A DNA stretch of 64,000 nucleotides from Hymenobacter aranciens (GTDB taxonomy: Bacteria; Bacteroidota; Bacteroidia; Cytophagales; Hymenobacteraceae): positions 62,001 through 126,000 of the forward strand of contig NZ_JAUQSY010000006.1 in NCBI RefSeq assembly GCF_030580865.1, given 5' to 3'. The notes under the pieces are model-generated. The model was not told the DNA's origin. It was given only the letters and a program-made list of their open reading frames with translations, and searched no databases. The translations under genes and the position numbers were made by a program. Of the stretch, positions 1 to 64,000 are shown in pieces (the first letter of the stretch is position 1; every line of letters starts with the position of its first letter).

Positions 1-459
1 GAGCGGCAGGTTCCAGGGCGAAATGCAGCCCACCACGCCCACGGGGTGGCGCACGGTGTAGTTCACGGCCACGCCGTCCTGCACGTGGGCCTCGGTGGCG
101 AAGTGGCCGGCGGCGGTGCCGAAGAAATGGAAGTTACTGGCAGCCCGCGGAATATCCATCACCCGGGCCAAACTCAGCGGCTTGCCGTTGTCGCGGCTTT
201 CGGCCTCGGCCAGGCGCTCCAGGTTGGCGTCGATAAGGTCGGCAATGCGAACGAGCAGGCGGCCGCGGTCTTCGGCGGACAGGGCGCGCCAGGCGGGCAG
301 GGCAGCTTCGGCGGCGGCCACGGCGGCGGCCACGTCATCGGGGCCCGAGTCAGGAATGAGGCCGTACACCTGGCCGGTGGCGGGCTCCACGTTGTCGAGG
401 TAGCGGCTGGTCAGGGGTGGGACGAGCTGGCCGTTAAGGTAATTCTGAATCTGAAGCAT
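1..459 (-). CDS. Aldehyde dehydrogenase, N-terminal part (likely 2-aminomuconic 6-semialdehyde dehydrogenase)
   Basis: Only the first 153 codons are present; the gene runs off the left edge. The reading starts MLQIQNYLNGQL and continues through a typical NAD-dependent ALDH N-terminal half, with the segment VGVVGCISPWNLPL close to the edge; the Asn of PWN is the usual oxyanion-hole residue. The catalytic Cys lies outside the window. The ISPWNLPL form is characteristic of the 2-amino/2-hydroxymuconic semialdehyde dehydrogenase branch (ALDH8-like). The other kynurenine-degradation genes in this window, including ACMS decarboxylase whose product is the semialdehyde, support an assignment to 2-aminomuconate formation. 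The family call is firm; the substrate is inferred from motif and context. Confidence 0.82.
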   Translation of the reverse strand, partial: MLQIQNYLNGQLVPPLTSRYLDNVEPATGQVYGLIPDSGPDDVAAAVAAAEAALPAWRALSAEDRGRLLVRIADLIDANLERLAEAESRDNGKPLSLARVMDIPRAASNFHFFGTAAGHFATEAHVQDGVAVNYTVRHPVGVVGCISPWNLPL

Positions 460-566
460 GAGGAGGATGGCGCGACACGCCAGTAGCCCAAATGTAGTGG
501 CTGGCGCGAACATGTACCCGCTGGTTCAGTGCCGGCTATTTGCCATTTGGCTGCCAAACGCTCGTG

Positions 567-574
567 TACCTTTG
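567..574 (+). promoter_or_regulatory. Bacteroidota-type -7 promoter box
   Basis: TACCTTTG matches the Bacteroidota -7 consensus TAnnTTTG. A TTTG that could act as the -33 element lies at 546-549, 17 bases upstream. The box is 40 bases before the ATG at 615 and downstream of the more distal in-frame ATG at 540, so it favours 615 as the true start of the membrane transferase gene. Confidence 0.55.
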
Positions 575-614
575 CAGCATTACGCCTACTCCGCATAGTT
601 CATCTCGCTTCTAC

Positions 615-2519
615 ATGACTGCTTCCGAAACCTGGCAACCTACGATGCCGCGCATGCCCCGCTGGCAGGTGATTGCTCTTGCAGTGTTGGCCCAGTTGCT
701 CCTATTGGCCTCTACATTCAACAGGCTGCTATTTCATCCCGGTGATTACATAATTGTGGACCATTATGACGGTGTGAAGAGCTACTTCTCCATTGCCTCA
801 TTTTTGCAGCAGCCGCTGGGCGATGGCATGCTGTTGCACGGTCATAATTACCCATTTGGCGAATACATGTACTACACCGATAGTACCCCACTGGTGGTGG
901 CCCCCTTGCACTGGTTAGTGCAAACTGTGCCGGCGCTGGCGCCATATGGCCTCTACATCTACGACTTATTCGTTCTTTCGAGCATCGTTATCAGTTCGGC
1001 GCTGCTGGTGCTGATACTGCGGCGGCTGGCCGTACCCACTGCCCTGACGCTGCTATTGGCTGTGGCTCTACCGTGGTTGGGACCGCAGACCGTACGCCTC
1101 AACGTCGGGCACATGAGCTTGGCCTACACTCCAGCCATTCTGTTTGGCATTTTGGCCTTGCAAAAGCTGTATGACGCCTGGCGCGCAGATGCTGCATTAT
1201 GGAAACCATTCAGCTTATTGTTGTTCGGTATTGTCGTCACTTCATGGCTGCACTTCTATTACCTGCCATTGCTAGGAGGCTCCCTGGCCTTCTTTGCAAT
1301 AGTACTGCTGGCTGAGCGCCCACTACGACGGCGCTGGCGGGAACTGATAGTATGCACGGGGGTCACCCTGCTTAGCTCACTGGTGCTGACTGCGGGCCTA
1401 CTCATGCTGCTCGACCCGCTTCAAGGACAGCGCGAGACACGCAGTGGCGGTTATGATTGGATAGAATGGAAATTCCAGTTCGGAGCCTTGTTTCAAGGCT
1501 ATGTGTTCACTAAAATTCGCTTTCCATTTGAGCGCACCGCTGTAGCGCCTTACGAGTCAGCGGCATACCTGACTGGTTTTGTGTTATTTGGCCTACTAGT
1601 AGTGGCTGTGTTGCTGGCAGTGCGGCGCCTGCCAGCGGGCGCCCGCCTGCCTCGTCTGGCGGCCGACGACAATGCCCGCTTCCTGCTTTATCTGCTCCTT
1701 GCCAGTTTGCCATTGGCATTCATTGCGCTGGGTGAGAATATAGAGCTGGATGGCGGAGCGTATGTGATTCATAATTACCTGAATGTATTTCGCTGGCTGC
1801 ACAAGGTTACCGACCGGGTAACCCAGTTTCGGGCACTTGGCCGCTTTATCTGGCCGTTCTGGTGGGCGGTAGTGCTGGGCTTTAGCTGGTATGTGGCGCG
1901 CTGGTGGCGTCTGGGGGGCTTGCGCTGGGTACTGCTGGCGCTGTGCGTCATCCTGGTAGTAGACACCCTCAATGCCAGGCATTTTTATCATACTGTACCT
2001 CAAAAAGACAACCTGTTTGCCTTTGGGCCGCGGTCTGAACCCGTTCGCCAGCTACTACAGCAGGTGGATAGCCACCGCTACCAGGCCCTGCTGCCATTAC
2101 CCTACTATCACAGCGGCACCGATGCGCGGGAAGGAGTCATCAATCTCATCGTGGACCCCGACGACCCGCACTGCAACGTTACTTACCAGCTATCGATATT
2201 TTCGAACTTGCCGCTGATGTCACACAAGGCTACCCGGGCCATTACGGAACAGGCGCAAGCACTGTACTCTATGTTCCGCCCTGGTGGCCCCGACCCAGCG
2301 TTTCTGGCCCGTCTCGATACACGTCCGATACTAGTATTCCTCGATACGGCCTATTACGATGGCCGCAATAATTACTACCGTGACTTGCTCAAGCCCGAAG
2401 AGCGACCTGAGATGCGAGCTATTTTCGAGCGAGGTCCCGACTTTATCCGGGAGCAGCAGATGCGCCGTCTTGCTCACCAAGGCAGTTGGTCGCTTTATGA
2501 GTGGCAGCCGCGACACTAA
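615..2519 (+). CDS. Multi-spanning GT-C-like membrane glycosyltransferase, putative
   Basis: A 634-residue integral membrane protein with about 10-12 hydrophobic helices, beginning near residue 15, and a soluble C-terminal part from roughly residue 455. The first periplasmic loop carries the acidic stretch DHYDGVKSYFSIASF followed by HGHNYPFGEYMYYTDSTP, which fits the loop-1 catalytic Asp layout of GT-C sugar transferases that use polyprenyl-phosphate sugars. No named family is certain. The ATG at 615 is chosen because a TAnnTTTG promoter box lies at 567-574. A jelly-roll lipoprotein gene follows after 62 bases in the same direction. Local GC is about 50 percent in a sampled line, well below the kynureninase gene, so this may be acquired DNA. 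Membrane protein is certain; sugar transfer is inferred. Confidence 0.7.
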   Translation: MTASETWQPTMPRMPRWQVIALAVLAQLLLLASTFNRLLFHPGDYIIVDHYDGVKSYFSIASFLQQPLGDGMLLHGHNYPFGEYMYYTDSTPLVVAPLHWLVQTVPALAPYGLYIYDLFVLSSIVISSALLVLILRRLAVPTALTLLLAVALPWLGPQTVRLNVGHMSLAYTPAILFGILALQKLYDAWRADAALWKPFSLLLFGIVVTSWLHFYYLPLLGGSLAFFAIVLLAERPLRRRWRELIVCTGVTLLSSLVLTAGLLMLLDPLQGQRETRSGGYDWIEWKFQFGALFQGYVFTKIRFPFERTAVAPYESAAYLTGFVLFGLLVVAVLLAVRRLPAGARLPRLAADDNARFLLYLLLASLPLAFIALGENIELDGGAYVIHNYLNVFRWLHKVTDRVTQFRALGRFIWPFWWAVVLGFSWYVARWWRLGGLRWVLLALCVILVVDTLNARHFYHTVPQKDNLFAFGPRSEPVRQLLQQVDSHRYQALLPLPYYHSGTDAREGVINLIVDPDDPHCNVTYQLSIFSNLPLMSHKATRAITEQAQALYSMFRPGGPDPAFLARLDTRPILVFLDTAYYDGRNNYYRDLLKPEERPEMRAIFERGPDFIREQQMRRLAHQGSWSLYEWQPRH

Positions 2520-2581
2520 GCCAGAAATTAAGCGGGCCGTTGGCTGTTCCCTTGTAATTTTACGCCCTATCCCGATTACTA

Positions 2582-3118
2582 ATGAAAGTTTGTTTTTCCC
2601 TTCTTATCGCAGCCGTAGTAGTAGCTGGCTGTAGCTCCGACCGCAATAGTCCAAACTCGAAGACGGTCATGCAAAACGACTTTGAAGGCATGAGCGGCTG
2701 GTTTCCAGATGCTCAGCTCGCCTCAATCAGCCACGATGTGGCGCACTCTGGGCGCTACTCCCTCCGAGCGGGCGCAGGTAACGAATACAGCTTATCGTAC
2801 AAAGGAGCCCTGCGCCAGATATTCGAAACCCGGCCGGCCAAAATCAAGGTATCGGGCTGGGGTTTCCTATCGACGCCCGATGCCAAAGGCACGCTGGTAG
2901 TCGCCATCAACGACCCTCTGGCGCCTGAGGGCGAGCCGCTACTCTGGGCCGGACTCGATTTGGCTGAAGCGGTGAAGAGCCCCAATAAATGGGTTGAAGT
3001 AAGCAAGACTATCGAGTTGCCAGCTACCGCCACGCCCGAAAGTGTGCTTACGATATACCTGTGGGGTAACAGCGGCCAGCCTGTTTATCTGGATGATATC
3101 CAGTTGGAGAAGGAATAG
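2582..3118 (+). CDS. Small jelly-roll-like lipoprotein, paralogue 1
   Basis: A 178-residue exported lipoprotein. The signal peptide MKVCFSLLIAAVVVAGC ends in the lipobox VAGC with Cys17 as the lipidation site; Ser at +2 suggests the outer membrane. The mature part reads like one beta-jelly-roll domain (carbohydrate-binding-module-like), with conserved landmarks FEGMSGW, AHSGRYSL, NKWVEVSKTI, LTIYLWG and a final VYLDDIQLE. The same landmarks recur in the lipoproteins at 8894, 9486 and 13586. It lies directly downstream of a GT-C-like membrane transferase, so a role in the same surface-glycan process is inferred. No enzyme motif is visible. Fold and ligand are unproven. Confidence 0.75.
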   Translation: MKVCFSLLIAAVVVAGCSSDRNSPNSKTVMQNDFEGMSGWFPDAQLASISHDVAHSGRYSLRAGAGNEYSLSYKGALRQIFETRPAKIKVSGWGFLSTPDAKGTLVVAINDPLAPEGEPLLWAGLDLAEAVKSPNKWVEVSKTIELPATATPESVLTIYLWGNSGQPVYLDDIQLEKE

Positions 3119-3124
3119 GCTCAC

Positions 3125-3883
3125 TTAACGGGGTTTCTGCGCCAGCGCAAACACGCTCACGCCCAGCGACAGACTGAGAAAGCGCAGCATACGATTTTCG
3201 AGCTTCACCCAATTCAATGTCAGGCTGTTGACCGGGCCAGCAAAGTGCTTCAGGTCGCCGGTGGAACCGGCCTCGCTTTTGGTGGGCACGAGGCCGCCCA
3301 GTAGGCGCTTGCCCAGGCGCAAGGCAGCCGTAGGAAAGTACACCGCCGTGTTTCAGAAAGAGCTACGCTCGATGCGCAAGCCTTGCTGCTCGAGGACCGT
3401 GCAAAGCCCCTGGCGCGAGTAGCGGCGGAAGTGGTGGTTCACTACGTCGTGCTCGCTCCAGAGGTAGGTGTGGGCGGGCACAAACACCAGCAGCCAGCCG
3501 CCGGGCTTCAGCACGCGCACCCATTCGTCCAGGGCGCATTGCTCATCTTCAATGTGTTCCAGCACATCAGAGGCAATTACCAGGTCGAAGCGGTTGTCGG
3601 CAAATTGCAGGTTAGCGCCATCCATTACCGACACGTTAGCCATGACGCAGGCCTGGGCCAGTTCGATGGCCGGCGCGCTTACGTTGATACCCGTCAGGTC
3701 GGTGTATCCTACGGTGCGCAGGCGCTGCAGCAGCGGGCCGCCCGAGCAGCCGATTTCCAGCACAGTGGCCGTGGGAGGCAGTTGAAGCTGCCTCACCAGG
3801 CCGTAAACCGCATCGCGGCGGCTGGCAAACCACCAGTACTATTCTTCAAGCTGATGATAACTAGCTTCGTAAGCCAGGTTCAT
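3125..3883 (-). pseudogene. Class I SAM methyltransferase interrupted by two in-frame stop codons
   Basis: One uninterrupted frame of 253 codons encodes a small SAM-dependent methyltransferase of the type found in glycan clusters: start MNLAYEASYHQLEE, a YWWF motif, the SAM-binding VLEIGCSGGP, the acidic motif VSVMDGAN, ASDVLEHIED, and LKPGGWLLVFVPAH. Two codons are stops: TAG at 3839-3841 (codon 15, just before YWWF) and TGA at 3350-3352 (codon 178, where relatives have the Trp of a WNT..FP motif, so TGG to TGA fits). No frameshift or deletion is seen, so the loss is recent, or the stops are read through or sequencing errors. It lies 20 bases downstream of the GT2 gene at 3904 in the same direction and was probably its operon partner. 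Confidence 0.78.
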
Positions 3884-3903
3884 AAGGCAGTAAAAACACG
3901 CGT

Positions 3904-4854
3904 TTATGCGCCAGGATTGGTTTCCGAATGCGGCGGCAAGTTGGTGTCAGCCACGAAATACAGCGGCCGCTGGCGCACATTGGCCGACAGGCGGGCCAGG
4001 TACTCCCCAATGACGCCAACGGCAATCAACTGCACTCCTCCCAGAAATAAAATACTGACCATCAACGAAGCCCAGCCCGGTTCGTAGCTGTGCGAAATGA
4101 AGCGCGAATACAGCGTGTAAAGCATTACTACGAACGCAATGCCTGACACGGCAAAGCCCATGAGCGTGGCCCCTTTCAGCGGCGCATCCGAGAAAGCCGT
4201 GATGCCGTCGAGGGCCAGGCGAATCATCTTGCGATAGGTGTAGCCGGTTTCGCCACCGGCGCGCTCGGCGCGGTCGTACTCCACAAAAGTCTGCCGGTAG
4301 CCAATCCAGGAAATCTGGCCCCGCAGAAATTTATTTTGCTCGGGCATACGCCGCAGGCCCTCCACTACCTTCCGCGAAATGATACGGAAGTCGCCAGTAT
4401 CGACGGGAATAGAAACGTTGGTAATACTGGCCAGAATCCGATAGAATAAGCGGGCAGTCAGCTTTTTGGCCGCGCTTTCACCCTGTCGCGAGCGGCGCCG
4501 GGCATACACAACCTCGTAGCCCTCGCGCATTTTCTGGTAGAGTTCCGGAATGAGCTCCGGCGGGTCCTGCAGGTCGGCATCGATGATGACGACGGCCTCA
4601 CCGGCGGCCCGGTCGAGGCCAGCCGTGACGGCAATCTGGTGGCCGAAGTTGCGGCTTAGGTCGATGTAGCGCACCCGCTCGTCGCGGGCGGCCAGCAGGT
4701 GCAACAGGTGCAACGACTGGTCACGCGAGCCGTCGTTGATAAAAATAAACTCGAAGCTCACCCGCATGCTTTCCAGCACGCCCAGCAGGCGGGTATAAAG
4801 GGCGTCGATATTTGCCTCTTCGTTGTAAATGGGGATGATAATTGAGAAATCCAT
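3904..4854 (-). CDS. GT2 polyprenyl-phosphate sugar transferase with two C-terminal membrane helices (GtrB/DPM1-like)
   Basis: A 316-residue protein. The N-terminal GT-A domain starts MDFSIIIPIYNEE, has NDGSRD near 40-45, the NFGHQ motif at 69-73 and the metal-binding DADLQDP with Asp92/Asp94. Two C-terminal transmembrane segments lie around 232-255 and 267-290. This is the architecture of GtrB and related enzymes that load a sugar from a nucleotide donor onto undecaprenyl phosphate at the inner face of the membrane, making the donor used by GT-C enzymes. ATG 4854 is preferred over an ATG 45 bases upstream because it begins the GT-A strand directly. The broken methyltransferase follows after 20 bases; the paralogue at 5555 lies upstream. 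The sugar cannot be told from sequence. Confidence 0.88.
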   Translation of the reverse strand: MDFSIIIPIYNEEANIDALYTRLLGVLESMRVSFEFIFINDGSRDQSLHLLHLLAARDERVRYIDLSRNFGHQIAVTAGLDRAAGEAVVIIDADLQDPPELIPELYQKMREGYEVVYARRRSRQGESAAKKLTARLFYRILASITNVSIPVDTGDFRIISRKVVEGLRRMPEQNKFLRGQISWIGYRQTFVEYDRAERAGGETGYTYRKMIRLALDGITAFSDAPLKGATLMGFAVSGIAFVVMLYTLYSRFISHSYEPGWASLMVSILFLGGVQLIAVGVIGEYLARLSANVRQRPLYFVADTNLPPHSETNPGA

Positions 4855-5554
4855 AGCGGAAAAATAAGGCCTTGGCAAGAAGTATGGTGGCAGCGACAAG
4901 GCGTTACCCTGCTAAAAATCAGGACCTGGAAAGCAATAACATTTTTTGGCAGTGATTATTCCATTGCAATTCTACCACCCGCAGGGGCGTATTGAGCGGG
5001 GCGTAATACGCGGGGGCACACAATGAAGCGTTTAAGAATTGTGTTTGGTGCTTCTTTTCGCAAAAAAAGGGGGATAAACGCGGGCGAAATGCGAGCAAGT
5101 ACTGTATCCTAGTTTCATAACGCACAAGTAAGGTTCTGAAACTGTTAAGCCAAGCATTAATGTGCCTGATAACGCACTGACGCAGAATAATTCGCTATCA
5201 AACCACGTATCGTCATCGATTTGCCAGCAGGTAGCACGCAACTTGTGGGCAATACTGGCTTGGATACGGTGGGCTGTGCGTAAATGGTTAAAATTCATTT
5301 CATAAAAAAATATATAAACCATTTTTAAAACAGAACACTAACTCGATTCAACATGCCTTTATCATAAGGCAAAAAGGTGATGGGCGCATCTCAAACTTCG
5401 CTCAATTTTGGAATTCCTTTATTACTTCCTAAACGGCTTCAAAAGCTATTCTGGATACTGTCTCAGGTTACGGCTGCGGCAATACATATGGAAAAAAAAA
5501 TTTAAAAAAATACACATCTTCATAAATTATTTTACTCACCAAAAAAACAACTAC
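4855..5554. other. 700-base spacer without a recognisable gene, partly AT-rich
   Basis: No credible coding frame is seen between the two GT2 genes. The part around 5290-5560 is strikingly rich in A and T runs compared with the rest of the window, for example the poly-A/T tracts near 5300 and 5490-5530. Short open frames on the minus strand at 4919-5322 have no recognisable motif. It could be the scar of a lost gene or a regulatory leader for the GT2 gene at 3904, whose start lies at its left end. Confidence 0.5.
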
Positions 5555-6526
5555 CTATTCGCTACTGGTAGTGCGGCGACGGCGCCCAAGCGGGAGCAAA
5601 CCTGCATCAGTTTCGCGCACCAGATAAGGCGGACGGGCTTTCGACTGTACGAACAGCCGGCCGAGGTATTCACCCATGATACCCAGCACCAGCAGTTGAA
5701 TACCGCCAATGAAGAGCACACTCACCAATACCGACGTCCAACCGGCAATAGCCTGTGTGGTGAAAAATGCAATATATAACGCATACAGCGCATAAAGAAA
5801 AGCTAGTCCCGATACAACTGCGCCCGCCAACGTGGCAAAGTGCAGTGGTCGTACGCTAAAGGAAGTGATACCGCTCAGAGCCAGTTGCACCATCTTACGC
5901 AGGGTATATTTGGTAGCTCCTCGGAAGCGCGGCTCGGGTGTATATTCCACTTTCTTTTGGCGGAAACCTACCCAATGCACAAAGCCCCGCAGAAATAGCT
6001 CCACGTCGGGACTAGCCTGAATAACTTCTGCTACCCGACGGTCGATGAGACGGTAATCCGCCGTGCCTGGTTCAAAATCCACGCTCGACAATCCATTCAT
6101 CAATTGGTAAAATGCATTGGATGTCCGACGCTTAAACCATGACAATTGCTGGTCTTCCTGCCGTTGCGTATACACTATGTCGTAGCCTTCCTGCCAGTAG
6201 GCCAGCAAGGTTGGAATCAGACGAGGAGGGTGTTGCAAATCGGCGTCGAGCGAAATAATGCAGTCGCCCGAGGCATAATCAATTCCTGCCCGCAAGGCGC
6301 TCTGATGGCCAAAATTGCGCGACAGCAATACATAATGAATATCGGGGTCAGTAGCACGTAGTTCACGTAACACCCGCTGCGTGTCATCGCGTGAACCATC
6401 ATCAACAAAAATCAGCTCCCGCTCATAGCCGTTTGGGAGGTTTTCCTTAATTCGATGGGCAACTTCTAGTAGGTTCTCTTCCTCGTTGTAGGCAGGAATA
6501 ACGACTGATATTTTCACAAATGACAC
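5555..6526 (-). CDS. GT2 polyprenyl-phosphate sugar transferase with two C-terminal membrane helices, paralogue
   Basis: A 323-residue protein of the same architecture as the product of 3904-4854: GT-A core starting VKISVVIPAYNEEEN, VDDGSRDD at 41-48, NFGHQ at 71-75, metal-binding DADLQHP with Asp94/Asp96, then two transmembrane helices near 230-255 and 265-290. It should load a sugar onto undecaprenyl phosphate for use by the GT-C-like proteins nearby. No ATG is in frame near the 5' end; GTG at 6526 is chosen, with a second GTG three codons later as alternative. The tail RPPYLVRETDAGLLPLGRR is polar. A decayed third copy lies just upstream at 6608-6859, pointing to local GT2 duplication. Confidence 0.87.
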   Translation of the reverse strand: MSFVKISVVIPAYNEEENLLEVAHRIKENLPNGYERELIFVDDGSRDDTQRVLRELRATDPDIHYVLLSRNFGHQSALRAGIDYASGDCIISLDADLQHPPRLIPTLLAYWQEGYDIVYTQRQEDQQLSWFKRRTSNAFYQLMNGLSSVDFEPGTADYRLIDRRVAEVIQASPDVELFLRGFVHWVGFRQKKVEYTPEPRFRGATKYTLRKMVQLALSGITSFSVRPLHFATLAGAVVSGLAFLYALYALYIAFFTTQAIAGWTSVLVSVLFIGGIQLLVLGIMGEYLGRLFVQSKARPPYLVRETDAGLLPLGRRRRTTSSE

Positions 6527-6607
6527 TGATTGTTACATGATGCCGCGCACAAACCCGGCCCAGCCGCAAAGGTCGGGGGAAAAGCGGAAATGACGTCTGG
6601 CAGTCTA

Positions 6608-6859
6608 AATGTAATGGCAAGTACTGACCATCAGCAAAGTCTGACCCAACTCGTAGTTGTGCAAAATAAAGCGCGAGCATAGTGCACCGAGCATCACCAA
6701 AAACACGATACCCGGCCCGGCAAAGGCCATACGCGTGGCGGAATTTAACACAAGCCACAGGCTTGGACTGCGAGCAAACTTTATGTGTGACGTACAACAC
6801 GGAGCCGCTGGCATAGAGTAGATGCCATACTTTTGTAGCCTGTAACCTGTCCGACCGCT
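6608..6859 (-). pseudogene. Decayed remnant of a GT2 sugar transferase (C-terminal region)
   Basis: In the minus frame ending at the stop at 6605-6607, the segment ATRMAFAGPGIVFLVMLGAL and what follows (through SRFILHNYELG and LLMVS) aligns without gaps with the first C-terminal membrane helix of the GT2 at 3904-4854 (ATLMGFAVSGIAFVVMLYTL): 24 of 40 residues by my count are identical. Upstream, SGRTGYRLQKYG corresponds to GGETGYTYRKMI of the intact protein. The catalytic GT-A domain is missing and the frame stops right after the match, before the second helix. It sits immediately upstream of the intact paralogue in the same orientation, so it is probably a relic of a tandem duplication. Confidence 0.65.
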
Positions 6860-7280
6860 TTTCTGATACTCTGAACACTGTTTTGTTTTTACTTCTTCCC
6901 GCTTTTGGTTGTCTGGCAAAAATTTCTTGGCCATATCATTGGAGAAGTCTGGTGTTCAAGCGCGCTGGCTGCTTCGAGGCAGGCCTCCTGCCCGAAGCGT
7001 TACTGCTGACGGTTGCTATCTATATTTCTCATGGCGGTGGCACGGTGCCCGCCCTTTTCAGCTTCGCTTCCCTTCGTGAGCTATTATTACCGGCTGCGCT
7101 ACTTCGCCCCCTTACCAATCTGGTGAAAGTATCAGAATCACCTATTAATGACAGCTCTTATCAAAACGACCTTAAGCCTGTGCCGAAGCAAAATGGATGG
7201 CGCTACGCGGCCTTATCCAGCGAATGAACCTGCAGTTGACATCGCTCTGATTTAAAATTTCGATTCTTCACCCTTCTCGC
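6860..7280. other. Spacer with no supportable gene
   Basis: About 420 bases between the GT2 remnant and the next membrane transferase. A plus-strand open frame at 6883-7227 has no signal peptide, motif or repeat I recognise and overlaps the remnant, so I do not call it. It may contain further decayed sequence of the lost GT2 N-terminal part, but I cannot align it by eye. Confidence 0.4.
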
Positions 7281-8864
7281 TTGAATTCATCTTCCTCCAT
7301 CGCCTCAACACCGTACCAGCGCCTGCTTAGCCGGCCGCACCATTTGGCTGCTGCGTTACTGTTGACCGGGGTCGCAGCGGTGTACTACCTACCTTTCCTG
7401 CACGAGCTCCCGACAGCTATCCACACTTGGGCACAATCAGACCGTTTTTCGCTGGCGCTCAATTTTTATGATTACGGTTTTCATTTTCTGACGCCGCGTA
7501 CCTCGTCGCTCACTTCTATTGGTGGCGTGACGGGCGTCGAGTTTCCCCTGCAGGCGTATCTGGCGGCGCTGGGCGGGCTGGTATTCGGGCGGGATAATAT
7601 CGTGGCCGTGTTCCGGGGCCTTGACGTAGTTATGACGGTGCTGGGCTTCTTCTACATGTTCCGGCTTATTTATGAGCGAACCGGGCATTTTGTGGCCGGG
7701 CTAGTACCAGCGGCTTTTCTACTGGCTTCGCCGTTTTTTGCCTTCTATGCGGGCAGCTTTTTACCCGACCCGTTCAGCCTTAGTCTCAGCTTTATTGCCT
7801 ACTTCTACTGGTTGCGGTTTTTCGACCAGCGTCAGTTTTCAGACCTGCGGCGGGCATTGCTTTTACTAGCACTGGCTGGCCTTATTAAAACAACTACTGC
7901 TTTGCTATTTGGCTCAGTAGTGGGCATCACCGTGCTGTGGGCTTATTTCGACCCCACCCTGCTGCTGCCACGGGAGCGTTGGCAGTTGCTGGTTTGGGCC
8001 GGCTTGGGCTTGGGTGTAATTGGCTACTTCTTCCTACACAATCAACAGTTGAATGAAATATACCACTCGGGGCAGTTTCGGGCCTCAACCAACCCGGTGC
8101 AAGACCCCGAAACGTGGCACGAACTGCAACAATCGGTGCGGCGCTACTGGTGGCTGGAGTACGCTACCCGTACGCACTATCGCATACTGGCCGTATGCGC
8201 CGTACTATTACTGGGCTTCGCCCGGCCAAACCTACGTCGCTACTTACCCCTCACGCTGCTGCTGCTAGCCTCGGTGGCAGTGGCAGGCGTTTTCGTGCTG
8301 GTGATGGGCAGCGGCCTCAGTATTCACGATTACCACTGGATTTGTTCATTCGTGCCGCCAGCGCTCCTGCTATTATTGCTGGGGCTACTGAATTTAAGCC
8401 AGTACACCGGCCGAATTCGCCACGCTACTACCCTGCTTTTCGCCGCACTAACAATCTTTCTGATAGTTATTGGCTATAAGCGGCTGAACCGCCGGATGAG
8501 CGATGACTACCTTCCCTTATCGCAGTACTATACCCATCAATGGATGCGCGGCGGGGCTGCCGAAATGCAACAAGCCCGCGTACCGACCACGGCCAACGTG
8601 CTATATGTGGCCGACGCCGTTAACGTAGCGCAAGTGTACTTCGACCGGCGAGGCATTTCCTGGGAGCCGGCCGATGTAGGTGCCGTGCCGGTTGATGATT
8701 ACCTGAACATGATGGCGGCCGACAGCCTCGATTATCTGGTGTTTTCGCCCACTGACTTTAACCGGCTGGCCCCGCAACAGGCCGCCTTAGCGGCAGCCTT
8801 CGAAACGATAGGCCAGCGCCCGGCCGTAATTCTTCGCCGCCGCGACCGCCAACGCCCGTGGTAA
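7281..8864 (+). CDS. GT39/ArnT-like membrane glycosyltransferase, putative
   Basis: A 527-residue integral membrane protein with about 10-11 helices and a short soluble C-terminal region after about residue 400. After the first helix comes the loop HELPTAIHTWAQSDRFSLAL; the acidic Asp-Arg pair there is the loop-1 catalytic position of dolichyl/undecaprenyl-phosphate sugar transferases of the PMT/ArnT (GT-C) group. The next loop, FLTPRTSSLTSIGGVTGVEFP, is typical of Bacteroidota members. No ATG is near the 5' end, so TTG 7281 is taken as start. Two jelly-roll lipoproteins follow at 8894 and 9486 in one apparent operon. The expected donor would be a polyprenyl-phosphate sugar made by the GT2 enzymes nearby; the acceptor is unknown. 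Confidence 0.78.
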   Translation: MNSSSSIASTPYQRLLSRPHHLAAALLLTGVAAVYYLPFLHELPTAIHTWAQSDRFSLALNFYDYGFHFLTPRTSSLTSIGGVTGVEFPLQAYLAALGGLVFGRDNIVAVFRGLDVVMTVLGFFYMFRLIYERTGHFVAGLVPAAFLLASPFFAFYAGSFLPDPFSLSLSFIAYFYWLRFFDQRQFSDLRRALLLLALAGLIKTTTALLFGSVVGITVLWAYFDPTLLLPRERWQLLVWAGLGLGVIGYFFLHNQQLNEIYHSGQFRASTNPVQDPETWHELQQSVRRYWWLEYATRTHYRILAVCAVLLLGFARPNLRRYLPLTLLLLASVAVAGVFVLVMGSGLSIHDYHWICSFVPPALLLLLLGLLNLSQYTGRIRHATTLLFAALTIFLIVIGYKRLNRRMSDDYLPLSQYYTHQWMRGGAAEMQQARVPTTANVLYVADAVNVAQVYFDRRGISWEPADVGAVPVDDYLNMMAADSLDYLVFSPTDFNRLAPQQAALAAAFETIGQRPAVILRRRDRQRPW

Positions 8865-8893
8865 CCTTTCCTATTCCTTATTCTACGACCAAT

Positions 8894-9451
8894 ATGATGG
8901 CCGCACGCCTGAAATCCAGCCTATCGCTGCTGCTGTTGGGCCTGCTAACGCTACCGGGCTGCCACCCCCGCGACGGACGGGCTCCCCTGCAGGAACGCGA
9001 GCTGATGCAGACTAGTTTTGAGGAATTGGATGGCTGGGGAACAGACCTCCCGGGCCTCACTACCGAAAAGGCGCACTCGGGACGCTATGCGGTTCGCTCG
9101 TCGCCGCAGCAGCCATTTACTGTTACGTACCGGGCGGCGCTGGGCCGGCTCAGCCCGCACCATCGGCCGTTGCGGCTCACGCTCGGCGCCTGGGTGTGGG
9201 TGCCCACGCCCTACGACGACGCTCGCATAGTTTTGTCCATCGTGCCCGCCAATGACCCGGACCATCCGCTACTCAGCCAGAGCATTTTCCTGAGTGACAG
9301 TCGTCCTTACGGCCAGTGGAAATATGTGAGCCGAAGCTTCAACATGCCCGACGGCATTCATTCGGACCATCGCGTGGTCATTTATTTGTGGAACGGCTCG
9401 GCGGGCGCGCCAGTGTACGCCGACGACCTGCGCCTCACCGAGCTATGGTAG
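8894..9451 (+). CDS. Small jelly-roll-like lipoprotein, paralogue 2
   Basis: A 185-residue lipoprotein starting MMAARLKSSLSLLLLGL, with a lipobox-like TLPGC (Cys23). The mature part has the same landmarks as the other three paralogues: FEELDGW, AHSGRYAV, WVWVPTPYDDA, GQWKYVSRSF, VVIYLWNG and VYADDLRL near the end. ATG 8894 is preferred over a GTG at 8858 that overlaps the upstream gene and would place extra residues before the signal peptide; the spacing to the upstream stop is then 29 bases. It is the middle gene of the apparent operon 7281-8894-9486. Function unknown; a glycan-binding or glycan-carrying outer-membrane role is inferred from fold-like motifs and context. Confidence 0.75.
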   Translation: MMAARLKSSLSLLLLGLLTLPGCHPRDGRAPLQERELMQTSFEELDGWGTDLPGLTTEKAHSGRYAVRSSPQQPFTVTYRAALGRLSPHHRPLRLTLGAWVWVPTPYDDARIVLSIVPANDPDHPLLSQSIFLSDSRPYGQWKYVSRSFNMPDGIHSDHRVVIYLWNGSAGAPVYADDLRLTELW

Positions 9452-9485
9452 GCCGTAGCGCCTTCTTTCAAACCGTCCATCAACA

Positions 9486-10028
9486 ATGAGATACGCGTTT
9501 TTTTGCCTCGTCGCCCTGTGCCTGGCGGGCTGCAGTTCTGCTACCAACCAAGCCGAAACGGCCAACATCCTGCTGACAAATAGCTTTGAAACTGTGAGCG
9601 GTTGGCTACCCGACGACCAGACCGCCACGCTCACGCATGAGCAGGCGCACTCCGGCCGCACGGCGCTCAAGGTAGATGACGCACACGAGTACAGCCTCAC
9701 GTACAGCAAGCCACTGGAATATTTCCACCTGACGCTACCCGTCAAACTGCGCGTAACGGCTTGGGTATTGCGCCCCAGCGCGCAGGCTTACGCCTCACTG
9801 GTTATTTCCGTAACCGACCCGGCTGCGCCCAGCGCCCCAGCCCTGCTGTGGCAGGATATCAAGCTGAATGAAGCCGGGAATAGCTACGGCAAGTGGGAGA
9901 AAGTAAGCCAGGTAGTCACGCTGCCCGTCGGGCTTCAGAACACGCACAAGCTGAGCCTGTACTTGTGGCGCACCGGCTCCGGCGCGGCCACTTACCTTGA
10001 TGATATTCAGGTAAGCCGCGAGCCATAA
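9486..10028 (+). CDS. Small jelly-roll-like lipoprotein, paralogue 3
   Basis: A 180-residue lipoprotein with signal MRYAFFCLVALCLAGC; the lipobox LAGC puts lipidation at Cys16, Ser at +2. Landmarks are shared most closely with paralogue 1: FETVSGWLPD, AHSGRTAL, EYSLTYSKPL, ISVTDPAAP, LLWQDIKLNEA, GKWEKVSQVV, LSLYLW and YLDDIQVS. It begins 34 bases after paralogue 2 and ends 12 bases before the convergent GT2 at 10041. The close similarity to the lipoprotein at 2582 suggests recent duplication of a transferase-lipoprotein unit. Molecular function unknown. Confidence 0.75.
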   Translation: MRYAFFCLVALCLAGCSSATNQAETANILLTNSFETVSGWLPDDQTATLTHEQAHSGRTALKVDDAHEYSLTYSKPLEYFHLTLPVKLRVTAWVLRPSAQAYASLVISVTDPAAPSAPALLWQDIKLNEAGNSYGKWEKVSQVVTLPVGLQNTHKLSLYLWRTGSGAATYLDDIQVSREP

Positions 10029-10040
10029 TAGTGGCCAGCC

Positions 10041-10766
10041 CTACCCGCGCAGTAACCCGTAGCGCCCAATGCAGTAGATGGCCCGAAACCCGTCGCGCCA
10101 GCCAATTTTCTTGCCCTCGGCGTAGGTGCGGCCGTAGTAGCTGATGCCGACTTCGTAGATGCGCACGCCCGGCACCCGCGCCACCTTGGCCGTCACTTCG
10201 GGCTCGAAGCCGAAACGTTGCTCCACCAGCTTCAGATTCTGAATAATATCGCGCCGAAAAAGCTTGTAGCAGGTTTCCATGTCGGTCAGGTTCAGGTCGG
10301 TGACCATATTCGACAGGAAGGTGAGGAACTTATTGCCGATGCTATGCCAGAAAAACAGGATGCGGTGCGGCTGGCCACCCATAAAGCGCGAGCCAAACAC
10401 CACGTCGGCAAAGCCTTTGAGCACGGGGCGCAGCAGCAGGTTGTATTCCTCGGGGTCGTATTCCAGGTCGGCATCCTGGATGATGACATAGTCGCCGGTA
10501 GCTTCGCGAATGCCCGTATGCAGCGCAGCGCCTTTGCCTTGGTTTACGGCATGTTCCAGCAGGCGCAGGTTCATTTCCGGGTAGCGCTCGGCATAGGCCC
10601 GGATGGTGGCGGCCGAGGCATCGGTTGAGCAATCGTTGACGAGAATAATCTCCTTGCCGATACCATTTACCAGTTCCAGCCTGCGCAGCAAATCCAGAAT
10701 CTGGTGCACGGTGCGGGCCTCGTTATAAACGGGAATGATGATGGAAAGCGTGCTGATTTGAATCAC
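10041..10766 (-). CDS. GT2 polyprenyl-monophosphate sugar synthase, soluble DPM1-like
   Basis: A 241-residue GT-A protein without membrane helices. Motifs: [14 protein letters not shown] at the N-terminus, ILVNDCSTD at 41-49, [12 protein letters not shown] near 75-85, metal-binding DADLEYDP with Asp98/Asp100, and the family-typical FGSRFMGG and [13 protein letters not shown] segments. This matches DPM1-type dolichol/polyprenyl-phosphate mannosyltransferases. GTG 10766 is taken as start; an ATG 66 bases upstream would add an atypical leader. It would supply lipid-linked sugar for the GT-C-like proteins at 615, 7281 and 14184. Convergent with the lipoprotein at 9486. Confidence 0.86.
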
Positions 10767-10886
10767 GGCAACGGGTATTCGCGAACGGCAAAAGTACGCC
10801 GGCTCGTGGCGCAGCATAGCATTCTGCGCCACGAGCCGGCGTCGCTCCGCACCCGGTAGCCAGCGGGCGCGGCCTTAGCGTCCGCC

Positions 10887-11672
10887 TTACAGGCTGCCGG
10901 TGCGCCCGCCATCCACTGGCACGCTGGTACCGTTGATATAGCCCGCCGCCGGCGAAGCCAGGAAAGCCACGGCCGCCGCCACCTCTTCGGCCTGCCCGAA
11001 GCGCCGGGCCGGAATAGTTTTCAACATGGCATCTTCCACTTGCTCGGTGCTCTGGCCGGTCTGGGCTACTTTCTTCTCGATAAGCGAAGTATGGCGTTGC
11101 GTGACGGTGGCGCCCGGCAGCACGTTGTTTACCGTAATGCCGTCGGCGGCCAGCTCGTTGGCCAGCGTTTTGGCCCAGCTGGCCACGGCTCCGCGAATGG
11201 TATTGCTCACGCCCAAGCCCGCCAGCGGCACCTTCACCGAGGTGCTGATGATGTTGATGATGCGCCCGAAACCGGCCGCCCGCATGCCCGGTACCACGGC
11301 CTGCACCAGCAGGTGGTTGCAGATAAGGTGCTGGTTGAAGGCCGCCAGAAAGGCCGAGGTGGGCGCGTCGATGATGGGGCCGCCGGCCGGGCCGCCGGTA
11401 TTGTTCACCAGAATGTGGAAGCCGGCCGGGTGCTGGGCCAGGTACGCGCGCACCACCTGGTCGAGGTGAGCGGGGTCGTTGAAATCGGCCACCAGGAAGT
11501 CGTGCGTCTGGCCGGCGGGCGTGGGCAGCTCGGCGGCGGCCTGGCGCAGGGCGTCGGCGTTGCGGGCCAGCAGGGTCACGGTGCAGCCGCGCTCGGCCAG
11601 CGTCTGGGCTACGGCCCGGCCAATGCCCTGGGTGCTGCCGCCCACAAGGGCGCGAAGGTTGAGGAAGTCCAT
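10887..11672 (-). CDS. SDR-family oxidoreductase lacking the catalytic tyrosine
   Basis: A 261-residue Rossmann protein starting MDFLNLRALVGGSTQGIGRA. The nucleotide-binding motif is GGSTQGIG rather than TGxxxGIG, and NNTGG replaces NNAG. The Ser of IISTS is present, but at the YxxxK position the sequence is LGVSNTIRGAVASWAKTL, with Asn in place of Tyr. This agrees with the BKR-like SDR subgroup known to deviate from the classical tetrad. ATG 11672 is chosen over one 48 bases upstream because the Rossmann strand begins at once. It is divergent from the 3-hydroxyanthranilate dioxygenase gene (131 bases apart), which suggests a link with kynurenine catabolism; the reaction is unknown and it may not be a redox enzyme. 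Confidence 0.82.
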   Translation of the reverse strand: MDFLNLRALVGGSTQGIGRAVAQTLAERGCTVTLLARNADALRQAAAELPTPAGQTHDFLVADFNDPAHLDQVVRAYLAQHPAGFHILVNNTGGPAGGPIIDAPTSAFLAAFNQHLICNHLLVQAVVPGMRAAGFGRIINIISTSVKVPLAGLGVSNTIRGAVASWAKTLANELAADGITVNNVLPGATVTQRHTSLIEKKVAQTGQSTEQVEDAMLKTIPARRFGQAEEVAAAVAFLASPAAGYINGTSVPVDGGRTGSL

Positions 11673-11803
11673 AGTTGTGGAGGGATGAGGGTAGGAGGAG
11701 TTGGGCCACAAAGTTGGCACCTGATGCGGCAGTATGCAGTAATTTGCCGAGGCAAACCCCAGGCACCCCCTCCTCCCCCTCCCACCCCAACCCCTCCCGC
11801 CCC

Positions 11804-12328
11804 ATGATAACCCGCGCCTTCAACTTCCAGCAGTGGATTGACGAACACCGCCACCTGCTCAAGCCTCCGGTGGGCAACCAGCAGGTGTTCAAAGACAACA
11901 AGGATTTTATCGTGATGGTGGTGGGCGGCCCCAACTCGCGCAAAGACTACCATGTGGACGAGGGTGAGGAGTTGTTTCTGCAAATTGAGGGCGAGATGAC
12001 CGTCAAAATTATCGAAGACGGCAAGCCCGTAGACATTCACATGAAGGCCGGCGACATGTTTCTGCTGCCGCCCAACGTGCCGCACTCGCCGCGCCGCCCG
12101 GCCGGCGGTGTGGGTCTGGTGATTGAGCGCTACCGCACGCCCGGCGAACTAGATGGCTTTCAGTGGTACTGCGAAAACTGTGGCAATAAGCTCTACGAGG
12201 AGTTTGCCGAAATCACGGACATCGTGACGCAGCTGCCGCCCATCATGAATGCCTTCTGGGCCGATGACGACAAGCGTACCTGCAAGGTGTGCGGCACTTA
12301 CATGGAGGCACCGGCCAAGGTGGCATAA
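11804..12328 (+). CDS. nbaC: 3-hydroxyanthranilate 3,4-dioxygenase
   Basis: A 174-residue cupin enzyme that opens the ring of 3-hydroxyanthranilate to 2-amino-3-carboxymuconate semialdehyde using Fe(II) and O2. The iron ligands of the family are visible as His50, Glu56 (in DYHVDEGEELF) and His94 (in LPPNVPHSPRRP); Arg46 and Arg98 fit the substrate-carboxylate positions. The C-terminal rubredoxin-like metal site of bacterial enzymes is present as Cys123-x2-Cys126 and Cys160-x2-Cys163. Length is normal. The next plus-strand gene encodes the decarboxylase that uses the product; a long inverted repeat separates the two. Cytoplasmic. Identification is secure. Confidence 0.96.
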   Translation: MITRAFNFQQWIDEHRHLLKPPVGNQQVFKDNKDFIVMVVGGPNSRKDYHVDEGEELFLQIEGEMTVKIIEDGKPVDIHMKAGDMFLLPPNVPHSPRRPAGGVGLVIERYRTPGELDGFQWYCENCGNKLYEEFAEITDIVTQLPPIMNAFWADDDKRTCKVCGTYMEAPAKVA

Positions 12329-12335
12329 CCGCTTA

Positions 12336-12467
12336 CCAGAACGTCATCCTGAGCGACGAAGGAGCGAAAGGACCTCGCCCGCGCCGCGTGCAATAGTAAT
12401 GAATTACTACCCCCAACGAAGCAGGCGAGGTCTTTTCGCTCCTTCGTCGCTCAGGATGACGTTCTGG
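12336..12467. repeat. Long inverted repeat (44-base arms, 44-base loop), interspersed-hairpin type
   Basis: Arms at 12336-12379 and 12424-12467 are reverse complements with 43 of 44 bases paired; the arm begins CCAGAACGTCATCCTGAGCG. It fills the gap between the dioxygenase and decarboxylase genes, starting 7 bases after one stop and ending 16 bases before the next start. The core CGTCATnCTGAGC resembles the shorter hairpin at 63073-63113. It looks like a member of a dispersed palindromic repeat family; as RNA it would form a very stable hairpin inside the operon message. Confidence 0.85.
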
Positions 12468-12483
12468 GTTGTAACCCCACTCC

Positions 12484-13500
12484 ATGCTTTCCATCGACAT
12501 CCATACCCACATTCTGCCCGAGCGCTGGCCCGACCTTAAGGAGCGCTACGGCTATGGGGGATTCATCCGGCTTGACCACCACAAGCCCTGCTGCGCCCGC
12601 ATGATGCAGGACGACAAGTTCTTCCGCGAAGTGCAGGACAACTGCTGGGACCCGCAGGTGCGCATACACGAGTACGACCAGCACGGCGTGCAGGTGCAGG
12701 TGCTGAGCACCGTGCCCGTGATGTTCAGCTACTGGGCCAAGCCCCACGACTGCCTCGATTTGAGCATGCTGCTCAACGACCACATTGCCGGCGTGGTGGC
12801 GCGCTACCCCACGCGCTTCGTGGGCCTGGGCACGGTGCCCATGCAGGCGCCCGATTTGGCCATTAAGGAGTTGGAGCGCTGCCTGAAAATCGGGCTGGCC
12901 GGCATCCAAATCGGCTCGCACATCAACGACTGGAACCTCGACGCGCCAGAGCTATTCGAGGTTTTTGCCGCCGCCGAGGAGCTGGGCGCCTGCGTGTTTG
13001 TGCATCCCTGGGACATGATGGCCCAGCAAAAAATGCCCAAATACTGGCTGCCCTGGCTGGTGGGCATGCCCGCCGAAAGCACCCTGGCCTTGTGTTCTCT
13101 CATCTTCGGCGGGGTGCTGGAGCGGCTGCCGCGGCTGCGCGTAGCGGTGGCGCACGGCGGGGGCTCCTTCGCCAGCACCATCGGCCGCATCGAGCACGGC
13201 TGGCAAGTGCGGCCCGACCTATGCGCCATTGATAATCCGCACAATCCGCGCAAATACCTGGGCAAGTTCTGGGTCGATTCGCTGGTGCACGACCCGCTGA
13301 TGCTGGAGTACCTGGTGAAAACTTTGGGCGCGGATAAAATTACCCTCGGCACCGATTATCCGTTTCCGCTGGGCGAGCTGGTGCCGGGCGAGCTGATTAA
13401 GTCGATGCCGTTTTCGGACGACCTCAAGGCCCGGATGCTGGGGCAGAATGCGCTGGACTGGCTGGGACTGGCGCGGGAGCGGTTTAGCGCTAAACACTGA
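12484..13500 (+). CDS. nbaD: 2-amino-3-carboxymuconate-6-semialdehyde decarboxylase (ACMSD)
   Basis: A 338-residue amidohydrolase-fold, zinc-dependent decarboxylase that converts ACMS to 2-aminomuconate 6-semialdehyde and so diverts the pathway from quinolinate. Visible signatures: DIHTHILPE with metal-binding His7 and His9, FVHPWDM with a further ligand His, AVAHGGG, and the C-terminal [11 protein letters not shown] holding the metal-binding Asp. Length matches bacterial NbaD and human ACMSD. ATG 12484 is 16 bases past the inverted repeat. It acts after 3-hydroxyanthranilate dioxygenase (upstream gene) and before the semialdehyde dehydrogenase at the left edge of the window. Confidence 0.95.
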
Positions 13501-13556
13501 GCCCTAAAAGTCGCCAGCTGTCAGGCCAACACTAAGCTTCACCGGGAGTTGCCAGC

Positions 13557-13564
13557 TAACTTTG
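13557..13564 (+). promoter_or_regulatory. Bacteroidota-type -7 promoter box
   Basis: TAACTTTG is an exact match to TAnnTTTG, 21 bases before the TTG start at 13586. I see no convincing TTTG at -33. It marks a new transcription unit for the lipoprotein 13586 and membrane protein 14184, separate from the decarboxylase. Confidence 0.5.
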
Positions 13565-13585
13565 CGCTTGAATTTGTAAAGGCAA

Positions 13586-14194
13586 TTGATTTTGAAAGAC
13601 GCAAAAGCTGTTTTATTCTTAGGAGCATTTGTCCTATTCACTTATTGCTTTATCCCCGGATGCACGCCCCCGCCGCCGGGCAAAATTGTGCTTTCAACCG
13701 GCTTTGAGCTACCGGCAACCGGGCCACAGCCGGTAGTACCGGAAATGCCGCCGGTAATGCTGAGCAACGAGCAGGTGCATAGCGGAAGCCAAGCCGTAAA
13801 GCTGGATAAAAACCAGCCTAACGCTCTCTTATGTGGCACTACCTGGCAGGCCCTTGGCGGTGCCTCTTGGAAAGAGGATGACCGGTCGCACCACCTGCGG
13901 CTACGCCTGTGGGCATGGATGCCCTACGACCGGCAGAACGCCGTTGTTGTAACCGTACTGGCCCAGCGTCCCAGCCCGACGCCTGGGGCGGGCGCCACGG
14001 TGCTGCACATACAGCGGCTGGCGTTGAACAAAGTAATCAGCCAGTATCAGCAGTGGATGCCGACCACAGTATTCGTATCGCTGCCGCATGAACTACAGCC
14101 GCTGGACGAAATAGCAATATGCGCTTGGGGCCAACACATTGGCGACCGCAATGCCGTGTATATAGACGATGTTTCCCTTGAAAATGCAGACTAG
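13586..14194 (+). CDS. Small jelly-roll-like lipoprotein, paralogue 4 (divergent)
   Basis: A 202-residue lipoprotein with no ATG near its 5' end; TTG 13586 is chosen because it gives a full signal peptide (LILKDAKAVLFLGAFVLFTY) ending in FIPGC, Cys26, and lies just after a TAnnTTTG box. Pro-rich spacer TPPPPGK follows. Shared landmarks with the other paralogues are STGFELP, VHSGSQAVKL, LRLWAWMPYDRQN, QQWMPTTVFVSL, ICAWG and the closing VYIDDVSLEN. Its 3' end overlaps the start of the PIG-V-like membrane protein gene, so the two are translationally coupled. Function unknown; context suggests surface glycan assembly. Confidence 0.72.
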   Translation: MILKDAKAVLFLGAFVLFTYCFIPGCTPPPPGKIVLSTGFELPATGPQPVVPEMPPVMLSNEQVHSGSQAVKLDKNQPNALLCGTTWQALGGASWKEDDRSHHLRLRLWAWMPYDRQNAVVVTVLAQRPSPTPGAGATVLHIQRLALNKVISQYQQWMPTTVFVSLPHELQPLDEIAICAWGQHIGDRNAVYIDDVSLENAD

Positions 14195-15500
14195 CGTATC
14201 CGCTACCCCTTCGCCAACGCCGGGACTGGCGTGGCTGCCTGCGTTGGCCAGCCACGCCCTGTTGCTAATGGTGGTGTATGCCGCGCTTTACTCGTTTGGC
14301 ATCCTCACCACCGCCCCTACTGCCAAGACGCTCATCAGCTGGGACGCCGGCTGGTTCAACTCAGTGCGCACCAACGGCTACGAGGCAGGGACCGGTCAGA
14401 CGAACATTCCCTTTTTTCCGCTCTTTCCCTACCTGTGGCGTTTATCTGGCCTCAATGGACTGGGGATTAGCATTGTCAATGCTTGCTTTATGTTTCTGGG
14501 CAGCGTTTGGCTGGGGCGCACCTTCTCGCTGTCGCGCCAGCAGCTACTGGTGCTGCTAGCTACCCCACCGCTGTTTTTTTGCCTGGTGCCGTATGCCGAA
14601 GGGCTCTTCTTTCTGTTTGGGGCGGTATTGCTGCACGGGCTGCACCGGCGTCACCTTGCCTTCACCATCCTGGGGCTGCTGGGCTGCTGCCTGACCCGCT
14701 CGGCAGCCACTCTTTTCATTCCGGCGTTTGTGTTTGCCGAACTGCTGGCCTGCACTTCCCGCGCCGAGGTGTCGCAGTTTGCCCTGCGCCTGCTGACGGG
14801 CTTGCTGGCCATCGCCGCCGCGCTGGGCATCGTTATGTACATGCATTTCCTGGCCACCGGCGACGCCTTTGCGCTGTTCAACTCCTATCAGCACTGGGGC
14901 CATGAGATGCGCTGGCCGCCAGCTGCCCGGCTGTTTAGCTCAGCAGGCCTGCCCATGCTGGGGCTCGACTTGCTGGCCATGCTGGCGAGCAGCCTGGCCG
15001 TAGTTGCCTGCCTGTGGCTGGGCATTCGCTGGCTGCGCAGCTGGTGGCAGCCCCAGGCAGTGCCGGCGCCTTCGCGGGCCGTGGTTTTTTCGTTGGGATA
15101 CTGTGTTGGCGTGTTTGCGTTTATGGTGCTTTACCAGGAGGGCGACTTGTCCAACAGCAGCCGGTATGTGCTGGGTACGCCCTTTTTTGCCGTCCTCCTG
15201 CTTCAGCTCTCAGCCTGGCAGCGCCTTACGGCGGGCGTGCGCTGGGTGAGCGCCGGAATAGCCCTGGCCTTGGTCATCGCGCTAGCCATGTGGTGTGGCT
15301 GGCCAGCCCGCATGCCGGGCTTTTTCCCGGGCGAAGCCACTTTTTTCTTTGCCGCCTGGCTGGGGTACCTGCTCTGCTATGTGGCAGCTTTCACTACCAA
15401 TCGGTACGGGCGCGATATCCGCATTGGGCTGTACGTCGTCAACACCATCTACCAGATAATACTGCTCAATCTTTTTATCGGCGGCGCCTGGATGGGATAG
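14184..15500 (+). CDS. PIG-V-like GT-C membrane mannosyltransferase, putative
   Basis: A 438-residue membrane protein with about 10-12 helices. Loop 1 reads SWDAGWFNSVRTNGYEAG, the WD..W/F...GY signature of the PIG-V/Mannosyl_trans2 group, followed by FFPLFPYLWR and VPYAEGLFFLFG, also hallmarks of that family (in eukaryotes the second GPI mannosyltransferase). The Asp of WDAGW is the likely catalytic base. ATG 14184 gives an 11-base overlap with the lipoprotein stop; an in-frame ATG at 14169 is the alternative. Expected donor is a polyprenyl-phosphate hexose; the acceptor is unknown but could be, or be bound by, the coupled lipoprotein. Confidence 0.8.
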   Translation: MQTSVSATPSPTPGLAWLPALASHALLLMVVYAALYSFGILTTAPTAKTLISWDAGWFNSVRTNGYEAGTGQTNIPFFPLFPYLWRLSGLNGLGISIVNACFMFLGSVWLGRTFSLSRQQLLVLLATPPLFFCLVPYAEGLFFLFGAVLLHGLHRRHLAFTILGLLGCCLTRSAATLFIPAFVFAELLACTSRAEVSQFALRLLTGLLAIAAALGIVMYMHFLATGDAFALFNSYQHWGHEMRWPPAARLFSSAGLPMLGLDLLAMLASSLAVVACLWLGIRWLRSWWQPQAVPAPSRAVVFSLGYCVGVFAFMVLYQEGDLSNSSRYVLGTPFFAVLLLQLSAWQRLTAGVRWVSAGIALALVIALAMWCGWPARMPGFFPGEATFFFAAWLGYLLCYVAAFTTNRYGRDIRIGLYVVNTIYQIILLNLFIGGAWMG

Positions 15501-15566
15501 GCACTGCGCGGTGCTGGTTGACCAACGATAGGCGCTTGACCAGTGCCGACCGATATTTGCCCCCCC

Positions 15567-16841
15567 ATGACCTACGACTCTTCTCCCGCCTTCGCGGCCC
15601 AGCTCGACGCCCAGGACCCGCTCGCCGCTTTCCGCCAGGAATTTCACATCCCGCCCGGGCCCGACTGGAAGCCCAGCGCCTACTTCTGCGGCAACTCGCT
15701 GGGGCTGCAGCCCAAGGGCGTGCAGGGCGCCCTGGAGCAGGTGCTCGCCGACTGGGCCCGCCTGGGCGTGGAGGCGCACTTCGACGGCTCATCGCCCTGG
15801 ATGCCCTTCCACGAAACCCTGACCGAGGCCACGGCCCGGCTGGTGGGCGCCAAGCCCCTCGAAGTGGTGGTGATGAACAACCTGACGGTGAACCTGCACC
15901 TGCTGATGGTGACGTTTTACCGCCCCACCGCCACGCGCTACAAGATTCTGATGGAGGGCGGCGCCTTTCCATCGGACCAGTACGCGATGGAAAGCCAGGC
16001 CCGCCTGCACGGCCTGGCCCCCGACGACGTGATAGTGGAGCTGGTGCCGCGCCCCGGCGAGCACACCCTGCGCACGGAGGACATTGAGGCGAAAATCGCG
16101 GAGCTCGGCGACGCGCTGGCCACCGTGCTGCTGGGCGGCGTGAACTACTACACCGGCCAGGCCTTCGACATGGCGGCCATCACCCGGGCCGGGCACGCCG
16201 TGGGGGCCATGGTGGGCTTCGACCTGGCCCACGCGGCCGGCAACCTGCACCTGGAGCTGCACGGCTGGGACGTGGACTTTGCCTGCTGGTGCTCCTACAA
16301 GTACCTCAACTCGGGCCCCGGCGGCACCTCGGGCGTGTACGTGCACGAGCGGTTTGCCCACCGCCCCGACCTGGTGCGGCTGGCCGGCTGGTGGGGTCAC
16401 GACCCCGCCAACCGCTTCCAGATGAAGAAGGGCTTCCAGCCGATGGCCGGCGCGGGCGGCTGGCAGCTCTCCAACGCCCAGATTTTCCCGATGGCCATTC
16501 ACCGCGTGAGCCTCGACATGGTGGACCGCGCCGGCGGCATGGCCACCCTGCGCCGCAAGAGCGAGCAGCTCACGGGCTACCTCGAATTCCTTATCAACGA
16601 GCTCCGGCTGCCCAAGTCGAAGCTCGAAATCATTACCCCCACCGACCCGGCGCAGCGCGGCTGCCAGCTCTCGCTGCTGGTGCACGAGCGGGGGCGCGAG
16701 CTGTTCGATTTCCTGGCCGCCCAGGGCATCATTGCCGACTGGCGCGAGCCGAATGTGATTCGCCTGGCACCCGTGCCGCTGTATAATTCGTTTGAGGACG
16801 TTCATAGGGCCGGAATGGCGCTGCGGCAATTTTTCAAGTAG
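15567..16841 (+). CDS. kynU: Kynureninase
   Basis: A 424-residue PLP enzyme of fold type I that cleaves 3-hydroxykynurenine (and kynurenine) to 3-hydroxyanthranilate (anthranilate) and alanine. Visible signatures are AYFCGNSLGLQPKGV, NNLTVNLHLLM, FDLAHAAGNL and the Schiff-base lysine Lys245 in CSYKYLNSGPGG, followed by WWGHDPANRFQM. Length is normal. ATG 15567 is preferred to one 24 bases upstream. It lies downstream of the dioxygenase and decarboxylase genes but is separated from them by the lipoprotein/PIG-V pair. The stop codon (16839-16841) lies inside the left arm of an inverted repeat. Confidence 0.95.
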   Translation: MTYDSSPAFAAQLDAQDPLAAFRQEFHIPPGPDWKPSAYFCGNSLGLQPKGVQGALEQVLADWARLGVEAHFDGSSPWMPFHETLTEATARLVGAKPLEVVVMNNLTVNLHLLMVTFYRPTATRYKILMEGGAFPSDQYAMESQARLHGLAPDDVIVELVPRPGEHTLRTEDIEAKIAELGDALATVLLGGVNYYTGQAFDMAAITRAGHAVGAMVGFDLAHAAGNLHLELHGWDVDFACWCSYKYLNSGPGGTSGVYVHERFAHRPDLVRLAGWWGHDPANRFQMKKGFQPMAGAGGWQLSNAQIFPMAIHRVSLDMVDRAGGMATLRRKSEQLTGYLEFLINELRLPKSKLEIITPTDPAQRGCQLSLLVHERGRELFDFLAAQGIIADWREPNVIRLAPVPLYNSFEDVHRAGMALRQFFK

Positions 16842-16951
16842 GGGCGAGGTTCGCTCCCGCCCGCCGTTGAACGGGAATCGTTGAACGGAATCATTAGTCC
16901 GACGTATCCGCTAGTCGTTCAACGACGGGCGGGGGCAAGCCCCGCCCCTAC
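16838..16951. repeat. Imperfect long inverted repeat at the 3' end of kynU
   Basis: Arms 16838-16872 and 16917-16951 pair at about 30 of 35 positions (outer end GTAGGGGCG, inner end CGTTGAAC). The left arm contains the kynU stop codon. GC-rich with a 44-base loop. It could act as a terminator-like hairpin but has no clear U-tract; more likely an interspersed palindromic repeat. Confidence 0.7.
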
Positions 16952-16977
16952 GTCGTTCTTTTTACCTTTATCCTCCT

Positions 16978-17703
16978 ATGGAAGACTACGCCGCTAAAAT
17001 GCAGCTGAAAACAACGGCGGCGCTACGCGAGTACGTGACGAGCTACACCCAATACCGCGAAGAAGCCGTGCTGGCGGCCTTCGATGAGCTGCGCCGCCGC
17101 GGCCAGCCCGCGCCCGAGGAAGCCGCGCTGCGCCCGGTGCTGGAGCCGGTGGCCGCCGCCGGCCTCGAGGCCGCCCGCCAGGCCGAAGCCGAAGCTGCCC
17201 GGCAGCGGGCCGAAGCCCGCGCGGCCACCACTGCCGCCGACCCCGACGGCGACGCCGCCGAACCAACCGGCCCGTTCCTGTACTCGCCGGTTTCCATTAT
17301 TTTCTTCTCCCTGTTTTTCTCGATGGTGGCCGGGGGCGTGCTCATGGGCATCAACCTGGGGCGCCTGAAGCGCTGGGGGGCGCTGGTGCAGCTGGTGGTA
17401 TTTGTGGTGGTGTACCGGGTGGGCAGCCTGCTGCTGCTGCTGCAGGCAGGCCTCAACCCGCTGCTGGCGTCGGTGATGGATTTGCCGGCGCTGCTGGTGT
17501 ACCTGCTGTGGTTCTGGCCGCGGCAGGTGGCGGTGCCCAGCTTCCGCAGCCGGAGCTGGCTGCCGCCGCTGCTGGTGTGCGTGCTGGTGAGCGCGGCCAT
17601 GCTGTGGGGCGTGCGGCGGGCGCTGCCGGCGTTTATCGACAAGCAGCCCAAGGAGCAGCAGCAGCGCCTGCGCGAGCTGCTGGGCGAGCCCAAGGACGAG
17701 TAA
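16978..17703 (+). CDS. Hypothetical membrane protein with four helices
   Basis: A 241-residue protein. Residues 1-40 (LREYVTSYTQYREEAVLAAFDELRRRGQ) look like a small helical module, followed by an Ala/Arg/Glu-rich charged linker (about 50-95) and then four hydrophobic segments near 105-130, 138-162, 163-180 and 198-216, ending in a Lys/Glu/Gln-rich tail. No signal peptide, and I recognise no family. It is 24 bases upstream of the AlkB-like gene in the same direction, so the two may be co-transcribed, but nothing ties their functions together. Confidence 0.7.
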   Translation: MEDYAAKMQLKTTAALREYVTSYTQYREEAVLAAFDELRRRGQPAPEEAALRPVLEPVAAAGLEAARQAEAEAARQRAEARAATTAADPDGDAAEPTGPFLYSPVSIIFFSLFFSMVAGGVLMGINLGRLKRWGALVQLVVFVVVYRVGSLLLLLQAGLNPLLASVMDLPALLVYLLWFWPRQVAVPSFRSRSWLPPLLVCVLVSAAMLWGVRRALPAFIDKQPKEQQQRLRELLGEPKDE

Positions 17704-17727
17704 GCCGCCCCGTCAGCACCCTCCGCC

Positions 17728-18324
17728 ATGGCTTTGCACGCCCTGCCCCTGCCCGCGGCCGACCTCTGGCTCGACCCGCATTTTCTGTCGCCCACGCTGG
17801 CGGCGGCCCTCTGCGACGACCTGCGCGCCGCCGTGCCCTGGGAGCAGCGCAGCATCCGCCTCTTCGGCCGCGAGGTGGCCCAGCCCCGCCTCACGGCCTG
17901 GTACGGCGACCCGGGGGCAGCCTACACCTACTCGGGGCTGCGCTGGGAGCCCCGGCCCTGGCGCCAGCAGCTCGACACGCTGCGCCGCCGGGTGGAGGCC
18001 GCCACCGGCCACCGCTTCAATAGTGTGCTGCTAAACCTGTACCGCGACGGCCACGACAGCATGGGCTGGCACGCCGACGACGAGCCCGAGCTGGGCCCCG
18101 CCCCCACCATTGCCTCGCTCAGCCTGGGGGCCACCCGGCGCTTCCGGCTGCGGCCCCGGCCCGGGGGCCCGGCGGCCGAGCCCCTGGGCCTCGACCTGGG
18201 CAGCGGCAGCCTGCTGCTGATGCGCCCGCCCACGCAGGCCCACTGGCAGCACGCGCTGCCCAAGACCAGCCGGGCCGTGGGGCCGCGGCTCAACCTGACG
18301 TTTCGGTGGGTGGCGGGCGGATAG
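17728..18324 (+). CDS. AlkB-family Fe(II)/2-oxoglutarate dioxygenase
   Basis: A 198-residue protein of the AlkB-like 2OG-Fe(II) oxygenase family, which oxidatively removes alkyl groups from nucleic acid bases. The iron-binding triad is seen as His115-x-Asp117 in GWHADDEPELG and His175 in QHALPKT; the 2-oxoglutarate-binding arginines fit Arg187 and Arg193 of GPRLNLTFRW. The preceding NSVLLNLYRDGHDSM is the usual lead into the HxD motif. Length matches the compact ALKBH2/3-like bacterial forms. Cytoplasmic. A perfect palindromic terminator follows at 18349. Confidence 0.93.
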   Translation: MALHALPLPAADLWLDPHFLSPTLAAALCDDLRAAVPWEQRSIRLFGREVAQPRLTAWYGDPGAAYTYSGLRWEPRPWRQQLDTLRRRVEAATGHRFNSVLLNLYRDGHDSMGWHADDEPELGPAPTIASLSLGATRRFRLRPRPGGPAAEPLGLDLGSGSLLLMRPPTQAHWQHALPKTSRAVGPRLNLTFRWVAGG

Positions 18325-18348
18325 CTTATTTTTCACCCCGAAATGTTA

Positions 18349-18386
18349 CCAAAAAGGCCCTGGCAGCGCTGCCAGGGCCTTTTTGG
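18349..18386. terminator. Perfect 38-base palindrome, probable terminator
   Basis: The sequence from CCAAAAAGGCCCTGGCAG to its mirror half is a perfect inverted repeat centred on AGCGCT with essentially no loop, ending in TTTTT. It lies 24 bases after the AlkB-like gene and before the next transcription unit. Confidence 0.8.
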
Positions 18387-18485
18387 CTCTTGGCCCCGCA
18401 GGTAACGTGATGAGAGGTAGCGGGCTAGGCCGAAATTTTTACTTACTTGCGGCCGACTTTTCTCTCATCATTCATTTTTTACCCG

Positions 18486-19193
18486 ATGACCCACAAAACG
18501 TATTTCCAGAACTTCTTTGAGGCCCTGGCGGCCTCGCTGTCCGACGACGAGTTTCTGGCCTTTGCCACCACCGTGCTGGCCAACCTCGACACCGACGGGG
18601 GCTTCCCGGAGGAAGCTGATTTTCTGCGCGCCCAGGTGGCCGAGCTCAACAAGCAGCACCAGGCCCGCGGCGTGGTGCGCGGCAAGGTGGCCAGCAGCGC
18701 GGCCTTGCAGCAGGCCGTGCGGCTGTTCCTGAAATGGGCTCAGCTGACGAACACCACCCGGGTGTTCCCGGCCTTCCCGGACCGCAACCAGAAGGAGCGG
18801 CTCGACATCTTGCCCGGCGGCATGGATTATTTGTATCAGGCCGACAACGACAATGTGGTGGAACGGGCTACCTACTACCTCACCAAAATCAGCAACGACT
18901 ACGGCGACCAGACCAAGGTGACGCTCAAAGAAGCCGCCGACCAGCTCAAGCTGCTCACCGATGCCCGCACGAGCAACGACACCACAAAGGCCGGCACCAA
19001 AAAGGCCGCCGCCGCCATCGACGTGCAGGAGCTGGTGGTGTGCCAGGGCCTCTACCGCGCCTACTCGGCGCTGCTGGCCCGGCACTGGGCCGAGCCGATG
19101 CAGGCCTACGCCCTGTTTCCCTTCCCCAACACCACCGGCGGCCCCGAAGACGGCAACCTGCCCGAGCTGCCCACGACGCTGCCCACGGCCTGA
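18486..19193 (+). CDS. Hypothetical cytoplasmic protein
   Basis: A 235-residue soluble protein starting MTHKTYFQNFFEALAASLSDDEF. It is mostly helical in appearance, with no signal peptide, no membrane segment and no catalytic motif I recognise. A Thr/Lys/Ala-rich stretch near 165-180 (NDTTKAGTKKAAAAID) may be a linker between two helical parts. ATG 18486 is chosen over one 39 bases upstream, which would add a hydrophobic leader. It is followed by a 42-bp tandem repeat array. I do not know its function; the good codon use and lack of shadowing support a real gene. Confidence 0.7.
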   Translation: MTHKTYFQNFFEALAASLSDDEFLAFATTVLANLDTDGGFPEEADFLRAQVAELNKQHQARGVVRGKVASSAALQQAVRLFLKWAQLTNTTRVFPAFPDRNQKERLDILPGGMDYLYQADNDNVVERATYYLTKISNDYGDQTKVTLKEAADQLKLLTDARTSNDTTKAGTKKAAAAIDVQELVVCQGLYRAYSALLARHWAEPMQAYALFPFPNTTGGPEDGNLPELPTTLPTA

Positions 19194-19230
19194 AACGGCC
19201 ACCGACTTGCACTTTATTGGTAAAAAATTA

Positions 19231-19451
19231 TCTGCCGGGGTGCCTGGATTTGTCCGGGCACCTCGGCAGAGTTCTGCCGGGCTGCCCGGGCTAGCCGGGG
19301 CACCCCGGCAGAACTCTGCCGAGGTGCCGGCATTGGTCGGGGCACCCCGGCAGCACTCTGCCGGGGTGCGGGAGGTAGCCGGGGCATCTCCGCAGAACTC
19401 TGCCGAGATGCCCCGGCCCGTGCCGGCAGCCCCGCAGTGCGCTGCCGGGCA
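19231..19451. repeat. 42-bp tandem palindromic repeat array (about five units)
   Basis: Five degenerate units of 42 bases follow each other between the gene at 18486 and the T9SS gene. Each unit contains an internal palindrome of the type CGGCAGAACTCTGCCG inside GGGGCACC...GGTGCC arms. Because 42 is divisible by three and each unit is self-complementary, both strands have open frames encoding almost the same 14-residue repeat (PRQNSAEVP plus linker). No start, signal or separate protein context supports translation. No unique spacers are present, so it is not a CRISPR array. Confidence 0.85.
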
Positions 19452-19551
19452 TTTTTTTGGGGCCCCGTGATACCACCTTTTGCCCGCTCGCTCTGTCTGG
19501 CCGGCGGGCGCGCCCGCCGGAGCCGCTTTGCGTTCACCTTTTTTTTCTTCG

Positions 19552-22500
19552 ATGAAACCAAGCTACCTGATGAAACCAAGCTACCTGATGAATCCGCTGG
19601 CGGCGGCCCTGCTGGCGGGGCTGCTCGGCGGTTCCGCTCAAGCCCAAAGTCCCGCCCTCACCAGCCTCTCGCCCGACCCCGGCAGCACCGGCGTGGGCCG
19701 CTACGACATCATCACAGCCCAGCTTGACCGGGTGCTGGCCGGCGGCTCGGCGCAGGGGCTAAAGGTGTTTAGCAGCCAGCGCGGCGGGCAACGGGCCGGC
19801 ACGATGGGCCCGGTGAGCGTGGGCCCCTACAGCGTGCTCTACAACCCCGGGGCGCTGGGCCCGGCCTTCAACCTGCAGGCCGGCGAGGTGGTGCAGGTGA
19901 GCGTGACATCGGCCGTGACCAGCACCGGTGGCACGCCGCTGGCCCCGCCGGCCACGTTCGAGTTTACCACCCAAACCGACGGCAGCGGCCGGGGCTACTT
20001 CGGCGGCGGCGCCGACCTGCCGATGGGCGTGGGGGTGGGGACGCAAGCGGTGGCCGTCGCCGACCTCGACGGCGACGGCGCCCTCGACCTGGTGGCCGCC
20101 AACCAAGTCCAAAACACCCTGCAGTGGCGGCGCAACCTGGGCGGCAGCACCTTCGGCAGCCCTCAGTCGCTGCCCGTGAGCGCGGCCCCAGCCGCGCTGG
20201 CTGTGGCCGATGTGGACGGCGACGGTGACCTCGACCTGCTGACCGTGGACGCCAGCACCACCGCGACGCTGGCCGTGCTGCGCAACCAGGGCAACGGCAC
20301 CTTCGTGGCCGGCCCCACCACTACTATTTACAACAACCCCACCCGCCTGGCCGTGGGCGACGTGGACGGCGACGGCGACCTCGATGTGGTGGCCAACTCC
20401 AACCAGGGCAACCTGGTGAGCGTGCGCCTCAACAACGGTACCGGCAGCTTCGACAACCCGCCCTATCCCGGCGGCCTGCCCGTGGGCGGCCAGCCCACCG
20501 ACTTGGCCCTGGCCGACGTGGACCACGACGACGACCTGGACCTGGTGGTGGCGCTGAGCTTTGGGGGCAGCAACGGCCAGCTGCGCACCCTGCTGAATGG
20601 GGGCGATGGCAACGGCACCAACACCGGCGCATTTACGGGCGGCTTCATCGCGGGCCTGCAGCTGCAGCCGGTGGCCCTGGCTCTGGGCGACCTCGACGGC
20701 GACCACTTCCCGGAGGCCGTGCTGGTGGGCATTTCCGTGCCCGGGGGCGCCCCGGTAACGGCCGTGCAGGCCAATGGTGGGGGCAGCTTTGGCAGCGGCC
20801 AGCTGCTGGGCGCCGCCGACTATCCCCGCGACGTGGCCGTGGGCGACGTGGATGCCGACGGCGACCTGGATATTGTGAGCGTGGGAGGTCCCGCCACCAT
20901 TGGCATTACTCCCAGCACAATGCGCACGTTCATTAACCAAGGCGCCGGCATCTTCCCGGCCACCGGTCGTCTCAACCTCGTGGGCGCCGAGCCCGCCGCC
21001 GTGGCCATGGCCGATGTAGACCACGACGGCGACCTTGACGCCGTGACAGCCAATGCCTCGGCCGGCAGCCTGAGCCTGCGCCTGAACGGGCCGGGCCCGG
21101 AAATCAGCGTGCGCGCTTTCAACGGCGCGCTCTACCCCTCGGGCAGCACCTACAGCTTCGGCACCCTGGCCCCCAGTTCGAGCACTTTTCAAACCTTCTA
21201 CATCCGCAACCTGAGCACGGCGGACGTGCTGACCATTACGGGCCTGGCCCCCACCGGCCTTGGCTTTGGGGTGAGCAGCGGCGTGCCGCCCCTGCTGCTG
21301 GGCCCCGGCGACAGCACCCTAATTGCCCTCAACGCGCAGGCACCGGCCACGGGCACGCGTACCGGCACGCTCACCATCGCCAACGACGACCCCGACGAAA
21401 GCAGCTACCTCATCAACCTTAGCGTAAGTGCCGCCGCCCCCACCGCCGTCACCTGGACCGGGGCCGTGGACACCCGCTGGGCCGTGGCCGGCAACTGGAG
21501 CCCCGCCGTGGTGCCCACGGCCGGCACCAGCGTCACCATCCCGGCCACGCCGCCTAACCAGCCGCTGGTGAGCACCGCCGGAGCCACCTGTTTCAACCTC
21601 ATCAGCGCCGGCGGTAGCAGCCTGCGCGTGGCCGCACCCGGCCACCTCGTGGTGGAGGGCAACTTTACCAGCAACGGCACCCTGGCCATGACGGGCGGCA
21701 CGCTGGAGCTCAAAGGCCTGCTGAACAGCCTCCCCAGCACGGCCCTGACCGGCGGCACCGTGGCCTTCACCGGCACCACCCTGCAGCTGATTGGCGGTAG
21801 CCCCACTTTCTGGAACCTGACCATCGCGGGCACGGCTGGCCAGTCGGTGCGGCAGGATGCCAGCGTGCGCGTCAAGCGGGTGCTGCACCTGGTGCGTGGC
21901 TTCGACACCAACGGTCTGGCCCTGTTTCTGGACTCTGACGCCAGCGGCACGGCGATGGTGGTGAATGCGGGCGGGGCCGTGCAAGGCACCGGCGTGGTGT
22001 ACATGCAGCGCTACATCGGTGGGCCCAACGCCGGCCTGGGCTACCGCCACCTGAGTGCGCCCTCGCGCTTCACGCGCCTCTTTCAGCTCTATTCCAGCAA
22101 CGGCCCGGTCTTCATGCCGGTGCTGAACCCAGCCTACAACACGACCGGCAACAGCGTGACGCCCTTCCCCACCGTCTTTGGCTTCGATGAGGCCCGCCTG
22201 GGCGCGGCCGGGGTGCCCGGCCCCGCCAGCAGCTTCGACCAGGGCTGGGTGTCGCCGGCCGGGATTAACGACCCACTGGTGCCCGGGCGCGGTTACACCG
22301 TAAACCTGCCCGGCACAGCCCTGCCCACCATTGGAAGTGGCTTCCTCAATGATGGCCCGGTGGCCGTAGGCGCGCTCAGCCGCTCGGGCACCGGCCCCTT
22401 CGCCGGCTACCACCTGCTCGGCAACCCCTACCCCTCGCCCATCGACTGGGACAGCGTGGCTCGCCCCACCGGGCTCGACGATGCCGTGTACGTGTTCCGC

Positions 22501-23385
22501 AGCACCGGCCAGTACACCGGCTTTTATGACAGCTACGTGAATGGCCTGGGCACCTTGAGTGGCGGCGAAATCGCGGCCATGCAGGGCTTTTTTGTGCACG
22601 TCAGCCAGCCCGTGCCCAGCTTCACCTTCACCAACGCGGCCCGCAAAACGGTGTACACCAACCCCACCTTCCGCCGCGACGCCCCCACCGCCACCGGCCG
22701 CCCCACCCTGGCCCTGGCCCTGCGCCCCGCCACCGGTGGTGAGGCCGACAAAACGTTCATCTATTTCGAAACCGGCGCCACCCCCACCCCCGACCCTGCC
22801 TACGATGCCGGCAAGCTGCCCAACCCCAGCGGCCTCAACCTGGCCTCCCAGCTCGGCCCCGACAGCTACGCCATCAACGGCCTGCCGCCGCTGGGCACCA
22901 CGCCGCTGGTGCTGCCCTTGAGCGTGGGCGCGCCTGCCCTCGGCAGCTACGAGCTGGCCGTGGACCAGTTGACCAGCTTCGCTCCCGCCACCACGCTCTA
23001 CCTGCGCGATGCGCTGCTGGGCACCCTCACGCCGCTGGCCCCCGGCACCACTTACGCCTTCACCCTGGCGGGCTACACCGCCCCCGGCCGCTTCACGGTC
23101 GAGTTCCGCCCCGGCGGCGTGCTGGCCACGGCCGCGCAGCTGCTGGAGGCCCAGGTGCAGGTGTTCCCCAACCCGGCTAAGGCTGCAGCGGGCGTGACGG
23201 TAGCGGCCCCGGCGCGGGCCTGCGTCACAGTGCTGAATGCGCTGGGGCAGGTGGTTATTCCGGCCCAGGCCGTCGGCGCGGCTGCCACGCTGCACCTGCC
23301 CACGGCGGGGCTGGCGGCCGGCCTCTACGTGCTGCGCATCCGCAGCGAAGCGGGCGAAATCAGCCGCCGGCTGGTGGTGGAGTAA
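19552..23385 (+). CDS. Large secreted FG-GAP repeat protein with type IX secretion C-terminal domain
   Basis: A 1277-residue exported protein. A signal peptide (MNPLAAALLAGLLGGSAQA, cut before QSP) is followed by an Ig-like region (about 30-145), then seven FG-GAP/VCBS-type repeats (about 165-510) with calcium-loop motifs such as DLDGDGALDLV, VDGDGDLDLL and VDHDGDLDAV. Next come an ASH-like beta domain near 520-620, an NWSP region near 650-800, and a C-terminal T9SS sorting domain (VQVFPNPAKAAAGV ... GLYVLRI ... RLVVE). It should be secreted and attached at the cell surface; an adhesin or matrix role is inferred. The 5' end has the 18-base start segment duplicated in tandem (ATG at 19552, 19570 and 19588), so the exact start is uncertain. 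Confidence 0.88.
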   Translation: MKPSYLMKPSYLMNPLAAALLAGLLGGSAQAQSPALTSLSPDPGSTGVGRYDIITAQLDRVLAGGSAQGLKVFSSQRGGQRAGTMGPVSVGPYSVLYNPGALGPAFNLQAGEVVQVSVTSAVTSTGGTPLAPPATFEFTTQTDGSGRGYFGGGADLPMGVGVGTQAVAVADLDGDGALDLVAANQVQNTLQWRRNLGGSTFGSPQSLPVSAAPAALAVADVDGDGDLDLLTVDASTTATLAVLRNQGNGTFVAGPTTTIYNNPTRLAVGDVDGDGDLDVVANSNQGNLVSVRLNNGTGSFDNPPYPGGLPVGGQPTDLALADVDHDDDLDLVVALSFGGSNGQLRTLLNGGDGNGTNTGAFTGGFIAGLQLQPVALALGDLDGDHFPEAVLVGISVPGGAPVTAVQANGGGSFGSGQLLGAADYPRDVAVGDVDADGDLDIVSVGGPATIGITPSTMRTFINQGAGIFPATGRLNLVGAEPAAVAMADVDHDGDLDAVTANASAGSLSLRLNGPGPEISVRAFNGALYPSGSTYSFGTLAPSSSTFQTFYIRNLSTADVLTITGLAPTGLGFGVSSGVPPLLLGPGDSTLIALNAQAPATGTRTGTLTIANDDPDESSYLINLSVSAAAPTAVTWTGAVDTRWAVAGNWSPAVVPTAGTSVTIPATPPNQPLVSTAGATCFNLISAGGSSLRVAAPGHLVVEGNFTSNGTLAMTGGTLELKGLLNSLPSTALTGGTVAFTGTTLQLIGGSPTFWNLTIAGTAGQSVRQDASVRVKRVLHLVRGFDTNGLALFLDSDASGTAMVVNAGGAVQGTGVVYMQRYIGGPNAGLGYRHLSAPSRFTRLFQLYSSNGPVFMPVLNPAYNTTGNSVTPFPTVFGFDEARLGAAGVPGPASSFDQGWVSPAGINDPLVPGRGYTVNLPGTALPTIGSGFLNDGPVAVGALSRSGTGPFAGYHLLGNPYPSPIDWDSVARPTGLDDAVYVFRSTGQYTGFYDSYVNGLGTLSGGEIAAMQGFFVHVSQPVPSFTFTNAARKTVYTNPTFRRDAPTATGRPTLALALRPATGGEADKTFIYFETGATPTPDPAYDAGKLPNPSGLNLASQLGPDSYAINGLPPLGTTPLVLPLSVGAPALGSYELAVDQLTSFAPATTLYLRDALLGTLTPLAPGTTYAFTLAGYTAPGRFTVEFRPGGVLATAAQLLEAQVQVFPNPAKAAAGVTVAAPARACVTVLNALGQVVIPAQAVGAAATLHLPTAGLAAGLYVLRIRSEAGEISRRLVVE

Positions 23386-23404
23386 GCCTCGGCTTCGGGC
23401 ACAA

Positions 23405-23438
23405 AAAAAGCCCCGGCCAGTAGCGGCCGGGGCTTTTT
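23405..23438. terminator. Bidirectional terminator between convergent genes
   Basis: AAAAAGCCCCGGCC, a six-base loop, and the exact complement GGCCGGGGCTTTTT. It lies between the convergent T9SS gene and the TonB receptor gene and works as an intrinsic terminator on both strands. Confidence 0.9.
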
Positions 23439-23457
23439 CGTGTGGCTTGCCAGTGGG

Positions 23458-26232
23458 CTATTTGATGTCGAACAGCAGCCCGGCGTACACCAGCCGGCCC
23501 ATGCTCGGGGCGCCGTACACCTGGAAGTTCGTCGCGTCGAGAATATTGGTGCCGCCCACCTGCACGGTGGTGTGCAGCGGGCTGATGAGGTAGCCCAGCT
23601 GGGCGTCGAGCGTCTGGGCCACGGGCAGGGTGCCGGTGGCAAAGGTCGATTCGTAGAGGTAGCTGTCGGCCCAGCGGTAGTTGAGGTTGTAGCTCAGCTT
23701 GCGGCCCAGCACCACGCCATCCACGCCGAGGTTGAACTTGTGCTTGGGCGTGTTGAAAAACGACTGGGTGCCGGGCTTGAAGGTTTCGGTCACGAGGTCG
23801 TTGTAGCTGTAGTTGGTATTCACCGTGAGGGCCGGCGAGAAGCGGTAGCCCAGCGTGAGGCCGGCGCCCTGGCTGCGCACGGTCTGGTCCACGTTGGTGG
23901 CAATCTGGATGACGCGGGTGGGCAGCGCCGGATTCTGGAAGCGCCCGGTGGCGGCGGCTCCAATCTGGGCGGCCGAGGGCCGGCTGCCGTCGAGGTTGCC
24001 GATGAAGTTCTGGGTGGCGATGAAGTTGTTGTAGTTGTTGTGGAAATAGTCGAGGTCGAGGTAAGCGTACTTGCCCAGCTGGGCGCGGTAGCCCACCTCG
24101 ATGGAATTCACTTCCTCCAGCTTCAGGGCGCTGCTCTGGTACTCGTAGGTAGCCAGGTCGGCCGTGCGGCCCGGCGCCAGGATGCCCGGCAGCTGCGCCG
24201 CTACGGCCGTGTTATAGCCCTGGAAGCCATTGCCGATATTCCCTACCAGAATGGCCCGCCCGATGTCGAGGCGGATGTACTGGTCGTTCTGCGTGGGCGC
24301 CCGGAAGGCGCGCGAGTAGCTGGCGCGGAAGTTATGCTGCTTGTCGCCGCCGGCCGAGTACACCACTGAGGCGCGGGGCGAAAACGCCGTCTCAAAGTTC
24401 TGGAACCGGTCGAGGCGAGCCGCCACGGCCAGCTGCAGCCGCTCGTCGAGCAGCGCCTTCTTAGCCTGCCCGTAGGCGCCATACTCGTAGTTCTGAATCC
24501 GGTCACCTTCCTTCGCGTCGCTGAACAACGTGCCATCGGAGCCCAGCTGGTACTGGCGGTAGGCCGCGCCGAGGGTCAAATCCACCACTTTGGTATTGAA
24601 GGTGTACTGCCCGCTGCCGTCGTACATGTAGGAGCGCAGGATGTTGCGGGCGCCCAGGGCCTGGCCGTCGGCCGTGGTGGCCGTGCTGTGGATAAGCGCG
24701 TTGCGCGCCGCGTCGAACTCGGGCGTGCCGGGCTGGAGCAGCGGCGCGTTGGTATTGGCGGCCGTGCGGGCCGTGAGGGCGGCGGCATCGGCGTTGCCGC
24801 CATTAGCCGCGAAGGTCTGGTTATAGACTGCATTGTAGGTACCGAAATAGCGTTCGGCGTAGGTGCCGGGGCGGGTGCCGCCCGTGCCGTTGGGCACCGT
24901 GAAGCCCGGCGCCAGCTGCGTTTGCAGCAGGCCGCCCAGGATACCCAGGTTGTAGGCGCCGTCCGTCTGCGGGTCGCGGCCGCCCGAGAAGTCGCGGGTA
25001 GCAAAGCCCCGCACAAACCAGTTGCGGCCCTCCACCTGCACCCGGCCCTGGTGCGCGCCGCTGTTCACGAAGCGGTAGCGGCTGGCGCTTTGGTAGGTGG
25101 TGGTAGCCTCGCAGTACTTGTAGTCGAGGGTGGCTTTGATGCTGTTGGTCAGCAGCACCGACAGGCTGGGCACCACTTTATAGGAGTGCGTTTTGTTGTC
25201 GCCCGCCGTCACCAGCTCACGCTCCGAGAAGCCGGGCAGGAACACCGTTTTGCCCGCCAGCGCGCCGGTGGTAAAGGTGTTGCCCACGTCGCCGTAGCGG
25301 CTCACGGCGTCGTAGCCCAGGTTGGAGCCGGCGGGGTTGTTGCCGGGCTCGATGATGCGGGCGGTGGGGTCTTGGTTATCGGCCAGGAAGTCGTCGGCCT
25401 GCACCGCGCCGCCCGAGATTTTGAAGGCCACCCGCTCGCCCAGCTTCACGGCGTAGCGCAGCTGCCCATCAAGCATATTGCGGTTGCCGGCCCGCAGCCG
25501 GACGGTGAGGCCGGGGTCTTTGAAAGGGTCTTTCGAGTTCGTCAGCAGCACGCCGTTGAAAGCGTTGGCGCCGTAGAGAGCCGAGGCCGGGCCATGCACA
25601 ATCTCCACGCTCCCCACGTCCAGAATGGGCGTGCCCAGCAGGTTCCCGAAGTTGCTGCTCAGGCTGGGGATGGACGTGTCCATGTAATCGGCCAGCTGGA
25701 TGACGCGTTCCGAGCGCGAGGAGTTGAAGCCGCGGGTGCTGAAGCTGCTGGTGAGCAGGCTGGAGCTGCTCACGTCGATGCCCTTGAAGCGGCCCAGGCC
25801 GGCCACGATGTCGGGGGTGGTAATCTGCTCCACCTGCCGCTGGTCGAGCTTCTCCACCGTCACGGGCACCTGGCCGATGTTCTCCTCCACGCGGGAGGCC
25901 GCCACCACCACCTGGTCGAGCATGGCGCTGGGCTTCAAAATCACCTGAATGGCGTTGTCGGGCTGGCTCAGGCTGATTTCCTGGCTTTCGTAGCCCACAA
26001 ACGACACCACCAGCACTACCGGCGGATTGCCGAAGTTGACTTTCGGCAGCTCAAACTGCCCTTCTTCGTTGGTGCTGCTACCCACGTAGCTGCCTTTCAC
26101 GAACACCGTGGCGCCCGGCACCGGCATGCCCGATTCGGCCAGCACCGTGCCGCTGAGCATTTGATTGTTTTGAGCCCAACTATTTAACGACAGTAGCAGG
26201 AGCAGAAAAAGAATGAAGTAGTGCTTGTGCAT
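23458..26232 (-). CDS. TonB-dependent outer membrane receptor with carboxypeptidase-like N-terminal domain
   Basis: A 924-residue protein. Signal peptide MHKHYFILFLLLLLSLNSWA, a CarboxypepD_reg-like domain at about 25-105 (LSGTVLAESGMPVPGATVFV ... VGYESQEISL), a TonB plug at about 110-225 (DQVVVAASRVEENIGQVPVT ... VEIVHGPASALYGANAFNGV), and a long beta-barrel to residue 924. It should take up a large substrate across the outer membrane with energy from TonB. No SusD partner is adjacent, and it is monocistronic, so the substrate cannot be guessed; the lack of SusD argues against a classical polysaccharide locus and leaves siderophores or other chelates possible. Confidence 0.93.
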   Translation of the reverse strand: MHKHYFILFLLLLLSLNSWAQNNQMLSGTVLAESGMPVPGATVFVKGSYVGSSTNEEGQFELPKVNFGNPPVVLVVSFVGYESQEISLSQPDNAIQVILKPSAMLDQVVVAASRVEENIGQVPVTVEKLDQRQVEQITTPDIVAGLGRFKGIDVSSSSLLTSSFSTRGFNSSRSERVIQLADYMDTSIPSLSSNFGNLLGTPILDVGSVEIVHGPASALYGANAFNGVLLTNSKDPFKDPGLTVRLRAGNRNMLDGQLRYAVKLGERVAFKISGGAVQADDFLADNQDPTARIIEPGNNPAGSNLGYDAVSRYGDVGNTFTTGALAGKTVFLPGFSERELVTAGDNKTHSYKVVPSLSVLLTNSIKATLDYKYCEATTTYQSASRYRFVNSGAHQGRVQVEGRNWFVRGFATRDFSGGRDPQTDGAYNLGILGGLLQTQLAPGFTVPNGTGGTRPGTYAERYFGTYNAVYNQTFAANGGNADAAALTARTAANTNAPLLQPGTPEFDAARNALIHSTATTADGQALGARNILRSYMYDGSGQYTFNTKVVDLTLGAAYRQYQLGSDGTLFSDAKEGDRIQNYEYGAYGQAKKALLDERLQLAVAARLDRFQNFETAFSPRASVVYSAGGDKQHNFRASYSRAFRAPTQNDQYIRLDIGRAILVGNIGNGFQGYNTAVAAQLPGILAPGRTADLATYEYQSSALKLEEVNSIEVGYRAQLGKYAYLDLDYFHNNYNNFIATQNFIGNLDGSRPSAAQIGAAATGRFQNPALPTRVIQIATNVDQTVRSQGAGLTLGYRFSPALTVNTNYSYNDLVTETFKPGTQSFFNTPKHKFNLGVDGVVLGRKLSYNLNYRWADSYLYESTFATGTLPVAQTLDAQLGYLISPLHTTVQVGGTNILDATNFQVYGAPSMGRLVYAGLLFDIK

Positions 26233-26700
26233 AAAGCGAATAATAAAGATGAAAGCACAAACCTACTATGTTTTTCCCAATCTGTTAGTTAATAGCGAAT
26301 ATCCGGGTGTCCCAGGAGTAAGTCGCCGGTATCAGCCCCTACCTGGTACCGGCCCACGCTCACCGTGGCTAACGACGGCAATCTTGCCCGCCGCCGCCGG
26401 GCCAGCCGCGTAACGGCGCGGGTCAGCAACGATGGCAAGCTCAGCCGCTGCCGCAACGGGCGGCTGCTGCAGGATTGGGGAATCACGCTTTTTGCTAGCA
26501 TTATACAAAGCTCCGACATTATTTCCCCCAACATCAGCCATTCCCGGCCAACTCTGCTGCCCACTCGGTGAACCCCAAAGGTCCGCCGCCCAACCAACAC
26601 TTTTAACTATGCGGCTAGCCGACTATTTGCCGGAGGCGTAGTAGCTTCGTTGCCCGGCGGCACCCACCGCCCCCCGATTGTCCCACCCTCCCACCCCTCT
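26233..26700. other. Spacer between divergent TonB receptor and kmo genes; no gene seen
   Basis: About 470 bases that must hold both promoters. Around 26365-26460 there are two loosely similar stretches (AACGACGGCAATCTTGCC and AACGATGGCAAGCTCAGCC) that read as NDGNLARRR and NDGKLSRCR on the plus strand, but no start, signal or family supports a protein. Confidence 0.4.
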
Positions 26701-28080
26701 ATGTCCAACGCTTCCTCTTCTACGGCCGCCGCCGAACCGCTCACCGTCATGGGCGCGGGGCTGGTTGGCTCGCTGCTGTCCTTGTACTTAGCCCGGCGCG
26801 GCCACCCCGTGCAGGTGTTCGAGCGCCGCCCCGACCCGCGCCGCACCGGCTTCCTTGAAGGCCGCTCCATCAACCTCGCCGTGTCGGACCGCGCCTGGCG
26901 CGCCCTCGAAGGCGTGGGCGTGGCCGACGACATCCGCCAGGTGGGCATTGCCATGAGCCAACGCATCATGCACGATGCCAAAGGCCAGCTCAGCTACCAG
27001 CCCTACGGCGAAGATGGCCAAGCCATTTACTCCGTCAACCGCGGCCACCTCAACCGCACCCTGCTCGACCTGGCCGAAGCCCGGCCCAACGTGCAGGTGC
27101 GCTTCGGCCAGCAGTGCCTGGGCATCGATTTGCGCCGCCAGCAGCTACAGCTGCTCGATAGCGAAAGCGGCCAGGAACACACCGAAAAATATACCCGCCT
27201 TTTTGGCACCGACGGCGCGTTTTCGGCCGTGCGCGGGGCTTTGCAAAAGACCGAGCGGTTCGATTATTCGCAGCATTATCTGGAGTACGGCTACAAGGAA
27301 CTGACCATCGAAGCCGGCCCGGATGGCAGCTGGCAGCTGGAGAAAAACGCCCTGCACATCTGGCCCCGCGGGCAGTACATGATGATTGCGCTGCCCAACC
27401 TCGACGGCTCGTTCAACTGCACGCTGTTCTTCCCCTACGACGGGCCCGAGAGCTTCGCCAGCCTGCAAACCCCGGCCCAGGTCACTGACTTTTTCCGCCG
27501 CGTTTTCCCCGACGCCGAGCCGCTGATGCCGGAGCTGGAGCGCGAATTTTTCGAGCACCCCACGGGTTCCCTGGTTACGGTGCGCTGCTTTCCGTGGAAA
27601 TATGACGACGACGTGCTGCTGCTCGGCGACGCGGCCCACGCCATCGTGCCCTTCTACGGCCAGGGCATGAATGCCGGCTTCGAAGATTGCACGGTGCTCA
27701 ACGAGCTGCTCGACCAGCACGGCGACGCCGCCTGGCCCACCATTTTCGCTGAATTTCAGCAGCAACGTAAGCCCAACGCCGACGCCATCGCCGACCTGGC
27801 TGTGTACAACTTCGTGGAAATGCGCGACCGCGTGGCCGACCCGCGCTTCCTGCTGCAGAAGAAAATCGAGGCAAAAATCTCGGCCCAGTACCCGGGTCGC
27901 TGGATGCCGCTCTACTCGCAGGTCACGTTTTCGCACACGCCCTACGCCGAGGCTTGGGCCGCCGGCCAGCAGCAGGAGGCCATCATGGCGCGGCTACTGC
28001 CGCACATTCAGCAGGAAGCTGATTATGAGCGGGCCGAGGTGCAGGAATTGGTGAAGCAGGAAATGGCGGTGAAGGGGTAG
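26701..28080 (+). CDS. kmo: Kynurenine 3-monooxygenase
   Basis: A 459-residue FAD-dependent aromatic hydroxylase that converts kynurenine to 3-hydroxykynurenine with NADPH and O2. The FAD fold begins GAGLVGSLLSLYLARRGHPVQVFERR (GxGxxG with the acidic ribose-binding Glu). The KMO-typical GRSINLAVSDRAWRALEGVG follows, and the second FAD motif is GDAAHAIVPFYGQGMNAGFEDC. Length matches bacterial KMO; the C-terminal amphipathic part is retained. ATG 26701 is used. It is unlinked to kynU by 10 kb but supplies its substrate, completing the route kynurenine to 3-hydroxyanthranilate in this window. Confidence 0.95.
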   Translation: MSNASSSTAAAEPLTVMGAGLVGSLLSLYLARRGHPVQVFERRPDPRRTGFLEGRSINLAVSDRAWRALEGVGVADDIRQVGIAMSQRIMHDAKGQLSYQPYGEDGQAIYSVNRGHLNRTLLDLAEARPNVQVRFGQQCLGIDLRRQQLQLLDSESGQEHTEKYTRLFGTDGAFSAVRGALQKTERFDYSQHYLEYGYKELTIEAGPDGSWQLEKNALHIWPRGQYMMIALPNLDGSFNCTLFFPYDGPESFASLQTPAQVTDFFRRVFPDAEPLMPELEREFFEHPTGSLVTVRCFPWKYDDDVLLLGDAAHAIVPFYGQGMNAGFEDCTVLNELLDQHGDAAWPTIFAEFQQQRKPNADAIADLAVYNFVEMRDRVADPRFLLQKKIEAKISAQYPGRWMPLYSQVTFSHTPYAEAWAAGQQQEAIMARLLPHIQQEADYERAEVQELVKQEMAVKG

Positions 28081-28137
28081 CCTGTAGGAGCAGGGCCTGG
28101 TTATACCCCTATATCATTTATATCGTTCCACAACAAA

Positions 28138-28170
28138 AAAGCCCTTCTGCCAGCGCGGCAGAAGGGCTTT
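28138..28170. terminator. Bidirectional terminator between convergent genes
   Basis: AAAGCCCTTCTGCC, five-base loop, GGCAGAAGGGCTTT, followed by T-rich sequence on the plus strand and A-rich on the other side. It separates kmo from the convergent small exported protein gene. Confidence 0.88.
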
Positions 28171-28189
28171 CTGTTTTTACTTGCAGCTA

Positions 28190-28699
28190 CTATTTCTTGC
28201 TCAAAGTCACGAACATCGCCGTGTGGCTGTTAGTCGCCATCGGCAGTTGCGACTCGGCCAGGCCGGCGTAAGACACCTGCAGGCTACCGGTTTGGCTGGC
28301 GGGCAGGGTGAGGGCAAACTCACCCTGGGCGTTGGTAACCACCATGCGGCTACGGTCGCCGGCCACGAATACGCAGGCACCGGGCAGGGCCAGCTCGTTT
28401 GGTCCCAGCACAATACCCGAGTAAGTGATGACCTGGGCGCTGGTAGCCTGCGGGCTGGCCGGGGCTTTAGCCGGGCTGGCTACCACTGCCGCAGGAGCGG
28501 CAGTGCGCTTAGTTACTACGGGTTTGGTCTGTGGTTTCACGGCCTTCACTACGGCTTTTGCAACCGGGGCTTTGGCGGGCACTTTGGCTGGGGCCCCGGC
28601 GGGCCGACGGGCCTTAGTGGGCAGGTCAGTAGCGGCGGCCTCCAGGCTTGCGCCGGAAATCAGCAGGGCAAGCAGAGCAGCGGCAGTGGTGAAACGCAT
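28190..28699 (-). CDS. Exported Ala/Pro/Lys-rich protein with carboxypeptidase-regulatory-like domain
   Basis: A 169-residue protein. A signal peptide MRFTTAAALLALLISGASLEA is followed by a low-complexity Pro/Ala/Lys linker (about 30-85, rich in KAPAK/VVKAV units) and a C-terminal Ig-like CarboxypepD_reg module (about 90-165) with YSGIVLGPNELALPGACVFV, TNAQGEFALTLP and VSYAGL. Such modules normally start TonB receptors; here the module stands alone on a cationic linker, perhaps anchoring at the cell wall or acting as a small surface protein. ATG 28699 is favoured because it starts the signal peptide. Function unknown. Confidence 0.75.
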   Translation of the reverse strand: MRFTTAAALLALLISGASLEAAATDLPTKARRPAGAPAKVPAKAPVAKAVVKAVKPQTKPVVTKRTAAPAAVVASPAKAPASPQATSAQVITYSGIVLGPNELALPGACVFVAGDRSRMVVTNAQGEFALTLPASQTGSLQVSYAGLAESQLPMATNSHTAMFVTLSKK

Positions 28700-28772
28700 G
28701 ACACTAAGGATTAGGGAGTAATTTTTTAGCAAGCGTTGAAGGCTTATGGGGGGAATGCGGAACGGAGGTATT

Positions 28773-29180
28773 TTAGCGGGCCGCTACTTCCGGGCCTTCG
28801 AGGCGCAGCAGAGCATCGCTGAAGCGGGGGTGCAGGGTAAGGTAGTGCGTGAACTGGCTGGGAGTGAGCACCCGGCCAACCGACAGCAAGTAGTGGCGCT
28901 GGGCCAGGGCCAGCCCGTCAGAATCGGTAGCCAGGGCCAGGTCGCGCAGGGCCACCACGGCGCAGGCATCGAAGGCCTTCACCTGGGCCTGCGACAGACG
29001 CAGGGCATCCTGCAGCGAGACGATAGCACGGTTGGCCTGCTGCACCTGGGCCGAGAGGCTGGGCGCCGGCATTTCGTTGCGGCCCTCTGCCGCTACGTGG
29101 CGACGACCATGCCCAGCCTGGGCCGATTGACCAAACACTACCAGAGCAACAAGGGCGAGAACAAAACGAAGCGACGACAT
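28773..29180 (-). CDS. Small exported hypothetical protein
   Basis: A 135-residue protein with a signal peptide MSSLRFVLALVALVVFGQSAQA cut before GHGRRH. The mature part is basic at first and then helical, with SLQDALRLSQAQVKAFDACA and TPSQFTHYLTLHPRFSDALL, which looks like the helix pairs of Spy/LTXXQ-type periplasmic chaperone-like proteins, but the LTxxQ signature itself is not clear. It is upstream of the CarboxypepD-module protein in the same direction, 73 bases apart. Role unknown. Confidence 0.65.
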   Translation of the reverse strand: MSSLRFVLALVALVVFGQSAQAGHGRRHVAAEGRNEMPAPSLSAQVQQANRAIVSLQDALRLSQAQVKAFDACAVVALRDLALATDSDGLALAQRHYLLSVGRVLTPSQFTHYLTLHPRFSDALLRLEGPEVAAR

Positions 29181-29375
29181 GAGCGTAGAAGAGTATAAAA
29201 AAGCCAGTGGCTATTATTGTGCGTTGTTGACCGTACAAAGCTATAATGGCCCTCATAGGCAATTTCCAAAATATGGACTGTTGGGACTTTTTGCCCAACG
29301 AATGGTTACTTTATGTCGGCGAACGGAAATCCGTTTCCGTGCTTTTCTCGTAGCCTCCCACGTAACCCCGCTTCT

Positions 29376-30098
29376 ATGCTCACCTGTGCCATCATTGACG
29401 ACGAAGAAATCAACCGCTTAACGCTGGAGCACTACATCGAGCTGACGCCCGACCTGGAGCTGGTGGCGTCGCTATCCGATGGCATAGCGGGGTTGAAATA
29501 CTTTCGGGAGGACAACCGGGTCGATGTCCTGTTTTTGGACATCGAGATGCCCCATCTCAGCGGCCTCGACCTGCTGCGCGTGCTGCCCGACCCGCCGGAA
29601 GTCATCATCACTACCGCCCGGCAGGATTTTGCCGTCGATGCCTTCGAGCTGCGCGTGACCGACTACCTGGTGAAACCTTTCGAGTTCAGCCGCTTTACGC
29701 AAGCCGTGCAGCGCGTGCTGGAGCGCCGCAAGCCCACCGCTGGCACTCCAGCAGCAGCCGCTCCGGCCGAAGCTGCGCCCAGCGCCGACTTGTTTGTGAA
29801 GGTGAATAGCAAGATGGTACGCGTTAATTTTGATGAGGTGCTATACGTGGAGGCGCTGTCTGACTACGTCAACATCGTGACTCCCAAGCAGAAATTCATC
29901 GTCTACACTACGCTCAAGGGCTTGGAGACGCGTTTGGCGCAGTTCCCGAATTTTGTGCGGGTGCATCGCAGCTACTTGCTCAATACCCTGCACATCGAAT
30001 CCATCGAAGACAATACGGCTAATCTAAAGGGCGGCCATTTTGTGCCGATTGGCAAGTCGTATCAGGACGGCTTCTTCAAGAGTTTGGCGAAGATTTGA
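29376..30098 (+). CDS. LytTR-family response regulator (orphan)
   Basis: A 240-residue two-domain regulator. The receiver domain (1-115) has Asp8/Asp9, the phospho-acceptor Asp55 in LFLDIEMPHLSGLDLL, and Lys100 in DYLVKPFEF. An Ala/Pro-rich linker (about 122-138) leads to a LytTR DNA-binding domain (140-240) with FVKVNSKMVRVNFDEVLYVE, SDYVNIVT, KGLETRLAQFPNFVRVHRSYLLN and GHFVPIGKSY. ATG 29376 is chosen since the receiver strand begins there. The LytS-type sensor kinase that usually accompanies it is not adjacent, so the partner and targets are unknown. Confidence 0.9.
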   Translation: MLTCAIIDDEEINRLTLEHYIELTPDLELVASLSDGIAGLKYFREDNRVDVLFLDIEMPHLSGLDLLRVLPDPPEVIITTARQDFAVDAFELRVTDYLVKPFEFSRFTQAVQRVLERRKPTAGTPAAAAPAEAAPSADLFVKVNSKMVRVNFDEVLYVEALSDYVNIVTPKQKFIVYTTLKGLETRLAQFPNFVRVHRSYLLNTLHIESIEDNTANLKGGHFVPIGKSYQDGFFKSLAKI

Positions 30099-30119
30099 GC
30101 TGCAATTCCGTTATCAGCC

Positions 30120-30157
30120 CACCGAAGCCCCGGCGTTTATTCTTCGGGGCTTCGGTG
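30120..30157 (+). terminator. Hairpin after the LytTR regulator
   Basis: Arms CACCGAAGCCCCG (30120-30132) and CGGGGCTTCGGTG (30145-30157) pair perfectly across a 12-base loop, 22 bases after the regulator's stop codon. No long T-tract follows, but the position suggests transcription termination. Confidence 0.7.
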
Positions 30158-30320
30158 CGTTAGGGCCGGACTTTCCCGGCCCAAGCAACGCGGCAGCGTA
30201 CTAACCGGTCAGGAAACTGGCGCTTTTTAGCATTGGGAACAGGTGGCGCAGGAGCAGGAAGCGGCCCGACCCAAGCGTTGGCCTTATCTTGCAGCTACGC
30301 CCTGCTTTCTCCCTGCTACT

Positions 30321-31070
30321 ATGAAAACGATTTGCTTTGGCGGCGCCGCTCTGCTGGCGCTGGTTGGCCCCACTTTTGGCCAGTCGGCCCCGCCGACGGC
30401 GGCTGAGCAGTTGGCGGCCTCGGTGGCCACTGTGCGGGCGCGCACCGCGGCCGCCGAAACCACCCACCCGCAGCTCATCAACGGACCGGAGTACGAGAAC
30501 TACGCTCAGCGTTACTACACTATCGTGGGTCATCAGTTTTTCCTGACGCCGGAAAAACATGCCGGGGGTGTATTTTACAACGGCTACTATTTTGACAATC
30601 TCAGGCTGAGCTACGACGTGGTGCGCGACCAAGTGGTGCTGCCACAGCCCACCAGTCCCTTACAGTTCCGGCTGGTGAATGAAAAAGTGGGCTACTTCGT
30701 CATCGATGGACACCGTTTTGTGCGTCTGCAGCCTGATAGCGCGGCCAGCCGCGTGCTCGGCCCGGGCTACTACGAGGTGCTGCACACCGGCCCGGCGCAG
30801 GTGCTGGCCCGGCGCGCCAAGCGCATTCAGGAGCAAAACCGCGACCAGCGCGTTAACGCAGTTTTTATTGTGACAGACAAGCTCTTTGTCAATAAAAGCG
30901 GCCAGTATTTCGCCATCAGCAAGAAAAGTGCAGCACTCCGCCCGTTTGCCGACCGCAGCAGCGAAATGCAGCGCTACGTGCAGGAGCAGAAGCTACGCTT
31001 CAACCGCCCCAATCTGGAAGCTAGCGTGGTGCGGCTGGCTCAATACTATACCAGCCTGCCGGCGCGTTAG
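30321..31070 (+). CDS. Exported hypothetical protein, first gene of a TonB receptor operon
   Basis: A 249-residue protein with signal peptide MKTICFGGAALLALVGPTFG cut before QSAPP. The mature region resembles beta-rich Bacteroidota envelope proteins: NGPEYENYAQRYYTIVGHQFF, GGVFYNGYYFDNLRLSYDVVRDQVVL, VGYFVIDGHRFVRL and FIVTDKLFVNKSGQYFAISKKS. No catalytic motif is recognised. ATG 30321 is preferred over one 78 bases upstream since it starts the signal peptide. The STN-TonB receptor gene starts 55 bases downstream, so this is likely an accessory envelope component of that system. Confidence 0.75.
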   Translation: MKTICFGGAALLALVGPTFGQSAPPTAAEQLAASVATVRARTAAAETTHPQLINGPEYENYAQRYYTIVGHQFFLTPEKHAGGVFYNGYYFDNLRLSYDVVRDQVVLPQPTSPLQFRLVNEKVGYFVIDGHRFVRLQPDSAASRVLGPGYYEVLHTGPAQVLARRAKRIQEQNRDQRVNAVFIVTDKLFVNKSGQYFAISKKSAALRPFADRSSEMQRYVQEQKLRFNRPNLEASVVRLAQYYTSLPAR

Positions 31071-31125
31071 CCGTGGCGCCCGAGCTCCTGCGTGAAATTT
31101 ATCAACCCGGCCTTCTACCCTCGCT

Positions 31126-33900
31126 ATGCAACACGCTTATCGCCTGGTTACCACTTTACTGCTATGCATTTCGGTTCGGGCGGCCTACGCTCAGCAGCCG
31201 CCCGAAAAGCTGGTGAGCGGGCACTTCACGCACCTGCCCTTCGAGCAGTTTGTGCGCGAGCTGGAAATTCAGACCAGCTACCATTTTTTCTTCGACCCAC
31301 CGGCCGTCGACACATTGTTTGTGACTCTGAAAGTGCAGGAGCAGCCCTTGGCGACGGTGCTGCAGCTGGCTCTGCAGGGCACGGCGCTACACGCCGCCTT
31401 CGATGATGAGCACCGTGTGTACATCACGAAGGACGTGGTAATTGAGTCGCTGGCGCCAGCTACGTTTTTCAGCCCGGCTGGCAGTACACCGCTGCTTGAG
31501 CGGCCCGTTGCCGAGGCGCGCTCAACTGCTACGCCCGGTCGCTCGCGGCTGGTGAGCGCGGCCGAAGCGCGCGTGTATGAGGTGGGGCGGGGCGGCGGCG
31601 CGGGCAAGGTAACGCTGGCCGGCCATATCCGCGCGCAGACCAATGGCGAGCCCGTGATTGGAGCCTCCATCTACAGCGAATCGCCGAACGTGGGGGTTAG
31701 CACCGACCAGTTCGGCTCCTACTCGCTGACGCTGCCGACGGCTGGCCGCTACCTGCTCAAGGTGCGGGGCGTGGGCATCAAAAACACCCAGCGGCAGGTG
31801 GTAGTGCGCGGCAGCGGCCAGCTCGACGTGGAAGTGGAAGAAGACATTGTGACCCTGAAAGAAGTGGTGGTAGAAGCCGAGAAAGACCGCAACGTAGCCA
31901 GCACCCAGATGGGCCTGGAGCGGCTCGACATCAAGACGATGCGGCAGGTGCCCACAGCCTTCGGCGAAACTGATATTCTGCGCGTGGTGCTGACGCTGCC
32001 AGGCGTGAAATCGGTGGGCGAAAGCAGCACCGGCCTCAACGTGCGCGGCGGCGCCACCGACCAAAACCTGATTCTTTTCAACGACGCCACGATTTACAAC
32101 CCGGCGCACTTGTTCGGCTTCTTTTCGGCCTTCAACCCCGACGTGCTGCAAACGGTGGAACTCTATAAAAGCGCCATCCCTGCCAAGTACGGCGGGCGGC
32201 TGTCGTCGGTGCTGGATATTTCGACCCGCGAGGGCAACAAGAAAAAGCTGTCGGCTTCCGGGGGCATCGGGCCGCTCACCAGCCGCCTGGCGCTGGAAGG
32301 GCCGCTGGTAAAAGATAAAAGCGCGTTTCTGCTCAGCGGCCGGGCCAGCTATTCCGACTGGATTCTGCAGCAGTTGTCGAGCAAGTCGTTCCGGCGCAGT
32401 TCGGCGCAGTTCTATGACTTGACGGCCCACATTAGCCACGAAATCAACGCTAACAATACCATTTATGCCACCGGCTACTTCAGCTCCGACCGGTTCCGGC
32501 TGGCCAGCGATACAACGTATCAATACGTGAATCAGGCGGCCAGCCTGAAGTGGCGGCACAGCTTCAGCACCCGGCTGGTGGGCGTGCTCACGGGCACCTA
32601 TAGCCATTACGATTACGACATCCGCAGCGACGCTAACGCGGTGAATGCCTCGCGCCTGCAGTACCGCATCGACCAGCCCGGCCTGCGCGCCGACTTCAGC
32701 TTTTTCCCGAATGCCAGGCACACGATTGAATTCGGCGCCAGCTCGCAGTTCTATGCCATTCGGCCCGGCAGCCTGACCCCGCGCGACGAAAACTCGCTGG
32801 TGACGCCCGACGTGCTGGAGCGCGAGCGGGCCGTGGAAAGCGCCGCCTACGTTTCGGACCGTATCGAGGTATCGCCGCGGCTGTCGGTGGCGCTGGGGCT
32901 GCGCTACTCGCTGTTTCAGGCGCTGGGGCCGCGCACGGTGCTCCGCTACGCGCCGGGCGAGGCCCGTAGCGAGCTATCGGTCATTGATACGGTGCGCGTG
33001 GGGGCGGGCGGCAAAGTGGCCACTTACCACGGGCCGGAGTACCGCGTATCGGCCCGCTGCGTGCTCACCGACAACTCTTCCGTAAAGGCTAGTTACAACC
33101 GCACCCGTCAGTACATTCATCAGCTCACCAACACGGCCTCCGTGTCGCCGGCCGACATCTGGAAGCTGAGCGATTCCAACATCCGGCCGCAGGTGGGTGA
33201 CCAGTATTCGGTGGGCTACTACCGCAATTTCCGGGCGAATACGGTGGAGGTATCGGTCGAGACATACTACAAAACCATGCGCGACTTCGTGGACTACAAG
33301 AGCGGGGCTACGCTGGTGCTCAACCACCACATCGAAACGGACATTGTGAACGCCGAGGGTCGCGCCTACGGCGTGGAACTGCTGGTGAAGAAGCTGACTG
33401 GCAAGATTAATGGCTGGCTGAGCTACACCTACTCGCGCTCGCTGGTGCGGGTGAATGCCGGCACCCCCGCCGAGCAGATTAACGGCGGTCAGTACTACCC
33501 CAGCAATTTTGATAAGCCCCACGATGTGACGCTGGTAGGCAACTACCGCATCAATCGCCGCTTCAGCACTTCGCTCAATTTCACGTACAGCACCGGCCGG
33601 CCCATCACGCTGCCCCTGGCGCTGTATGAGTTCGGCAACTCCGTGCGGGTGCTGTACTCCGACCGCAACGCCTACCGCGTGCCCGACTACTACCGCGCCG
33701 ACCTGGCCCTCAACATCGAAGGCAACCACAAGGTGAACAAGCCCGCCCACAGCTCCTGGACGGTGGGAGTCTACAATCTCACCGGGCGGCGCAACCCGTA
33801 TTCCATTTATTTCAAGGCTGCTAATGGGCAAGTGAGGGGCTACCAGCTTTCAGTTTTCGGTCAGCCCATCCCCACGGTCACCTATAACTTCCGCTTTTAG
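31126..33900 (+). CDS. TonB-dependent receptor with STN, carboxypeptidase-like and plug domains
   Basis: A 924-residue outer-membrane receptor. Signal peptide to about residue 23 (VRAAYAQQ), STN domain about 30-105 (LVSGHFTHLPFEQFVRELEI ... VYITKDVVIE), linker, CarboxypepD_reg module about 165-245 (VTLAGHIRAQTNGEPVIGAS), plug about 265-375 (MGLERLDIKTMRQVPTAFGE ... VELYKSAIPAKYGGRLSSVL), then a beta-barrel ending in YNFRF with a terminal Phe. An STN domain often senses an anti-sigma factor, but no FecR/sigma pair is adjacent. The stop codon is followed immediately by the ATG of the DUF4249 lipoprotein, so the two are translationally coupled; TonB receptor plus DUF4249 is a recurring Bacteroidota pair. 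Confidence 0.94.
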   Translation: MQHAYRLVTTLLLCISVRAAYAQQPPEKLVSGHFTHLPFEQFVRELEIQTSYHFFFDPPAVDTLFVTLKVQEQPLATVLQLALQGTALHAAFDDEHRVYITKDVVIESLAPATFFSPAGSTPLLERPVAEARSTATPGRSRLVSAAEARVYEVGRGGGAGKVTLAGHIRAQTNGEPVIGASIYSESPNVGVSTDQFGSYSLTLPTAGRYLLKVRGVGIKNTQRQVVVRGSGQLDVEVEEDIVTLKEVVVEAEKDRNVASTQMGLERLDIKTMRQVPTAFGETDILRVVLTLPGVKSVGESSTGLNVRGGATDQNLILFNDATIYNPAHLFGFFSAFNPDVLQTVELYKSAIPAKYGGRLSSVLDISTREGNKKKLSASGGIGPLTSRLALEGPLVKDKSAFLLSGRASYSDWILQQLSSKSFRRSSAQFYDLTAHISHEINANNTIYATGYFSSDRFRLASDTTYQYVNQAASLKWRHSFSTRLVGVLTGTYSHYDYDIRSDANAVNASRLQYRIDQPGLRADFSFFPNARHTIEFGASSQFYAIRPGSLTPRDENSLVTPDVLERERAVESAAYVSDRIEVSPRLSVALGLRYSLFQALGPRTVLRYAPGEARSELSVIDTVRVGAGGKVATYHGPEYRVSARCVLTDNSSVKASYNRTRQYIHQLTNTASVSPADIWKLSDSNIRPQVGDQYSVGYYRNFRANTVEVSVETYYKTMRDFVDYKSGATLVLNHHIETDIVNAEGRAYGVELLVKKLTGKINGWLSYTYSRSLVRVNAGTPAEQINGGQYYPSNFDKPHDVTLVGNYRINRRFSTSLNFTYSTGRPITLPLALYEFGNSVRVLYSDRNAYRVPDYYRADLALNIEGNHKVNKPAHSSWTVGVYNLTGRRNPYSIYFKAANGQVRGYQLSVFGQPIPTVTYNFRF

Positions 33901-35043
33901 ATGAAAGGTCTTTTTTATTCTTCGTGGCTGATACTGTTGGGCTTACTCGCGGGTTGCATCGACCCTTACATGCCCGACGTTATCAGCAGTCCGCAGAGCT
34001 ACCTGGTGGTTGATGGCTTTCTCAACAGCAACGGGGTCACGCAGATAAAGCTGTCGCGCACCTATGGCCTCAGCGGTGGCACGGCCGCCCCCAAAGAAAC
34101 CCGGGCTACGCTCTACATCGAGGAAGAAACCGGCACGCGCTACCAGCTGCGCGAAAGCAGCGCTACGCCTGGCACTTATCTATCGGACGCGCTGGTGCTG
34201 AACCCGGCTGTGCGGCACCGCCTCTCTTTTAGCACGGCCACCGGCCAGACCTATGCATCTGATTATGTGACGGTGAAAATCACGCCGCCCATCGACAGCG
34301 TGACTTTCCGGCCGGAGGCCGACGAGCTGAAAATTCTGGTTAACACCCACGACGACCGTGATGCGTCGCAGTATTATCGCTGGGAATACGAGGAAACCTG
34401 GGAAACCAGGCCCCTGCTAACACCTGAGCTAGAGTACAATAAAATCACTGACCGGCTCGAGCCGATTACCGTGTATTTTCCGCTGGTGTGCTGGAGCAAC
34501 GAAAAATCGGCAAACGTTAACCTCAGTAAAACTACCAACTTAAACCAGGATGTGGTTTCAAACTACGTGTTGCGAACGCTGCCCGCCATTGCCGATCGCC
34601 TCTACCTTAAGTATAGCATTCTGGTGCATCAGTACGCCCTCACGCGCGAGGAATACCAATACTGGGAGCTGCTGCGCAAAAATACTGAAAGCATCGGCAC
34701 GCTGTTCGACCCGCTGCCCTCGCAGCTAAGCGGCAACCTGCACAACGTCAGCGACAGTAACGAACTGGTGATAGGCTACCTCGGCGCACACTCGATGACC
34801 GAAAAACGCATTTTTATCCGGCGGGCCCAGCTACCGGCCGAGTGGCGCATTCAATCGGGATACGACGACTGTATTCCACCCAACATTTTGTATTTTACAG
34901 CCATACGAAACCTGAATAACATATTTGGCACCTACTCCATTATTCCGCTGTACCAAGTACCCGAAGGTTACGCCATTACGTCGAAGGAATGCGTGGATTG
35001 CCGCCTGCGCGGCACCGACGTGCGCCCGGCTTTCTGGCAATAA
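33901..35043 (+). CDS. DUF4249-family lipoprotein
   Basis: A 380-residue lipoprotein with signal MKGLFYSSWLILLGLLAGC and lipobox LAGC (Cys19). Family-typical segments are CIDPYMPDV, YLVVDGFLNSNGVTQIKLSRT, an Ig-like ATLYIEEETG and GTYLS region, ITPPIDSVTF, WEYEETWE, LTREEYQYWELLRKN and PLPSQLSGNLHN. The C-terminal Cys-containing tail (DDCIPPN and SKECVDCRLRG) is also usual in DUF4249 proteins. It starts directly after the receptor stop codon, and is likely the surface-exposed or periplasm-facing partner of that receptor, as SusD is for SusC. Ligand unknown. Confidence 0.9.
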   Translation: MKGLFYSSWLILLGLLAGCIDPYMPDVISSPQSYLVVDGFLNSNGVTQIKLSRTYGLSGGTAAPKETRATLYIEEETGTRYQLRESSATPGTYLSDALVLNPAVRHRLSFSTATGQTYASDYVTVKITPPIDSVTFRPEADELKILVNTHDDRDASQYYRWEYEETWETRPLLTPELEYNKITDRLEPITVYFPLVCWSNEKSANVNLSKTTNLNQDVVSNYVLRTLPAIADRLYLKYSILVHQYALTREEYQYWELLRKNTESIGTLFDPLPSQLSGNLHNVSDSNELVIGYLGAHSMTEKRIFIRRAQLPAEWRIQSGYDDCIPPNILYFTAIRNLNNIFGTYSIIPLYQVPEGYAITSKECVDCRLRGTDVRPAFWQ

Positions 35044-35060
35044 CTTTCCTGCGCCACGCC

Positions 35061-37472
35061 ATGAGTTATCAAACCAGAATTTTCGCTGCCGCAAGCCGAT
35101 GGGGGCATTTCGGCCTGGCCACACTGCTGGCCTTGCTGCTAACGCTCCCCGCCCACGCGCAGCTCGATTCGCTGGGCGGCCTCACGGGAAAATTCAGCCG
35201 CTACCAACGCGCCGCTTTGCCCGAAAAGCTTTTCCTGCACCTCGACCGCCCAGTGTACAGCGTCGGCGAAACAATGTGGTTCAAGGTGTACGCCGTCGAT
35301 GGCACGTATAGCAAGCCCCTGCCGTTGAGCACGGTGGCTTACGTAGAGGTGCTCAATGCCGAGCGGCAGCCAGTGTTGCAGGCCACAGTGGCACTGCGGC
35401 AGGCTACTGGCCACGGCTCTTTCCAGTTGCCCGGTGGGCTGGCTTCGGGCAGCTACACCGTGCGCGCCTATACCAGCTGGATGCAGAATTTCGGGCCGGA
35501 GTATTTTTTCCAGACCACGGTCAGCATCCTCAACGGCTTCGCCGCCTCCGCGCCGGTGCCAACCGCCGATTCGGCGGCCGTAGACGTGCAGTTTTTTGCC
35601 GAAGGCGGCACGCTGGTGCGGGGCCTGCGCAACCGGGTAGCCTTTAAGGTGACTGGCCGGCACGGGCGGGGCCTCGCCGCCAGCGGCCGCATTCTCGACC
35701 GGCAGGGCCAGGTAGTGGGCACCTGCCAAACACTGCGTTTCGGCATGGGTAGCTTCGAGTTGCGGCCTGTGACCGATGGTCCATACTCAGCTCTCATTAC
35801 GCTGGCTGATAAGCGCATCGTTCGCCAGGTGCTGCCGCCGGTGGCGGAGCAAGGCTACGTACTGCGTCTCGAAAGCACCAGCCCCAGCCAACTCACGCTG
35901 CACGTCGAGAGCACTAATAATCAATCCGAAACACTGGCTCTGCTGGTCCACGCCCGGCAGCAAATTGCCGTGGCTACGCAAGCACTACTGCAGGGTGGCC
36001 GCGCCAGCTTTGTCATCGACAAAGCCCGGCTCCTGCCAGGCATCGTGCATTTTACGGTATTCGACAGCCGACAGCAGCCCCTGGCTGAGCGGCTGTACTT
36101 TCAACGCCCGGCAGCGGCCGATTTTCTCACCGCCCACCCGGATAAATCTCAGTACGGCAGCCGCGAAAAGGTAGCAGTGCAGCTCACGACCACCGCGCCA
36201 GCGGTCAATCTGTCAATAGCCGTTTACCGGCTCGACTCGCTTAATACCGCGCCCAGCCCCGGCATTGCCGCTTACCTGAACCTCAGCGCCGACCTGCGCG
36301 GCTTCGTGGAAAACCCCGATTATTATCTGAACACCAGCGACCCCGCTGCTGAAGCTGCCACCGATAACCTCATGCTGACGCAGGGCTGGAGCCGGTTTCG
36401 CTGGGCCGAGGTGCAGGCCGCCTACCCGCCCGCTTTCGCGCACCTGCCCGAGCTGAACGGCCCGACTATCCGCGTGCAGCTGACGCAGGCGGGCACCGAC
36501 CAGCCCCGGCCGGGCCTGACGGCTTACCTGTCGTCGCCCAGCCGCCTTATCCGGCTGACCAACGGCCTCAGCGATGCTAACGGCATAGTCCGTTTCGAGC
36601 TACCAGAGCTGGCTGGCGAGCGCGACCTCATCTTACAGGCCGACCTGCGCCAGGACAGTACCTGCCAGCTGCGGCTGCTTTCGCCGTTCTCGCCGCGCTA
36701 CGCCCAGGTGCCGATGCCAGCCCTCGGCCTCGCCGCCCGCTGGCAGGCCGACTATGCCCGGCGGCATTTCCAGGCCCAGGTACAGCAGGCCTATGCGGCC
36801 CCGGCAGCGCTTTCGACACCTAAAGCCCTGGCCGACAGCACGGCCTTTTACGGACTGGCCGATGAAACCTACTTACTCGATAAGTATACCCGCTTCAAGG
36901 TGATGGAAGAGGTACTGCGCGAATATGTACCAGGCGTAATGGTGCGCATCCGCAAGGATGGTTTCCGGCTGATGGTGCTCAATAAGCTGACCAAAATTCC
37001 TTTCGAAGAAAGTCCGCTGGTGTTGATGGACGGTGTGCCGGTGTTCGACATCAACAAGCTAATGGCTGTCAATCCACTGAAAATCCGAAAATTGGAAGTA
37101 GTTGACGGCCGTTATTTTCACGGCCATACCGTGTATCCGGGCATCATAAGCTTCAGCACCTATAAGGGCGATTTAGAGGGTTTCCCGCTATCGGCGCACG
37201 CACTGCTACAGCAGTACGAAGGTGTGCAGGAGCAACGTGAATTCTACGCTCCGCGCTACGAAACTGCGCTGGAAAAGCAGTCGCGCCGTCCTGACCTACG
37301 CAACCTACTCTACTGGAACCCCGAGTTCACGCTGCCTGCCACCGCCCCCCACACGCTGGAGTTCTACACCGGCGACCAAGCCGGCCGTTACCAAGCCGTC
37401 ATCCAGGGCCTGACAGCCGACGGGCAGGCTACTAGCCAGAGCTTTATTTTTGAGGTAAAAACGCCTCTTTAA
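35061..37472 (+). CDS. Large exported MG2-domain protein with C-terminal plug-like region
   Basis: An 803-residue exported protein. The signal peptide runs to PAHA before QLDSLGG (about residue 33). From about 50 to 165 it matches the macroglobulin MG2 domain: LPEKLFLHLDRPVYSVGETM, WFKVYAVDG, PLSTVAYVEVLN, GSYTVRAYTSWMQNFG. More Ig-like beta domains follow. At about 610-730 there is a TonB-plug-like segment (MEEVLREYVPGVMVRIRKDG, ESPLVLMDGVPVFDINKLMA, LKIRKLEVVDGRYF) without a barrel, then a short beta tail. It is the last gene of the operon, 17 bases after DUF4249, and may form an envelope complex with the receptor. ATG 35061 is preferred since it begins the signal peptide. The last 4 bases overlap the convergent exonuclease gene. 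Confidence 0.85.
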   Translation: MSYQTRIFAAASRWGHFGLATLLALLLTLPAHAQLDSLGGLTGKFSRYQRAALPEKLFLHLDRPVYSVGETMWFKVYAVDGTYSKPLPLSTVAYVEVLNAERQPVLQATVALRQATGHGSFQLPGGLASGSYTVRAYTSWMQNFGPEYFFQTTVSILNGFAASAPVPTADSAAVDVQFFAEGGTLVRGLRNRVAFKVTGRHGRGLAASGRILDRQGQVVGTCQTLRFGMGSFELRPVTDGPYSALITLADKRIVRQVLPPVAEQGYVLRLESTSPSQLTLHVESTNNQSETLALLVHARQQIAVATQALLQGGRASFVIDKARLLPGIVHFTVFDSRQQPLAERLYFQRPAAADFLTAHPDKSQYGSREKVAVQLTTTAPAVNLSIAVYRLDSLNTAPSPGIAAYLNLSADLRGFVENPDYYLNTSDPAAEAATDNLMLTQGWSRFRWAEVQAAYPPAFAHLPELNGPTIRVQLTQAGTDQPRPGLTAYLSSPSRLIRLTNGLSDANGIVRFELPELAGERDLILQADLRQDSTCQLRLLSPFSPRYAQVPMPALGLAARWQADYARRHFQAQVQQAYAAPAALSTPKALADSTAFYGLADETYLLDKYTRFKVMEEVLREYVPGVMVRIRKDGFRLMVLNKLTKIPFEESPLVLMDGVPVFDINKLMAVNPLKIRKLEVVDGRYFHGHTVYPGIISFSTYKGDLEGFPLSAHALLQQYEGVQEQREFYAPRYETALEKQSRRPDLRNLLYWNPEFTLPATAPHTLEFYTGDQAGRYQAVIQGLTADGQATSQSFIFEVKTPL

Positions 37473-38083
37473 TCAGCCACCTCGTAGCCCGGCACCTGCC
37501 GATACACTGGCAGCTCATAAAACGGCCGTAGCAACCGCACCACATCCAGCGCATCGGCCAGGGCCTCGTGCGCCACGTCGCGGTCGTCGAAGCGGGCGCG
37601 GGCTTTGCAGATGGCCATTGTGGGCAGGCGCGAGTCTTTGCGCCAGTTGAGGTAGAACGCGGCCGGGTCGAGCATGGCGGGCTCGGCGCCCACCAGCGTA
37701 CCCCAGCCGGGCAATTCGCGCAGAAAGCCCAGGTCGAAGACGGCGATGTTTTTGCCCGCCATCGTCACGCGCACGCAGTCGTTTTTATCTGGCTTAAAGG
37801 ACTGACTCTGCAGCCACTCGCGCAGCTGTGGCAGCAGCTCGGCTGGCGTGCAGAGCTCGGGGTTGGGCTCCTTGCGGGCCAGCTCGGCCAGCAGCCGGGC
37901 GTTGAGGGCCAGGGCGCCGGCCGTACCGGTTATCTCCGGGTGTCGGATGATGCGGCGGAAGCTGGGCAGCTCGGCCAGCGGCAGCGGGTGCCTGGCATCC
38001 TCCACCACGGCCGCCAGCTCCAGAATCTGGTGGCGCAAAGGGTTGGAGCCGGAGGTTTCGAGGTCGAGGGAAAGGTAGCGCAT
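37469..38083 (-). CDS. DEDDh 3'-5' exonuclease-like protein
   Basis: A 204-residue RNase H-fold exonuclease of the DnaQ/RNase T group. The catalytic acids are seen in MRYLSLDLETSGSNP (Asp7 and Glu9), AGKNIAVFDLGFL (Asp) and the C-terminal DRDVAHEALADALDVVRLL with the general-base His and last Asp, which makes it DEDDh type. It is a lone nuclease domain, not fused to a polymerase. ATG 38083 is chosen over one 39 bases upstream because the first beta strand begins there. Substrate (DNA or short RNA) is not determined. It converges on and overlaps by 4 bases the MG2 protein gene. Confidence 0.86.
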   Translation of the reverse strand: MRYLSLDLETSGSNPLRHQILELAAVVEDARHPLPLAELPSFRRIIRHPEITGTAGALALNARLLAELARKEPNPELCTPAELLPQLREWLQSQSFKPDKNDCVRVTMAGKNIAVFDLGFLRELPGWGTLVGAEPAMLDPAAFYLNWRKDSRLPTMAICKARARFDDRDVAHEALADALDVVRLLRPFYELPVYRQVPGYEVAD

Positions 38084-38149
38084 GGGGGGCAATACGCAGG
38101 TGGCGGCGCTTACGGCCACCATCTGCGTATTGCCTCGACATTCAAACCC
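38084..38149. other. Short spacer between exonuclease and SRPBCC genes
   Basis: Sixty-six bases between same-strand genes; no clear terminator, so the SRPBCC transcript could run into the exonuclease gene. Confidence 0.35.
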
Positions 38150-38680
38150 TTAGCGGGTCGTCGTCGCTTTTTCCAGCAGCTCTACCAGGCTGTCGATGGT
38201 GCCGTTGAAGCCCTCGCGCATGTCGGCAACGCCCTCGTTGAAAGTGGCTTGCTCCTCGGGCGAGGCATTCAGCGCCTTCACGCGCAGGGTCAGCAGCGTC
38301 TGGTTATCACCGGCTTCGGCCAGGGTAAACTCATTCAGCATTTCCAGCGGCCAGATGCCTTCGAAAGGTGCCCGCGTAGTGCCGCCCGCTTCGTCCGAGA
38401 ACGAGTTGATGAAGCCAATCTTCTGCGGCTCATCGATTTCGAGGTAATCAAACTTGCCCCACATGATGCTGCCGTCGGGCATATGCATGCCGTAGTGGAA
38501 GCGGCCGCCGGGCCGAAAATCAAAGTGGCGCACTTCCAGCGGGAAGCCCTTGGGTCCCCACCAGGCTTCCAGTTGCTCCCGCTCGGCAAAGGCCCGGAAT
38601 ACCACCGGGCGGGGCGCCTTGAGGGTGCGGGTAATGAGTAACTCTTCGGCGGTAGGCGGGGTGGGCGTGAAAGGGTTCAT
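38150..38680 (-). CDS. SRPBCC/AHSA1-family protein
   Basis: A 176-residue START-like single-domain protein of the AHSA1 group: ITRTLKAPRPVVFRAFAERE, LEAWWGPKGFPLEVRHFDFR, PGGRFHYGMHMPDGSIMWGKF, and a C-terminal helix GFNGTIDSLVELLEKA. Such proteins have a hydrophobic ligand cavity and are commonly encoded after an ArsR repressor. Here it starts 27 bases after the ArsR-family gene in the same direction, under the operator at 39074-39089. Ligand unknown; cytoplasmic. Confidence 0.9.
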   Translation of the reverse strand: MNPFTPTPPTAEELLITRTLKAPRPVVFRAFAEREQLEAWWGPKGFPLEVRHFDFRPGGRFHYGMHMPDGSIMWGKFDYLEIDEPQKIGFINSFSDEAGGTTRAPFEGIWPLEMLNEFTLAEAGDNQTLLTLRVKALNASPEEQATFNEGVADMREGFNGTIDSLVELLEKATTTR

Positions 38681-38707
38681 ATTGAATGAGTGAAGGTTGA
38701 AGGTGAA

Positions 38708-39043
38708 TCAGGAATTGGGGTTGTCGGTCGGTGGAGGCGGCAGTTGGGCCAGATGCTGTTCCAACGAATCGAGCTTTTGCTCCCAGTGCTGCCGGTACTG
38801 CTCCAGCCAGGAAGCCACTTCGCGCAGCCGCTCCGGCTGGGCCTGGCAGTAGCGCTCGCGCCCGCGCTGTACCACCCGCACCAGGCCGCACTCCGTGAGA
38901 ATTTTAACGTGCTTCGACACGGCCGGCCGGCTGATGGCGAACTGCTCGGCCACCGCATTGAGGTGCAGCGTTTGGCCCAGCAGCAGCGCCAGAATCTTGC
39001 GGCGCGTGGGGTCGGCAATGGCCTGGAAAACGTCTCTTTTCAT
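38708..39043 (-). CDS. ArsR-family winged-helix repressor
   Basis: A 111-residue regulator: VFQAIADPTRRKILALLLGQ (family start), LHLNAVAEQFAISRPAVSKH as the recognition helix region, and VKILTECGLVRVVQRGRERY for the wing. No metal-binding Cys cluster is visible, so it belongs to the metal-independent subgroup usually paired with SRPBCC proteins. It most likely represses its own operon through the inverted repeat in its promoter. ATG 39043 lies 20 bases from the -7 box. Confidence 0.93.
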   Translation of the reverse strand: MKRDVFQAIADPTRRKILALLLGQTLHLNAVAEQFAISRPAVSKHVKILTECGLVRVVQRGRERYCQAQPERLREVASWLEQYRQHWEQKLDSLEQHLAQLPPPPTDNPNS

Positions 39044-39062
39044 CGGGAGGGCAAAGGTGGTA

Positions 39063-39094
39063 CAAATGTATGTGTAACCTTTTGGTTACGCAAA
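39063..39094 (-). promoter_or_regulatory. Promoter of the arsR-SRPBCC operon
   Basis: Read on the minus strand: TTTG (39094-39091), a 20-base spacer, and TACATTTG (39070-39063), a full match to the Bacteroidota -33/-7 promoter, 20 bases before the arsR ATG. The spacer contains the operator. Confidence 0.75.
39074..39089. promoter_or_regulatory. Operator: GTAACC-N4-GGTTAC inverted repeat
   Basis: Perfect 6-base half-sites with a TTTT spacer, placed exactly between the -33 and -7 elements of the arsR promoter. This location would let bound ArsR block RNA polymerase, giving autoregulation of arsR and the SRPBCC gene. Confidence 0.75.
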
Positions 39095-39152
39095 TTTGCC
39101 GGCCAGTTGTGCCCGTAAATTCCCGGCTAGCGGCAGGCCCCCCTTGTTCTGT

Positions 39153-41702
39153 CTATTCCAGCACCACTCGCCGCGTTGCTACATCGCTGGCATACTCGAC
39201 CCGCAGAATGTAAGCCCCTGCGGGTAAGAAGCTAGTATTTAGCATGAAGCTGGCGGCGTTCACCTTATGTTGCAGCACCGTGCGGCCCAACGCATCCAAC
39301 AATTTCACCTGCTGCGGCTGGGCCGTGGCCTCGAGGGCGATGTGTAGCTCACCGTGCGCAGGCACAGGGTAGGCCGAGGTTTGGATGGCGCTCCGCTGAC
39401 TGGAAACACGTAGCACATTGGTATCGAGCAATCGGGCCAGCCCATTGATGGGCAGCCCGCTTACCGTGCGGAAGCTGCCCGCCATGATGATAGCGCCGTC
39501 GGGCTGCACCAGCATCTGGCTGACGCGTTGAGTAGGGCTTCTCCAATATTGAAAGCTCGGGTCATCAACCCCAGAATCGAGCAGGCGGGTAGAACCCGGT
39601 TGGCTCAAAGTACCCCGGAAGAAAGTAGTAGCCAGCAACAGTCGCTCGTTTGGCTGCACCGTAACCGCATCAATACCCATATCAGCTGGGTTGTAGCTAT
39701 ACGAAAAGGTGGTATCGGTGCGGCCATCGGGCAGGGCCCGCACCACCTCGGCCACAAGGTTGCTATTGCCCGCTACATAGCGCACATACGAGAAATAGGT
39801 GCGCCCCCTGGCATCCTGCGCCAGCAAATTGGCAATTGGGTTACCGATGCTGGAAGGTGTTGCGACGGAGAAGCTGCTATCGACCCGGCCGTTGGCCAGC
39901 CAGCGCCACAGGCGCGTGCTCGAATTAGCGGCCAATGTTCCGCTGGCCACTATCCGGCCATCGGGCTGGGGCAGGAAATTGGTGGCATTGAATGAGCTAA
40001 CTTGAAAGCTGAGGTCGATTTGCCCATTGCCGAACAGCCGGACGACGTTCTGATTTCGGTTGAGCGGAGCCGGGTTCCAGTTGATGTTTCGGCCACGCAC
40101 CAGCAGGCGCCCATCGGGCTGCACCGCCACCTGCGAAAAATAAGGGTAACTCCCGGATGAGAAAACCGGGCGGAAGGTAGAGTCCAACATACCGGAAGTG
40201 GTCAGCCGGGCAATATACGGCTGGCTGCCACCGCCTATCTGGCTGAAATCACCCGTCACCACGAGCTTGCCATCGGGCTGCAAAGCCAGCGAGGTTATAT
40301 CATCATTGGCGCTGGCCCGGTTGGAATACAGCGAGTCGGGCAGCCCATCGGTGTGCAGCCTTGCCAGCCCTCCCGGCACCGCCAGCCCGTTGATTTCGGT
40401 GAAATTGCCGCCCACTATCAGCTTACCATCAGGCTGCAGCACTACTGTACTCACCTGCCCCAGATTATGAATCTGCGACTTGAGGCTACCATCGCGGCTG
40501 CCATTGGCCTGGAGCAACGCCAGCGCTGTCGGCGTTGCCGTGGCGCTGGGGCTACCATACCGCTGGCCTTGACCAGCCACCAGTATTTTTCCCGCTGCCG
40601 TAAGGCACATTCCGAGCGGGGAGCGGGGGGCGGCCCCCAGGTTGTCAAATGTCGGGTCCAGCGTGCCGGCGGGAGTCAGGGCAATCAGGCCGCCCACGTT
40701 CCAGCCGTTGCGGAGCGTGCCCCGGCGGCAAACCAGCACCCGGTTGCTACCAGGAACCAAGTGTATCAAGGCATTGCCGGGTACCCAGTTGTCATCCGGA
40801 AGGCTGTAGCTCCCTATCGTCTGCATCGCAAATGAATTATCGAGCAATCCATTGGCTTGCAAACGTCTTAGATTACCCAATTCACCAAGCACATAAAACG
40901 TATTGTCAGGCCGCACGGCAATGGCCAAGATGTTACCCCCTGAGTAAGCCGCGGTTTGAAAGCTAAGGTCTTGCGCCCCTGTTGGCAACAACCGTATCAA
41001 GCTGCCCTGCCTATTGTTGGCACTGCTGCCCGTAAATCGGCCCCCAACCAGAATTTTACCATCCGACTGCAATGCCATATAGTACACGCTCGCCGGAGCA
41101 GCCACTCCCGCCGAGCTGGCCAGTAATTGAGGGCTTTGAAAGGGTTCCAACGCTCCGTCCGGGAATAGCCGCACGATACCGATTTTCGGCGCACCGTTAA
41201 ACTGCGTAAAGGCCCCCGACAACAATAAATGGCCATCGGGTTGCTCCAGCATGTGCACGATATAGGCATTCGGCCCGGTGCCCGCATTAAAGGTGGGGTC
41301 AGGAGTGCCATCACTATTCAGACGTAACAAGGCCTGCCGCGTAACATTCCCCAACTGAATAACCGGCCCCGGGCTATTGGCTGCGTTCAGCAGAATTTTA
41401 CCATTGGCGAGCAACAGGAATTGCCGGACGCCAGCCGTCAGATATTGGGTGTTGCGCTGAAAAACGGTGTCTATCTGGTTGCCGCCGGGCATCAGCCGCA
41501 CCAGCCCGGAGGGAGGCGCATCTTGTCCCGCAATGCGAGTGAACGTTCCGATTAACAATATTTTGCCATCAGGCTGTTCTACTACTTGCCGCACCACACC
41601 CGGCTGGTAAATGCGAGCAGGCAGAAAAGAAGGGTCGACCAGTTGGGCCTGCGCCCGCCATTGGATAAGCAGTACTACTAACAGGAGTAACAAACGGGGC
41701 AT
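39153..41702 (-). CDS. Delta-60 repeat surface protein with type IX secretion C-terminal domain
   Basis: An 849-residue exported protein. Signal peptide MPRLLLLLVVLLIQWRAQA before QLVDPSF. The body (about 22-750) is a chain of delta-60 repeats, each about 50-60 residues with QPDGKILLIGTF, LARLNSDGTPDPTFN and similar phrases, predicted to form a beta-propeller-like structure. The C-terminal about 80 residues form the T9SS sorting domain (SAYPVPAHGELHIALEA ... LLDALGRTVLQHK ... GAYILRVEY ... RRVVLE). It should be secreted to the cell surface; function unknown. It is divergent from polA, 92 bases apart. Confidence 0.9.
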   Translation of the reverse strand: MPRLLLLLVVLLIQWRAQAQLVDPSFLPARIYQPGVVRQVVEQPDGKILLIGTFTRIAGQDAPPSGLVRLMPGGNQIDTVFQRNTQYLTAGVRQFLLLANGKILLNAANSPGPVIQLGNVTRQALLRLNSDGTPDPTFNAGTGPNAYIVHMLEQPDGHLLLSGAFTQFNGAPKIGIVRLFPDGALEPFQSPQLLASSAGVAAPASVYYMALQSDGKILVGGRFTGSSANNRQGSLIRLLPTGAQDLSFQTAAYSGGNILAIAVRPDNTFYVLGELGNLRRLQANGLLDNSFAMQTIGSYSLPDDNWVPGNALIHLVPGSNRVLVCRRGTLRNGWNVGGLIALTPAGTLDPTFDNLGAAPRSPLGMCLTAAGKILVAGQGQRYGSPSATATPTALALLQANGSRDGSLKSQIHNLGQVSTVVLQPDGKLIVGGNFTEINGLAVPGGLARLHTDGLPDSLYSNRASANDDITSLALQPDGKLVVTGDFSQIGGGSQPYIARLTTSGMLDSTFRPVFSSGSYPYFSQVAVQPDGRLLVRGRNINWNPAPLNRNQNVVRLFGNGQIDLSFQVSSFNATNFLPQPDGRIVASGTLAANSSTRLWRWLANGRVDSSFSVATPSSIGNPIANLLAQDARGRTYFSYVRYVAGNSNLVAEVVRALPDGRTDTTFSYSYNPADMGIDAVTVQPNERLLLATTFFRGTLSQPGSTRLLDSGVDDPSFQYWRSPTQRVSQMLVQPDGAIIMAGSFRTVSGLPINGLARLLDTNVLRVSSQRSAIQTSAYPVPAHGELHIALEATAQPQQVKLLDALGRTVLQHKVNAASFMLNTSFLPAGAYILRVEYASDVATRRVVLE

Positions 41703-41794
41703 AGGGCGTTGGCTTAGAGGTGAGAGCTTGGCGAGTAGCGCGCAATTATCGTGCTTCTTTCCTGCAAACCCCGCCCCGCCGTACCTTCGTCCCT

Positions 41795-44680
41795 ATGTCC
41801 GACACTGCCACCGCCGCCCCCAAAAAGCTCTTCCTGCTTGATGCGTTTGCCCTCATCTACCGCTCGCACTTCGCGTTCAGCAAAAACCCGCGCATCAACT
41901 CCAAAGGCATGAATACCGGGGCCATCCTCGGCTTCACCAACACGCTGGTAGAAGTACTGCAAAAGGAGAAGCCCACCCACATCGGCGTGTGCTTCGACGG
42001 GCCGAAAAAGACTTTCCGGCACGAGCAGTTTGCGGCCTACAAGGCCCAGCGCCAGGCCATGCCCGAGGACATCGGCATTGCCCTGCCCTACATCAAGCAG
42101 ATTATCCAGGGCTTCCACATTCCCATTCTGATGATGGAAGGCTTCGAGGCCGACGACGTCATCGGCACGCTGGCGCAGAAGGCGGAAAAAGAAGGCTTCG
42201 AGGTGTTTATGATGACACCCGACAAGGACTATTGCCAGCTCGTGACTGAGCATATCAAGATTTACCGCCCCGCCTTTATGGGCAACGCGGCCGAAATCCT
42301 AGACGTGCCGCACGTGCTGGCCCGCTTCGAAATCGAGCGCGTGGAGCAGGTCATTGACATCCTGGGCCTACAGGGCGACGCCAGCGACAACATCCCCGGT
42401 ATCCCCGGCATCGGCGAGAAGACGGCCAAGGCGCTGGTGAAGCAGTTCGGCTCGGTCGAGAACCTGATTGCCAACTCCGACCAGCTCAAGGGCAAGCAGC
42501 AGGAAAACGTGCGTAACTTTGCCGAGCAGGGCCTGATGAGTAAGGAGTTGGCAACGATTCACGTCAACGTGCCCATCGAGTTTGAGGCCGAGAAGCTGGT
42601 GCTCGACGCGCCAGATATTGACACGTTGCGGACGCTGTTCGACGAGCTGGAGTTTCGGCAGTTGGCCAACCGCATCCTAGGTGGCGGGCCGGAGCGGGCC
42701 CCGGCCGGCGTGGCGGCGCCAGGCTCGACGCCAGTGCGGCGGCCCCGGGCGGCGGCCGGGCAGGCTTCGCTGTTTGGCAATCCGGGCGACGAGGCGGTGG
42801 CCATCGGGGCCGAGGAGGGCAGCACCGGCCACGCCGGGGCGCCCGCCGGCCCGCGCCGCCGACTGGAAAATGTACCTTACAATTACCACCTTATCGACAC
42901 GCCCGAGCTGCGGCAGTCGCTACTGAGTTTCCTGCTGCAGCAAACGGAGGTGAGCTTCGACACCGAAACCACCGGGCTCGATACCATGACGGCCCGGCTG
43001 GTGGGCCTAAGCTTCTGCTGGCTGCCGGGCGAGGCCTACTACGTGCCAGTGCCGGCCGACGACCAGGCCGCCACGCAGGCTATTGTGGACGAGTTCTGCC
43101 CCTTCTTCGAAAGCGAGAACATCCTGAAAATCGGGCAGAACATCAAGTACGACCTCACCATCCTCAAGCACTACCGGGTGCGGGTGGCCGGGCCGCTCTT
43201 CGACACCATGCTGGCCCACTACCTCATCGAGCCCGACATGCGCCACAACATGGACGTGCTGGCCGAAACCTACCTGCACTACTCGCCGATTTCCATCATC
43301 GAGCTCATCGGCCCGAAGGGGAAGAAGCAGATTACCATGGCCGATGTGCCCCCGGCCCAGGTGAAGGACTACGCCTGCGAGGATGCCGACGTGACCCTGC
43401 AGCTCAAGCACGTTTTCGAGCCGATGCTCAAGGATTTGGGCTTGCTGAGTCTGCTGAACGAGGTGGAAAACCCGCTGGTGCCGGTGCTGGCCGACATCGA
43501 GTACGAGGGCGTGAAAATCGATAGCGCGGCCATGAACGAGTACTCGGCCCAGCTGCAAGGCTACATCACCGAGCTCGAAACCCAGATTTACCGCGAGGCC
43601 GGGCAGGAATTCAACATTGGCTCGCCCAAGCAGCTGGGCGAGGTGCTGTTTGACAAGATGGACCTCGGAAAGGGTAAAATCAAGAAAACCAAGACGGGCC
43701 AGTACGCTACCGGCGAGGAAATCCTGAGCCAGCTAGCCGCCGACAACCCCATTGCCGCCCTCATCCTGGAGTACCGGCAGCTCACCAAGCTGCGCAGTAC
43801 CTACGTGGAGGCCCTGCCCCAGTTGGTGAATGTGAATGACGGCCGCGTGCATACCAATTTCAACCAGGCGGTGGCCGCCACCGGCCGCCTCAGCAGCACC
43901 AATCCGAACCTCCAGAACATCCCCATCCGCACCGAGAAGGGCCGGGAAATCCGCAAAGCCTTCGTGCCGCGCGACGAAAACCACCTGCTGCTGGCCGCCG
44001 ACTACTCGCAGGTCGAGCTACGCATCATGGCCGACTTCTCGGGCGACAAAACTATGATTGAGGCCTTCCGCCTGGGGCAGGACGTGCACACCAGCACCGC
44101 CAGCAAAGTCTTCCGCGTGCCCCTCGACCAGGTGGACAGCGAGATGCGCCGCAAAGCTAAAACGGTGAATTTCGGCATCATCTACGGCATTTCGGCCTTC
44201 GGGCTGGCCCAGCGCATCGGCATCAGCCGCAAGGAAGCTACCGAAATCATTGAGACCTATTTCCAGGAATTCCCCTCCGTGAAGCAGTTCATGGACGAGA
44301 GCATTAACCGCGCCCGCGAGCAGGAATACGCCGAAACGCTGCTCAAGCGACGCCGCTACCTGCGCGACATCAACTCGCGCAACGCCACCCTGCGCGGCTA
44401 CACCGAGCGCAACGCCATCAACGCCCCCATCCAGGGCACGGCCGCCGACATCATCAAGAAGGCCATGATTAACATCCACGAGTGGCTCATCGAGGAAAAG
44501 CTGGGCACGAAGATGATTCTGCAGGTGCACGACGAACTCGTGTTCGACGCCGTGAAAGAGGAAGTGGACTACATCACGCCCAAAATCAAAGACCTCATGG
44601 CCAATGCGCTGCTGCTGCCCCACGGCGTGCCGCTGGAGGTGGAAGTAGGAACCGGGCGGAACTGGCTGGAGGCGCACTAA
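41795..44680 (+). CDS. polA: DNA polymerase I
   Basis: A 961-residue protein with all three domains. The 5' nuclease domain (about 10-300) has LFLLDAFALIYRSHFAF, MEGFEADDVIGTLA and the helix-hairpin-helix GDASDNIPGIPGIGEKTA. After a Gly/Ala/Pro-rich linker (about 300-355) comes the 3'-5' exonuclease with intact acids in VSFDTETTGLDTM (about 385-395) and KIGQNIKYDLTIL. The polymerase domain has RLSSTNPNLQNIPIRTE, AADYSQVELRIMADFSGD near 735, RRKAKTVNFGIIYG and LQVHDELVFD near 912. It repairs and replaces Okazaki primers. ATG 41795 is chosen over one 75 bases upstream, since it lies just after a TACCTTCG near-match to a -7 box and begins the conserved domain. Confidence 0.97.
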   Translation: MSDTATAAPKKLFLLDAFALIYRSHFAFSKNPRINSKGMNTGAILGFTNTLVEVLQKEKPTHIGVCFDGPKKTFRHEQFAAYKAQRQAMPEDIGIALPYIKQIIQGFHIPILMMEGFEADDVIGTLAQKAEKEGFEVFMMTPDKDYCQLVTEHIKIYRPAFMGNAAEILDVPHVLARFEIERVEQVIDILGLQGDASDNIPGIPGIGEKTAKALVKQFGSVENLIANSDQLKGKQQENVRNFAEQGLMSKELATIHVNVPIEFEAEKLVLDAPDIDTLRTLFDELEFRQLANRILGGGPERAPAGVAAPGSTPVRRPRAAAGQASLFGNPGDEAVAIGAEEGSTGHAGAPAGPRRRLENVPYNYHLIDTPELRQSLLSFLLQQTEVSFDTETTGLDTMTARLVGLSFCWLPGEAYYVPVPADDQAATQAIVDEFCPFFESENILKIGQNIKYDLTILKHYRVRVAGPLFDTMLAHYLIEPDMRHNMDVLAETYLHYSPISIIELIGPKGKKQITMADVPPAQVKDYACEDADVTLQLKHVFEPMLKDLGLLSLLNEVENPLVPVLADIEYEGVKIDSAAMNEYSAQLQGYITELETQIYREAGQEFNIGSPKQLGEVLFDKMDLGKGKIKKTKTGQYATGEEILSQLAADNPIAALILEYRQLTKLRSTYVEALPQLVNVNDGRVHTNFNQAVAATGRLSSTNPNLQNIPIRTEKGREIRKAFVPRDENHLLLAADYSQVELRIMADFSGDKTMIEAFRLGQDVHTSTASKVFRVPLDQVDSEMRRKAKTVNFGIIYGISAFGLAQRIGISRKEATEIIETYFQEFPSVKQFMDESINRAREQEYAETLLKRRRYLRDINSRNATLRGYTERNAINAPIQGTAADIIKKAMINIHEWLIEEKLGTKMILQVHDELVFDAVKEEVDYITPKIKDLMANALLLPHGVPLEVEVGTGRNWLEAH

Positions 44681-44733
44681 AAGCAGCGTGTGCAAATCTG
44701 ACCGTAGAGGTATCAGCAGTTACAGTTAAGTTG

Positions 44734-45915
44734 ATGCCTCCACGCTTGTTTATGAAGATGCCGTCAGTATCTCGTTTAGCTTGTTTTCTTTTCTCAGTTA
44801 TTGGACTTCTATCCAACAACTATTGCTACGCCCAACAACTGGATTCTTCACGTAGTCGTTACGCTGCCTTCGATGAGTTAATGCAGAAATTGCCACCAAA
44901 GCGGCATGGCAATACGCTGCTGACGCCACCGGTTATTTTTCGGGACAGCACTTACACTCAACCTCGTGCTTTAGAATACGAGTTGCGGTTGTCGGAGCAA
45001 CCGTTGAAGCTTCAGCATCAAACGGTGCGTTTGCACAATCCAAAATCAGGCGGTGACCGGCCAGCCTGCTATTCGGTAGTTTATCAAAATTGCTTGGTAG
45101 CCCTATTTACAACCGGGAACTTCGGATGCTTTAGGATAACTAACTTCGAGCGTGATACTTTGCTGGAAGCACAGCTCAATACGTTTGTATTTGAGCGGCA
45201 TTGGATACTCAACCAACAGCTTATTGGATGGCGTGAAGGTCGGGCTTTTTACTTCGATACAATTCAACGCACTTGGCAATCATATAAGCAACCGCTGCCG
45301 TTTGAAGGACGCCTCAAGGTTTTTGAGGATGAGCGTTTTGTTTGTACAATGGATTGCCACGGCGAGTTTGGCGGACATATCTATTTTTTCGATAAGCGAA
45401 CTCGACGCACTCACTACACCAATGCCACCTGTGCAACAACAGTACAGAAGATAGATGGCCAGTATCACCTTCTGGCATCTTTGGCTCATATGCAGGGCAG
45501 TACCCACAGTGCCGTGATATCCGCCCCAGAAAAATTACCGGTGATTACTAAAAAACTGGACCCTGCCCGCGACTGGCAGTATCATTTTGCTGATTCCAAA
45601 CCTAACGAAGCAGTAAAGTCCGTCTTCAATTACTATGGCCTGACGATGGCAGGTAGCTTTCAATGGCATGAACAGATTCTGTATGTCGTTAACTTGCATC
45701 CGATTACTTTTCTGGCTAGCATCAGCGGTAAAAGCATAACAATTGTTGACCCACTGTTCAACAGATATTTAAGCCCAGATAACACAATTGCTACCGCCTT
45801 CGCGCCTAACTCTGCTTTAGTCAGCTATTCACACTATGAATCTCGCAAGACAACCGAAGGTCGTTGTTTGCTATTCCAAGACCGGCGCGTTACCGAAATA
45901 GTATGGGGCAACTAA
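44734..45915 (+). CDS. Exported hypothetical protein of low GC
   Basis: A 393-residue protein with a signal peptide (MPSVSRLACFLFSVIGLLSN, cut after CYA before QQLD). In-frame ATGs at 44734, 44752 and 44758 all precede it; the first is used here. The mature part is beta-rich with repeated aromatic strands (GWREGRAFYFDTIQRTW, FGGHIYFFDKRTRRTHYTN, LLASLAHMQGSTHSA), suggesting a propeller-like fold, but I recognise no family or active site. A sampled line has about 47 percent GC, in contrast to polA just upstream, so horizontal origin is likely. It is 53 bases after polA without a clear terminator. Confidence 0.72.
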   Translation: MPPRLFMKMPSVSRLACFLFSVIGLLSNNYCYAQQLDSSRSRYAAFDELMQKLPPKRHGNTLLTPPVIFRDSTYTQPRALEYELRLSEQPLKLQHQTVRLHNPKSGGDRPACYSVVYQNCLVALFTTGNFGCFRITNFERDTLLEAQLNTFVFERHWILNQQLIGWREGRAFYFDTIQRTWQSYKQPLPFEGRLKVFEDERFVCTMDCHGEFGGHIYFFDKRTRRTHYTNATCATTVQKIDGQYHLLASLAHMQGSTHSAVISAPEKLPVITKKLDPARDWQYHFADSKPNEAVKSVFNYYGLTMAGSFQWHEQILYVVNLHPITFLASISGKSITIVDPLFNRYLSPDNTIATAFAPNSALVSYSHYESRKTTEGRCLLFQDRRVTEIVWGN

Positions 45916-45943
45916 CCTGAACGTTAGTCTTATTTGACAATAA

Positions 45944-46501
45944 CTACCGATTATACAGCACATCGAACCGCCCACTAGCCACCTGCACCGTGCCCGAGCC
46001 GCCCAAACGACTCAGTTGCCCTTCAAAAGTCCCCGACACTATATTCTGCACCGTATCAACCTTCGTGATGGTGATGGTAGCCGTGCCGGGACGGCTCTGG
46101 TATTGTAGGCTTTGCTTGCTGTTGGCGAAGTAGATTTTGGTGCCGGCTTCGCCGCCGGTGGCGCCGGGGCCGCCGGAGTTGCTACGGTACACGCCTGGGC
46201 CGGGCAGGGAATCGAGCTGCAGGATGAACGACTCGTTGCGGCTGCCATCGGTACGGTCGGCGGTGAGGAGCAACTGGCGGCGACCGTTGGCGACGTAGGA
46301 CGAGGCTTCGACCTTGTTGTCCGTGCAGCCGTAGATGCCGCATTTCTGGCCGGCGGGCTTCCAGCCGCTGCCGTCGATGACGAAGCCCAGGGTTTCGGCG
46401 CCGGTGCTGGTGGCGGGCGGTAGTTCATCAGGGCTGATGTCGTCTTTTTGGCAACTGCTCAGGGCTAATAAGATGGCCGCGGCGATAAAAGAGGATTTCA
46501 T
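45944..46501 (-). CDS. Small lipoprotein, possibly DUF6252-like
   Basis: A 185-residue lipoprotein with signal MKSSFIAAAILLALSSC (lipobox LSSC, Cys17). The mature protein has a single beta-rich domain: GFVIDGSGWKPAGQKCGIYG, NGRRQLLLTADRTDGSRNES, LQLDSLPGPGVYRSNSG, and a closing VSGTFEGQLSRLGGSGTVQVA with GRFDVLY. The FxxxIDGxxWxA opening and GTFEG...GRFD ending are like small Bacteroidota lipoproteins grouped as DUF6252; I cannot verify that. ATG 46501 starts the signal peptide. Divergent from the next small membrane protein. Function unknown. Confidence 0.72.
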   Translation of the reverse strand: MKSSFIAAAILLALSSCQKDDISPDELPPATSTGAETLGFVIDGSGWKPAGQKCGIYGCTDNKVEASSYVANGRRQLLLTADRTDGSRNESFILQLDSLPGPGVYRSNSGGPGATGGEAGTKIYFANSKQSLQYQSRPGTATITITKVDTVQNIVSGTFEGQLSRLGGSGTVQVASGRFDVLYNR

Positions 46502-46643
46502 AGCGGTAGTGGGTAGGGACGGGTGATGTACGTCGGCGGCGTTGCCAACGTCGTGCCAGCCTGCAGATGCACGAGCCCGGCAGTACCCTAAGTACTTGGT
46601 CGGCCGTATAGCCAGTCTGTTCCACCAAGCCAGCCGAACCATC

Positions 46644-47066
46644 ATGCTGCCCCAAGCTCACACAACCCCGCTGCAAACCTTCGCCCGCAATGTAATGGGC
46701 TCCTTCATGGTCGGGGCCGGCGTCGGCCACCTCACGTTTGCGCGCTACCCGTTTCAGGCGCAGGTGCCCGATTGGGTTCCGCTCGACAAAGACACAACGG
46801 TGCTGGCTTCGGGCGTAGTGGAAATCGGCTTGGGCCTAGCTATGTTGCTGACGCCAAAGAAATACCGGGTGGCGCTGGGTATTGGGCTGGCCGCGTTCTA
46901 CGTGGCCGTGTTCCCTGGCAATATCCACCAGTACACCCACCGCATTTCGGCCCTCACGCTCGATACCGACGAGAAGCGGTTCTTGCGGCTGTTCTTCCAG
47001 CCGGTGCTGGTGGCCGGGGCGCTGTGGAGCACCGGGGCGCTGAACAAACGTCAGCAACCTGCCTAG
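46644..47066 (+). CDS. DoxX-like small membrane protein
   Basis: A 140-residue protein with four predicted helices: MGSFMVGAGVGHLTFA (about 14-30), TTVLASGVVEIGLGLAMLL (50-70), YRVALGIGLAAFYVAVFPGN (75-95) and FLRLFFQPVLVAGALW (115-131). The layout, VPDWVPLDKDT, E in the second helix, and FPGNIHQY match DoxX/DUF417-like membrane proteins of unknown biochemical role. ATG 46644 is chosen over an upstream ATG that would add a non-membrane leader. Its stop overlaps the convergent DUF4230 gene by 4 bases. Confidence 0.78.
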   Translation: MLPQAHTTPLQTFARNVMGSFMVGAGVGHLTFARYPFQAQVPDWVPLDKDTTVLASGVVEIGLGLAMLLTPKKYRVALGIGLAAFYVAVFPGNIHQYTHRISALTLDTDEKRFLRLFFQPVLVAGALWSTGALNKRQQPA

Positions 47067-47698
47067 CCTTTACGGGCGGGCGCGGGCATTTCCAGCCGTT
47101 GGGCCAGCACCACGCGGCGGCCGGTGAGGGTGCGTAGCATGGGCAGCAGAATCTGCTCGGCGTTGCGCTGCGTTTGGGGCAGGATGCCCGATTGCAGGGC
47201 GGCCCGGCGCACTTGAGCCTCGGCGTAACGGTAACCCTCGTCCACCAGGTCAGCATCTTGCAGGTAGCCATTTTCGGTACTGAACACGCGGCTCTGGCTG
47301 TGGTCAATCTGGAAAGTGCAGAGCTCGGGCTTGGGCAGGAATACGCGCACGATGGAGTCGCCTTCCAGTATCACGTCTTCGGGGCGCAGCTTGCGCAGGT
47401 CGAGGCAGCCGATGGCCTCGCCGGCCACGATGAGGGCGGCTTTCGACTCGGGCAAATAGCGGTAGGTGCGGCGCTTATACTCCACCACATCCTTGAAACG
47501 GTAGCGCACCAACTCCAGCCGGCCCAGGCTTTCCACCTGGGTAAGTACCGTGTTATGCGTTACGGTTACTTTGGGCTCGCTGTCGCCCAACACATTCAGA
47601 CCATCGAGCGCGGGGCTGACTTTGCGCCATAGAAACCAGCCCAGGCCCACCAGGAACAACAACGGAAGTAAGCGGCGAAGCAGGCGGGCAAGGGGCAT
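47063..47698 (-). CDS. DUF4230-family membrane-anchored protein
   Basis: A 211-residue protein with one N-terminal helix (LLRRLLPLLFLVGLGWFLW) and a periplasmic or extracellular domain. DUF4230 features visible are VTVTHNTVLTQVESLGRLEL, a long VRYRFKDVVEYKRR strand, KAALIVAGEAIGCLDLRKL, EGDSIVRVFLPKPELCTFQI and the C-terminal helix NAEQILLPMLRTLTGRRVVL. The family is widespread and uncharacterised. It converges with the DoxX-like gene. Confidence 0.88.
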   Translation of the reverse strand: MPLARLLRRLLPLLFLVGLGWFLWRKVSPALDGLNVLGDSEPKVTVTHNTVLTQVESLGRLELVRYRFKDVVEYKRRTYRYLPESKAALIVAGEAIGCLDLRKLRPEDVILEGDSIVRVFLPKPELCTFQIDHSQSRVFSTENGYLQDADLVDEGYRYAEAQVRRAALQSGILPQTQRNAEQILLPMLRTLTGRRVVLAQRLEMPAPARKG

Positions 47699-47730
47699 AG
47701 AATAAGACGCGGGGATTGTTTCAGGCTTAC

Positions 47731-47819
47731 GGTATTAGGTGTTCGGTGTTTGGTATTAGGTATTTGGGGCGGAGTAATGCTATTCCAAACCAGATACCGA
47801 AAACCGAACACCCGACACC
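47731..47819. repeat. Imperfect inverted repeat in the DUF4230/GT-C intergenic region
   Basis: Arms 47731-47756 and 47794-47819 pair at about 21 of 26 positions (core GGTGTTCGGT / ACCGAACACC), with a 37-base loop. A second direct copy of GGTATTAGGT follows at 47752. It lies between divergent genes, so it is not a terminator; probably an interspersed palindromic repeat. Confidence 0.65.
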
Positions 47820-47823
47820 AAGC

Positions 47824-47831
47824 TAGCTTTG
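47824..47831 (+). promoter_or_regulatory. TAnnTTTG box very close to a start codon
   Basis: TAGCTTTG is an exact -7 match only 4 bases before the ATG at 47836. If used, the transcript would be leaderless or the true start would be the in-frame ATG at 47902. Confidence 0.4.
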
Positions 47832-47835
47832 CAAG

Positions 47836-49032
47836 ATGCAATGGCCAACCCTACTTCGTACGTTTTACCGCTGGTTGTGGCTACATCACCCGCGCTTGCT
47901 AATGGCGCTGTGGGTGTTGGTGCAGCTATGGTTTCTGCGGCGCTACCACGGCCCCCACTTCGCCAACGACAGCGCCCGCTACCTCGAATATGCCACCAAT
48001 ATTGCTGAACACGGCACCTTCGAGCGCGGCCATAACCTGCGCTACGTGCTTTATCCGCTGTTCGAAAGCCTGTGGCTGTGGCTGGGCGCGGGCTGGTGGG
48101 GCATCGTGCTGGGGCAAATGGTCGTGGCCGGGCTGGCCGCCCGCGCTTTCTATGGGGCCATCCGCCAGCTTGACGATGGCCGACGCGGTGCGGCCGCGCT
48201 AGCCACGTTCGCCATCATCGCCTGGCCCGACATCCAGCTATTCAACGCTTTCCTGCTCACCGAGTCGCTGTTTATCAGCCTCACCTTGCTATCAATAGCC
48301 GCCTTCGTGCAGGTGCGCCTGGGCCGCCCCCGCGACTGGCTGCTACTCATGCTGGCGCTGCTGGCCGTGCTGCTGGTGCGCCCCAACGGCTTCCTGGTGC
48401 CGCTGGCCGCCGCCCTCGCCGGACTCGATGCCCTGCGCCGCCGCCCCGACCGCCGGGCCTGGCGGGCCGCCCTGCTCCTGCTGGTGCTGGCCAGCCCGCT
48501 GCTCTGGCAGGCGCTCAACCACCAGCTCGAAACCTATTATCTAATGGACACTTACCAACGCGGTGAATTGATTTTCCGCTCGCCCCTGTGGGCCGTGCAC
48601 CAAGCCGCGCCACTGGATATGCCGCCGCCCGGAACCGGCCCGGCAGCGCGGGTGCTGTACTTCGCGGCCCACAATCCCGGCTATTTCGGGCAACTGGTGC
48701 TGGGTAAGCTCTTCGTGTTTCTGAGCTACCTCAAGCCGCACTACTCACTGGCGCACCGAATTTTGGGTGTGGTGATATTGTGGCCTTCCTACTGGCTGGC
48801 GGCGCGGGGCGCGGGGCTGCGCCGGGTGTGGCGGCCGGCGCGGGTGTTCTTGGCGGGGGTGTTTTTGTTACAGGCCGCCATCATTTCCTTCACGGTGGAT
48901 GATTGGGACGTGCGGTTTCTGGCGCCAGTGCTGCCGGCGGTGTTTGGGCTGGCGGCGCTGTGGCTCAACCTCCCCCCCCCGGCCCCCTCTCCTGCGGAGA
49001 GGGGGAGCCGGACGGTTCTCGGACGGGAATAA
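47836..49032 (+). CDS. GT39-like membrane glycosyltransferase, putative
   Basis: A 398-residue protein with about 9-10 membrane helices. Loop 1 reads RYHGPHFANDSARYLEYATN, with the acidic residue (NDS) and following ER/EHG motif of ArnT/PMT-like GT-C enzymes; later RYVLYPLFESLW and AFLLTESLFISL are typical helices of this group. Start may be 47902 if the TAGCTTTG box is its promoter. The last about 20 residues, including PPPAPSPAERGS, are encoded by the left arm of an inverted repeat, so the natural C-terminus has been replaced. It is away from the 0-15 kb glycan island, has no adjacent GT2 or lipoprotein, and its acceptor is unknown. Confidence 0.72.
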   Translation: MQWPTLLRTFYRWLWLHHPRLLMALWVLVQLWFLRRYHGPHFANDSARYLEYATNIAEHGTFERGHNLRYVLYPLFESLWLWLGAGWWGIVLGQMVVAGLAARAFYGAIRQLDDGRRGAAALATFAIIAWPDIQLFNAFLLTESLFISLTLLSIAAFVQVRLGRPRDWLLLMLALLAVLLVRPNGFLVPLAAALAGLDALRRRPDRRAWRAALLLLVLASPLLWQALNHQLETYYLMDTYQRGELIFRSPLWAVHQAAPLDMPPPGTGPAARVLYFAAHNPGYFGQLVLGKLFVFLSYLKPHYSLAHRILGVVILWPSYWLAARGAGLRRVWRPARVFLAGVFLLQAAIISFTVDDWDVRFLAPVLPAVFGLAALWLNLPPPAPSPAERGSRTVLGRE

Positions 49033-49087
49033 TACCGCGCATGACCGGCTCTCCCTCTCCGCAGGAGAGGGGCCGGGGGGGGAGGTT
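48967..49087. repeat. GC-rich inverted repeat overlapping the 3' end of the GT39-like gene
   Basis: Arms 48967-49011 and 49045-49087 pair almost completely (outer AACCTCCCCCC / GGGGGGAGGTT, inner CTCTCCTGCGGAGAGG-like). The left arm is translated as the last residues of the GT39-like protein; the right arm ends 6 bases before the M13 peptidase stop. It could terminate both converging messages. Confidence 0.85.
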
Positions 49088-49092
49088 TCGTT

Positions 49093-51138
49093 CTACCAAA
49101 TTGTCACCCGCGCCGAATCGGCCCGGTACAGCTTCTGCCCCGGCTTCACCCCAAAGGCCTCGTAGAACGCCGGCACATCGGCAAAGGGCCCGTTCACGCG
49201 GAACTGGGCGGGCGAGTGCACGTCGGTGAGGATGCGGGAAGCCAAGCTTTCGTCGCGCTGGTGGCTTTGCCAGCCCAGGGCGTAACCCAGGAAGAAACGT
49301 TGGGCGGGCGTGAGGCCGCTGATTTTCTTATTCTCCTGAAACTGTTTGGTTTTCTTAAAGGCATCGAAGGCAATGACGATGCCGCCGAGGTCGGCGATGT
49401 TTTCGCCGGCGGTGGCTTTGCCGTTGATGTGCAACGAGTCGAGCACGGTATAGCCATTGAACTGGCGCACTATCCCGTTTACGCGCTGCTTGAAGCGGGC
49501 GCGGTCGACCTTGCTCCACCACTCGTGCAGGTTGCCCTGGGCGTCGTACTGGCTGCCCTCGTCATCGAAGCCGTGGGTGATTTCGTGGCCGATGGTGCTG
49601 GCCCCAGCGTAGCCATACACGATGGCGTCGTCGGCGTCGGCATCGAGCAGGCCGGGGATGGCGAAGATGGCCGCCGGCAGCACAATCTCGTTGTTCGAGC
49701 CATTGTAATAGGCGTTGTAGGTCTGGGGCGTCATGTCCCACTCGGTGCGGTCCACGGGCTTGCCGAGCTTGCCCAGCTGGTAGCGGAATTTGAATTCGTT
49801 GGCGCGCATCATGTTTTCAGCCAGCGAGCTACGGTCGATTTTCAGACCACTGTAATCGCGCCACTTGTCGGGGTAGCCCACTTTGGGCGTGATTTTCTGG
49901 AGCTTCACCAGCGCCACCTTTTTCGTCGAGTCGCTCATCCAATCCAGCTTCTGGATGTGCTCGGCGAAGGAGGCCGATACGGCTTTTACCATGTTCTCGT
50001 AGCGGGCCTTGGCTTCGGGCTTGAAGTATTCTTTCACGAACAGCTGGCCTAGGGCCTCGCCCATGGCCTCCTCCTGCCAATCGAGCACGCGCTTCCAGCG
50101 CGGGCGTTGGGACTTCGCCCCGCGCAGCACGGCGCTGTAGAAATGGAAGTCCTCATCGGTCAGCGGCTGGCTGAGCATGGGCGAGTAGGTGCGCGCCAGC
50201 TGCCAGCTCAGGTAGGCCTGCCAGTCGGCCAGCGGGGTGGTTTTCAGCAAGAGGCCCACGGTTTGGTAAAACTCGGGCTGGCCCACGATGACGGTATCGG
50301 CCTTGGCACCCAGCTGCGTCAGCCACATTTTCCAGTCGAGGCCGGGCGTGAGCTTATTGAGTTGCGCAATGCTCATCTTGTGGTAGTTGGCGTAGGGGTC
50401 GCGCAGGTCTTCGAGCTTGCGCGACGACCTCGCCAGCGCCGTTTCCAGCGTCATTACCCGACCGGCATTGGCCTTAGCTGTCACCGAATCCTGGCCCAGC
50501 AACTGGAAGGTTTTGGCGAGGTGCTGCAGGTAGTCGCGGCGGATATTTTTGGTACGGGTATCGGTGTTGAAATAGTAGTCGCGGTTAGGCAAGCCTAGGC
50601 CGGCTTGGTTGAGGTACAGCGCCATTTTCGCGCTGTTCTTGGCATCCTGATACACACCGGGGCCTACCAGCGCATTCACACCCAGCGGAATTAGGTGCGC
50701 CGTAGCGGCCGGCACCTCGGCCACCGAGCGCAGGGCCGCAATGCGGTCCAGCTCGGCTTTTATTGGCGCAATTGCCTGTTTATCAGCTTTCACCGAGTCG
50801 ATACCCACGGCCCAGAAATCGCCGATTTTCTGCTGGTTGCTGCCCGGTGCGGCATTAGCACCGGCGGCTTCGATGCTGGTTTGGCGCAGGCGGGCGTAGA
50901 TTTCATTCTGCACCTCCTTGCCGATGCCCCAGCTTACTTCGGAGGCCGGAATGGGGTGCTGCTTCAGCCAGCCGCCGTTGGCGTAGGTGAAGAAGTCGTC
51001 GCCGGGCGCCACGGTGGTGTCGAGGGCGGCGCGCAGGATGTCAGAGCGGCTGGCCGCGGTATCGGTTTTAGAATCGGACTGGCAGGCCGACAGGGCCAGC
51101 GCCGCCAGCAGCGACGGGGCAAACAGGTGTTTGAGCAT
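49093..51138 (-). CDS. M13-family zinc metallopeptidase, lipoprotein
   Basis: A 681-residue neprilysin-like endopeptidase. The signal MLKHLFAPSLLAALALSAC has a lipobox (Cys19), so it is probably tethered in the envelope. Zinc site: GHEITHGFDDEG with His518, Glu519 and His522, then ENIADLGG with the third ligand Glu downstream, plus the substrate-binding NAYYNGSNNEIVLPAAIF. The N-terminal domain starts DTTVAPGDDFFTYANGGWLK, the M13 hallmark. Full length for PepO-type enzymes. It trims peptides in the periplasm or at the surface. Transcribed toward the inverted repeat at 49087. Confidence 0.95.
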   Translation of the reverse strand: MLKHLFAPSLLAALALSACQSDSKTDTAASRSDILRAALDTTVAPGDDFFTYANGGWLKQHPIPASEVSWGIGKEVQNEIYARLRQTSIEAAGANAAPGSNQQKIGDFWAVGIDSVKADKQAIAPIKAELDRIAALRSVAEVPAATAHLIPLGVNALVGPGVYQDAKNSAKMALYLNQAGLGLPNRDYYFNTDTRTKNIRRDYLQHLAKTFQLLGQDSVTAKANAGRVMTLETALARSSRKLEDLRDPYANYHKMSIAQLNKLTPGLDWKMWLTQLGAKADTVIVGQPEFYQTVGLLLKTTPLADWQAYLSWQLARTYSPMLSQPLTDEDFHFYSAVLRGAKSQRPRWKRVLDWQEEAMGEALGQLFVKEYFKPEAKARYENMVKAVSASFAEHIQKLDWMSDSTKKVALVKLQKITPKVGYPDKWRDYSGLKIDRSSLAENMMRANEFKFRYQLGKLGKPVDRTEWDMTPQTYNAYYNGSNNEIVLPAAIFAIPGLLDADADDAIVYGYAGASTIGHEITHGFDDEGSQYDAQGNLHEWWSKVDRARFKQRVNGIVRQFNGYTVLDSLHINGKATAGENIADLGGIVIAFDAFKKTKQFQENKKISGLTPAQRFFLGYALGWQSHQRDESLASRILTDVHSPAQFRVNGPFADVPAFYEAFGVKPGQKLYRADSARVTIW

Positions 51139-51199
51139 GAGCGGGAATGGAAAAGACCGCTAAAATACACCCGTTGCCCCGCCGGGCTGCTTCCCGTGC

Positions 51200-51781
51200 C
51201 TACAAGCGCGAGAAATGATTGGCCGCGATGCGGGCGCCTTCCTCGGTGCAGAGGCCGCGCACGTAGTACAGAAATATGCTGCGAAACACCTCGGCCATAT
51301 TGTAGCGGTCGGGCGGAAACACCTGCGGATTCAGCAGTAGGTTCACCTGCTCGAGCAGGATTTTGGTGACCAGCTGAATGTTGATATCGGAGCGAAACAG
51401 GCGCTGGCGAATGCCGTCGTTGAGTAGCTGCTGCGTCTGGGGCGCCGAGTAGGTGGTGAGGTGGTCGAGCACGGCTGCCCAGGTTTCGGGGTACTCCTGC
51501 AGGTCGGCGATGTAGCTCGGGGCCACGCCCACCATGTCATTCAGGCCGTACTCAATCAGGGCGTAAAGGCGCTCTACGGCCGTGCTATATTGCGCAAACA
51601 GGGCCGCGTGGCCGCGTTTCTGCCGCTCCATGTCGGCCAGGGTCACTTCGTGCACCAGGGCGGCGCGGCTGGGGTAGCGCTGTCGAAATTCGCTCGGCGA
51701 GAGCTGCAGAGCCGCCGCCAGCTGCTCGTCGGTGACGGCCTTGAGGCCGTGCTGCCGGAATAAGGGTAGGATTGTTTCCAA
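51200..51781 (-). CDS. TetR-family transcriptional regulator
   Basis: A 193-residue regulator: an N-terminal helix-turn-helix (FRQHGLKAVTDEQLAAALQL, PSEFRQRYPSRAALVHEVTL) followed by a helical ligand-binding domain with FRSDINIQLVTKILLEQVNL. There is no ATG near the 5' end; TTG 51781 is used, and ATG alternatives would cut into the HTH. It lies 99 bases downstream of cruF on the same strand and could control the carotenoid or peptidase genes, but no operator was found. Confidence 0.83.
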   Translation of the reverse strand: METILPLFRQHGLKAVTDEQLAAALQLSPSEFRQRYPSRAALVHEVTLADMERQKRGHAALFAQYSTAVERLYALIEYGLNDMVGVAPSYIADLQEYPETWAAVLDHLTTYSAPQTQQLLNDGIRQRLFRSDINIQLVTKILLEQVNLLLNPQVFPPDRYNMAEVFRSIFLYYVRGLCTEEGARIAANHFSRL

Positions 51782-51880
51782 TAGCGTGGGAGGAAAGGGG
51801 AATGGAAAGGATATAGCAACGCACGGGCAAGCCGCTCAACGGGCATTTACGGCCTATTTGCCCCGAAGATGCAACAATTC

Positions 51881-52540
51881 CTACAAGGAACCCAGCAGAA
51901 AGAAAAACAGCAGCTGCGTAAGGTAAAGCAAGGGCACCAGCGCATTGTACTTTTCGAAGCGTGCCCGGCTGAACAGTAGCTGCATCAGGCAGGCGAAGAT
52001 GAACCAGTCGCGGAAGTTCTGCATCGGGATGACGTTGGCCGTCCAGTGCCAGAAGTCGTAGGGGCCCGCCACCGGTTCCAGGCAGGCATCGAAGCCCACC
52101 ATGAGCAAGGCGGCCAGCAGCACCCGCGCTAGTTCGGGCAGGGGCAGGTAGCGGGCCAGCATGCCGCAGCTGTAAGTCATTATCAGCCAGTTTAGCCCGA
52201 TGAGCACCGGCACGTCCATTACTTTTACGCCCAGCGTGTCGCCGTACTGATAGTGCCCAAAAAACAGGCTGGTGTGTACGCCAATGACCTCAACCAGAAA
52301 GCCCAGCATGCCCACCGAAATGGCGAAACTCCAGAATCCCGGCGACTTGTCGCGCTGGAACGCCAGCAGCAAGCCGCCCGACAGTAGTAGCGTGAGCGGC
52401 GTGAACTTCAAGTAAAAGCCGGGGTCACTGGAAAAAGCAAGCCCCAGCAAGCCCGTGACGTGAAACAGCAGTACCAGCCCCTGCGCGACCAGCAGCCGGC
52501 GCGGGTTGGGGGCCGGAATAATTGACTCTGAAAACTCCAT
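51881..52540 (-). CDS. cruF: CruF-like carotenoid 1',2'-hydratase
   Basis: A 219-residue membrane protein with six to seven helices. It shows the features of the bacterial carotenoid biosynthesis/hydratase family: LGFLVEVIGVHTSLFFGHYQYG, VKVMDVPVLIGLNWLIMTYS, and DACLEPVAGPYDFWHW. In Bacteroidota and Deinococcus, CruF hydrates the psi end of gamma-carotene at C-1'. The next gene upstream is a CrtD-type desaturase that acts on exactly such hydroxylated ends, supporting the call. The two together make monocyclic xanthophylls (saproxanthin/flexixanthin-type), consistent with a pink-red cell. Confidence 0.85.
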   Translation of the reverse strand: MEFSESIIPAPNPRRLLVAQGLVLLFHVTGLLGLAFSSDPGFYLKFTPLTLLLSGGLLLAFQRDKSPGFWSFAISVGMLGFLVEVIGVHTSLFFGHYQYGDTLGVKVMDVPVLIGLNWLIMTYSCGMLARYLPLPELARVLLAALLMVGFDACLEPVAGPYDFWHWTANVIPMQNFRDWFIFACLMQLLFSRARFEKYNALVPLLYLTQLLFFFLLGSL

Positions 52541-52545
52541 TTGGG

Positions 52546-52665
52546 TTAATTAACAATTAATAATTAACAATGAGCAATTGGTTCTGTGAAGCAGAAGGTA
52601 AAGTAGGGCTGCCCCCGTCAATCGTCATTCTCAATCATTCATTATTAATTGTTAATTATTAATTA
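52546..52665. repeat. AT-rich inverted repeat between cruF and crtD
   Basis: Two AT-rich stretches, about 52546-52574 and 52636-52665, share ATTAACAATTAATAAT / ATTATTAATTGTTAAT in opposite orientation. The right part supplies the crtD stop codon (TAA, 52661-52659). Related to the perfect repeat at 60615-60692. Confidence 0.7.
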
Positions 52666-54155
52666 TCAATCAAGTCGGCCACGATTCTTGCCGAGAGCAA
52701 ACACAGCGGAATGCCACCGCCCGGATGCACCGAGCCGCCGCAAAAGTACAGCCCCTGCAGCGCCCCCGAAAAATTCGGGTGCCGCAGAAAGGCCGCCAGC
52801 GCATTATTGCTGGAGCTGCCGTAGAGCGCCCCGCCAAACGACGAGGTATCGGCGGCGATGCCGGGCGGCGTCCACACCCGCTCGGCGCGGATGAGGGGCT
52901 CGATTTCCTGGCCCAGCGCCTGGCTGAGCTTGCGCAGCACGATGGCGCGGGTGTGCCGGGTGAGGGCGTCCCAGTCCTGGCCCTGGTCGTGGGGCACGTT
53001 CACCATCACAAACCAGTTTTCGTGGCCAGGCGGGGCGTCGGCGGGCGTTTTTTTGCTCGTGATGTTGACGTACACCGTTACGTCGTCGGCCACGGTTTTT
53101 TCCTGAAAAATGGCTTCGAACTCGCGGCGGTAATCGGCTGAGAAGAAGATGTTGTGCAGGTCGAGCTCGGGAAATTCGCGGGCGATGCCCCAGTAGAAAA
53201 TCAGGGCCGAGGAGGAACGCGGCTGGGCCAGCGTGCGCTCCGGCGCGGGCTGGGTGGGTAGTAGCTGACGGTAGGTAGGCACCACATCCATGTTGCTCAC
53301 CACGAGGCCGAAGTCGTACACATCCAGCGCGGTGCGCAGGCCCGTTACCAGTTTGCCAGCCGTCAGGATTTCCTGCACCGGCTCGTTGTAGCGGAACTTC
53401 ACCCCAAACTCCTCGGCCAGCCGCACCAGGCTGGCGGCAATACTGTAGATGCCGCCCTCGGGATAAAACGCGCCGATGCCGTGCTCCAAGTGCGGAATGA
53501 GCGAGAGCGTAGCCGGCGCCTGATAGGGGTCGGAGCCATTGTAGGTGGCGTAGCGGTCAAATAATTGCACCAGGCGCGGGTCACTGAACGCGCTGGTGTG
53601 GCGCTGGTGCATGGTGCCCAGCAAACCCAGCGCAGGCAGCGCGGCCAGGGCCCGTAGCGTTTCGCGGCTGAAGTAGGTGCTGGCCTTGTGCAGCGACTTT
53701 TGCAGGAAGGTGCCCGCCGTGCCTTCGTAAGCGCGGGCGCTGCGGGCCAGAAACTTATGTACGGCCGCCGCCGGCACGCCGAGCTTCGCTTCTATTTCGG
53801 CGGCAAATTTTCCCTCCTCGGCCCAGGCGGTGAGGCGGGTGCCATCGGCAAAAAAATAGTGCGTGATGGGGTCGAGCCGCTCGTAGCGGAAGTAGTCGGC
53901 CGGATTGCGTTGGGCCAGGCGAAACAGGTCGTCCACCAGCTGCGGCAGCGTGAACAGCGACGGCCCGGCGTCGAAGCGGTAGCCGCCGGGCAAGCTGAAC
54001 TGGTGCATCTTGCCCCCAAACGACGGCCCCGCCTCGAATACCGTGACGGCGTGGCCCGCCACCGCCAGCCGCACCGCCGTGGCGATGCCCGCGATGCCCG
54101 CGCCGATGATGGCGACGGGTTGTTTGGGGGCGGGAGTACGCGTACGACCTTTCAT
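52659..54155 (-). CDS. crtD: Carotenoid 3,4-desaturase (CrtD-type FAD enzyme)
   Basis: A 498-residue phytoene-desaturase-family flavoprotein. The FAD motif PVAIIGAGIAGIATAVRLAV is followed by VTVFEAGPSFGGKMHQF and FDAGPSLFTLPQL (CrtI/CrtD family), and the C-terminus has GLYFCGGSVHPGGGIPLCLL. The family motifs fit CrtD (1-hydroxycarotenoid 3,4-desaturase); placement directly upstream of cruF in the same direction strengthens this over CrtI. It acts on the C-1'-hydroxylated product of CruF in the membrane. Its stop codon comes from an AT-rich repeat. A phytoene desaturase CrtI remains possible. Confidence 0.82.
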   Translation of the reverse strand: MKGRTRTPAPKQPVAIIGAGIAGIATAVRLAVAGHAVTVFEAGPSFGGKMHQFSLPGGYRFDAGPSLFTLPQLVDDLFRLAQRNPADYFRYERLDPITHYFFADGTRLTAWAEEGKFAAEIEAKLGVPAAAVHKFLARSARAYEGTAGTFLQKSLHKASTYFSRETLRALAALPALGLLGTMHQRHTSAFSDPRLVQLFDRYATYNGSDPYQAPATLSLIPHLEHGIGAFYPEGGIYSIAASLVRLAEEFGVKFRYNEPVQEILTAGKLVTGLRTALDVYDFGLVVSNMDVVPTYRQLLPTQPAPERTLAQPRSSSALIFYWGIAREFPELDLHNIFFSADYRREFEAIFQEKTVADDVTVYVNITSKKTPADAPPGHENWFVMVNVPHDQGQDWDALTRHTRAIVLRKLSQALGQEIEPLIRAERVWTPPGIAADTSSFGGALYGSSSNNALAAFLRHPNFSGALQGLYFCGGSVHPGGGIPLCLLSARIVADLIDN

Positions 54156-54163
54156 GCCTTGAT

Positions 54164-55363
54164 TTACTCCACCGCCAGCACCAGCCCCTTCAGATACGCC
54201 CCTTCCGGGTGAAACAAGCTCACCGGGTGGTCGGCGGGCTGGGTGAGGCGGTGCAGGATGCGGGCCGGACGCCCAGCCTCGATAGCGGCAGCCAGCACGG
54301 CGCCTTCAAATAACTCGGGGCTCACTACCTGCGAACAGCTAAAGGTGAAGAGCAGCCCGCCCGGCGCCAGGTGCTGAATGCCAGCAGCATTGAGGCGCTT
54401 GTAGCCCATGAGGGCAGCGTGACGGGCGCCCATGTGCTTGGCAAAAGCGGGCGGGTCGAGCACCAGCAGGTCGTACTGGGCCGAATGGTTTTTGAGGAAG
54501 CCCAGTACGTCGTCGGCGTAAGCGGCGTGGCGGTCGGCGTCGCCGCTCAGCTCGGCATTGCGCTCGGTGAGGGCAATGGCTTTCTTGCTGCTATCGACGG
54601 AATGCACCAGCTCGGCCCCGGCGTGCAGGGCGTAGATGGAGAAGCCGCCGGTGTAGCAGAATGTGTTAAGCACGCGGCGGCCGGGTGAGTAGCGGGCCAG
54701 CAGGGCGCGGTTGTCGCGTTGGTCGATGAAAAAGCCGGTTTTCTGGCCCGTTTCCCAGTCGATGGCAAACTGGTGGCCGTTTTCGCGCACGAGGTGCTCG
54801 TGGCCGGAGCTTTCGCCAAAGAGGTAACCATTTTTGGCTTCGCCAACGGCGTTGCCAGGGATGGTTTCGGCGCTCTTGTCGTACACCGCACGCAGCTTCT
54901 CACCGAATACAACGCGCAGAGCCGCTGCAATTTCGGGGCGGGCGTGGTACATGCCCAGGCTGTGGGCCTGCACCACGGCGGTGTCGCCGTACACGTCGAT
55001 GATGAGGCCGGGCAGGCCGTCGCCCTCGGCGTGCACGAGGCGGTACACGTCGGTATCGGCGGTGCCGATGAGGCCCAGGCGCTGGCGCAGCTGGTAGGCG
55101 TCGCGCAGGCGCTTTTCCCAGAATTCGGGAGTGGGCAAGGTGGCTTCGGAGCCAAAATCAAGCATGCGCACGGCAATGGAGCCGCCGCCGGAGTAGTGGC
55201 CTACGCCCAGGAGCTCACCATCAATGGCTTCCACCCGCACGGCGTCGCCTTCGGCCAGCTCGCCCTTGGCGCGGGCAATGGCGCCCGAAAACACCCAGGG
55301 GTGGCGGCGGCGCAGGGAGTGGTCTTTTCCGTTTTTGAGGACGATGGTGGCGGCTTGGCTCAT
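54164..55363 (-). CDS. rlmI: RlmI-like class I rRNA cytosine methyltransferase
   Basis: A 399-residue protein with an N-terminal PUA domain (about 5-75: VLKNGKDHSLRRRHPWVFSG, VRVEAIDGELLGVGHY), a central EEHEE region, and a SAM-binding Rossmann domain (VLNTFCYTGGFSIYALHAG, SVDSSKKAIALTERNAELSG, LLVLDPPAFAKHM). The DPPAF motif and the late FSCS cysteine belong to the m5C rRNA methyltransferase RlmI, which modifies 23S rRNA C1962. ATG 55363 is used; the longer upstream reading has no domain. It starts 8 bases from the CrtD start side and is transcribed toward it. Confidence 0.9.
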   Translation of the reverse strand: MSQAATIVLKNGKDHSLRRRHPWVFSGAIARAKGELAEGDAVRVEAIDGELLGVGHYSGGGSIAVRMLDFGSEATLPTPEFWEKRLRDAYQLRQRLGLIGTADTDVYRLVHAEGDGLPGLIIDVYGDTAVVQAHSLGMYHARPEIAAALRVVFGEKLRAVYDKSAETIPGNAVGEAKNGYLFGESSGHEHLVRENGHQFAIDWETGQKTGFFIDQRDNRALLARYSPGRRVLNTFCYTGGFSIYALHAGAELVHSVDSSKKAIALTERNAELSGDADRHAAYADDVLGFLKNHSAQYDLLVLDPPAFAKHMGARHAALMGYKRLNAAGIQHLAPGGLLFTFSCSQVVSPELFEGAVLAAAIEAGRPARILHRLTQPADHPVSLFHPEGAYLKGLVLAVE

Positions 55364-55388
55364 AAGTAAGGCAAAGGTCGGGGATGTG

Positions 55389-55476
55389 GCGCGGAATTTC
55401 ATTCCGCGCCGGGAGTAAGGTTGGGGAAGAAACCGGATAATGCCGTGACAACCCAGCGCGGAATGAAATTCCGCGC
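55389..55476. repeat. Pair of 21-bp elements in inverted orientation
   Basis: Two 21-base segments, 55389-55409 and 55456-55476 (core GCGCGGAATTTCATTC), are perfect reverse complements of each other and each is itself a near-palindrome. The second touches the stop codon of the SRPBCC gene (TAG at 55476-55478, minus strand). Interspersed palindromic type. Confidence 0.85.
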
Positions 55477-55916
55477 TACTGAAACCAGCGCCGGTAAATG
55501 GGCTTGCGCCAGGCCAGCATGGCCCACATGGCCGGCCGCAGCAGCGCATCGAGCCAGCCGAAACGGGTGCGGTATTCCAAATCCTCCACGATGACGGTAC
55601 CGCCGCCGGGAGCGGGCCGCAGCAGGTGACGGTGGCGCCAGAAGCGCAGCGGCGGCGGCAGCACCCGGCCCTCATCCACAAAGTAGTGCGTGCCGTCGGG
55701 CAGCACGCCATCGTCGGTGATGAGGGAGGTCCAGGGTATTTTTTTTACCAGCGTATCAAGCTCGATTTCAACCAGGTCGCCGCGCCGGGAGCCGTCGTAG
55801 CGGCGCAGCTGCATGCGGGGGAAGGGTGGGGCCAGGGCCAGAAACAGCTCACGGGTGAAGCCGGCCATGACGCGGGTGGGCGGCTGGGCCACGGTGGTAT
55901 GCAGAAAGAGCTTCAT
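55476..55916 (-). CDS. SRPBCC-family protein
   Basis: A 146-residue START-like protein: MKLFLHTTVAQPPTRVMAGF, RMQLRRYDGSRRGDLVEIEL, PWTSLITDDG, LPDGTHYFVDEGRVLPPPLR, VEDLEYRTRFGWLDALLRP and AWRKPIYRRWFQ at the end. It belongs to the ligand-binding SRPBCC superfamily (cell-division-inhibitor-like, COG4276 type). ATG 55916 is preferred over an upstream start that adds an unlikely leader. Its stop lies at the inverted repeat. Divergent from the subtilase gene; ligand unknown. Confidence 0.8.
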   Translation of the reverse strand: MKLFLHTTVAQPPTRVMAGFTRELFLALAPPFPRMQLRRYDGSRRGDLVEIELDTLVKKIPWTSLITDDGVLPDGTHYFVDEGRVLPPPLRFWRHRHLLRPAPGGGTVIVEDLEYRTRFGWLDALLRPAMWAMLAWRKPIYRRWFQ

Positions 55917-56076
55917 GCTGATGAAAGGAGCGGATATTTTAATTACCCCGGCTGTACTGGCTGGACCAACGAGCAGGTGGCAGGAATACGCGAAGTACCG
56001 GTCGGGCGCTGCTCCCCTGGAAAACATCGTCAAAAAGCCGTACCTTTTAGCTCCGTTTCATTTTCTAGTGCATTTA

Positions 56077-59000
56077 ATGAAAAACCTGTACCGTTTGGGT
56101 CTGGCGGCAGCGCTGGGCTTACCCGGCCTGCATCTTGTGGCTCAACCCATTGCACCAGCTGCGCCATATACGCTGCGTTTGGCCGTGGGCGACGTGCTGC
56201 CGCCCGCCAACGCGGCCGAATGGCTGCGGCAGCCTGCTACCACCCCAGCCGATGCCTGGCAGGGCCGGGTGTTCCGGCTGCTGCAGTTTGCGAAGCTGCC
56301 CACCTCAGTGCAACACGCAGCCCTGCGCAAGCTCGGCGTAGTGCTGTATGACTACCTGCCCGTCAATGCGTACACGGCGAGCCTGCCAGTGACCCTGCGG
56401 CACGAGGCGCTGGCGCAGCTGGGGCTGCGCAGCGTGCTGCCGGTGGCGGGGCACTGGAAGCTGGCCGGGCCGCTGGCGGCGGGAGAAATCCCGGCCCACG
56501 CCCGGCGCAGCGGCAATACGTTGGAATTGATGCTCAACTACTACCCCGCCCTGACGGCGGCCCAGGCCACGGCCGCACTGGCGGGCACCGAGTTTCGAGT
56601 GGTAGACCAGGATGAATTTGCGCACCAGCTGCGCGTGGTGGCGGCCGAAAATGCGGTGGAGCGCCTGGCTGGGCTGCCCTGGGTGAGCACCGTGGAGGCT
56701 GCCCCCGCCCCCGGCGTACCCGAAAATCACCGCGGCCGCACCGACCACCGGGCCAACGTACTGGCCACCGACTACGGCGCAGGCCGCCACTACGATGGCC
56801 GGGGCGTGACCGTGGGCCACGGCGACGACGGCAGCATCGGGCCGCACATTGATTTTCAAGGGCGCGTGGACGTGAGCACGTCTGGCAACAGTACCGGCAA
56901 CCACGGCGACCACGTGGCGGGCATCATCATGGGTGCCGGCAACCTCGACCCGCGGGTGCGGGGCCAGGCCGTGGGCGCCTTCAACTTTTACCAAACCTAC
57001 CCCCGCAACTGGCAGCAGGCACCGGCTAACTACGCCGATGCCAGCCGCATGGTGCGCGTGACCAACAGCAGCTACGGCGACGGCAACAACGCCGGCTACA
57101 CCGCCAACACCCGCAACGTGGACCAGCAGATGCGGCAGCTGCCCTACCTGATGCACGTCTTTTCGGCCGGCAACTCGGGCACCAGCAACTTCAACTACGG
57201 CGCGGGTGCCGGCTGGGGCAATATCACCGGCGGCCATAAAATGGGTAAGAACGTGCTGACTATCGGCAACGTGAACTACCGCGATGCGCTGGAAAGCAGC
57301 AGCAGCCGCGGCCCCGCCAACGACGGCCGCCTCAAGCCCGACATCTGCGCCGTGGGCACCGACGTGCAATCGACCGTCGACCCGAACGACTACGACGTTT
57401 TTACCGGCACCAGCATGGCCTGCCCCGGCGTGGCCGGCGTATCGGCCCAGCTGGTAGGCGCTTACCGCGCCCTTAATAGCGGCGCAGAGATGCCGGCCGC
57501 CCTGCTCAAGGCCGCCCTGCTGAACACCGCCGAAGACCTCGGCAACCCCGGTCCTGACTTCCGCTTCGGCTACGGGCGCACCAATGCGCTACGGGCCGTG
57601 CGGGTGCTGGAAGGCCGCACGTATTTCCGGGATACGCTGGCGCAGGGTGAAAGCCGCAACTTCAGCATCTCGGTGCCGGCGGGCTCCCGGCAGCTACGCG
57701 TGCTGCTGCACTGGGCCGACCCGGAAGCGGCCGTGAATGCGCGCCCCGCCCTGGTGAATAACCTCGACCTGACCGGCTTCGACAGCATGGACCCTACCAG
57801 TATTATCCGACCCTGGATTCTGGACCACCGTCCTACCCCAGCGCAGCTCAACGCCAACGCGGTACTGGGCCGCGACTCCATCAACAACGTGGAGCAGATT
57901 ACCATTGCCAACCCGCGCACCGGCACCGGGCGCTATAATTTCACCGTGACGGGCCGGGCCGTGCCGATGGGCCGCCAGGGCTTCTGGCTGACGTATTCGG
58001 TTATCAGCAACGGCGTGGAAGTAACCTATCCCATTGGCGGCGAGGGCTTCGTACCGGGCGAAATCGAAGCCCTGCGCTGGGATGCGGCCGACAGCAGCCA
58101 GCCGTTCGCGCTGGATTTTTCGGAGGATAATGGAATTACCTGGCTGCCCATTGTTGCCAGCGTACCGGGCACGGCCCGCACCTACGACTGGCTAGTACCC
58201 AGCGGCTTGCGCTCGGGCCGGATGCGCGTGCGCGTGACGCAGGGCGCGGCTACTTCGCAGTCGGCTGAAACCTTCACGGCGGCCAGCCTGCCCACGAATC
58301 TGCAGACCGTTTACCGCTGCGATACCGAAGCTCAGCTGTCGTGGACGGGCTCGTCGGGCTCGACCAGCTATACGGTGTACCGCCTGGGTGCCATGTACAT
58401 GGACTCGGTAACGACCGTAACAACGACCACAGCCGTGCTGACCGGCCTGACGGCGGGCGAAGGCAACTGGTTTGCCGTGTGCGGCCGTGGGGCCAACGGG
58501 CTGCGCACCCGCCGTACGCGGGCCGTTTTCCAGAGTGCCGCGCTGCGCAACTGCGCCATGATACCCGTAGCGGTGATTGCGGCTACCAACCGGATTATCT
58601 GCCCGACGGGTACCGTACTGCTGGCCGACAGCAGCCAGGGCGCCCCCACCAGCTGGCGCTGGACGATTACACCCAGCGCGGGCGTCAGCTTTATGGGCGG
58701 CACTTCGGCCACCTCGCAGCACCCGCAGGTGCAGTTTGCCAACATTGGCCAATATACCGTGAGTTTGACTGCTACCAACAGCCTGGGCACGGGCAATACC
58801 AGCCAGGTCAATTTTATCGTCGTGAGCCACGGCTCGGCCCTGGCGTACACCGAGAACTTCACCAACCCCGCAGCTTTCCCACCGGTAGGCTGGCGTATCG
58901 AAAACCCCAGCTCGAACTACACCTGGCAGCTCAGCCCGGCCACCGTGATGGGCCCCGATGGCGTACGTCGCCGCCTGCCCATGTGCAACGACTACGACGA

Positions 59001-59661
59001 CCAGTTGCGCGGCGCCGAGGACTACCTCATCACCCCACCGCTCGACCTGGGCGGCAGCACCAATCCCGAGCTGCGCTTCGCAGTAGCCTACCGGCTATTT
59101 ACCGCCAATAATTCGGACGGCCTGCGGGTTGACATTTCCACCGACTGCGGCCTCACCTTCCAGCCCACCGGCTACCTGAAAAGCGGCAGCGCCCTGGCGT
59201 CGGCAACGGGCACGGGTGCCCGCTTCGCTCCTACCCTGGCCTCCCAATGGCGCACCGAAACGGTGGATTTGACTTCGTTTCGCACGGCAGCAGCGGCGCA
59301 ATCGGTGATGCTGCGCTTCACCAACATCAACGACTTTGGTAACAATCTTTATTTGAGCAATGTAGCCGTAGCCGAGCGTGTCATCACGGCCACCGCCAAC
59401 GGTACGCTGCTGCGCCCGCTGCTGGCGGCCTCGCCAGTGCCCTTCGGCCCGCGCCTGCAGGCCACTTTGCAGCCTACCGTAGCTGGCCCGGCCACGCTAG
59501 CGCTGCTCGATGCCTTGGGCCGCGAGGTACTGCGCCAGTCGCTCACGCTTCGCTCCGGCCCGCAAACGGCCGAGCTGCACACCGAGGCGCTGGCCGCGGG
59601 TGTGTACGTGCTGCGCCTGACCGGCGCCAGCGGCACGACGCAGCTGCGCGTAGTAAAATAA
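56077..59661 (+). CDS. Subtilisin-like (S8) protease with type IX secretion C-terminal domain
   Basis: A 1194-residue secreted protease. Signal peptide MKNLYRLGLAAALGLPGLHL, an N-terminal pro-region to about residue 215, then the S8 domain: catalytic Asp250 in VTVGHGDDGSIG, His279 in NHGDHVAGIIMG and Ser446 in FTGTSMACPGVAGV. Next are a jelly-roll-like P-domain (about 510-640), Ig/fibronectin-like parts, a PKD-like domain (about 850-920, SWRWTITPSAGVSFMGG), a choice-of-anchor-like domain (about 925-1105, ENFTNPAAFPPVGWRIENPS), and the T9SS sorting tail (ATLALLDALGREVLRQS ... GVYVLRL ... LRVVK). Surface or secreted scavenging protease. ATG 56077 follows a TACCTTTT box. Confidence 0.93.
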   Translation: MKNLYRLGLAAALGLPGLHLVAQPIAPAAPYTLRLAVGDVLPPANAAEWLRQPATTPADAWQGRVFRLLQFAKLPTSVQHAALRKLGVVLYDYLPVNAYTASLPVTLRHEALAQLGLRSVLPVAGHWKLAGPLAAGEIPAHARRSGNTLELMLNYYPALTAAQATAALAGTEFRVVDQDEFAHQLRVVAAENAVERLAGLPWVSTVEAAPAPGVPENHRGRTDHRANVLATDYGAGRHYDGRGVTVGHGDDGSIGPHIDFQGRVDVSTSGNSTGNHGDHVAGIIMGAGNLDPRVRGQAVGAFNFYQTYPRNWQQAPANYADASRMVRVTNSSYGDGNNAGYTANTRNVDQQMRQLPYLMHVFSAGNSGTSNFNYGAGAGWGNITGGHKMGKNVLTIGNVNYRDALESSSSRGPANDGRLKPDICAVGTDVQSTVDPNDYDVFTGTSMACPGVAGVSAQLVGAYRALNSGAEMPAALLKAALLNTAEDLGNPGPDFRFGYGRTNALRAVRVLEGRTYFRDTLAQGESRNFSISVPAGSRQLRVLLHWADPEAAVNARPALVNNLDLTGFDSMDPTSIIRPWILDHRPTPAQLNANAVLGRDSINNVEQITIANPRTGTGRYNFTVTGRAVPMGRQGFWLTYSVISNGVEVTYPIGGEGFVPGEIEALRWDAADSSQPFALDFSEDNGITWLPIVASVPGTARTYDWLVPSGLRSGRMRVRVTQGAATSQSAETFTAASLPTNLQTVYRCDTEAQLSWTGSSGSTSYTVYRLGAMYMDSVTTVTTTTAVLTGLTAGEGNWFAVCGRGANGLRTRRTRAVFQSAALRNCAMIPVAVIAATNRIICPTGTVLLADSSQGAPTSWRWTITPSAGVSFMGGTSATSQHPQVQFANIGQYTVSLTATNSLGTGNTSQVNFIVVSHGSALAYTENFTNPAAFPPVGWRIENPSSNYTWQLSPATVMGPDGVRRRLPMCNDYDDQLRGAEDYLITPPLDLGGSTNPELRFAVAYRLFTANNSDGLRVDISTDCGLTFQPTGYLKSGSALASATGTGARFAPTLASQWRTETVDLTSFRTAAAAQSVMLRFTNINDFGNNLYLSNVAVAERVITATANGTLLRPLLAASPVPFGPRLQATLQPTVAGPATLALLDALGREVLRQSLTLRSGPQTAELHTEALAAGVYVLRLTGASGTTQLRVVK

Positions 59662-59683
59662 GCAGACTGGCAAACACTTGCCA

Positions 59684-59740
59684 GCAAAAAGCCGTTCCCC
59701 TGAAGCCGACTTAGCGCGCTTCAGAGGAACGGCTTTTTGC
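59684..59740. terminator. Terminator after the subtilase gene
   Basis: AAAAAGCCGTTCC and its complement GGAACGGCTTTTT enclose CTGAAGC/GCTTCAG and a short loop; T-tract on the plus strand. It lies 22 bases after the subtilase stop and 72 before the next ATG. Confidence 0.85.
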
Positions 59741-59812
59741 TTCCACCCATTCGTTGGTTCGTTTTTGCGGGCGCATCTTTGCAGTCCGCGTTTTTCCGGC
59801 GGCTTTTTCCGC

Positions 59813-60628
59813 ATGTCTCGTTTATCCGTTGTCTGGCAGGCTTTTCGCAGTCTGGTGCGCACCCCCTCGCTGCTCACGCACGTGGTGGCTGGCGACGTAG
59901 CTGCCTGGCGCGAGCGGGCGCTGGCCCACGCTAGCCGCGTGAGTGCCACAGGCCTGCCCCTCACGCCGCTGGCGCACTTCCTGACGCCCGCCGACACCAC
60001 CGTGCGCCCCTTCGCCTTCCGCGAAGGCGGCTCGCTGCCCACCGACCTGCTGCTACTGCGCGCCTTGGCCCGCCGCGTGCCCCAGAGCCGCTACTTTGAA
60101 ATCGGCACCTGGCGCGGCGAAAGCGCCGCCAACGTGGCCGCCGTAGCCGCCGAAGTCCTTACTCTTAACCTCTCGGCCGAAGAACTGCGGGCGCTGGGCC
60201 TCTCGGAGCGCTACATTGAGCTGCACGGCTTTTTCTCGCGCCCGCTGCCCAACGTGACGCATCTGCACGGCAACTCCGCGACTTACGATTTCGCCGCCCT
60301 GCCCCCACCGTTCGACGTTATTTTCATCGACGGCGACCACCGCTACGAAGCCGTCTGCACCGACACGCGCCGCGTGTTCGAACACCTCGTTGGTCCTGCC
60401 ACGGTGGTAGTATGGCACGACGCCAGCCGCCAGCCCGGCGAACCACGCTGGGAAGTGCTGGCCGGCATTCTCGACGGCTTGCCAGCCACAGCTACGGGCC
60501 AGCTGGTGCAGGTAGAAAACACGCTGTGCGCGCTGTATTCGCCGCACCCGCTGCCTAAGCAGGAACCCAACCAGCTGGCCGACCCGGAAACGTGGTTTGA
60601 AGTAACGGTGAAGTCAATTAACAATTAA
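59813..60628 (+). CDS. Class I SAM-dependent methyltransferase
   Basis: A 271-residue protein. The Rossmann motif I is YFEIGTWRGESAANVAAVA, followed by ELHGFFSRPLPNVTHLHGNS, and DVIFIDGDHRYEAVCTDTRR (the acidic motif IV with GDH) and VVVWHDAS. This combination is typical of methyltransferases annotated as TylF/macrocin-like or class I small-molecule enzymes; the substrate is unknown. ATG 59813 is chosen over one 135 bases upstream that lies within the terminator region. The last residues (SINN) and stop are encoded by the AT-rich repeat starting at 60615. Confidence 0.8.
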   Translation: MSRLSVVWQAFRSLVRTPSLLTHVVAGDVAAWRERALAHASRVSATGLPLTPLAHFLTPADTTVRPFAFREGGSLPTDLLLLRALARRVPQSRYFEIGTWRGESAANVAAVAAEVLTLNLSAEELRALGLSERYIELHGFFSRPLPNVTHLHGNSATYDFAALPPPFDVIFIDGDHRYEAVCTDTRRVFEHLVGPATVVVWHDASRQPGEPRWEVLAGILDGLPATATGQLVQVENTLCALYSPHPLPKQEPNQLADPETWFEVTVKSINN

Positions 60629-60692
60629 TAATGAGCAATTAACAATTATCCGGCAAACCAATTGTCAATTGCTCATTATTAATTGTTAATTG
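60615..60692. repeat. Perfect AT-rich inverted repeat (26-base arms)
   Basis: Arms 60615-60640 and 60667-60692 are perfect reverse complements, 26 of 26 (start CAATTAACAATTAATAATGA), with a 26-base loop. The left arm codes for the last residues and stop of the methyltransferase; the right arm overlaps the 3' end of the hydrolase gene by 7 bases. Same family as 52546-52665. Confidence 0.92.
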
Positions 60693-61954
60693 GCATTATA
60701 CTGCGAGACAAACGCAAACGCCTGCAGCGTATAGGAGCCGATGGAGGTAAAATGGTCGCCGCCCTGAATGGGTTTCAGCTGCACCTGCGTGGCGCCGCGG
60801 GCACGCATGGCATCATAGGCATCCTGCGAGTTGAAAAAGGGTACGTAGTCATCGGCCGTGCCGTGGAACAGGGCCAGCGGGGCTTTGGGCTTCCAGTCGT
60901 ACACATCATTAGCCTGAAAAGCCGCCAGCAACGGCGCATCCGATTTATTCAGCACCGCCTGCTTGAAGCCGGGCGCGAATAGCTCGCCGGCCAGCGTGGG
61001 TACCGGGCCGCGCGGGTTGGCCGTAAGGCGCGTGGCGTAGGGCTCCTGGAAATAGTACGAATACGGCCGGTTCAGGCCATACACCTTGTTGTAGGTATCG
61101 AGCACCCACACGTAGCTGCTCAGGAAGTTGAGCGGCTTAGTGGCAGTGAGGATGTAGCTAGCGAAGGCCGTTTTGTGGTAGGCGCCGGCGCCGGGGGCGC
61201 TGGCCGTCACGGGCAGTTGGGCGGCATATTTTTCTTCCAGCAGCTTGTGCAGCGCCATGGTGGCGTAGCCGCCTTCGGAATAGCCCAGCAGGAAGTTCTT
61301 CTGGCTGAGCGGCACCTTCTGCTGCTGGCAGAATTCGCGGGCGGCCCGCAGCATATCGGCCGAGGCCGAGGCCAGCGTGGCGCCGTGCTCGTAGGGGTGC
61401 GGCAGGTTTTTGGAAGCGCCATAGCCGATATAATCGGGCGCCGACACGGCGTATCCCGTGGCCGCCAGCACCGACACGGCTGACCATAACTCGCTGCTGG
61501 ATTTATAATAAGACGGCGCTGAGCCCTCGCTGGCCGGCGGGATAGTGCCGTGTTGGTAGCTGATTACTGGCAGCGCCGCCGTCGTGACCGGCAGCAGCAG
61601 CGCCCCAGAGGCCGTGATGGCCGTGCCGTCCACGTTGCGCGTGGTGTACGTCAGCCGATAGACTTTGATGGAATAGCGGGCCAGCGCGCCCACCAGCGGA
61701 ATCTCGGGCACCCGCTGCGCCAGCTGGGCCGGCGTGTATTCGCCCAGCAGCTGGCCGCCCACCAGCACCTGCTCCGGCGCGGCCGGGCTGCTGGTTTCGG
61801 GGGTGGGAGCATTGTCTTTGCAGCCGGGCGCGGCCAGCAGTGAGGTAGATAGGCCCAGCAGGGCCATCAGTTTGGGCAGTACCGCGAAGCGGCGAACAAG
61901 TAAATGCAGCACAGAATGTTGGATAAGGGAACGAGGAATAGGCTGCCAGAACAT
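60686..61954 (-). CDS. Alpha/beta-hydrolase lipoprotein (secretory-lipase-like)
   Basis: A 422-residue enzyme. Hydrophobic start with LLGLSTSLLAAPGC, where the Cys is a likely lipidation site. The alpha/beta-hydrolase fold has the nucleophile Ser226 in LLGYSEGGYA, preceded by GYAVSAPDYIGYGASKNLPH, and the acid and His in HGTADDYVPFF and IQGGDHFTS. This resembles the secretory lipase (LIP) family. ATG 61954 is used, but GTG 61912 would give a more usual lipoprotein signal length (Cys at 31 rather than 45). Likely an envelope esterase or lipase; substrate unknown. Confidence 0.83.
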   Translation of the reverse strand: MFWQPIPRSLIQHSVLHLLVRRFAVLPKLMALLGLSTSLLAAPGCKDNAPTPETSSPAAPEQVLVGGQLLGEYTPAQLAQRVPEIPLVGALARYSIKVYRLTYTTRNVDGTAITASGALLLPVTTAALPVISYQHGTIPPASEGSAPSYYKSSSELWSAVSVLAATGYAVSAPDYIGYGASKNLPHPYEHGATLASASADMLRAAREFCQQQKVPLSQKNFLLGYSEGGYATMALHKLLEEKYAAQLPVTASAPGAGAYHKTAFASYILTATKPLNFLSSYVWVLDTYNKVYGLNRPYSYYFQEPYATRLTANPRGPVPTLAGELFAPGFKQAVLNKSDAPLLAAFQANDVYDWKPKAPLALFHGTADDYVPFFNSQDAYDAMRARGATQVQLKPIQGGDHFTSIGSYTLQAFAFVSQYNAN

Positions 61955-62065
61955 TATTCCGAGCCAGCGACGTTCCCACCGCAACTGCGTATGCCCGCAA
62001 TGTTGCCTTATTCGCTACTGCCGGGCAAATAGCGCTAATTTGCCGGCTTACTTATCCGTTGCTTC

Positions 62066-63064
62066 GTGTTGGTTGCTGCCCGATTTACCGTTTTCCGCCT
62101 GCTGCCCGGGCTTGTTGTTGCCACATTGGGCACCTTGCTGAGCCTCAGTGGCTGCGAGCCCAAACCAAGCTCCACCGGCACTCCCGGGATGGAGCAGCCG
62201 GCGGCGGGCCACCCGCCCCGACCAGCGTTGCGCTACGACTCGCTGGCGGCCGACAGCCTGGCCCGGCTGGGCCAGTCATTGCCGGGTGCCTTGCTGCCGG
62301 GCCACCGCATTGTGGCCTTTTATGGCAACCCACTGCACCAGCGCATGGGCATTCTGGGTCAGTATCCGAAAGACGACATGCTGGAACGCTTGAGCTGGCA
62401 GGCCGCCGAGTGGCAGCGGGCCGATTCGTTGCCCGTGCGACCGGCTTTGCACCTCATCGCCGTCATCGCCCAGCGCGACGCGGGGGCCGACCGGAAGTAC
62501 CGCCTGCCACTGCCCGACAGCGCCATCCAGCAGGTTATCAGCTGGGGGCAGGCCAAAGACTACCCCGTTTTTCTGGATGTGCAGGTGGGATTAAGTACGC
62601 TGGAGGAAGAGCTGCCCAAGCTCGAAAAATACCTGCGCCTGCCCTTCGTGCACCTGGGCATCGACCCCGAGTTTTCGATGAAAAACCGGCGCCGGCCGGG
62701 CACCGAAGTCGGCGAGTTCAGCGCCCAGGATGTGAACTATGCCCGGCACTTTCTGGCCACGCTGGTGAGCCGCTACCGCCTGCCGCCCAAGATGCTGGTG
62801 GTGCACCGCTTCCGCGAAGACATGATTACTAGCTACAAAGCCATCAAGCTGGAGCCGCGGGTGCAGCTTGTGATAGACATGGACGGTTGGGGCACGCCCA
62901 GCATCAAGCGCAGCTCGTACCGCAAGTTTGTACAGCAGCAGCCGGTGCAGTATGCTGGTTTTAAGCTGTTTTACAAAAACGACAATAAGCCCGGCTCGCG
63001 CATGATGACGCCCGCCGAAGTGCTGAAGCTGCGGCCGCGGCCGCTGTACATTCAGTATCAGTAA
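62066..63064 (+). CDS. Lipoprotein of unknown function with DPEF motif, tandem paralogue 1
   Basis: A 332-residue lipoprotein starting at GTG 62066 (MLVAARFTVFRLLPGLVVAT), with the lipobox LSGC (Cys30). The mature region has LPGALLPGHRIVAFYGNPLH, MGILGQYP, PALHLIAVIAQRDAG, YPVFLDVQVGLSTLEEELPK, FVHLGIDPEFSMKN, VNYARHFLATLVSRYRLPPK and VVHRFREDMITSYKAI. The order of strand motifs followed by helices suggests a TIM-barrel-like hydrolase; the DPEF Glu and FLDVQVG Asp are candidate catalytic residues. A tandem paralogue follows at 63199. I recognise no characterised family; a GH-like activity on surface glycan is only a guess. Confidence 0.72.
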   Translation: MLVAARFTVFRLLPGLVVATLGTLLSLSGCEPKPSSTGTPGMEQPAAGHPPRPALRYDSLAADSLARLGQSLPGALLPGHRIVAFYGNPLHQRMGILGQYPKDDMLERLSWQAAEWQRADSLPVRPALHLIAVIAQRDAGADRKYRLPLPDSAIQQVISWGQAKDYPVFLDVQVGLSTLEEELPKLEKYLRLPFVHLGIDPEFSMKNRRRPGTEVGEFSAQDVNYARHFLATLVSRYRLPPKMLVVHRFREDMITSYKAIKLEPRVQLVIDMDGWGTPSIKRSSYRKFVQQQPVQYAGFKLFYKNDNKPGSRMMTPAEVLKLRPRPLYIQYQ

Positions 63065-63072
63065 AATACTTG

Positions 63073-63117
63073 ATAGCACGTCATGCGGCACTGCGTTCAG
63101 CATGACGTGCTATTTTT
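63073..63117 (+). terminator. Hairpin with T-tract between the tandem lipoprotein genes
   Basis: ATAGCACGTCATGC (63073-63086), 13-base loop, GCATGACGTGCTAT (63100-63113), a perfect 14-base stem followed by a T-run. Its core resembles the CGTCATnCTGAGC repeat at 12336. Likely an intrinsic terminator derived from a dispersed repeat. Confidence 0.75.
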
Positions 63118-63198
63118 CCGCTTTCTAAGCCTATTTCCTCCTACCCTAAGCAGAAAAGCCGTAACTTTCGGATATCTTTTTCTCACCCGTAATTTCCT

Positions 63199-64000
63199 GT
63201 GCGGCACTCTTTTTTACTCAACGCCGGCCTGCTGAGCCTTGGCCTGTCCCTTTCGCTTACCCTGTTGCCCGGCTGCGGCTCGCGCTCCGGCACCGATTCG
63301 GAAAAATCGACGGCCGATAGCACGGCTACTGGCGGCCCGGCTACCCCGGCCCCCGTCGATACCATCAAGCTGAAAATGGAAGCCCTGCGCCGCGATTCGC
63401 TCAAGGCCGATTCCATTGCCAAAGTCAACGGGCAGCTGCCGGGCGCCATTCTGCCGGGCCACCGCATCATTGCATTCTATGGCAACATCCGCTCGAAGGG
63501 TATGGGCATTCTGGGCCGCGAGCCTAAGGAGCAGATGTTCCGCAAGTTTGAAGGCGTGCTCAAGGAGTGGCAGGCCGCCGACCCCAGCATCCCGGTGCAG
63601 GCGGCGCTGCACAACGTGACCATCACCGCCCAAGGCACGGCCGGCAAAGACGGCAAGTGGCGCCTGATGAACTCCAAAGCCACCATCGAGGAGGTAATTT
63701 CCTGGGCGCGTGAGCACAAGTGCATCCTGTTTCTGGACGTGCAGCCTGGCCACAGCACCCTCGAAGCCGAGCTACCCAAGCTGGAGCCCTACCTCAAGCA
63801 GCCCGATATCCACCTCGGCATCGACCCCGAGTTTTCGCTCTCGACGATGCCCGGCGTGCGCCCCAACCAGAAAATCGGCACCCTCGACGCCAAGGACGTG
63901 AACTTCACCGTCAACTTCTTGGCCCGCATCGTGAGCGAAAACCACCTGCCGCCCAAGGTGCTGACGGTGCACCGCTTCACGCGGAAAATGATTACCAACT
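63199..64000 (+). CDS. Lipoprotein of unknown function with DPEF motif, tandem paralogue 2 (right-truncated by window)
   Basis: GTG 63199 starts VRHSFLLNAGLLSLGLSLSL; the lipobox LPGC gives Cys26, then a charged, Thr/Ser-rich linker. From about residue 70 it parallels paralogue 1: LPGAILPGHRIIAFYGNIRS, MGILGREPK, PVQAALHNVTITAQGTAG, CILFLDVQPGHSTLEAELPK, IHLGIDPEFSLST and LPPKVLTVHRFTRKMITN. The gene runs off the right edge (at least 267 codons). The conserved FLDVQxG and GIDPEFS in both copies point to shared active-site residues. It has its own TAACTTTC box at about 63163. Function unknown. Confidence 0.75.
   Translation, partial: MRHSFLLNAGLLSLGLSLSLTLLPGCGSRSGTDSEKSTADSTATGGPATPAPVDTIKLKMEALRRDSLKADSIAKVNGQLPGAILPGHRIIAFYGNIRSKGMGILGREPKEQMFRKFEGVLKEWQAADPSIPVQAALHNVTITAQGTAGKDGKWRLMNSKATIEEVISWAREHKCILFLDVQPGHSTLEAELPKLEPYLKQPDIHLGIDPEFSLSTMPGVRPNQKIGTLDAKDVNFTVNFLARIVSENHLPPKVLTVHRFTRKMITN

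Follow-up and report, generated by a model that had tools for sequence, protein, structure and literature searches.

The window analysed here is a stretch of 64,000 nucleotides from a contig of Hymenobacter aranciens, in which all of the genes named in a preliminary description were found where they had been placed. The locus opens with GTC_A (615–2519, plus strand), a protein of 634 residues with nine hydropathy peaks that is the short form of its cluster (cluster 1). It is followed on the same strand by LIPO1 (2582–3118), a lipoprotein of 178 residues with the lipobox VAGC and a predicted CBM fold. On the minus strand lie a SAM methyltransferase gene with two in-frame stop codons (3131–3883; tblastn, 53% identity over residues 1–246), GT2_1 (3904–4899), which encodes a GtrB/PgfS/ArnC-like protein with two hydropathy peaks, and GT2_2 (5555–6526), which encodes a second GtrB/PgfS-like enzyme. 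A decayed remnant of a GT2_1-like gene (6623–6871, minus strand; tblastn, 40% identity, 1.9e-8) and possibly one of a GTC_B-like gene (7052–7207, plus strand; tblastn, 39% identity, a weak match with an E of 0.003) precede GTC_B itself (7281–8864, plus strand), a PMT_2-type GT-C protein of 527 residues that belongs to cluster 4. Two CBM-fold lipoprotein genes, LIPO2 (8894–9451) and LIPO3 (9486–10028), stand in tandem behind it on the plus strand. GT2_3 (10041–10832), which is AglJ/Dpm1-like, completes the three GT2 genes that had been described, all of them on the minus strand, and an SDR dehydrogenase gene (10887–11720, minus strand) is a conserved flank of the locus. Two plus-strand genes of the kynurenine pathway (11804–13500), which we take to be HAAO (11804–12328) and ACMSD (12484–13500), separate it from LIPO4 (13586–14194, plus strand), the most divergent lipoprotein of the four, and GTC_C (14184–15500, plus strand), a protein of 438 residues with ten hydropathy peaks that belongs to cluster 10. 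The reading frames of LIPO4 and GTC_C share 11 nt, which bears out the single translationally coupled pair of the preliminary description. Scans for promoters and terminators gave a signal that was no better than in shuffles.

The lipoprotein family was found in 114 of the 120 genomes that were searched in the genus (the named relatives being Hymenobacter), while a sample from outside the order yielded weak matches only. A first set of 80 regions was picked by hand among the matches listed, one each from 80 genomes out of the 114 in which the family was found; a second set of 20 regions from 19 genomes, 18 of them new, was searched with models derived from the first. Genes were called using a home-made finder based on codon usage, which misses genes in A+T-richer genomes such as that of region L165, and by these calls a stand-alone lipoprotein is present in 79 of 81 regions, including the window. 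Proteins of at least 330 residues with at least six hydropathy peaks were termed GT-C-like and clustered by BLAST; this set leaves out seven small clusters (nine proteins) that by eye were transporter-like or belonged to other families.

Predicted glycosyltransferases of the locus

Among the three GT-C-like proteins of the window, GTC_B is the one that is recognisable as GT-C by sequence (PMT_2, PF13231, 2.5e-7), and its cluster 4 matched the PMT_2 cluster 8 at 92% in hhalign. Its comparison with the family of fused proteins described below depended on depth, reaching 1.2% with small alignments and 82% with larger ones. GTC_A and GTC_C had no Pfam match and no usable sequence match in the PDB, and their clusters reached at most 26% in hhalign against the clusters with PMT_2 matches. 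Cluster 1, that of GTC_A, is linked to cluster 2 (hhalign, 95%) and has no clear link to the PMT_2 families; the only features that mark GTC_A as a putative GT-C protein are its topology and a conserved Asp that follows the first helix. GTC_C has an invariant WD after the first helix and, like most of the GT-C clusters, is assigned to GT-C by topology only. From its motifs we presumed a likeness to PIG-V, and PF04188 found no match in the genome nor, however, in any of the controls. Representatives of 13 of the 16 GT-C-like clusters that were scanned had no Pfam match above the cut-off.

A GtrB-like GT2 enzyme is present at the locus, matching PgfS (9.1e-85) and ArnC (1.2e-51) at scores that stay under the cut-offs curated for exactly these enzymes, and GT2_1 is a probable polyprenyl-phosphate sugar synthase. 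The presence of such genes suggests that the GT-C proteins may use polyprenyl-phosphate sugars. GT2 genes were found in 78 of the 81 regions (GT2_1 in 68 and GT2_3 in 54), the SDR dehydrogenase in 58 and the SAM methyltransferase gene in 42, where it can be intact, as in L128. The layout resembles the GtrA/GtrB/Gtr systems for O-antigen modification, in which a GtrB-like GT2 enzyme and a GT-C protein are likewise encoded in a strain-variable locus. In contrast to these systems, the Hymenobacter locus has additional CBM-fold lipoproteins, and the genome had no match to the GtrA flippase family above the cut-off and one below it (E = 0.04), in a search by which 11 of 14 control genomes gave a match, seven of them above the cut-off.

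Kinship and predicted fold of the lipoproteins

The four lipoproteins form one family beyond chance, as had been proposed. An HMM that was built from 129 relatives, with the window sequences and the relatives of LIPO4 removed, recovered all four, with E values (for four sequences) of 2.9e-61 for LIPO1, 9.8e-59 for LIPO2, 5.7e-54 for LIPO3 and 2e-18 for LIPO4; among all of the called proteins, the shortened gene call of LIPO4 scored 2.9e-15. Conversely, a profile of the four matched only these four at E ≤ 1 in the 6.0-Mb genome. The landmarks that had been listed for the family were confirmed in part: FE, HSG and YxDD occur in all four, GW is missing from LIPO4, and the KW..VS motif is exact in LIPO1 and LIPO3, reads QW..VS in LIPO2 and is reduced to its W in LIPO4, while the VY of VYxDD is TY in LIPO3.

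The AF2 model of LIPO1 (pLDDT 90) resembles CBM16 (Z 13.7, 141 aligned residues, rmsd 3.3) and CBM22 (Foldseek, 1.6e-7), and the family profile matches the CBM22 structure 4xup at 8.1e-18. Moreover, PF02018 (CBM_4_9) matches 36 of 53 lipoprotein members at E ≤ 0.01; in the window, LIPO1 scored just above the cut-off (1.4e-5) and LIPO2 under it, while LIPO3 and LIPO4, when searched alone, gave no match. The family thus belongs by profile to the CBM16/CBM22 (Pfam CBM_4_9) superfamily, with the beta-sandwich fold predicted for LIPO1, and the term "jelly-roll-like" used in the preliminary description was apt. No Mycobacterium CBM was among the matches listed for the lipoprotein structure.

Pairing and fusion with GT-C-like proteins

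In the window each lipoprotein stands beside a GT-C-like protein, and this arrangement mostly recurs. Skipping tandem lipoproteins, 124 of the 159 lipoproteins in the 80 regions and the window have a GT-C-like gene next to them on the same strand; missed genes perhaps explain some of the other 35. In the second set the count was 27 of 28, which excludes the lipoproteins of three of the 20 regions (L165, L166 and L167) that the caller missed; the lipoprotein of L165 has a GT-C-like partner, that of L167 lies near a cluster-3 protein and that of L166 is an orphan with no GT-C found within 20 kb. Immediate GT-C-like neighbours numbered 101 in the first set compared to 74.5 ± 5.0 (maximum 94) in 300 shuffles of the locus core, and 23 in the second compared to 15.4 ± 2.3 (maximum 22), with both sets of shuffles ignoring kinship. 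Exceptions include a lipoprotein in L119 that adjoins an MBOAT acyltransferase and a weak relative in L125 without a GT-C protein.

The pairing differs between the GT-C families. A same-strand lipoprotein neighbour was found for 25 of 28 members of cluster 3, 13 of 13 of cluster 7, 12 of 12 of cluster 9, 18 of 22 of cluster 4 and six of nine of cluster 10, compared to none of the 29, 18 and 13 members of clusters 2, 6 and 8. In cluster 1 it was found in one of 44 members, that of the window, and hence the same-strand pair of GTC_A and LIPO1, unlike the other pairs that had been described, is not recurrent. Because clusters 1 and 6 often have a lipoprotein neighbour on the opposite strand only (22 of 44 and 17 of 18 members, respectively), part of the family contrast may reflect position in the locus. 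A general rule that would give each GT-C-like gene of the locus a lipoprotein on its own strand was rejected, since it fails for clusters 1, 2, 6, 8 and 12, bar one member of cluster 1. Among families with at least six members, 59 of 75 proteins of the families with short C-terminal tails were partnered compared to 54 of 192 of the long-tailed ones, which amounts to a trend only when counted by family (Spearman −0.52, p = 0.067, 13 families). The nearest lipoprotein from another genome has the same partner family in 89 of 113 cases, with 70.5 ± 4.7 (maximum 86) in 300 within-genome label shuffles that ignore kinship. For LIPO2, the six best relatives among the matches listed all adjoin cluster-4 enzymes, and the best relative of LIPO4 likewise precedes a cluster-10 enzyme. 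Additionally, one genome has an isolated pair of a lipoprotein and a cluster-9 protein 1.1 Mb from its main locus.

In some relatives the two parts are fused. An HMM of 141 stand-alone lipoproteins matched 30 proteins in the regions (E from 8.9e-22 to 2.9e-6) that have 599–649 residues, four to ten hydropathy peaks and the lipoprotein domain as their C-terminus; this count omits a protein in L156 with two hydropathy peaks that looks like an artefact of the caller. Five further fused proteins were found in the second set. The stand-alone and fused domains matched at 99.6% in profile-profile comparison. One fused enzyme of cluster 0, taken from a relative, was modelled (pLDDT 81); the model resembles ALG12 (Z 24.7) and ArnT (Z 21.1), and its alignment with EmbB and EmbC covers both parts, with an rmsd of 13–14; as modelled, this protein is a GT-C enzyme with a CBM. 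Fusion does not replace pairing in a strict sense, since 21 of the 28 fused cluster-0 enzymes also adjoin a lipoprotein. In the GTC_A family, the long forms may have a CBM-like tail of their own, for which the comparison of that tail with the CBM (hhalign, 23.5%; below 1% for eight other tails) is suggestive only.

In view of these counts, the fusions and the window-free HMM, we reject the idea that the lipoproteins are not related to each other or lie near GT-C genes by chance. Since the genes are adjacent and are fused into one protein in some relatives, it is very likely that the lipoproteins and the GT-C-like membrane proteins work together as two-part enzymes. The preliminary description had left open whether the lipoproteins are acceptors, carriers or accessory subunits. 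The last of these is well supported by the family-specific pairing, the fusions and the lone distant pair, while a role as acceptor or carrier is less likely because a domain with a CBM fold is found at the membrane protein's own C-terminus. Proteins of the Bacteroidota are often O-glycosylated, and the closeness to glycosyltransferase genes could mean that the lipoproteins are glycoproteins modified by the neighbouring GT-C enzyme. We consider this highly improbable, as a substrate is not expected as the C-terminal domain of its enzyme (30 proteins) and, in 53 members, none of the invariant or almost invariant columns contains an Asp-Ser/Thr site. It is also improbable, if less so, that the lipoproteins are free surface-anchoring proteins that hold the finished polysaccharide and are merely encoded in a glycan locus. 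The CBM fold and the orphan copy in L166 would agree with such a function; the fusion to enzymes, the family-specific pairing and the lone pair far from the locus argue against it. The lack of a strong acidic export signal may also count against it: at least two acidic residues lie between +3 and +6, with the cysteine as +1, in 25 of 143 lipoproteins. Among other proteins with a lipobox-like motif, which are a poor control, the figure was four of 52, and the signal may differ in this genus.

The proposed role of the lipoproteins

In our main reading, to which we assign a probability of about 0.6, a periplasmic GT-C glycosyltransferase has its carbohydrate-binding subunit in detached form, as the lipoprotein, and this subunit holds the acceptor. 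The GT2 enzymes of the locus would charge polyprenyl phosphate with a sugar, which the GT-C enzyme, judging from its fold, would move onto a glycan on the periplasmic side. The CBM-fold lipoprotein, presumably anchored in the membrane and facing the periplasm, would bind the acceptor glycan and keep it at the active site, by analogy with what is reported for the fused CBMs of EmbC, AftD and the GT136 enzyme.

No described system with this layout had been known to the preliminary description, a statement that has to be tempered. GT-C enzymes that carry CBM domains in cis are reported, namely EmbC, AftD and GT136, and the isolated CBM of the GT136 enzyme ORF12 bound the acceptor O-polysaccharide (PMC11127046). 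EmbA/B/C, AftD and ORF12 likewise combine a GT-C core with a periplasmic beta-sandwich CBM, whereas the window encodes the CBM as a separate lipoprotein, which is CBM16/22-like and occurs in several copies and with several GT-C families. Lipoproteins that aid GT-C enzymes in trans are described in mycobacteria, LpqZ with AftA and FecB/MMAR_1667 with AftB, and their authors suggest that they may substitute for missing CBMs (PMC12802301). These have a substrate-binding-protein fold and a predicted beta-propeller, in contrast to the CBM of the Hymenobacter lipoproteins, and a fused form, which occurs in Hymenobacter, is not mentioned for LpqZ or FecB in the available part of that paper (PMC12802301).

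A further parallel is the eukaryotic pair of the GT-C protein Gpi14/PIG-M and its accessory subunit Pbn1/PIG-X, which has a beta-rich luminal domain; Pbn1 differs in having a transmembrane anchor and a role that the accessible text does not describe as glycan binding (PMC12653191). In the Gpi14–Pbn1 structure, as presented there, a two-sheet luminal lobe touches the GT-C subunit (PMC12653191). The Hymenobacter lipoprotein could similarly be a structural or allosteric stabiliser of the GT-C protein, with a CBM fold that no longer binds sugar. The pairing, the fusions and the family specificity would fit this equally well, and several conserved landmarks of the lipoproteins recur in the CBM22 match, where they may be structural. 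We nevertheless regard it as unlikely, for the family is closest to the glycan-binding CBM16 and CBM22, and binding of the acceptor by such a domain has been reported for one GT-C enzyme (PMC11127046).

If the lipoproteins hold the acceptor, the locus suggests that acceptor recognition in GT-C enzymes can be entrusted to a detachable CBM subunit with a lipid anchor, each enzyme having a matched one, and a likely role is offered for many unannotated GT-C-like families. Fused and split forms within one genus also constitute a natural test of the role of the CBM, a domain that is important in EmbC and yet was dispensable in the GT136 enzyme under the conditions tested (PMC11127046).

The 20-kb regions contain a mean of 3.4 GT-C-like genes, another difference from the Gtr systems, and the 81 regions of about this size hold 17 GT-C-like families in 64 combinations, a count that is inflated by missed genes and by cutting the regions at 20 kb. 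The set of GT-C proteins and lipoproteins of a strain would probably determine its surface glycan. It is possible, as a more tentative extension, that Hymenobacter glycosyltransferases are interchangeable two-part machines in which a matched CBM lipoprotein selects the acceptor, and that a genus-wide cassette locus shuffles such pairs, fused, split or relocated, and thereby diversifies the cell-surface glycan. The kynurenine-pathway genes both flank the cassettes of GT-C proteins and lipoproteins and alternate with them.

Lipoprotein family and its predicted fold

Between positions 615 and 15500, the window contains three multi-helix membrane proteins (at 615, 7281 and 14184), four lipoproteins of 178-202 aa (at 2582, 8894, 9486 and 13586) and three GT2 genes, as had been reported in the preliminary description. 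The four lipoproteins, which were proposed there to be paralogous, share 22 invariant columns in their alignment, and all of them were recovered at 2.9e-61 to 2e-18 by a model that was built from 129 relatives, from which the window sequences were excluded and the relatives of the fourth lipoprotein were taken out. A profile search of the whole genome at E <= 1 found no further family member beyond these four. In Pfam, CBM_4_9 matched one of the lipoproteins just over the cut-off (1.4e-5) and another below it (0.0021), PMT_2 matched the middle membrane protein (7281; 2.5e-7), and, apart from a lipid-attachment motif, there was no match in the two remaining lipoproteins or in the proteins at 615 and 14184; these two membrane proteins are assigned to GT-C by topology and context only. 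The genes at 13586 and 14184 share an 11-nt overlap, which agrees with the translational coupling that was suggested for one of the pairs.

The predicted structure of the lipoprotein at 2582 (mean pLDDT 90) was ranked closest to CBM22 (4xup) by Foldseek (1.6e-7) and to CBM16 (2zew) by a second structure aligner (Z 13.7, 141 residues, rmsd 3.3), which gave a Z of 12.8 for 4xup. On the level of sequence profiles, a 53-member alignment matched the xylanase CBM22 pair at 8.1e-18, and a CBM_4_9 match was present in 36 of its members. Also present in the CBM22 match are the initial FE..GW, the sG and KW strands and the D-D/E strand at the end; given the fold and profile matches to CBM16 and CBM22, the landmarks by which the lipoproteins were originally grouped are therefore largely signatures of that fold.

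A profile of the four sequences had matches in 114 of the 120 genomes that were searched within the genus, while the 53-row profile matched 120 of 204 genomes of the family (two of six genera) and, at E <= 0.001, 61 of 390 genomes across the order, where the matches outside the family were mostly weak. In a sample of the phylum, ten of 395 genomes had matches at E <= 1e-5, of which four belonged to the same genus and six were weak (9.6e-10 or worse). All 26 named loci were from Hymenobacter.

Pairing with GT-C-like genes

Pairing was analysed in 80 fetched regions in which genes were called, or 81 with the window, 79 of which contain a stand-alone member, i.e., a lipoprotein encoded as a separate gene. 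The family resides mostly in one locus: at least one of SDR, HAAO, ACMSD and KYNU, which we take to be genes of the kynurenine pathway, was found within the same 20 kb in 74 of these 79 regions. The other side of the locus has GT2 and methyltransferase genes, with a variable set of membrane proteins in between, and GT2 enzymes were present in 78 of the 81 regions. In many of the regions L039-L118, the kynurenine genes are interleaved with the glycan cassettes, which at times lie between HAAO and ACMSD.

Tabulating the neighbours of the lipoprotein homologues, a check put forward in the preliminary description, upheld the association: with tandem lipoproteins skipped, the next same-strand gene was GT-C-like for 124 of the 159 stand-alone members, a GT-C-like gene was no more than 1 kb away for 143, and eight were in regions without any such gene. 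Immediate same-strand GT-C-like neighbours numbered 101, compared with 40.4 ± 5.0 when the region genes were shuffled and 74.5 ± 5.0 when the locus core alone was shuffled (maximum 94 in 300). In a second set of 20 regions, where the counts rest on the 17 in which the gene caller detected lipoproteins, 27 of 28 had a same-strand GT-C-like gene, and there were 23 immediate neighbours against 15.4 ± 2.3 after shuffling (maximum 22).

The pairing depended on the GT-C-like family, numbered here as BLAST clusters. Same-strand pairing was high in clusters 3 (25/28), 7 (13/13), 9 (12/12), 4 (18/22; the family of 7281) and 10 (6/9; the family of 14184), intermediate or based on few members in clusters 0 (29/46), 5 (6/20), 11 (3/7) and 16 (2/2), and absent in clusters 2 (0/29), 6 (0/18), 8 (0/13), 12 (0/6), 13 (0/3), 14 (0/2) and 17 (0/2). 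The proposed pair of 615 and 2582 is present in the window, but it is the single case of same-strand pairing in cluster 1 (1/44), to which 615 belongs. A lipoprotein neighbour on the opposite strand only was found in cluster 1 (22/44) and cluster 6 (17/18; e.g., L041:8055-9887, + strand) as well as in clusters 5 (4/20) and 8 (4/13); those of clusters 1 and 6 soften the contrast between families and leave the fusions and recurrent pairs unaffected. The long forms of cluster 1 (742-792 aa, e.g., L068:5164-7524, - strand) are extended at the C-terminus by a tail that faintly matches a CBM (hhalign 23.5%), and the window protein at 615 is a short form without this tail.

Relatives of the lipoprotein at 8894 adjoin cluster 4 in six of the six matches listed, the best relative of the one at 13586 adjoins cluster 10, and the relatives of the one at 2582 have mixed partners or none. 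For 89 of 113 lipoproteins, the nearest lipoprotein in another genome has a partner of the same family; randomising the partner labels inside each genome gave 70.5 ± 4.7, with 86 as the maximum of 300 shuffles.

Pairs also occur elsewhere. One genome has a pair of a lipoprotein and a cluster 9 membrane protein at a distance of 1.1 Mb from the main locus, and no other locus gene was called nearby. In a region from another family of the order (L120), a lipoprotein adjoins a PMT_2 enzyme (7.4e-19), with GT2 and methyltransferase genes in the region; no kynurenine gene was found there, and the kynurenine flanks are thus probably no part of the function. The exceptions were an orphan lipoprotein (L166), a weak relative without a GT-C gene (L125) and a relative beside an MBOAT O-acyltransferase (L119:9806-10267, + strand; PF03062 2.5e-35), with no GT-C called. 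In the last of these, the CBM subunit may instead assist a membrane transferase other than a GT-C.

Fused forms

An HMM of 141 stand-alone lipoproteins also matched, at E 8.9e-22 to 2.9e-6, 30 longer proteins of these regions, which are 599-649 aa long, have 4-10 hydropathy peaks and carry the lipoprotein domain at the C-terminus (residues 453-642, coordinates taken from a related model). The second set added five fused proteins. Four genomes from another family of the order have frames of 631-670 aa that match the profile; in three of the four regions fetched, these were called as proteins with 5-10 hydropathy peaks (1e-10 to 1e-7), and the caller missed the gene in L122, the fourth. A further fused protein (L137:9570-11357, - strand; 4 hydropathy peaks, 5.5e-8 with the SOLO lipoprotein profile model) was found away from the usual locus in a Hymenobacter-genus genome.

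For a fused enzyme from H. montanus (L142:17000-18844), structure prediction with 14 sequences as input gave a model with pLDDT 81 and pTM 0.80. Its membrane part aligned with the GT-C structures ALG12 (Z 24.7), ArnT (Z 21.1), STT3/OST (up to 21.1) and PglB (17), Foldseek matched the enzyme to OST at 1.1e-5, and on the predicted model this part is a GT-C fold. The tail matched CBM16 (Z 10.9) and a porphyran-binding CBM (Z 11.4). The alignments with EmbB and EmbC span both the GT-C and the CBM parts at an rmsd of 13-14; the arrangement of these parts towards each other is thus either different or uncertain.

Known systems and proposed role

CBMs fused to GT-C enzymes have already been described (PMC11127046). 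In the GT136 enzyme ORF12, the CBM bound the acceptor O-polysaccharide, yet activity did not require it in the conditions that were tested; in EmbC, the CBM matters for catalysis (PMC11127046). Mycobacteria also have lipoproteins known to act in trans as helpers of GT-C enzymes, i.e., LpqZ with AftA, and FecB and MMAR_1667 with AftB, for which a CBM-like role was suggested by the authors (PMC12802301). Gpi14 has an accessory subunit, Pbn1 (PMC12653191). In open-access full texts, we found no description of a pairing between CBM lipoproteins and GT-C enzymes or of this Hymenobacter locus; fused CBMs and lipoprotein helpers in trans are known, and it is the pairing for which no earlier account was found.

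The lipoprotein/GT-C partnership is well supported, and the lipoprotein is most likely a detachable acceptor-binding subunit of these enzymes, a role that remains putative. GT-C active sites face the periplasm. With an odd helix count and a cytoplasmic N-terminus, a domain that is fused behind the last helix would lie on the membrane side opposite to the N-terminus; the lipoprotein would likewise be outside the cytoplasm, and the fused and free domains could share the same place at the periplasmic face. By our reading of the family alignments, an invariant or nearly invariant Asp occurs soon after the first helix in 11 of the 13 larger families, the exceptions being cluster 4 and cluster 3, where it is found only later in the sequence. 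The GT2 enzymes of the locus would provide the donors; a genome search for a candidate GtrA flippase gave none over the cut-off. The acceptor may be LPS, a capsule or a glycoprotein glycan.

The sets of GT-C-like families differ between strains, with 64 combinations in 81 regions, a number that is inflated by the 20-kb cut and missed genes; such differences would be expected if the locus serves to vary a surface glycan. In the window, the SAM methyltransferase of the locus (3131-3883, - strand) is disrupted by two in-frame stop codons, and the copy in L128 is intact. A decayed remnant of a GT2 gene (6623-6871, - strand) and, more weakly matched, one of a gene like that at 7281 (7052-7207, + strand) appear to be signs of cassette turnover via duplication and decay. 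A tandem repeat (19231-19440) with a 42-nt unit in about 4.5 copies and an 84-nt higher-order unit lies in the gap that precedes the gene at 19552-23385.
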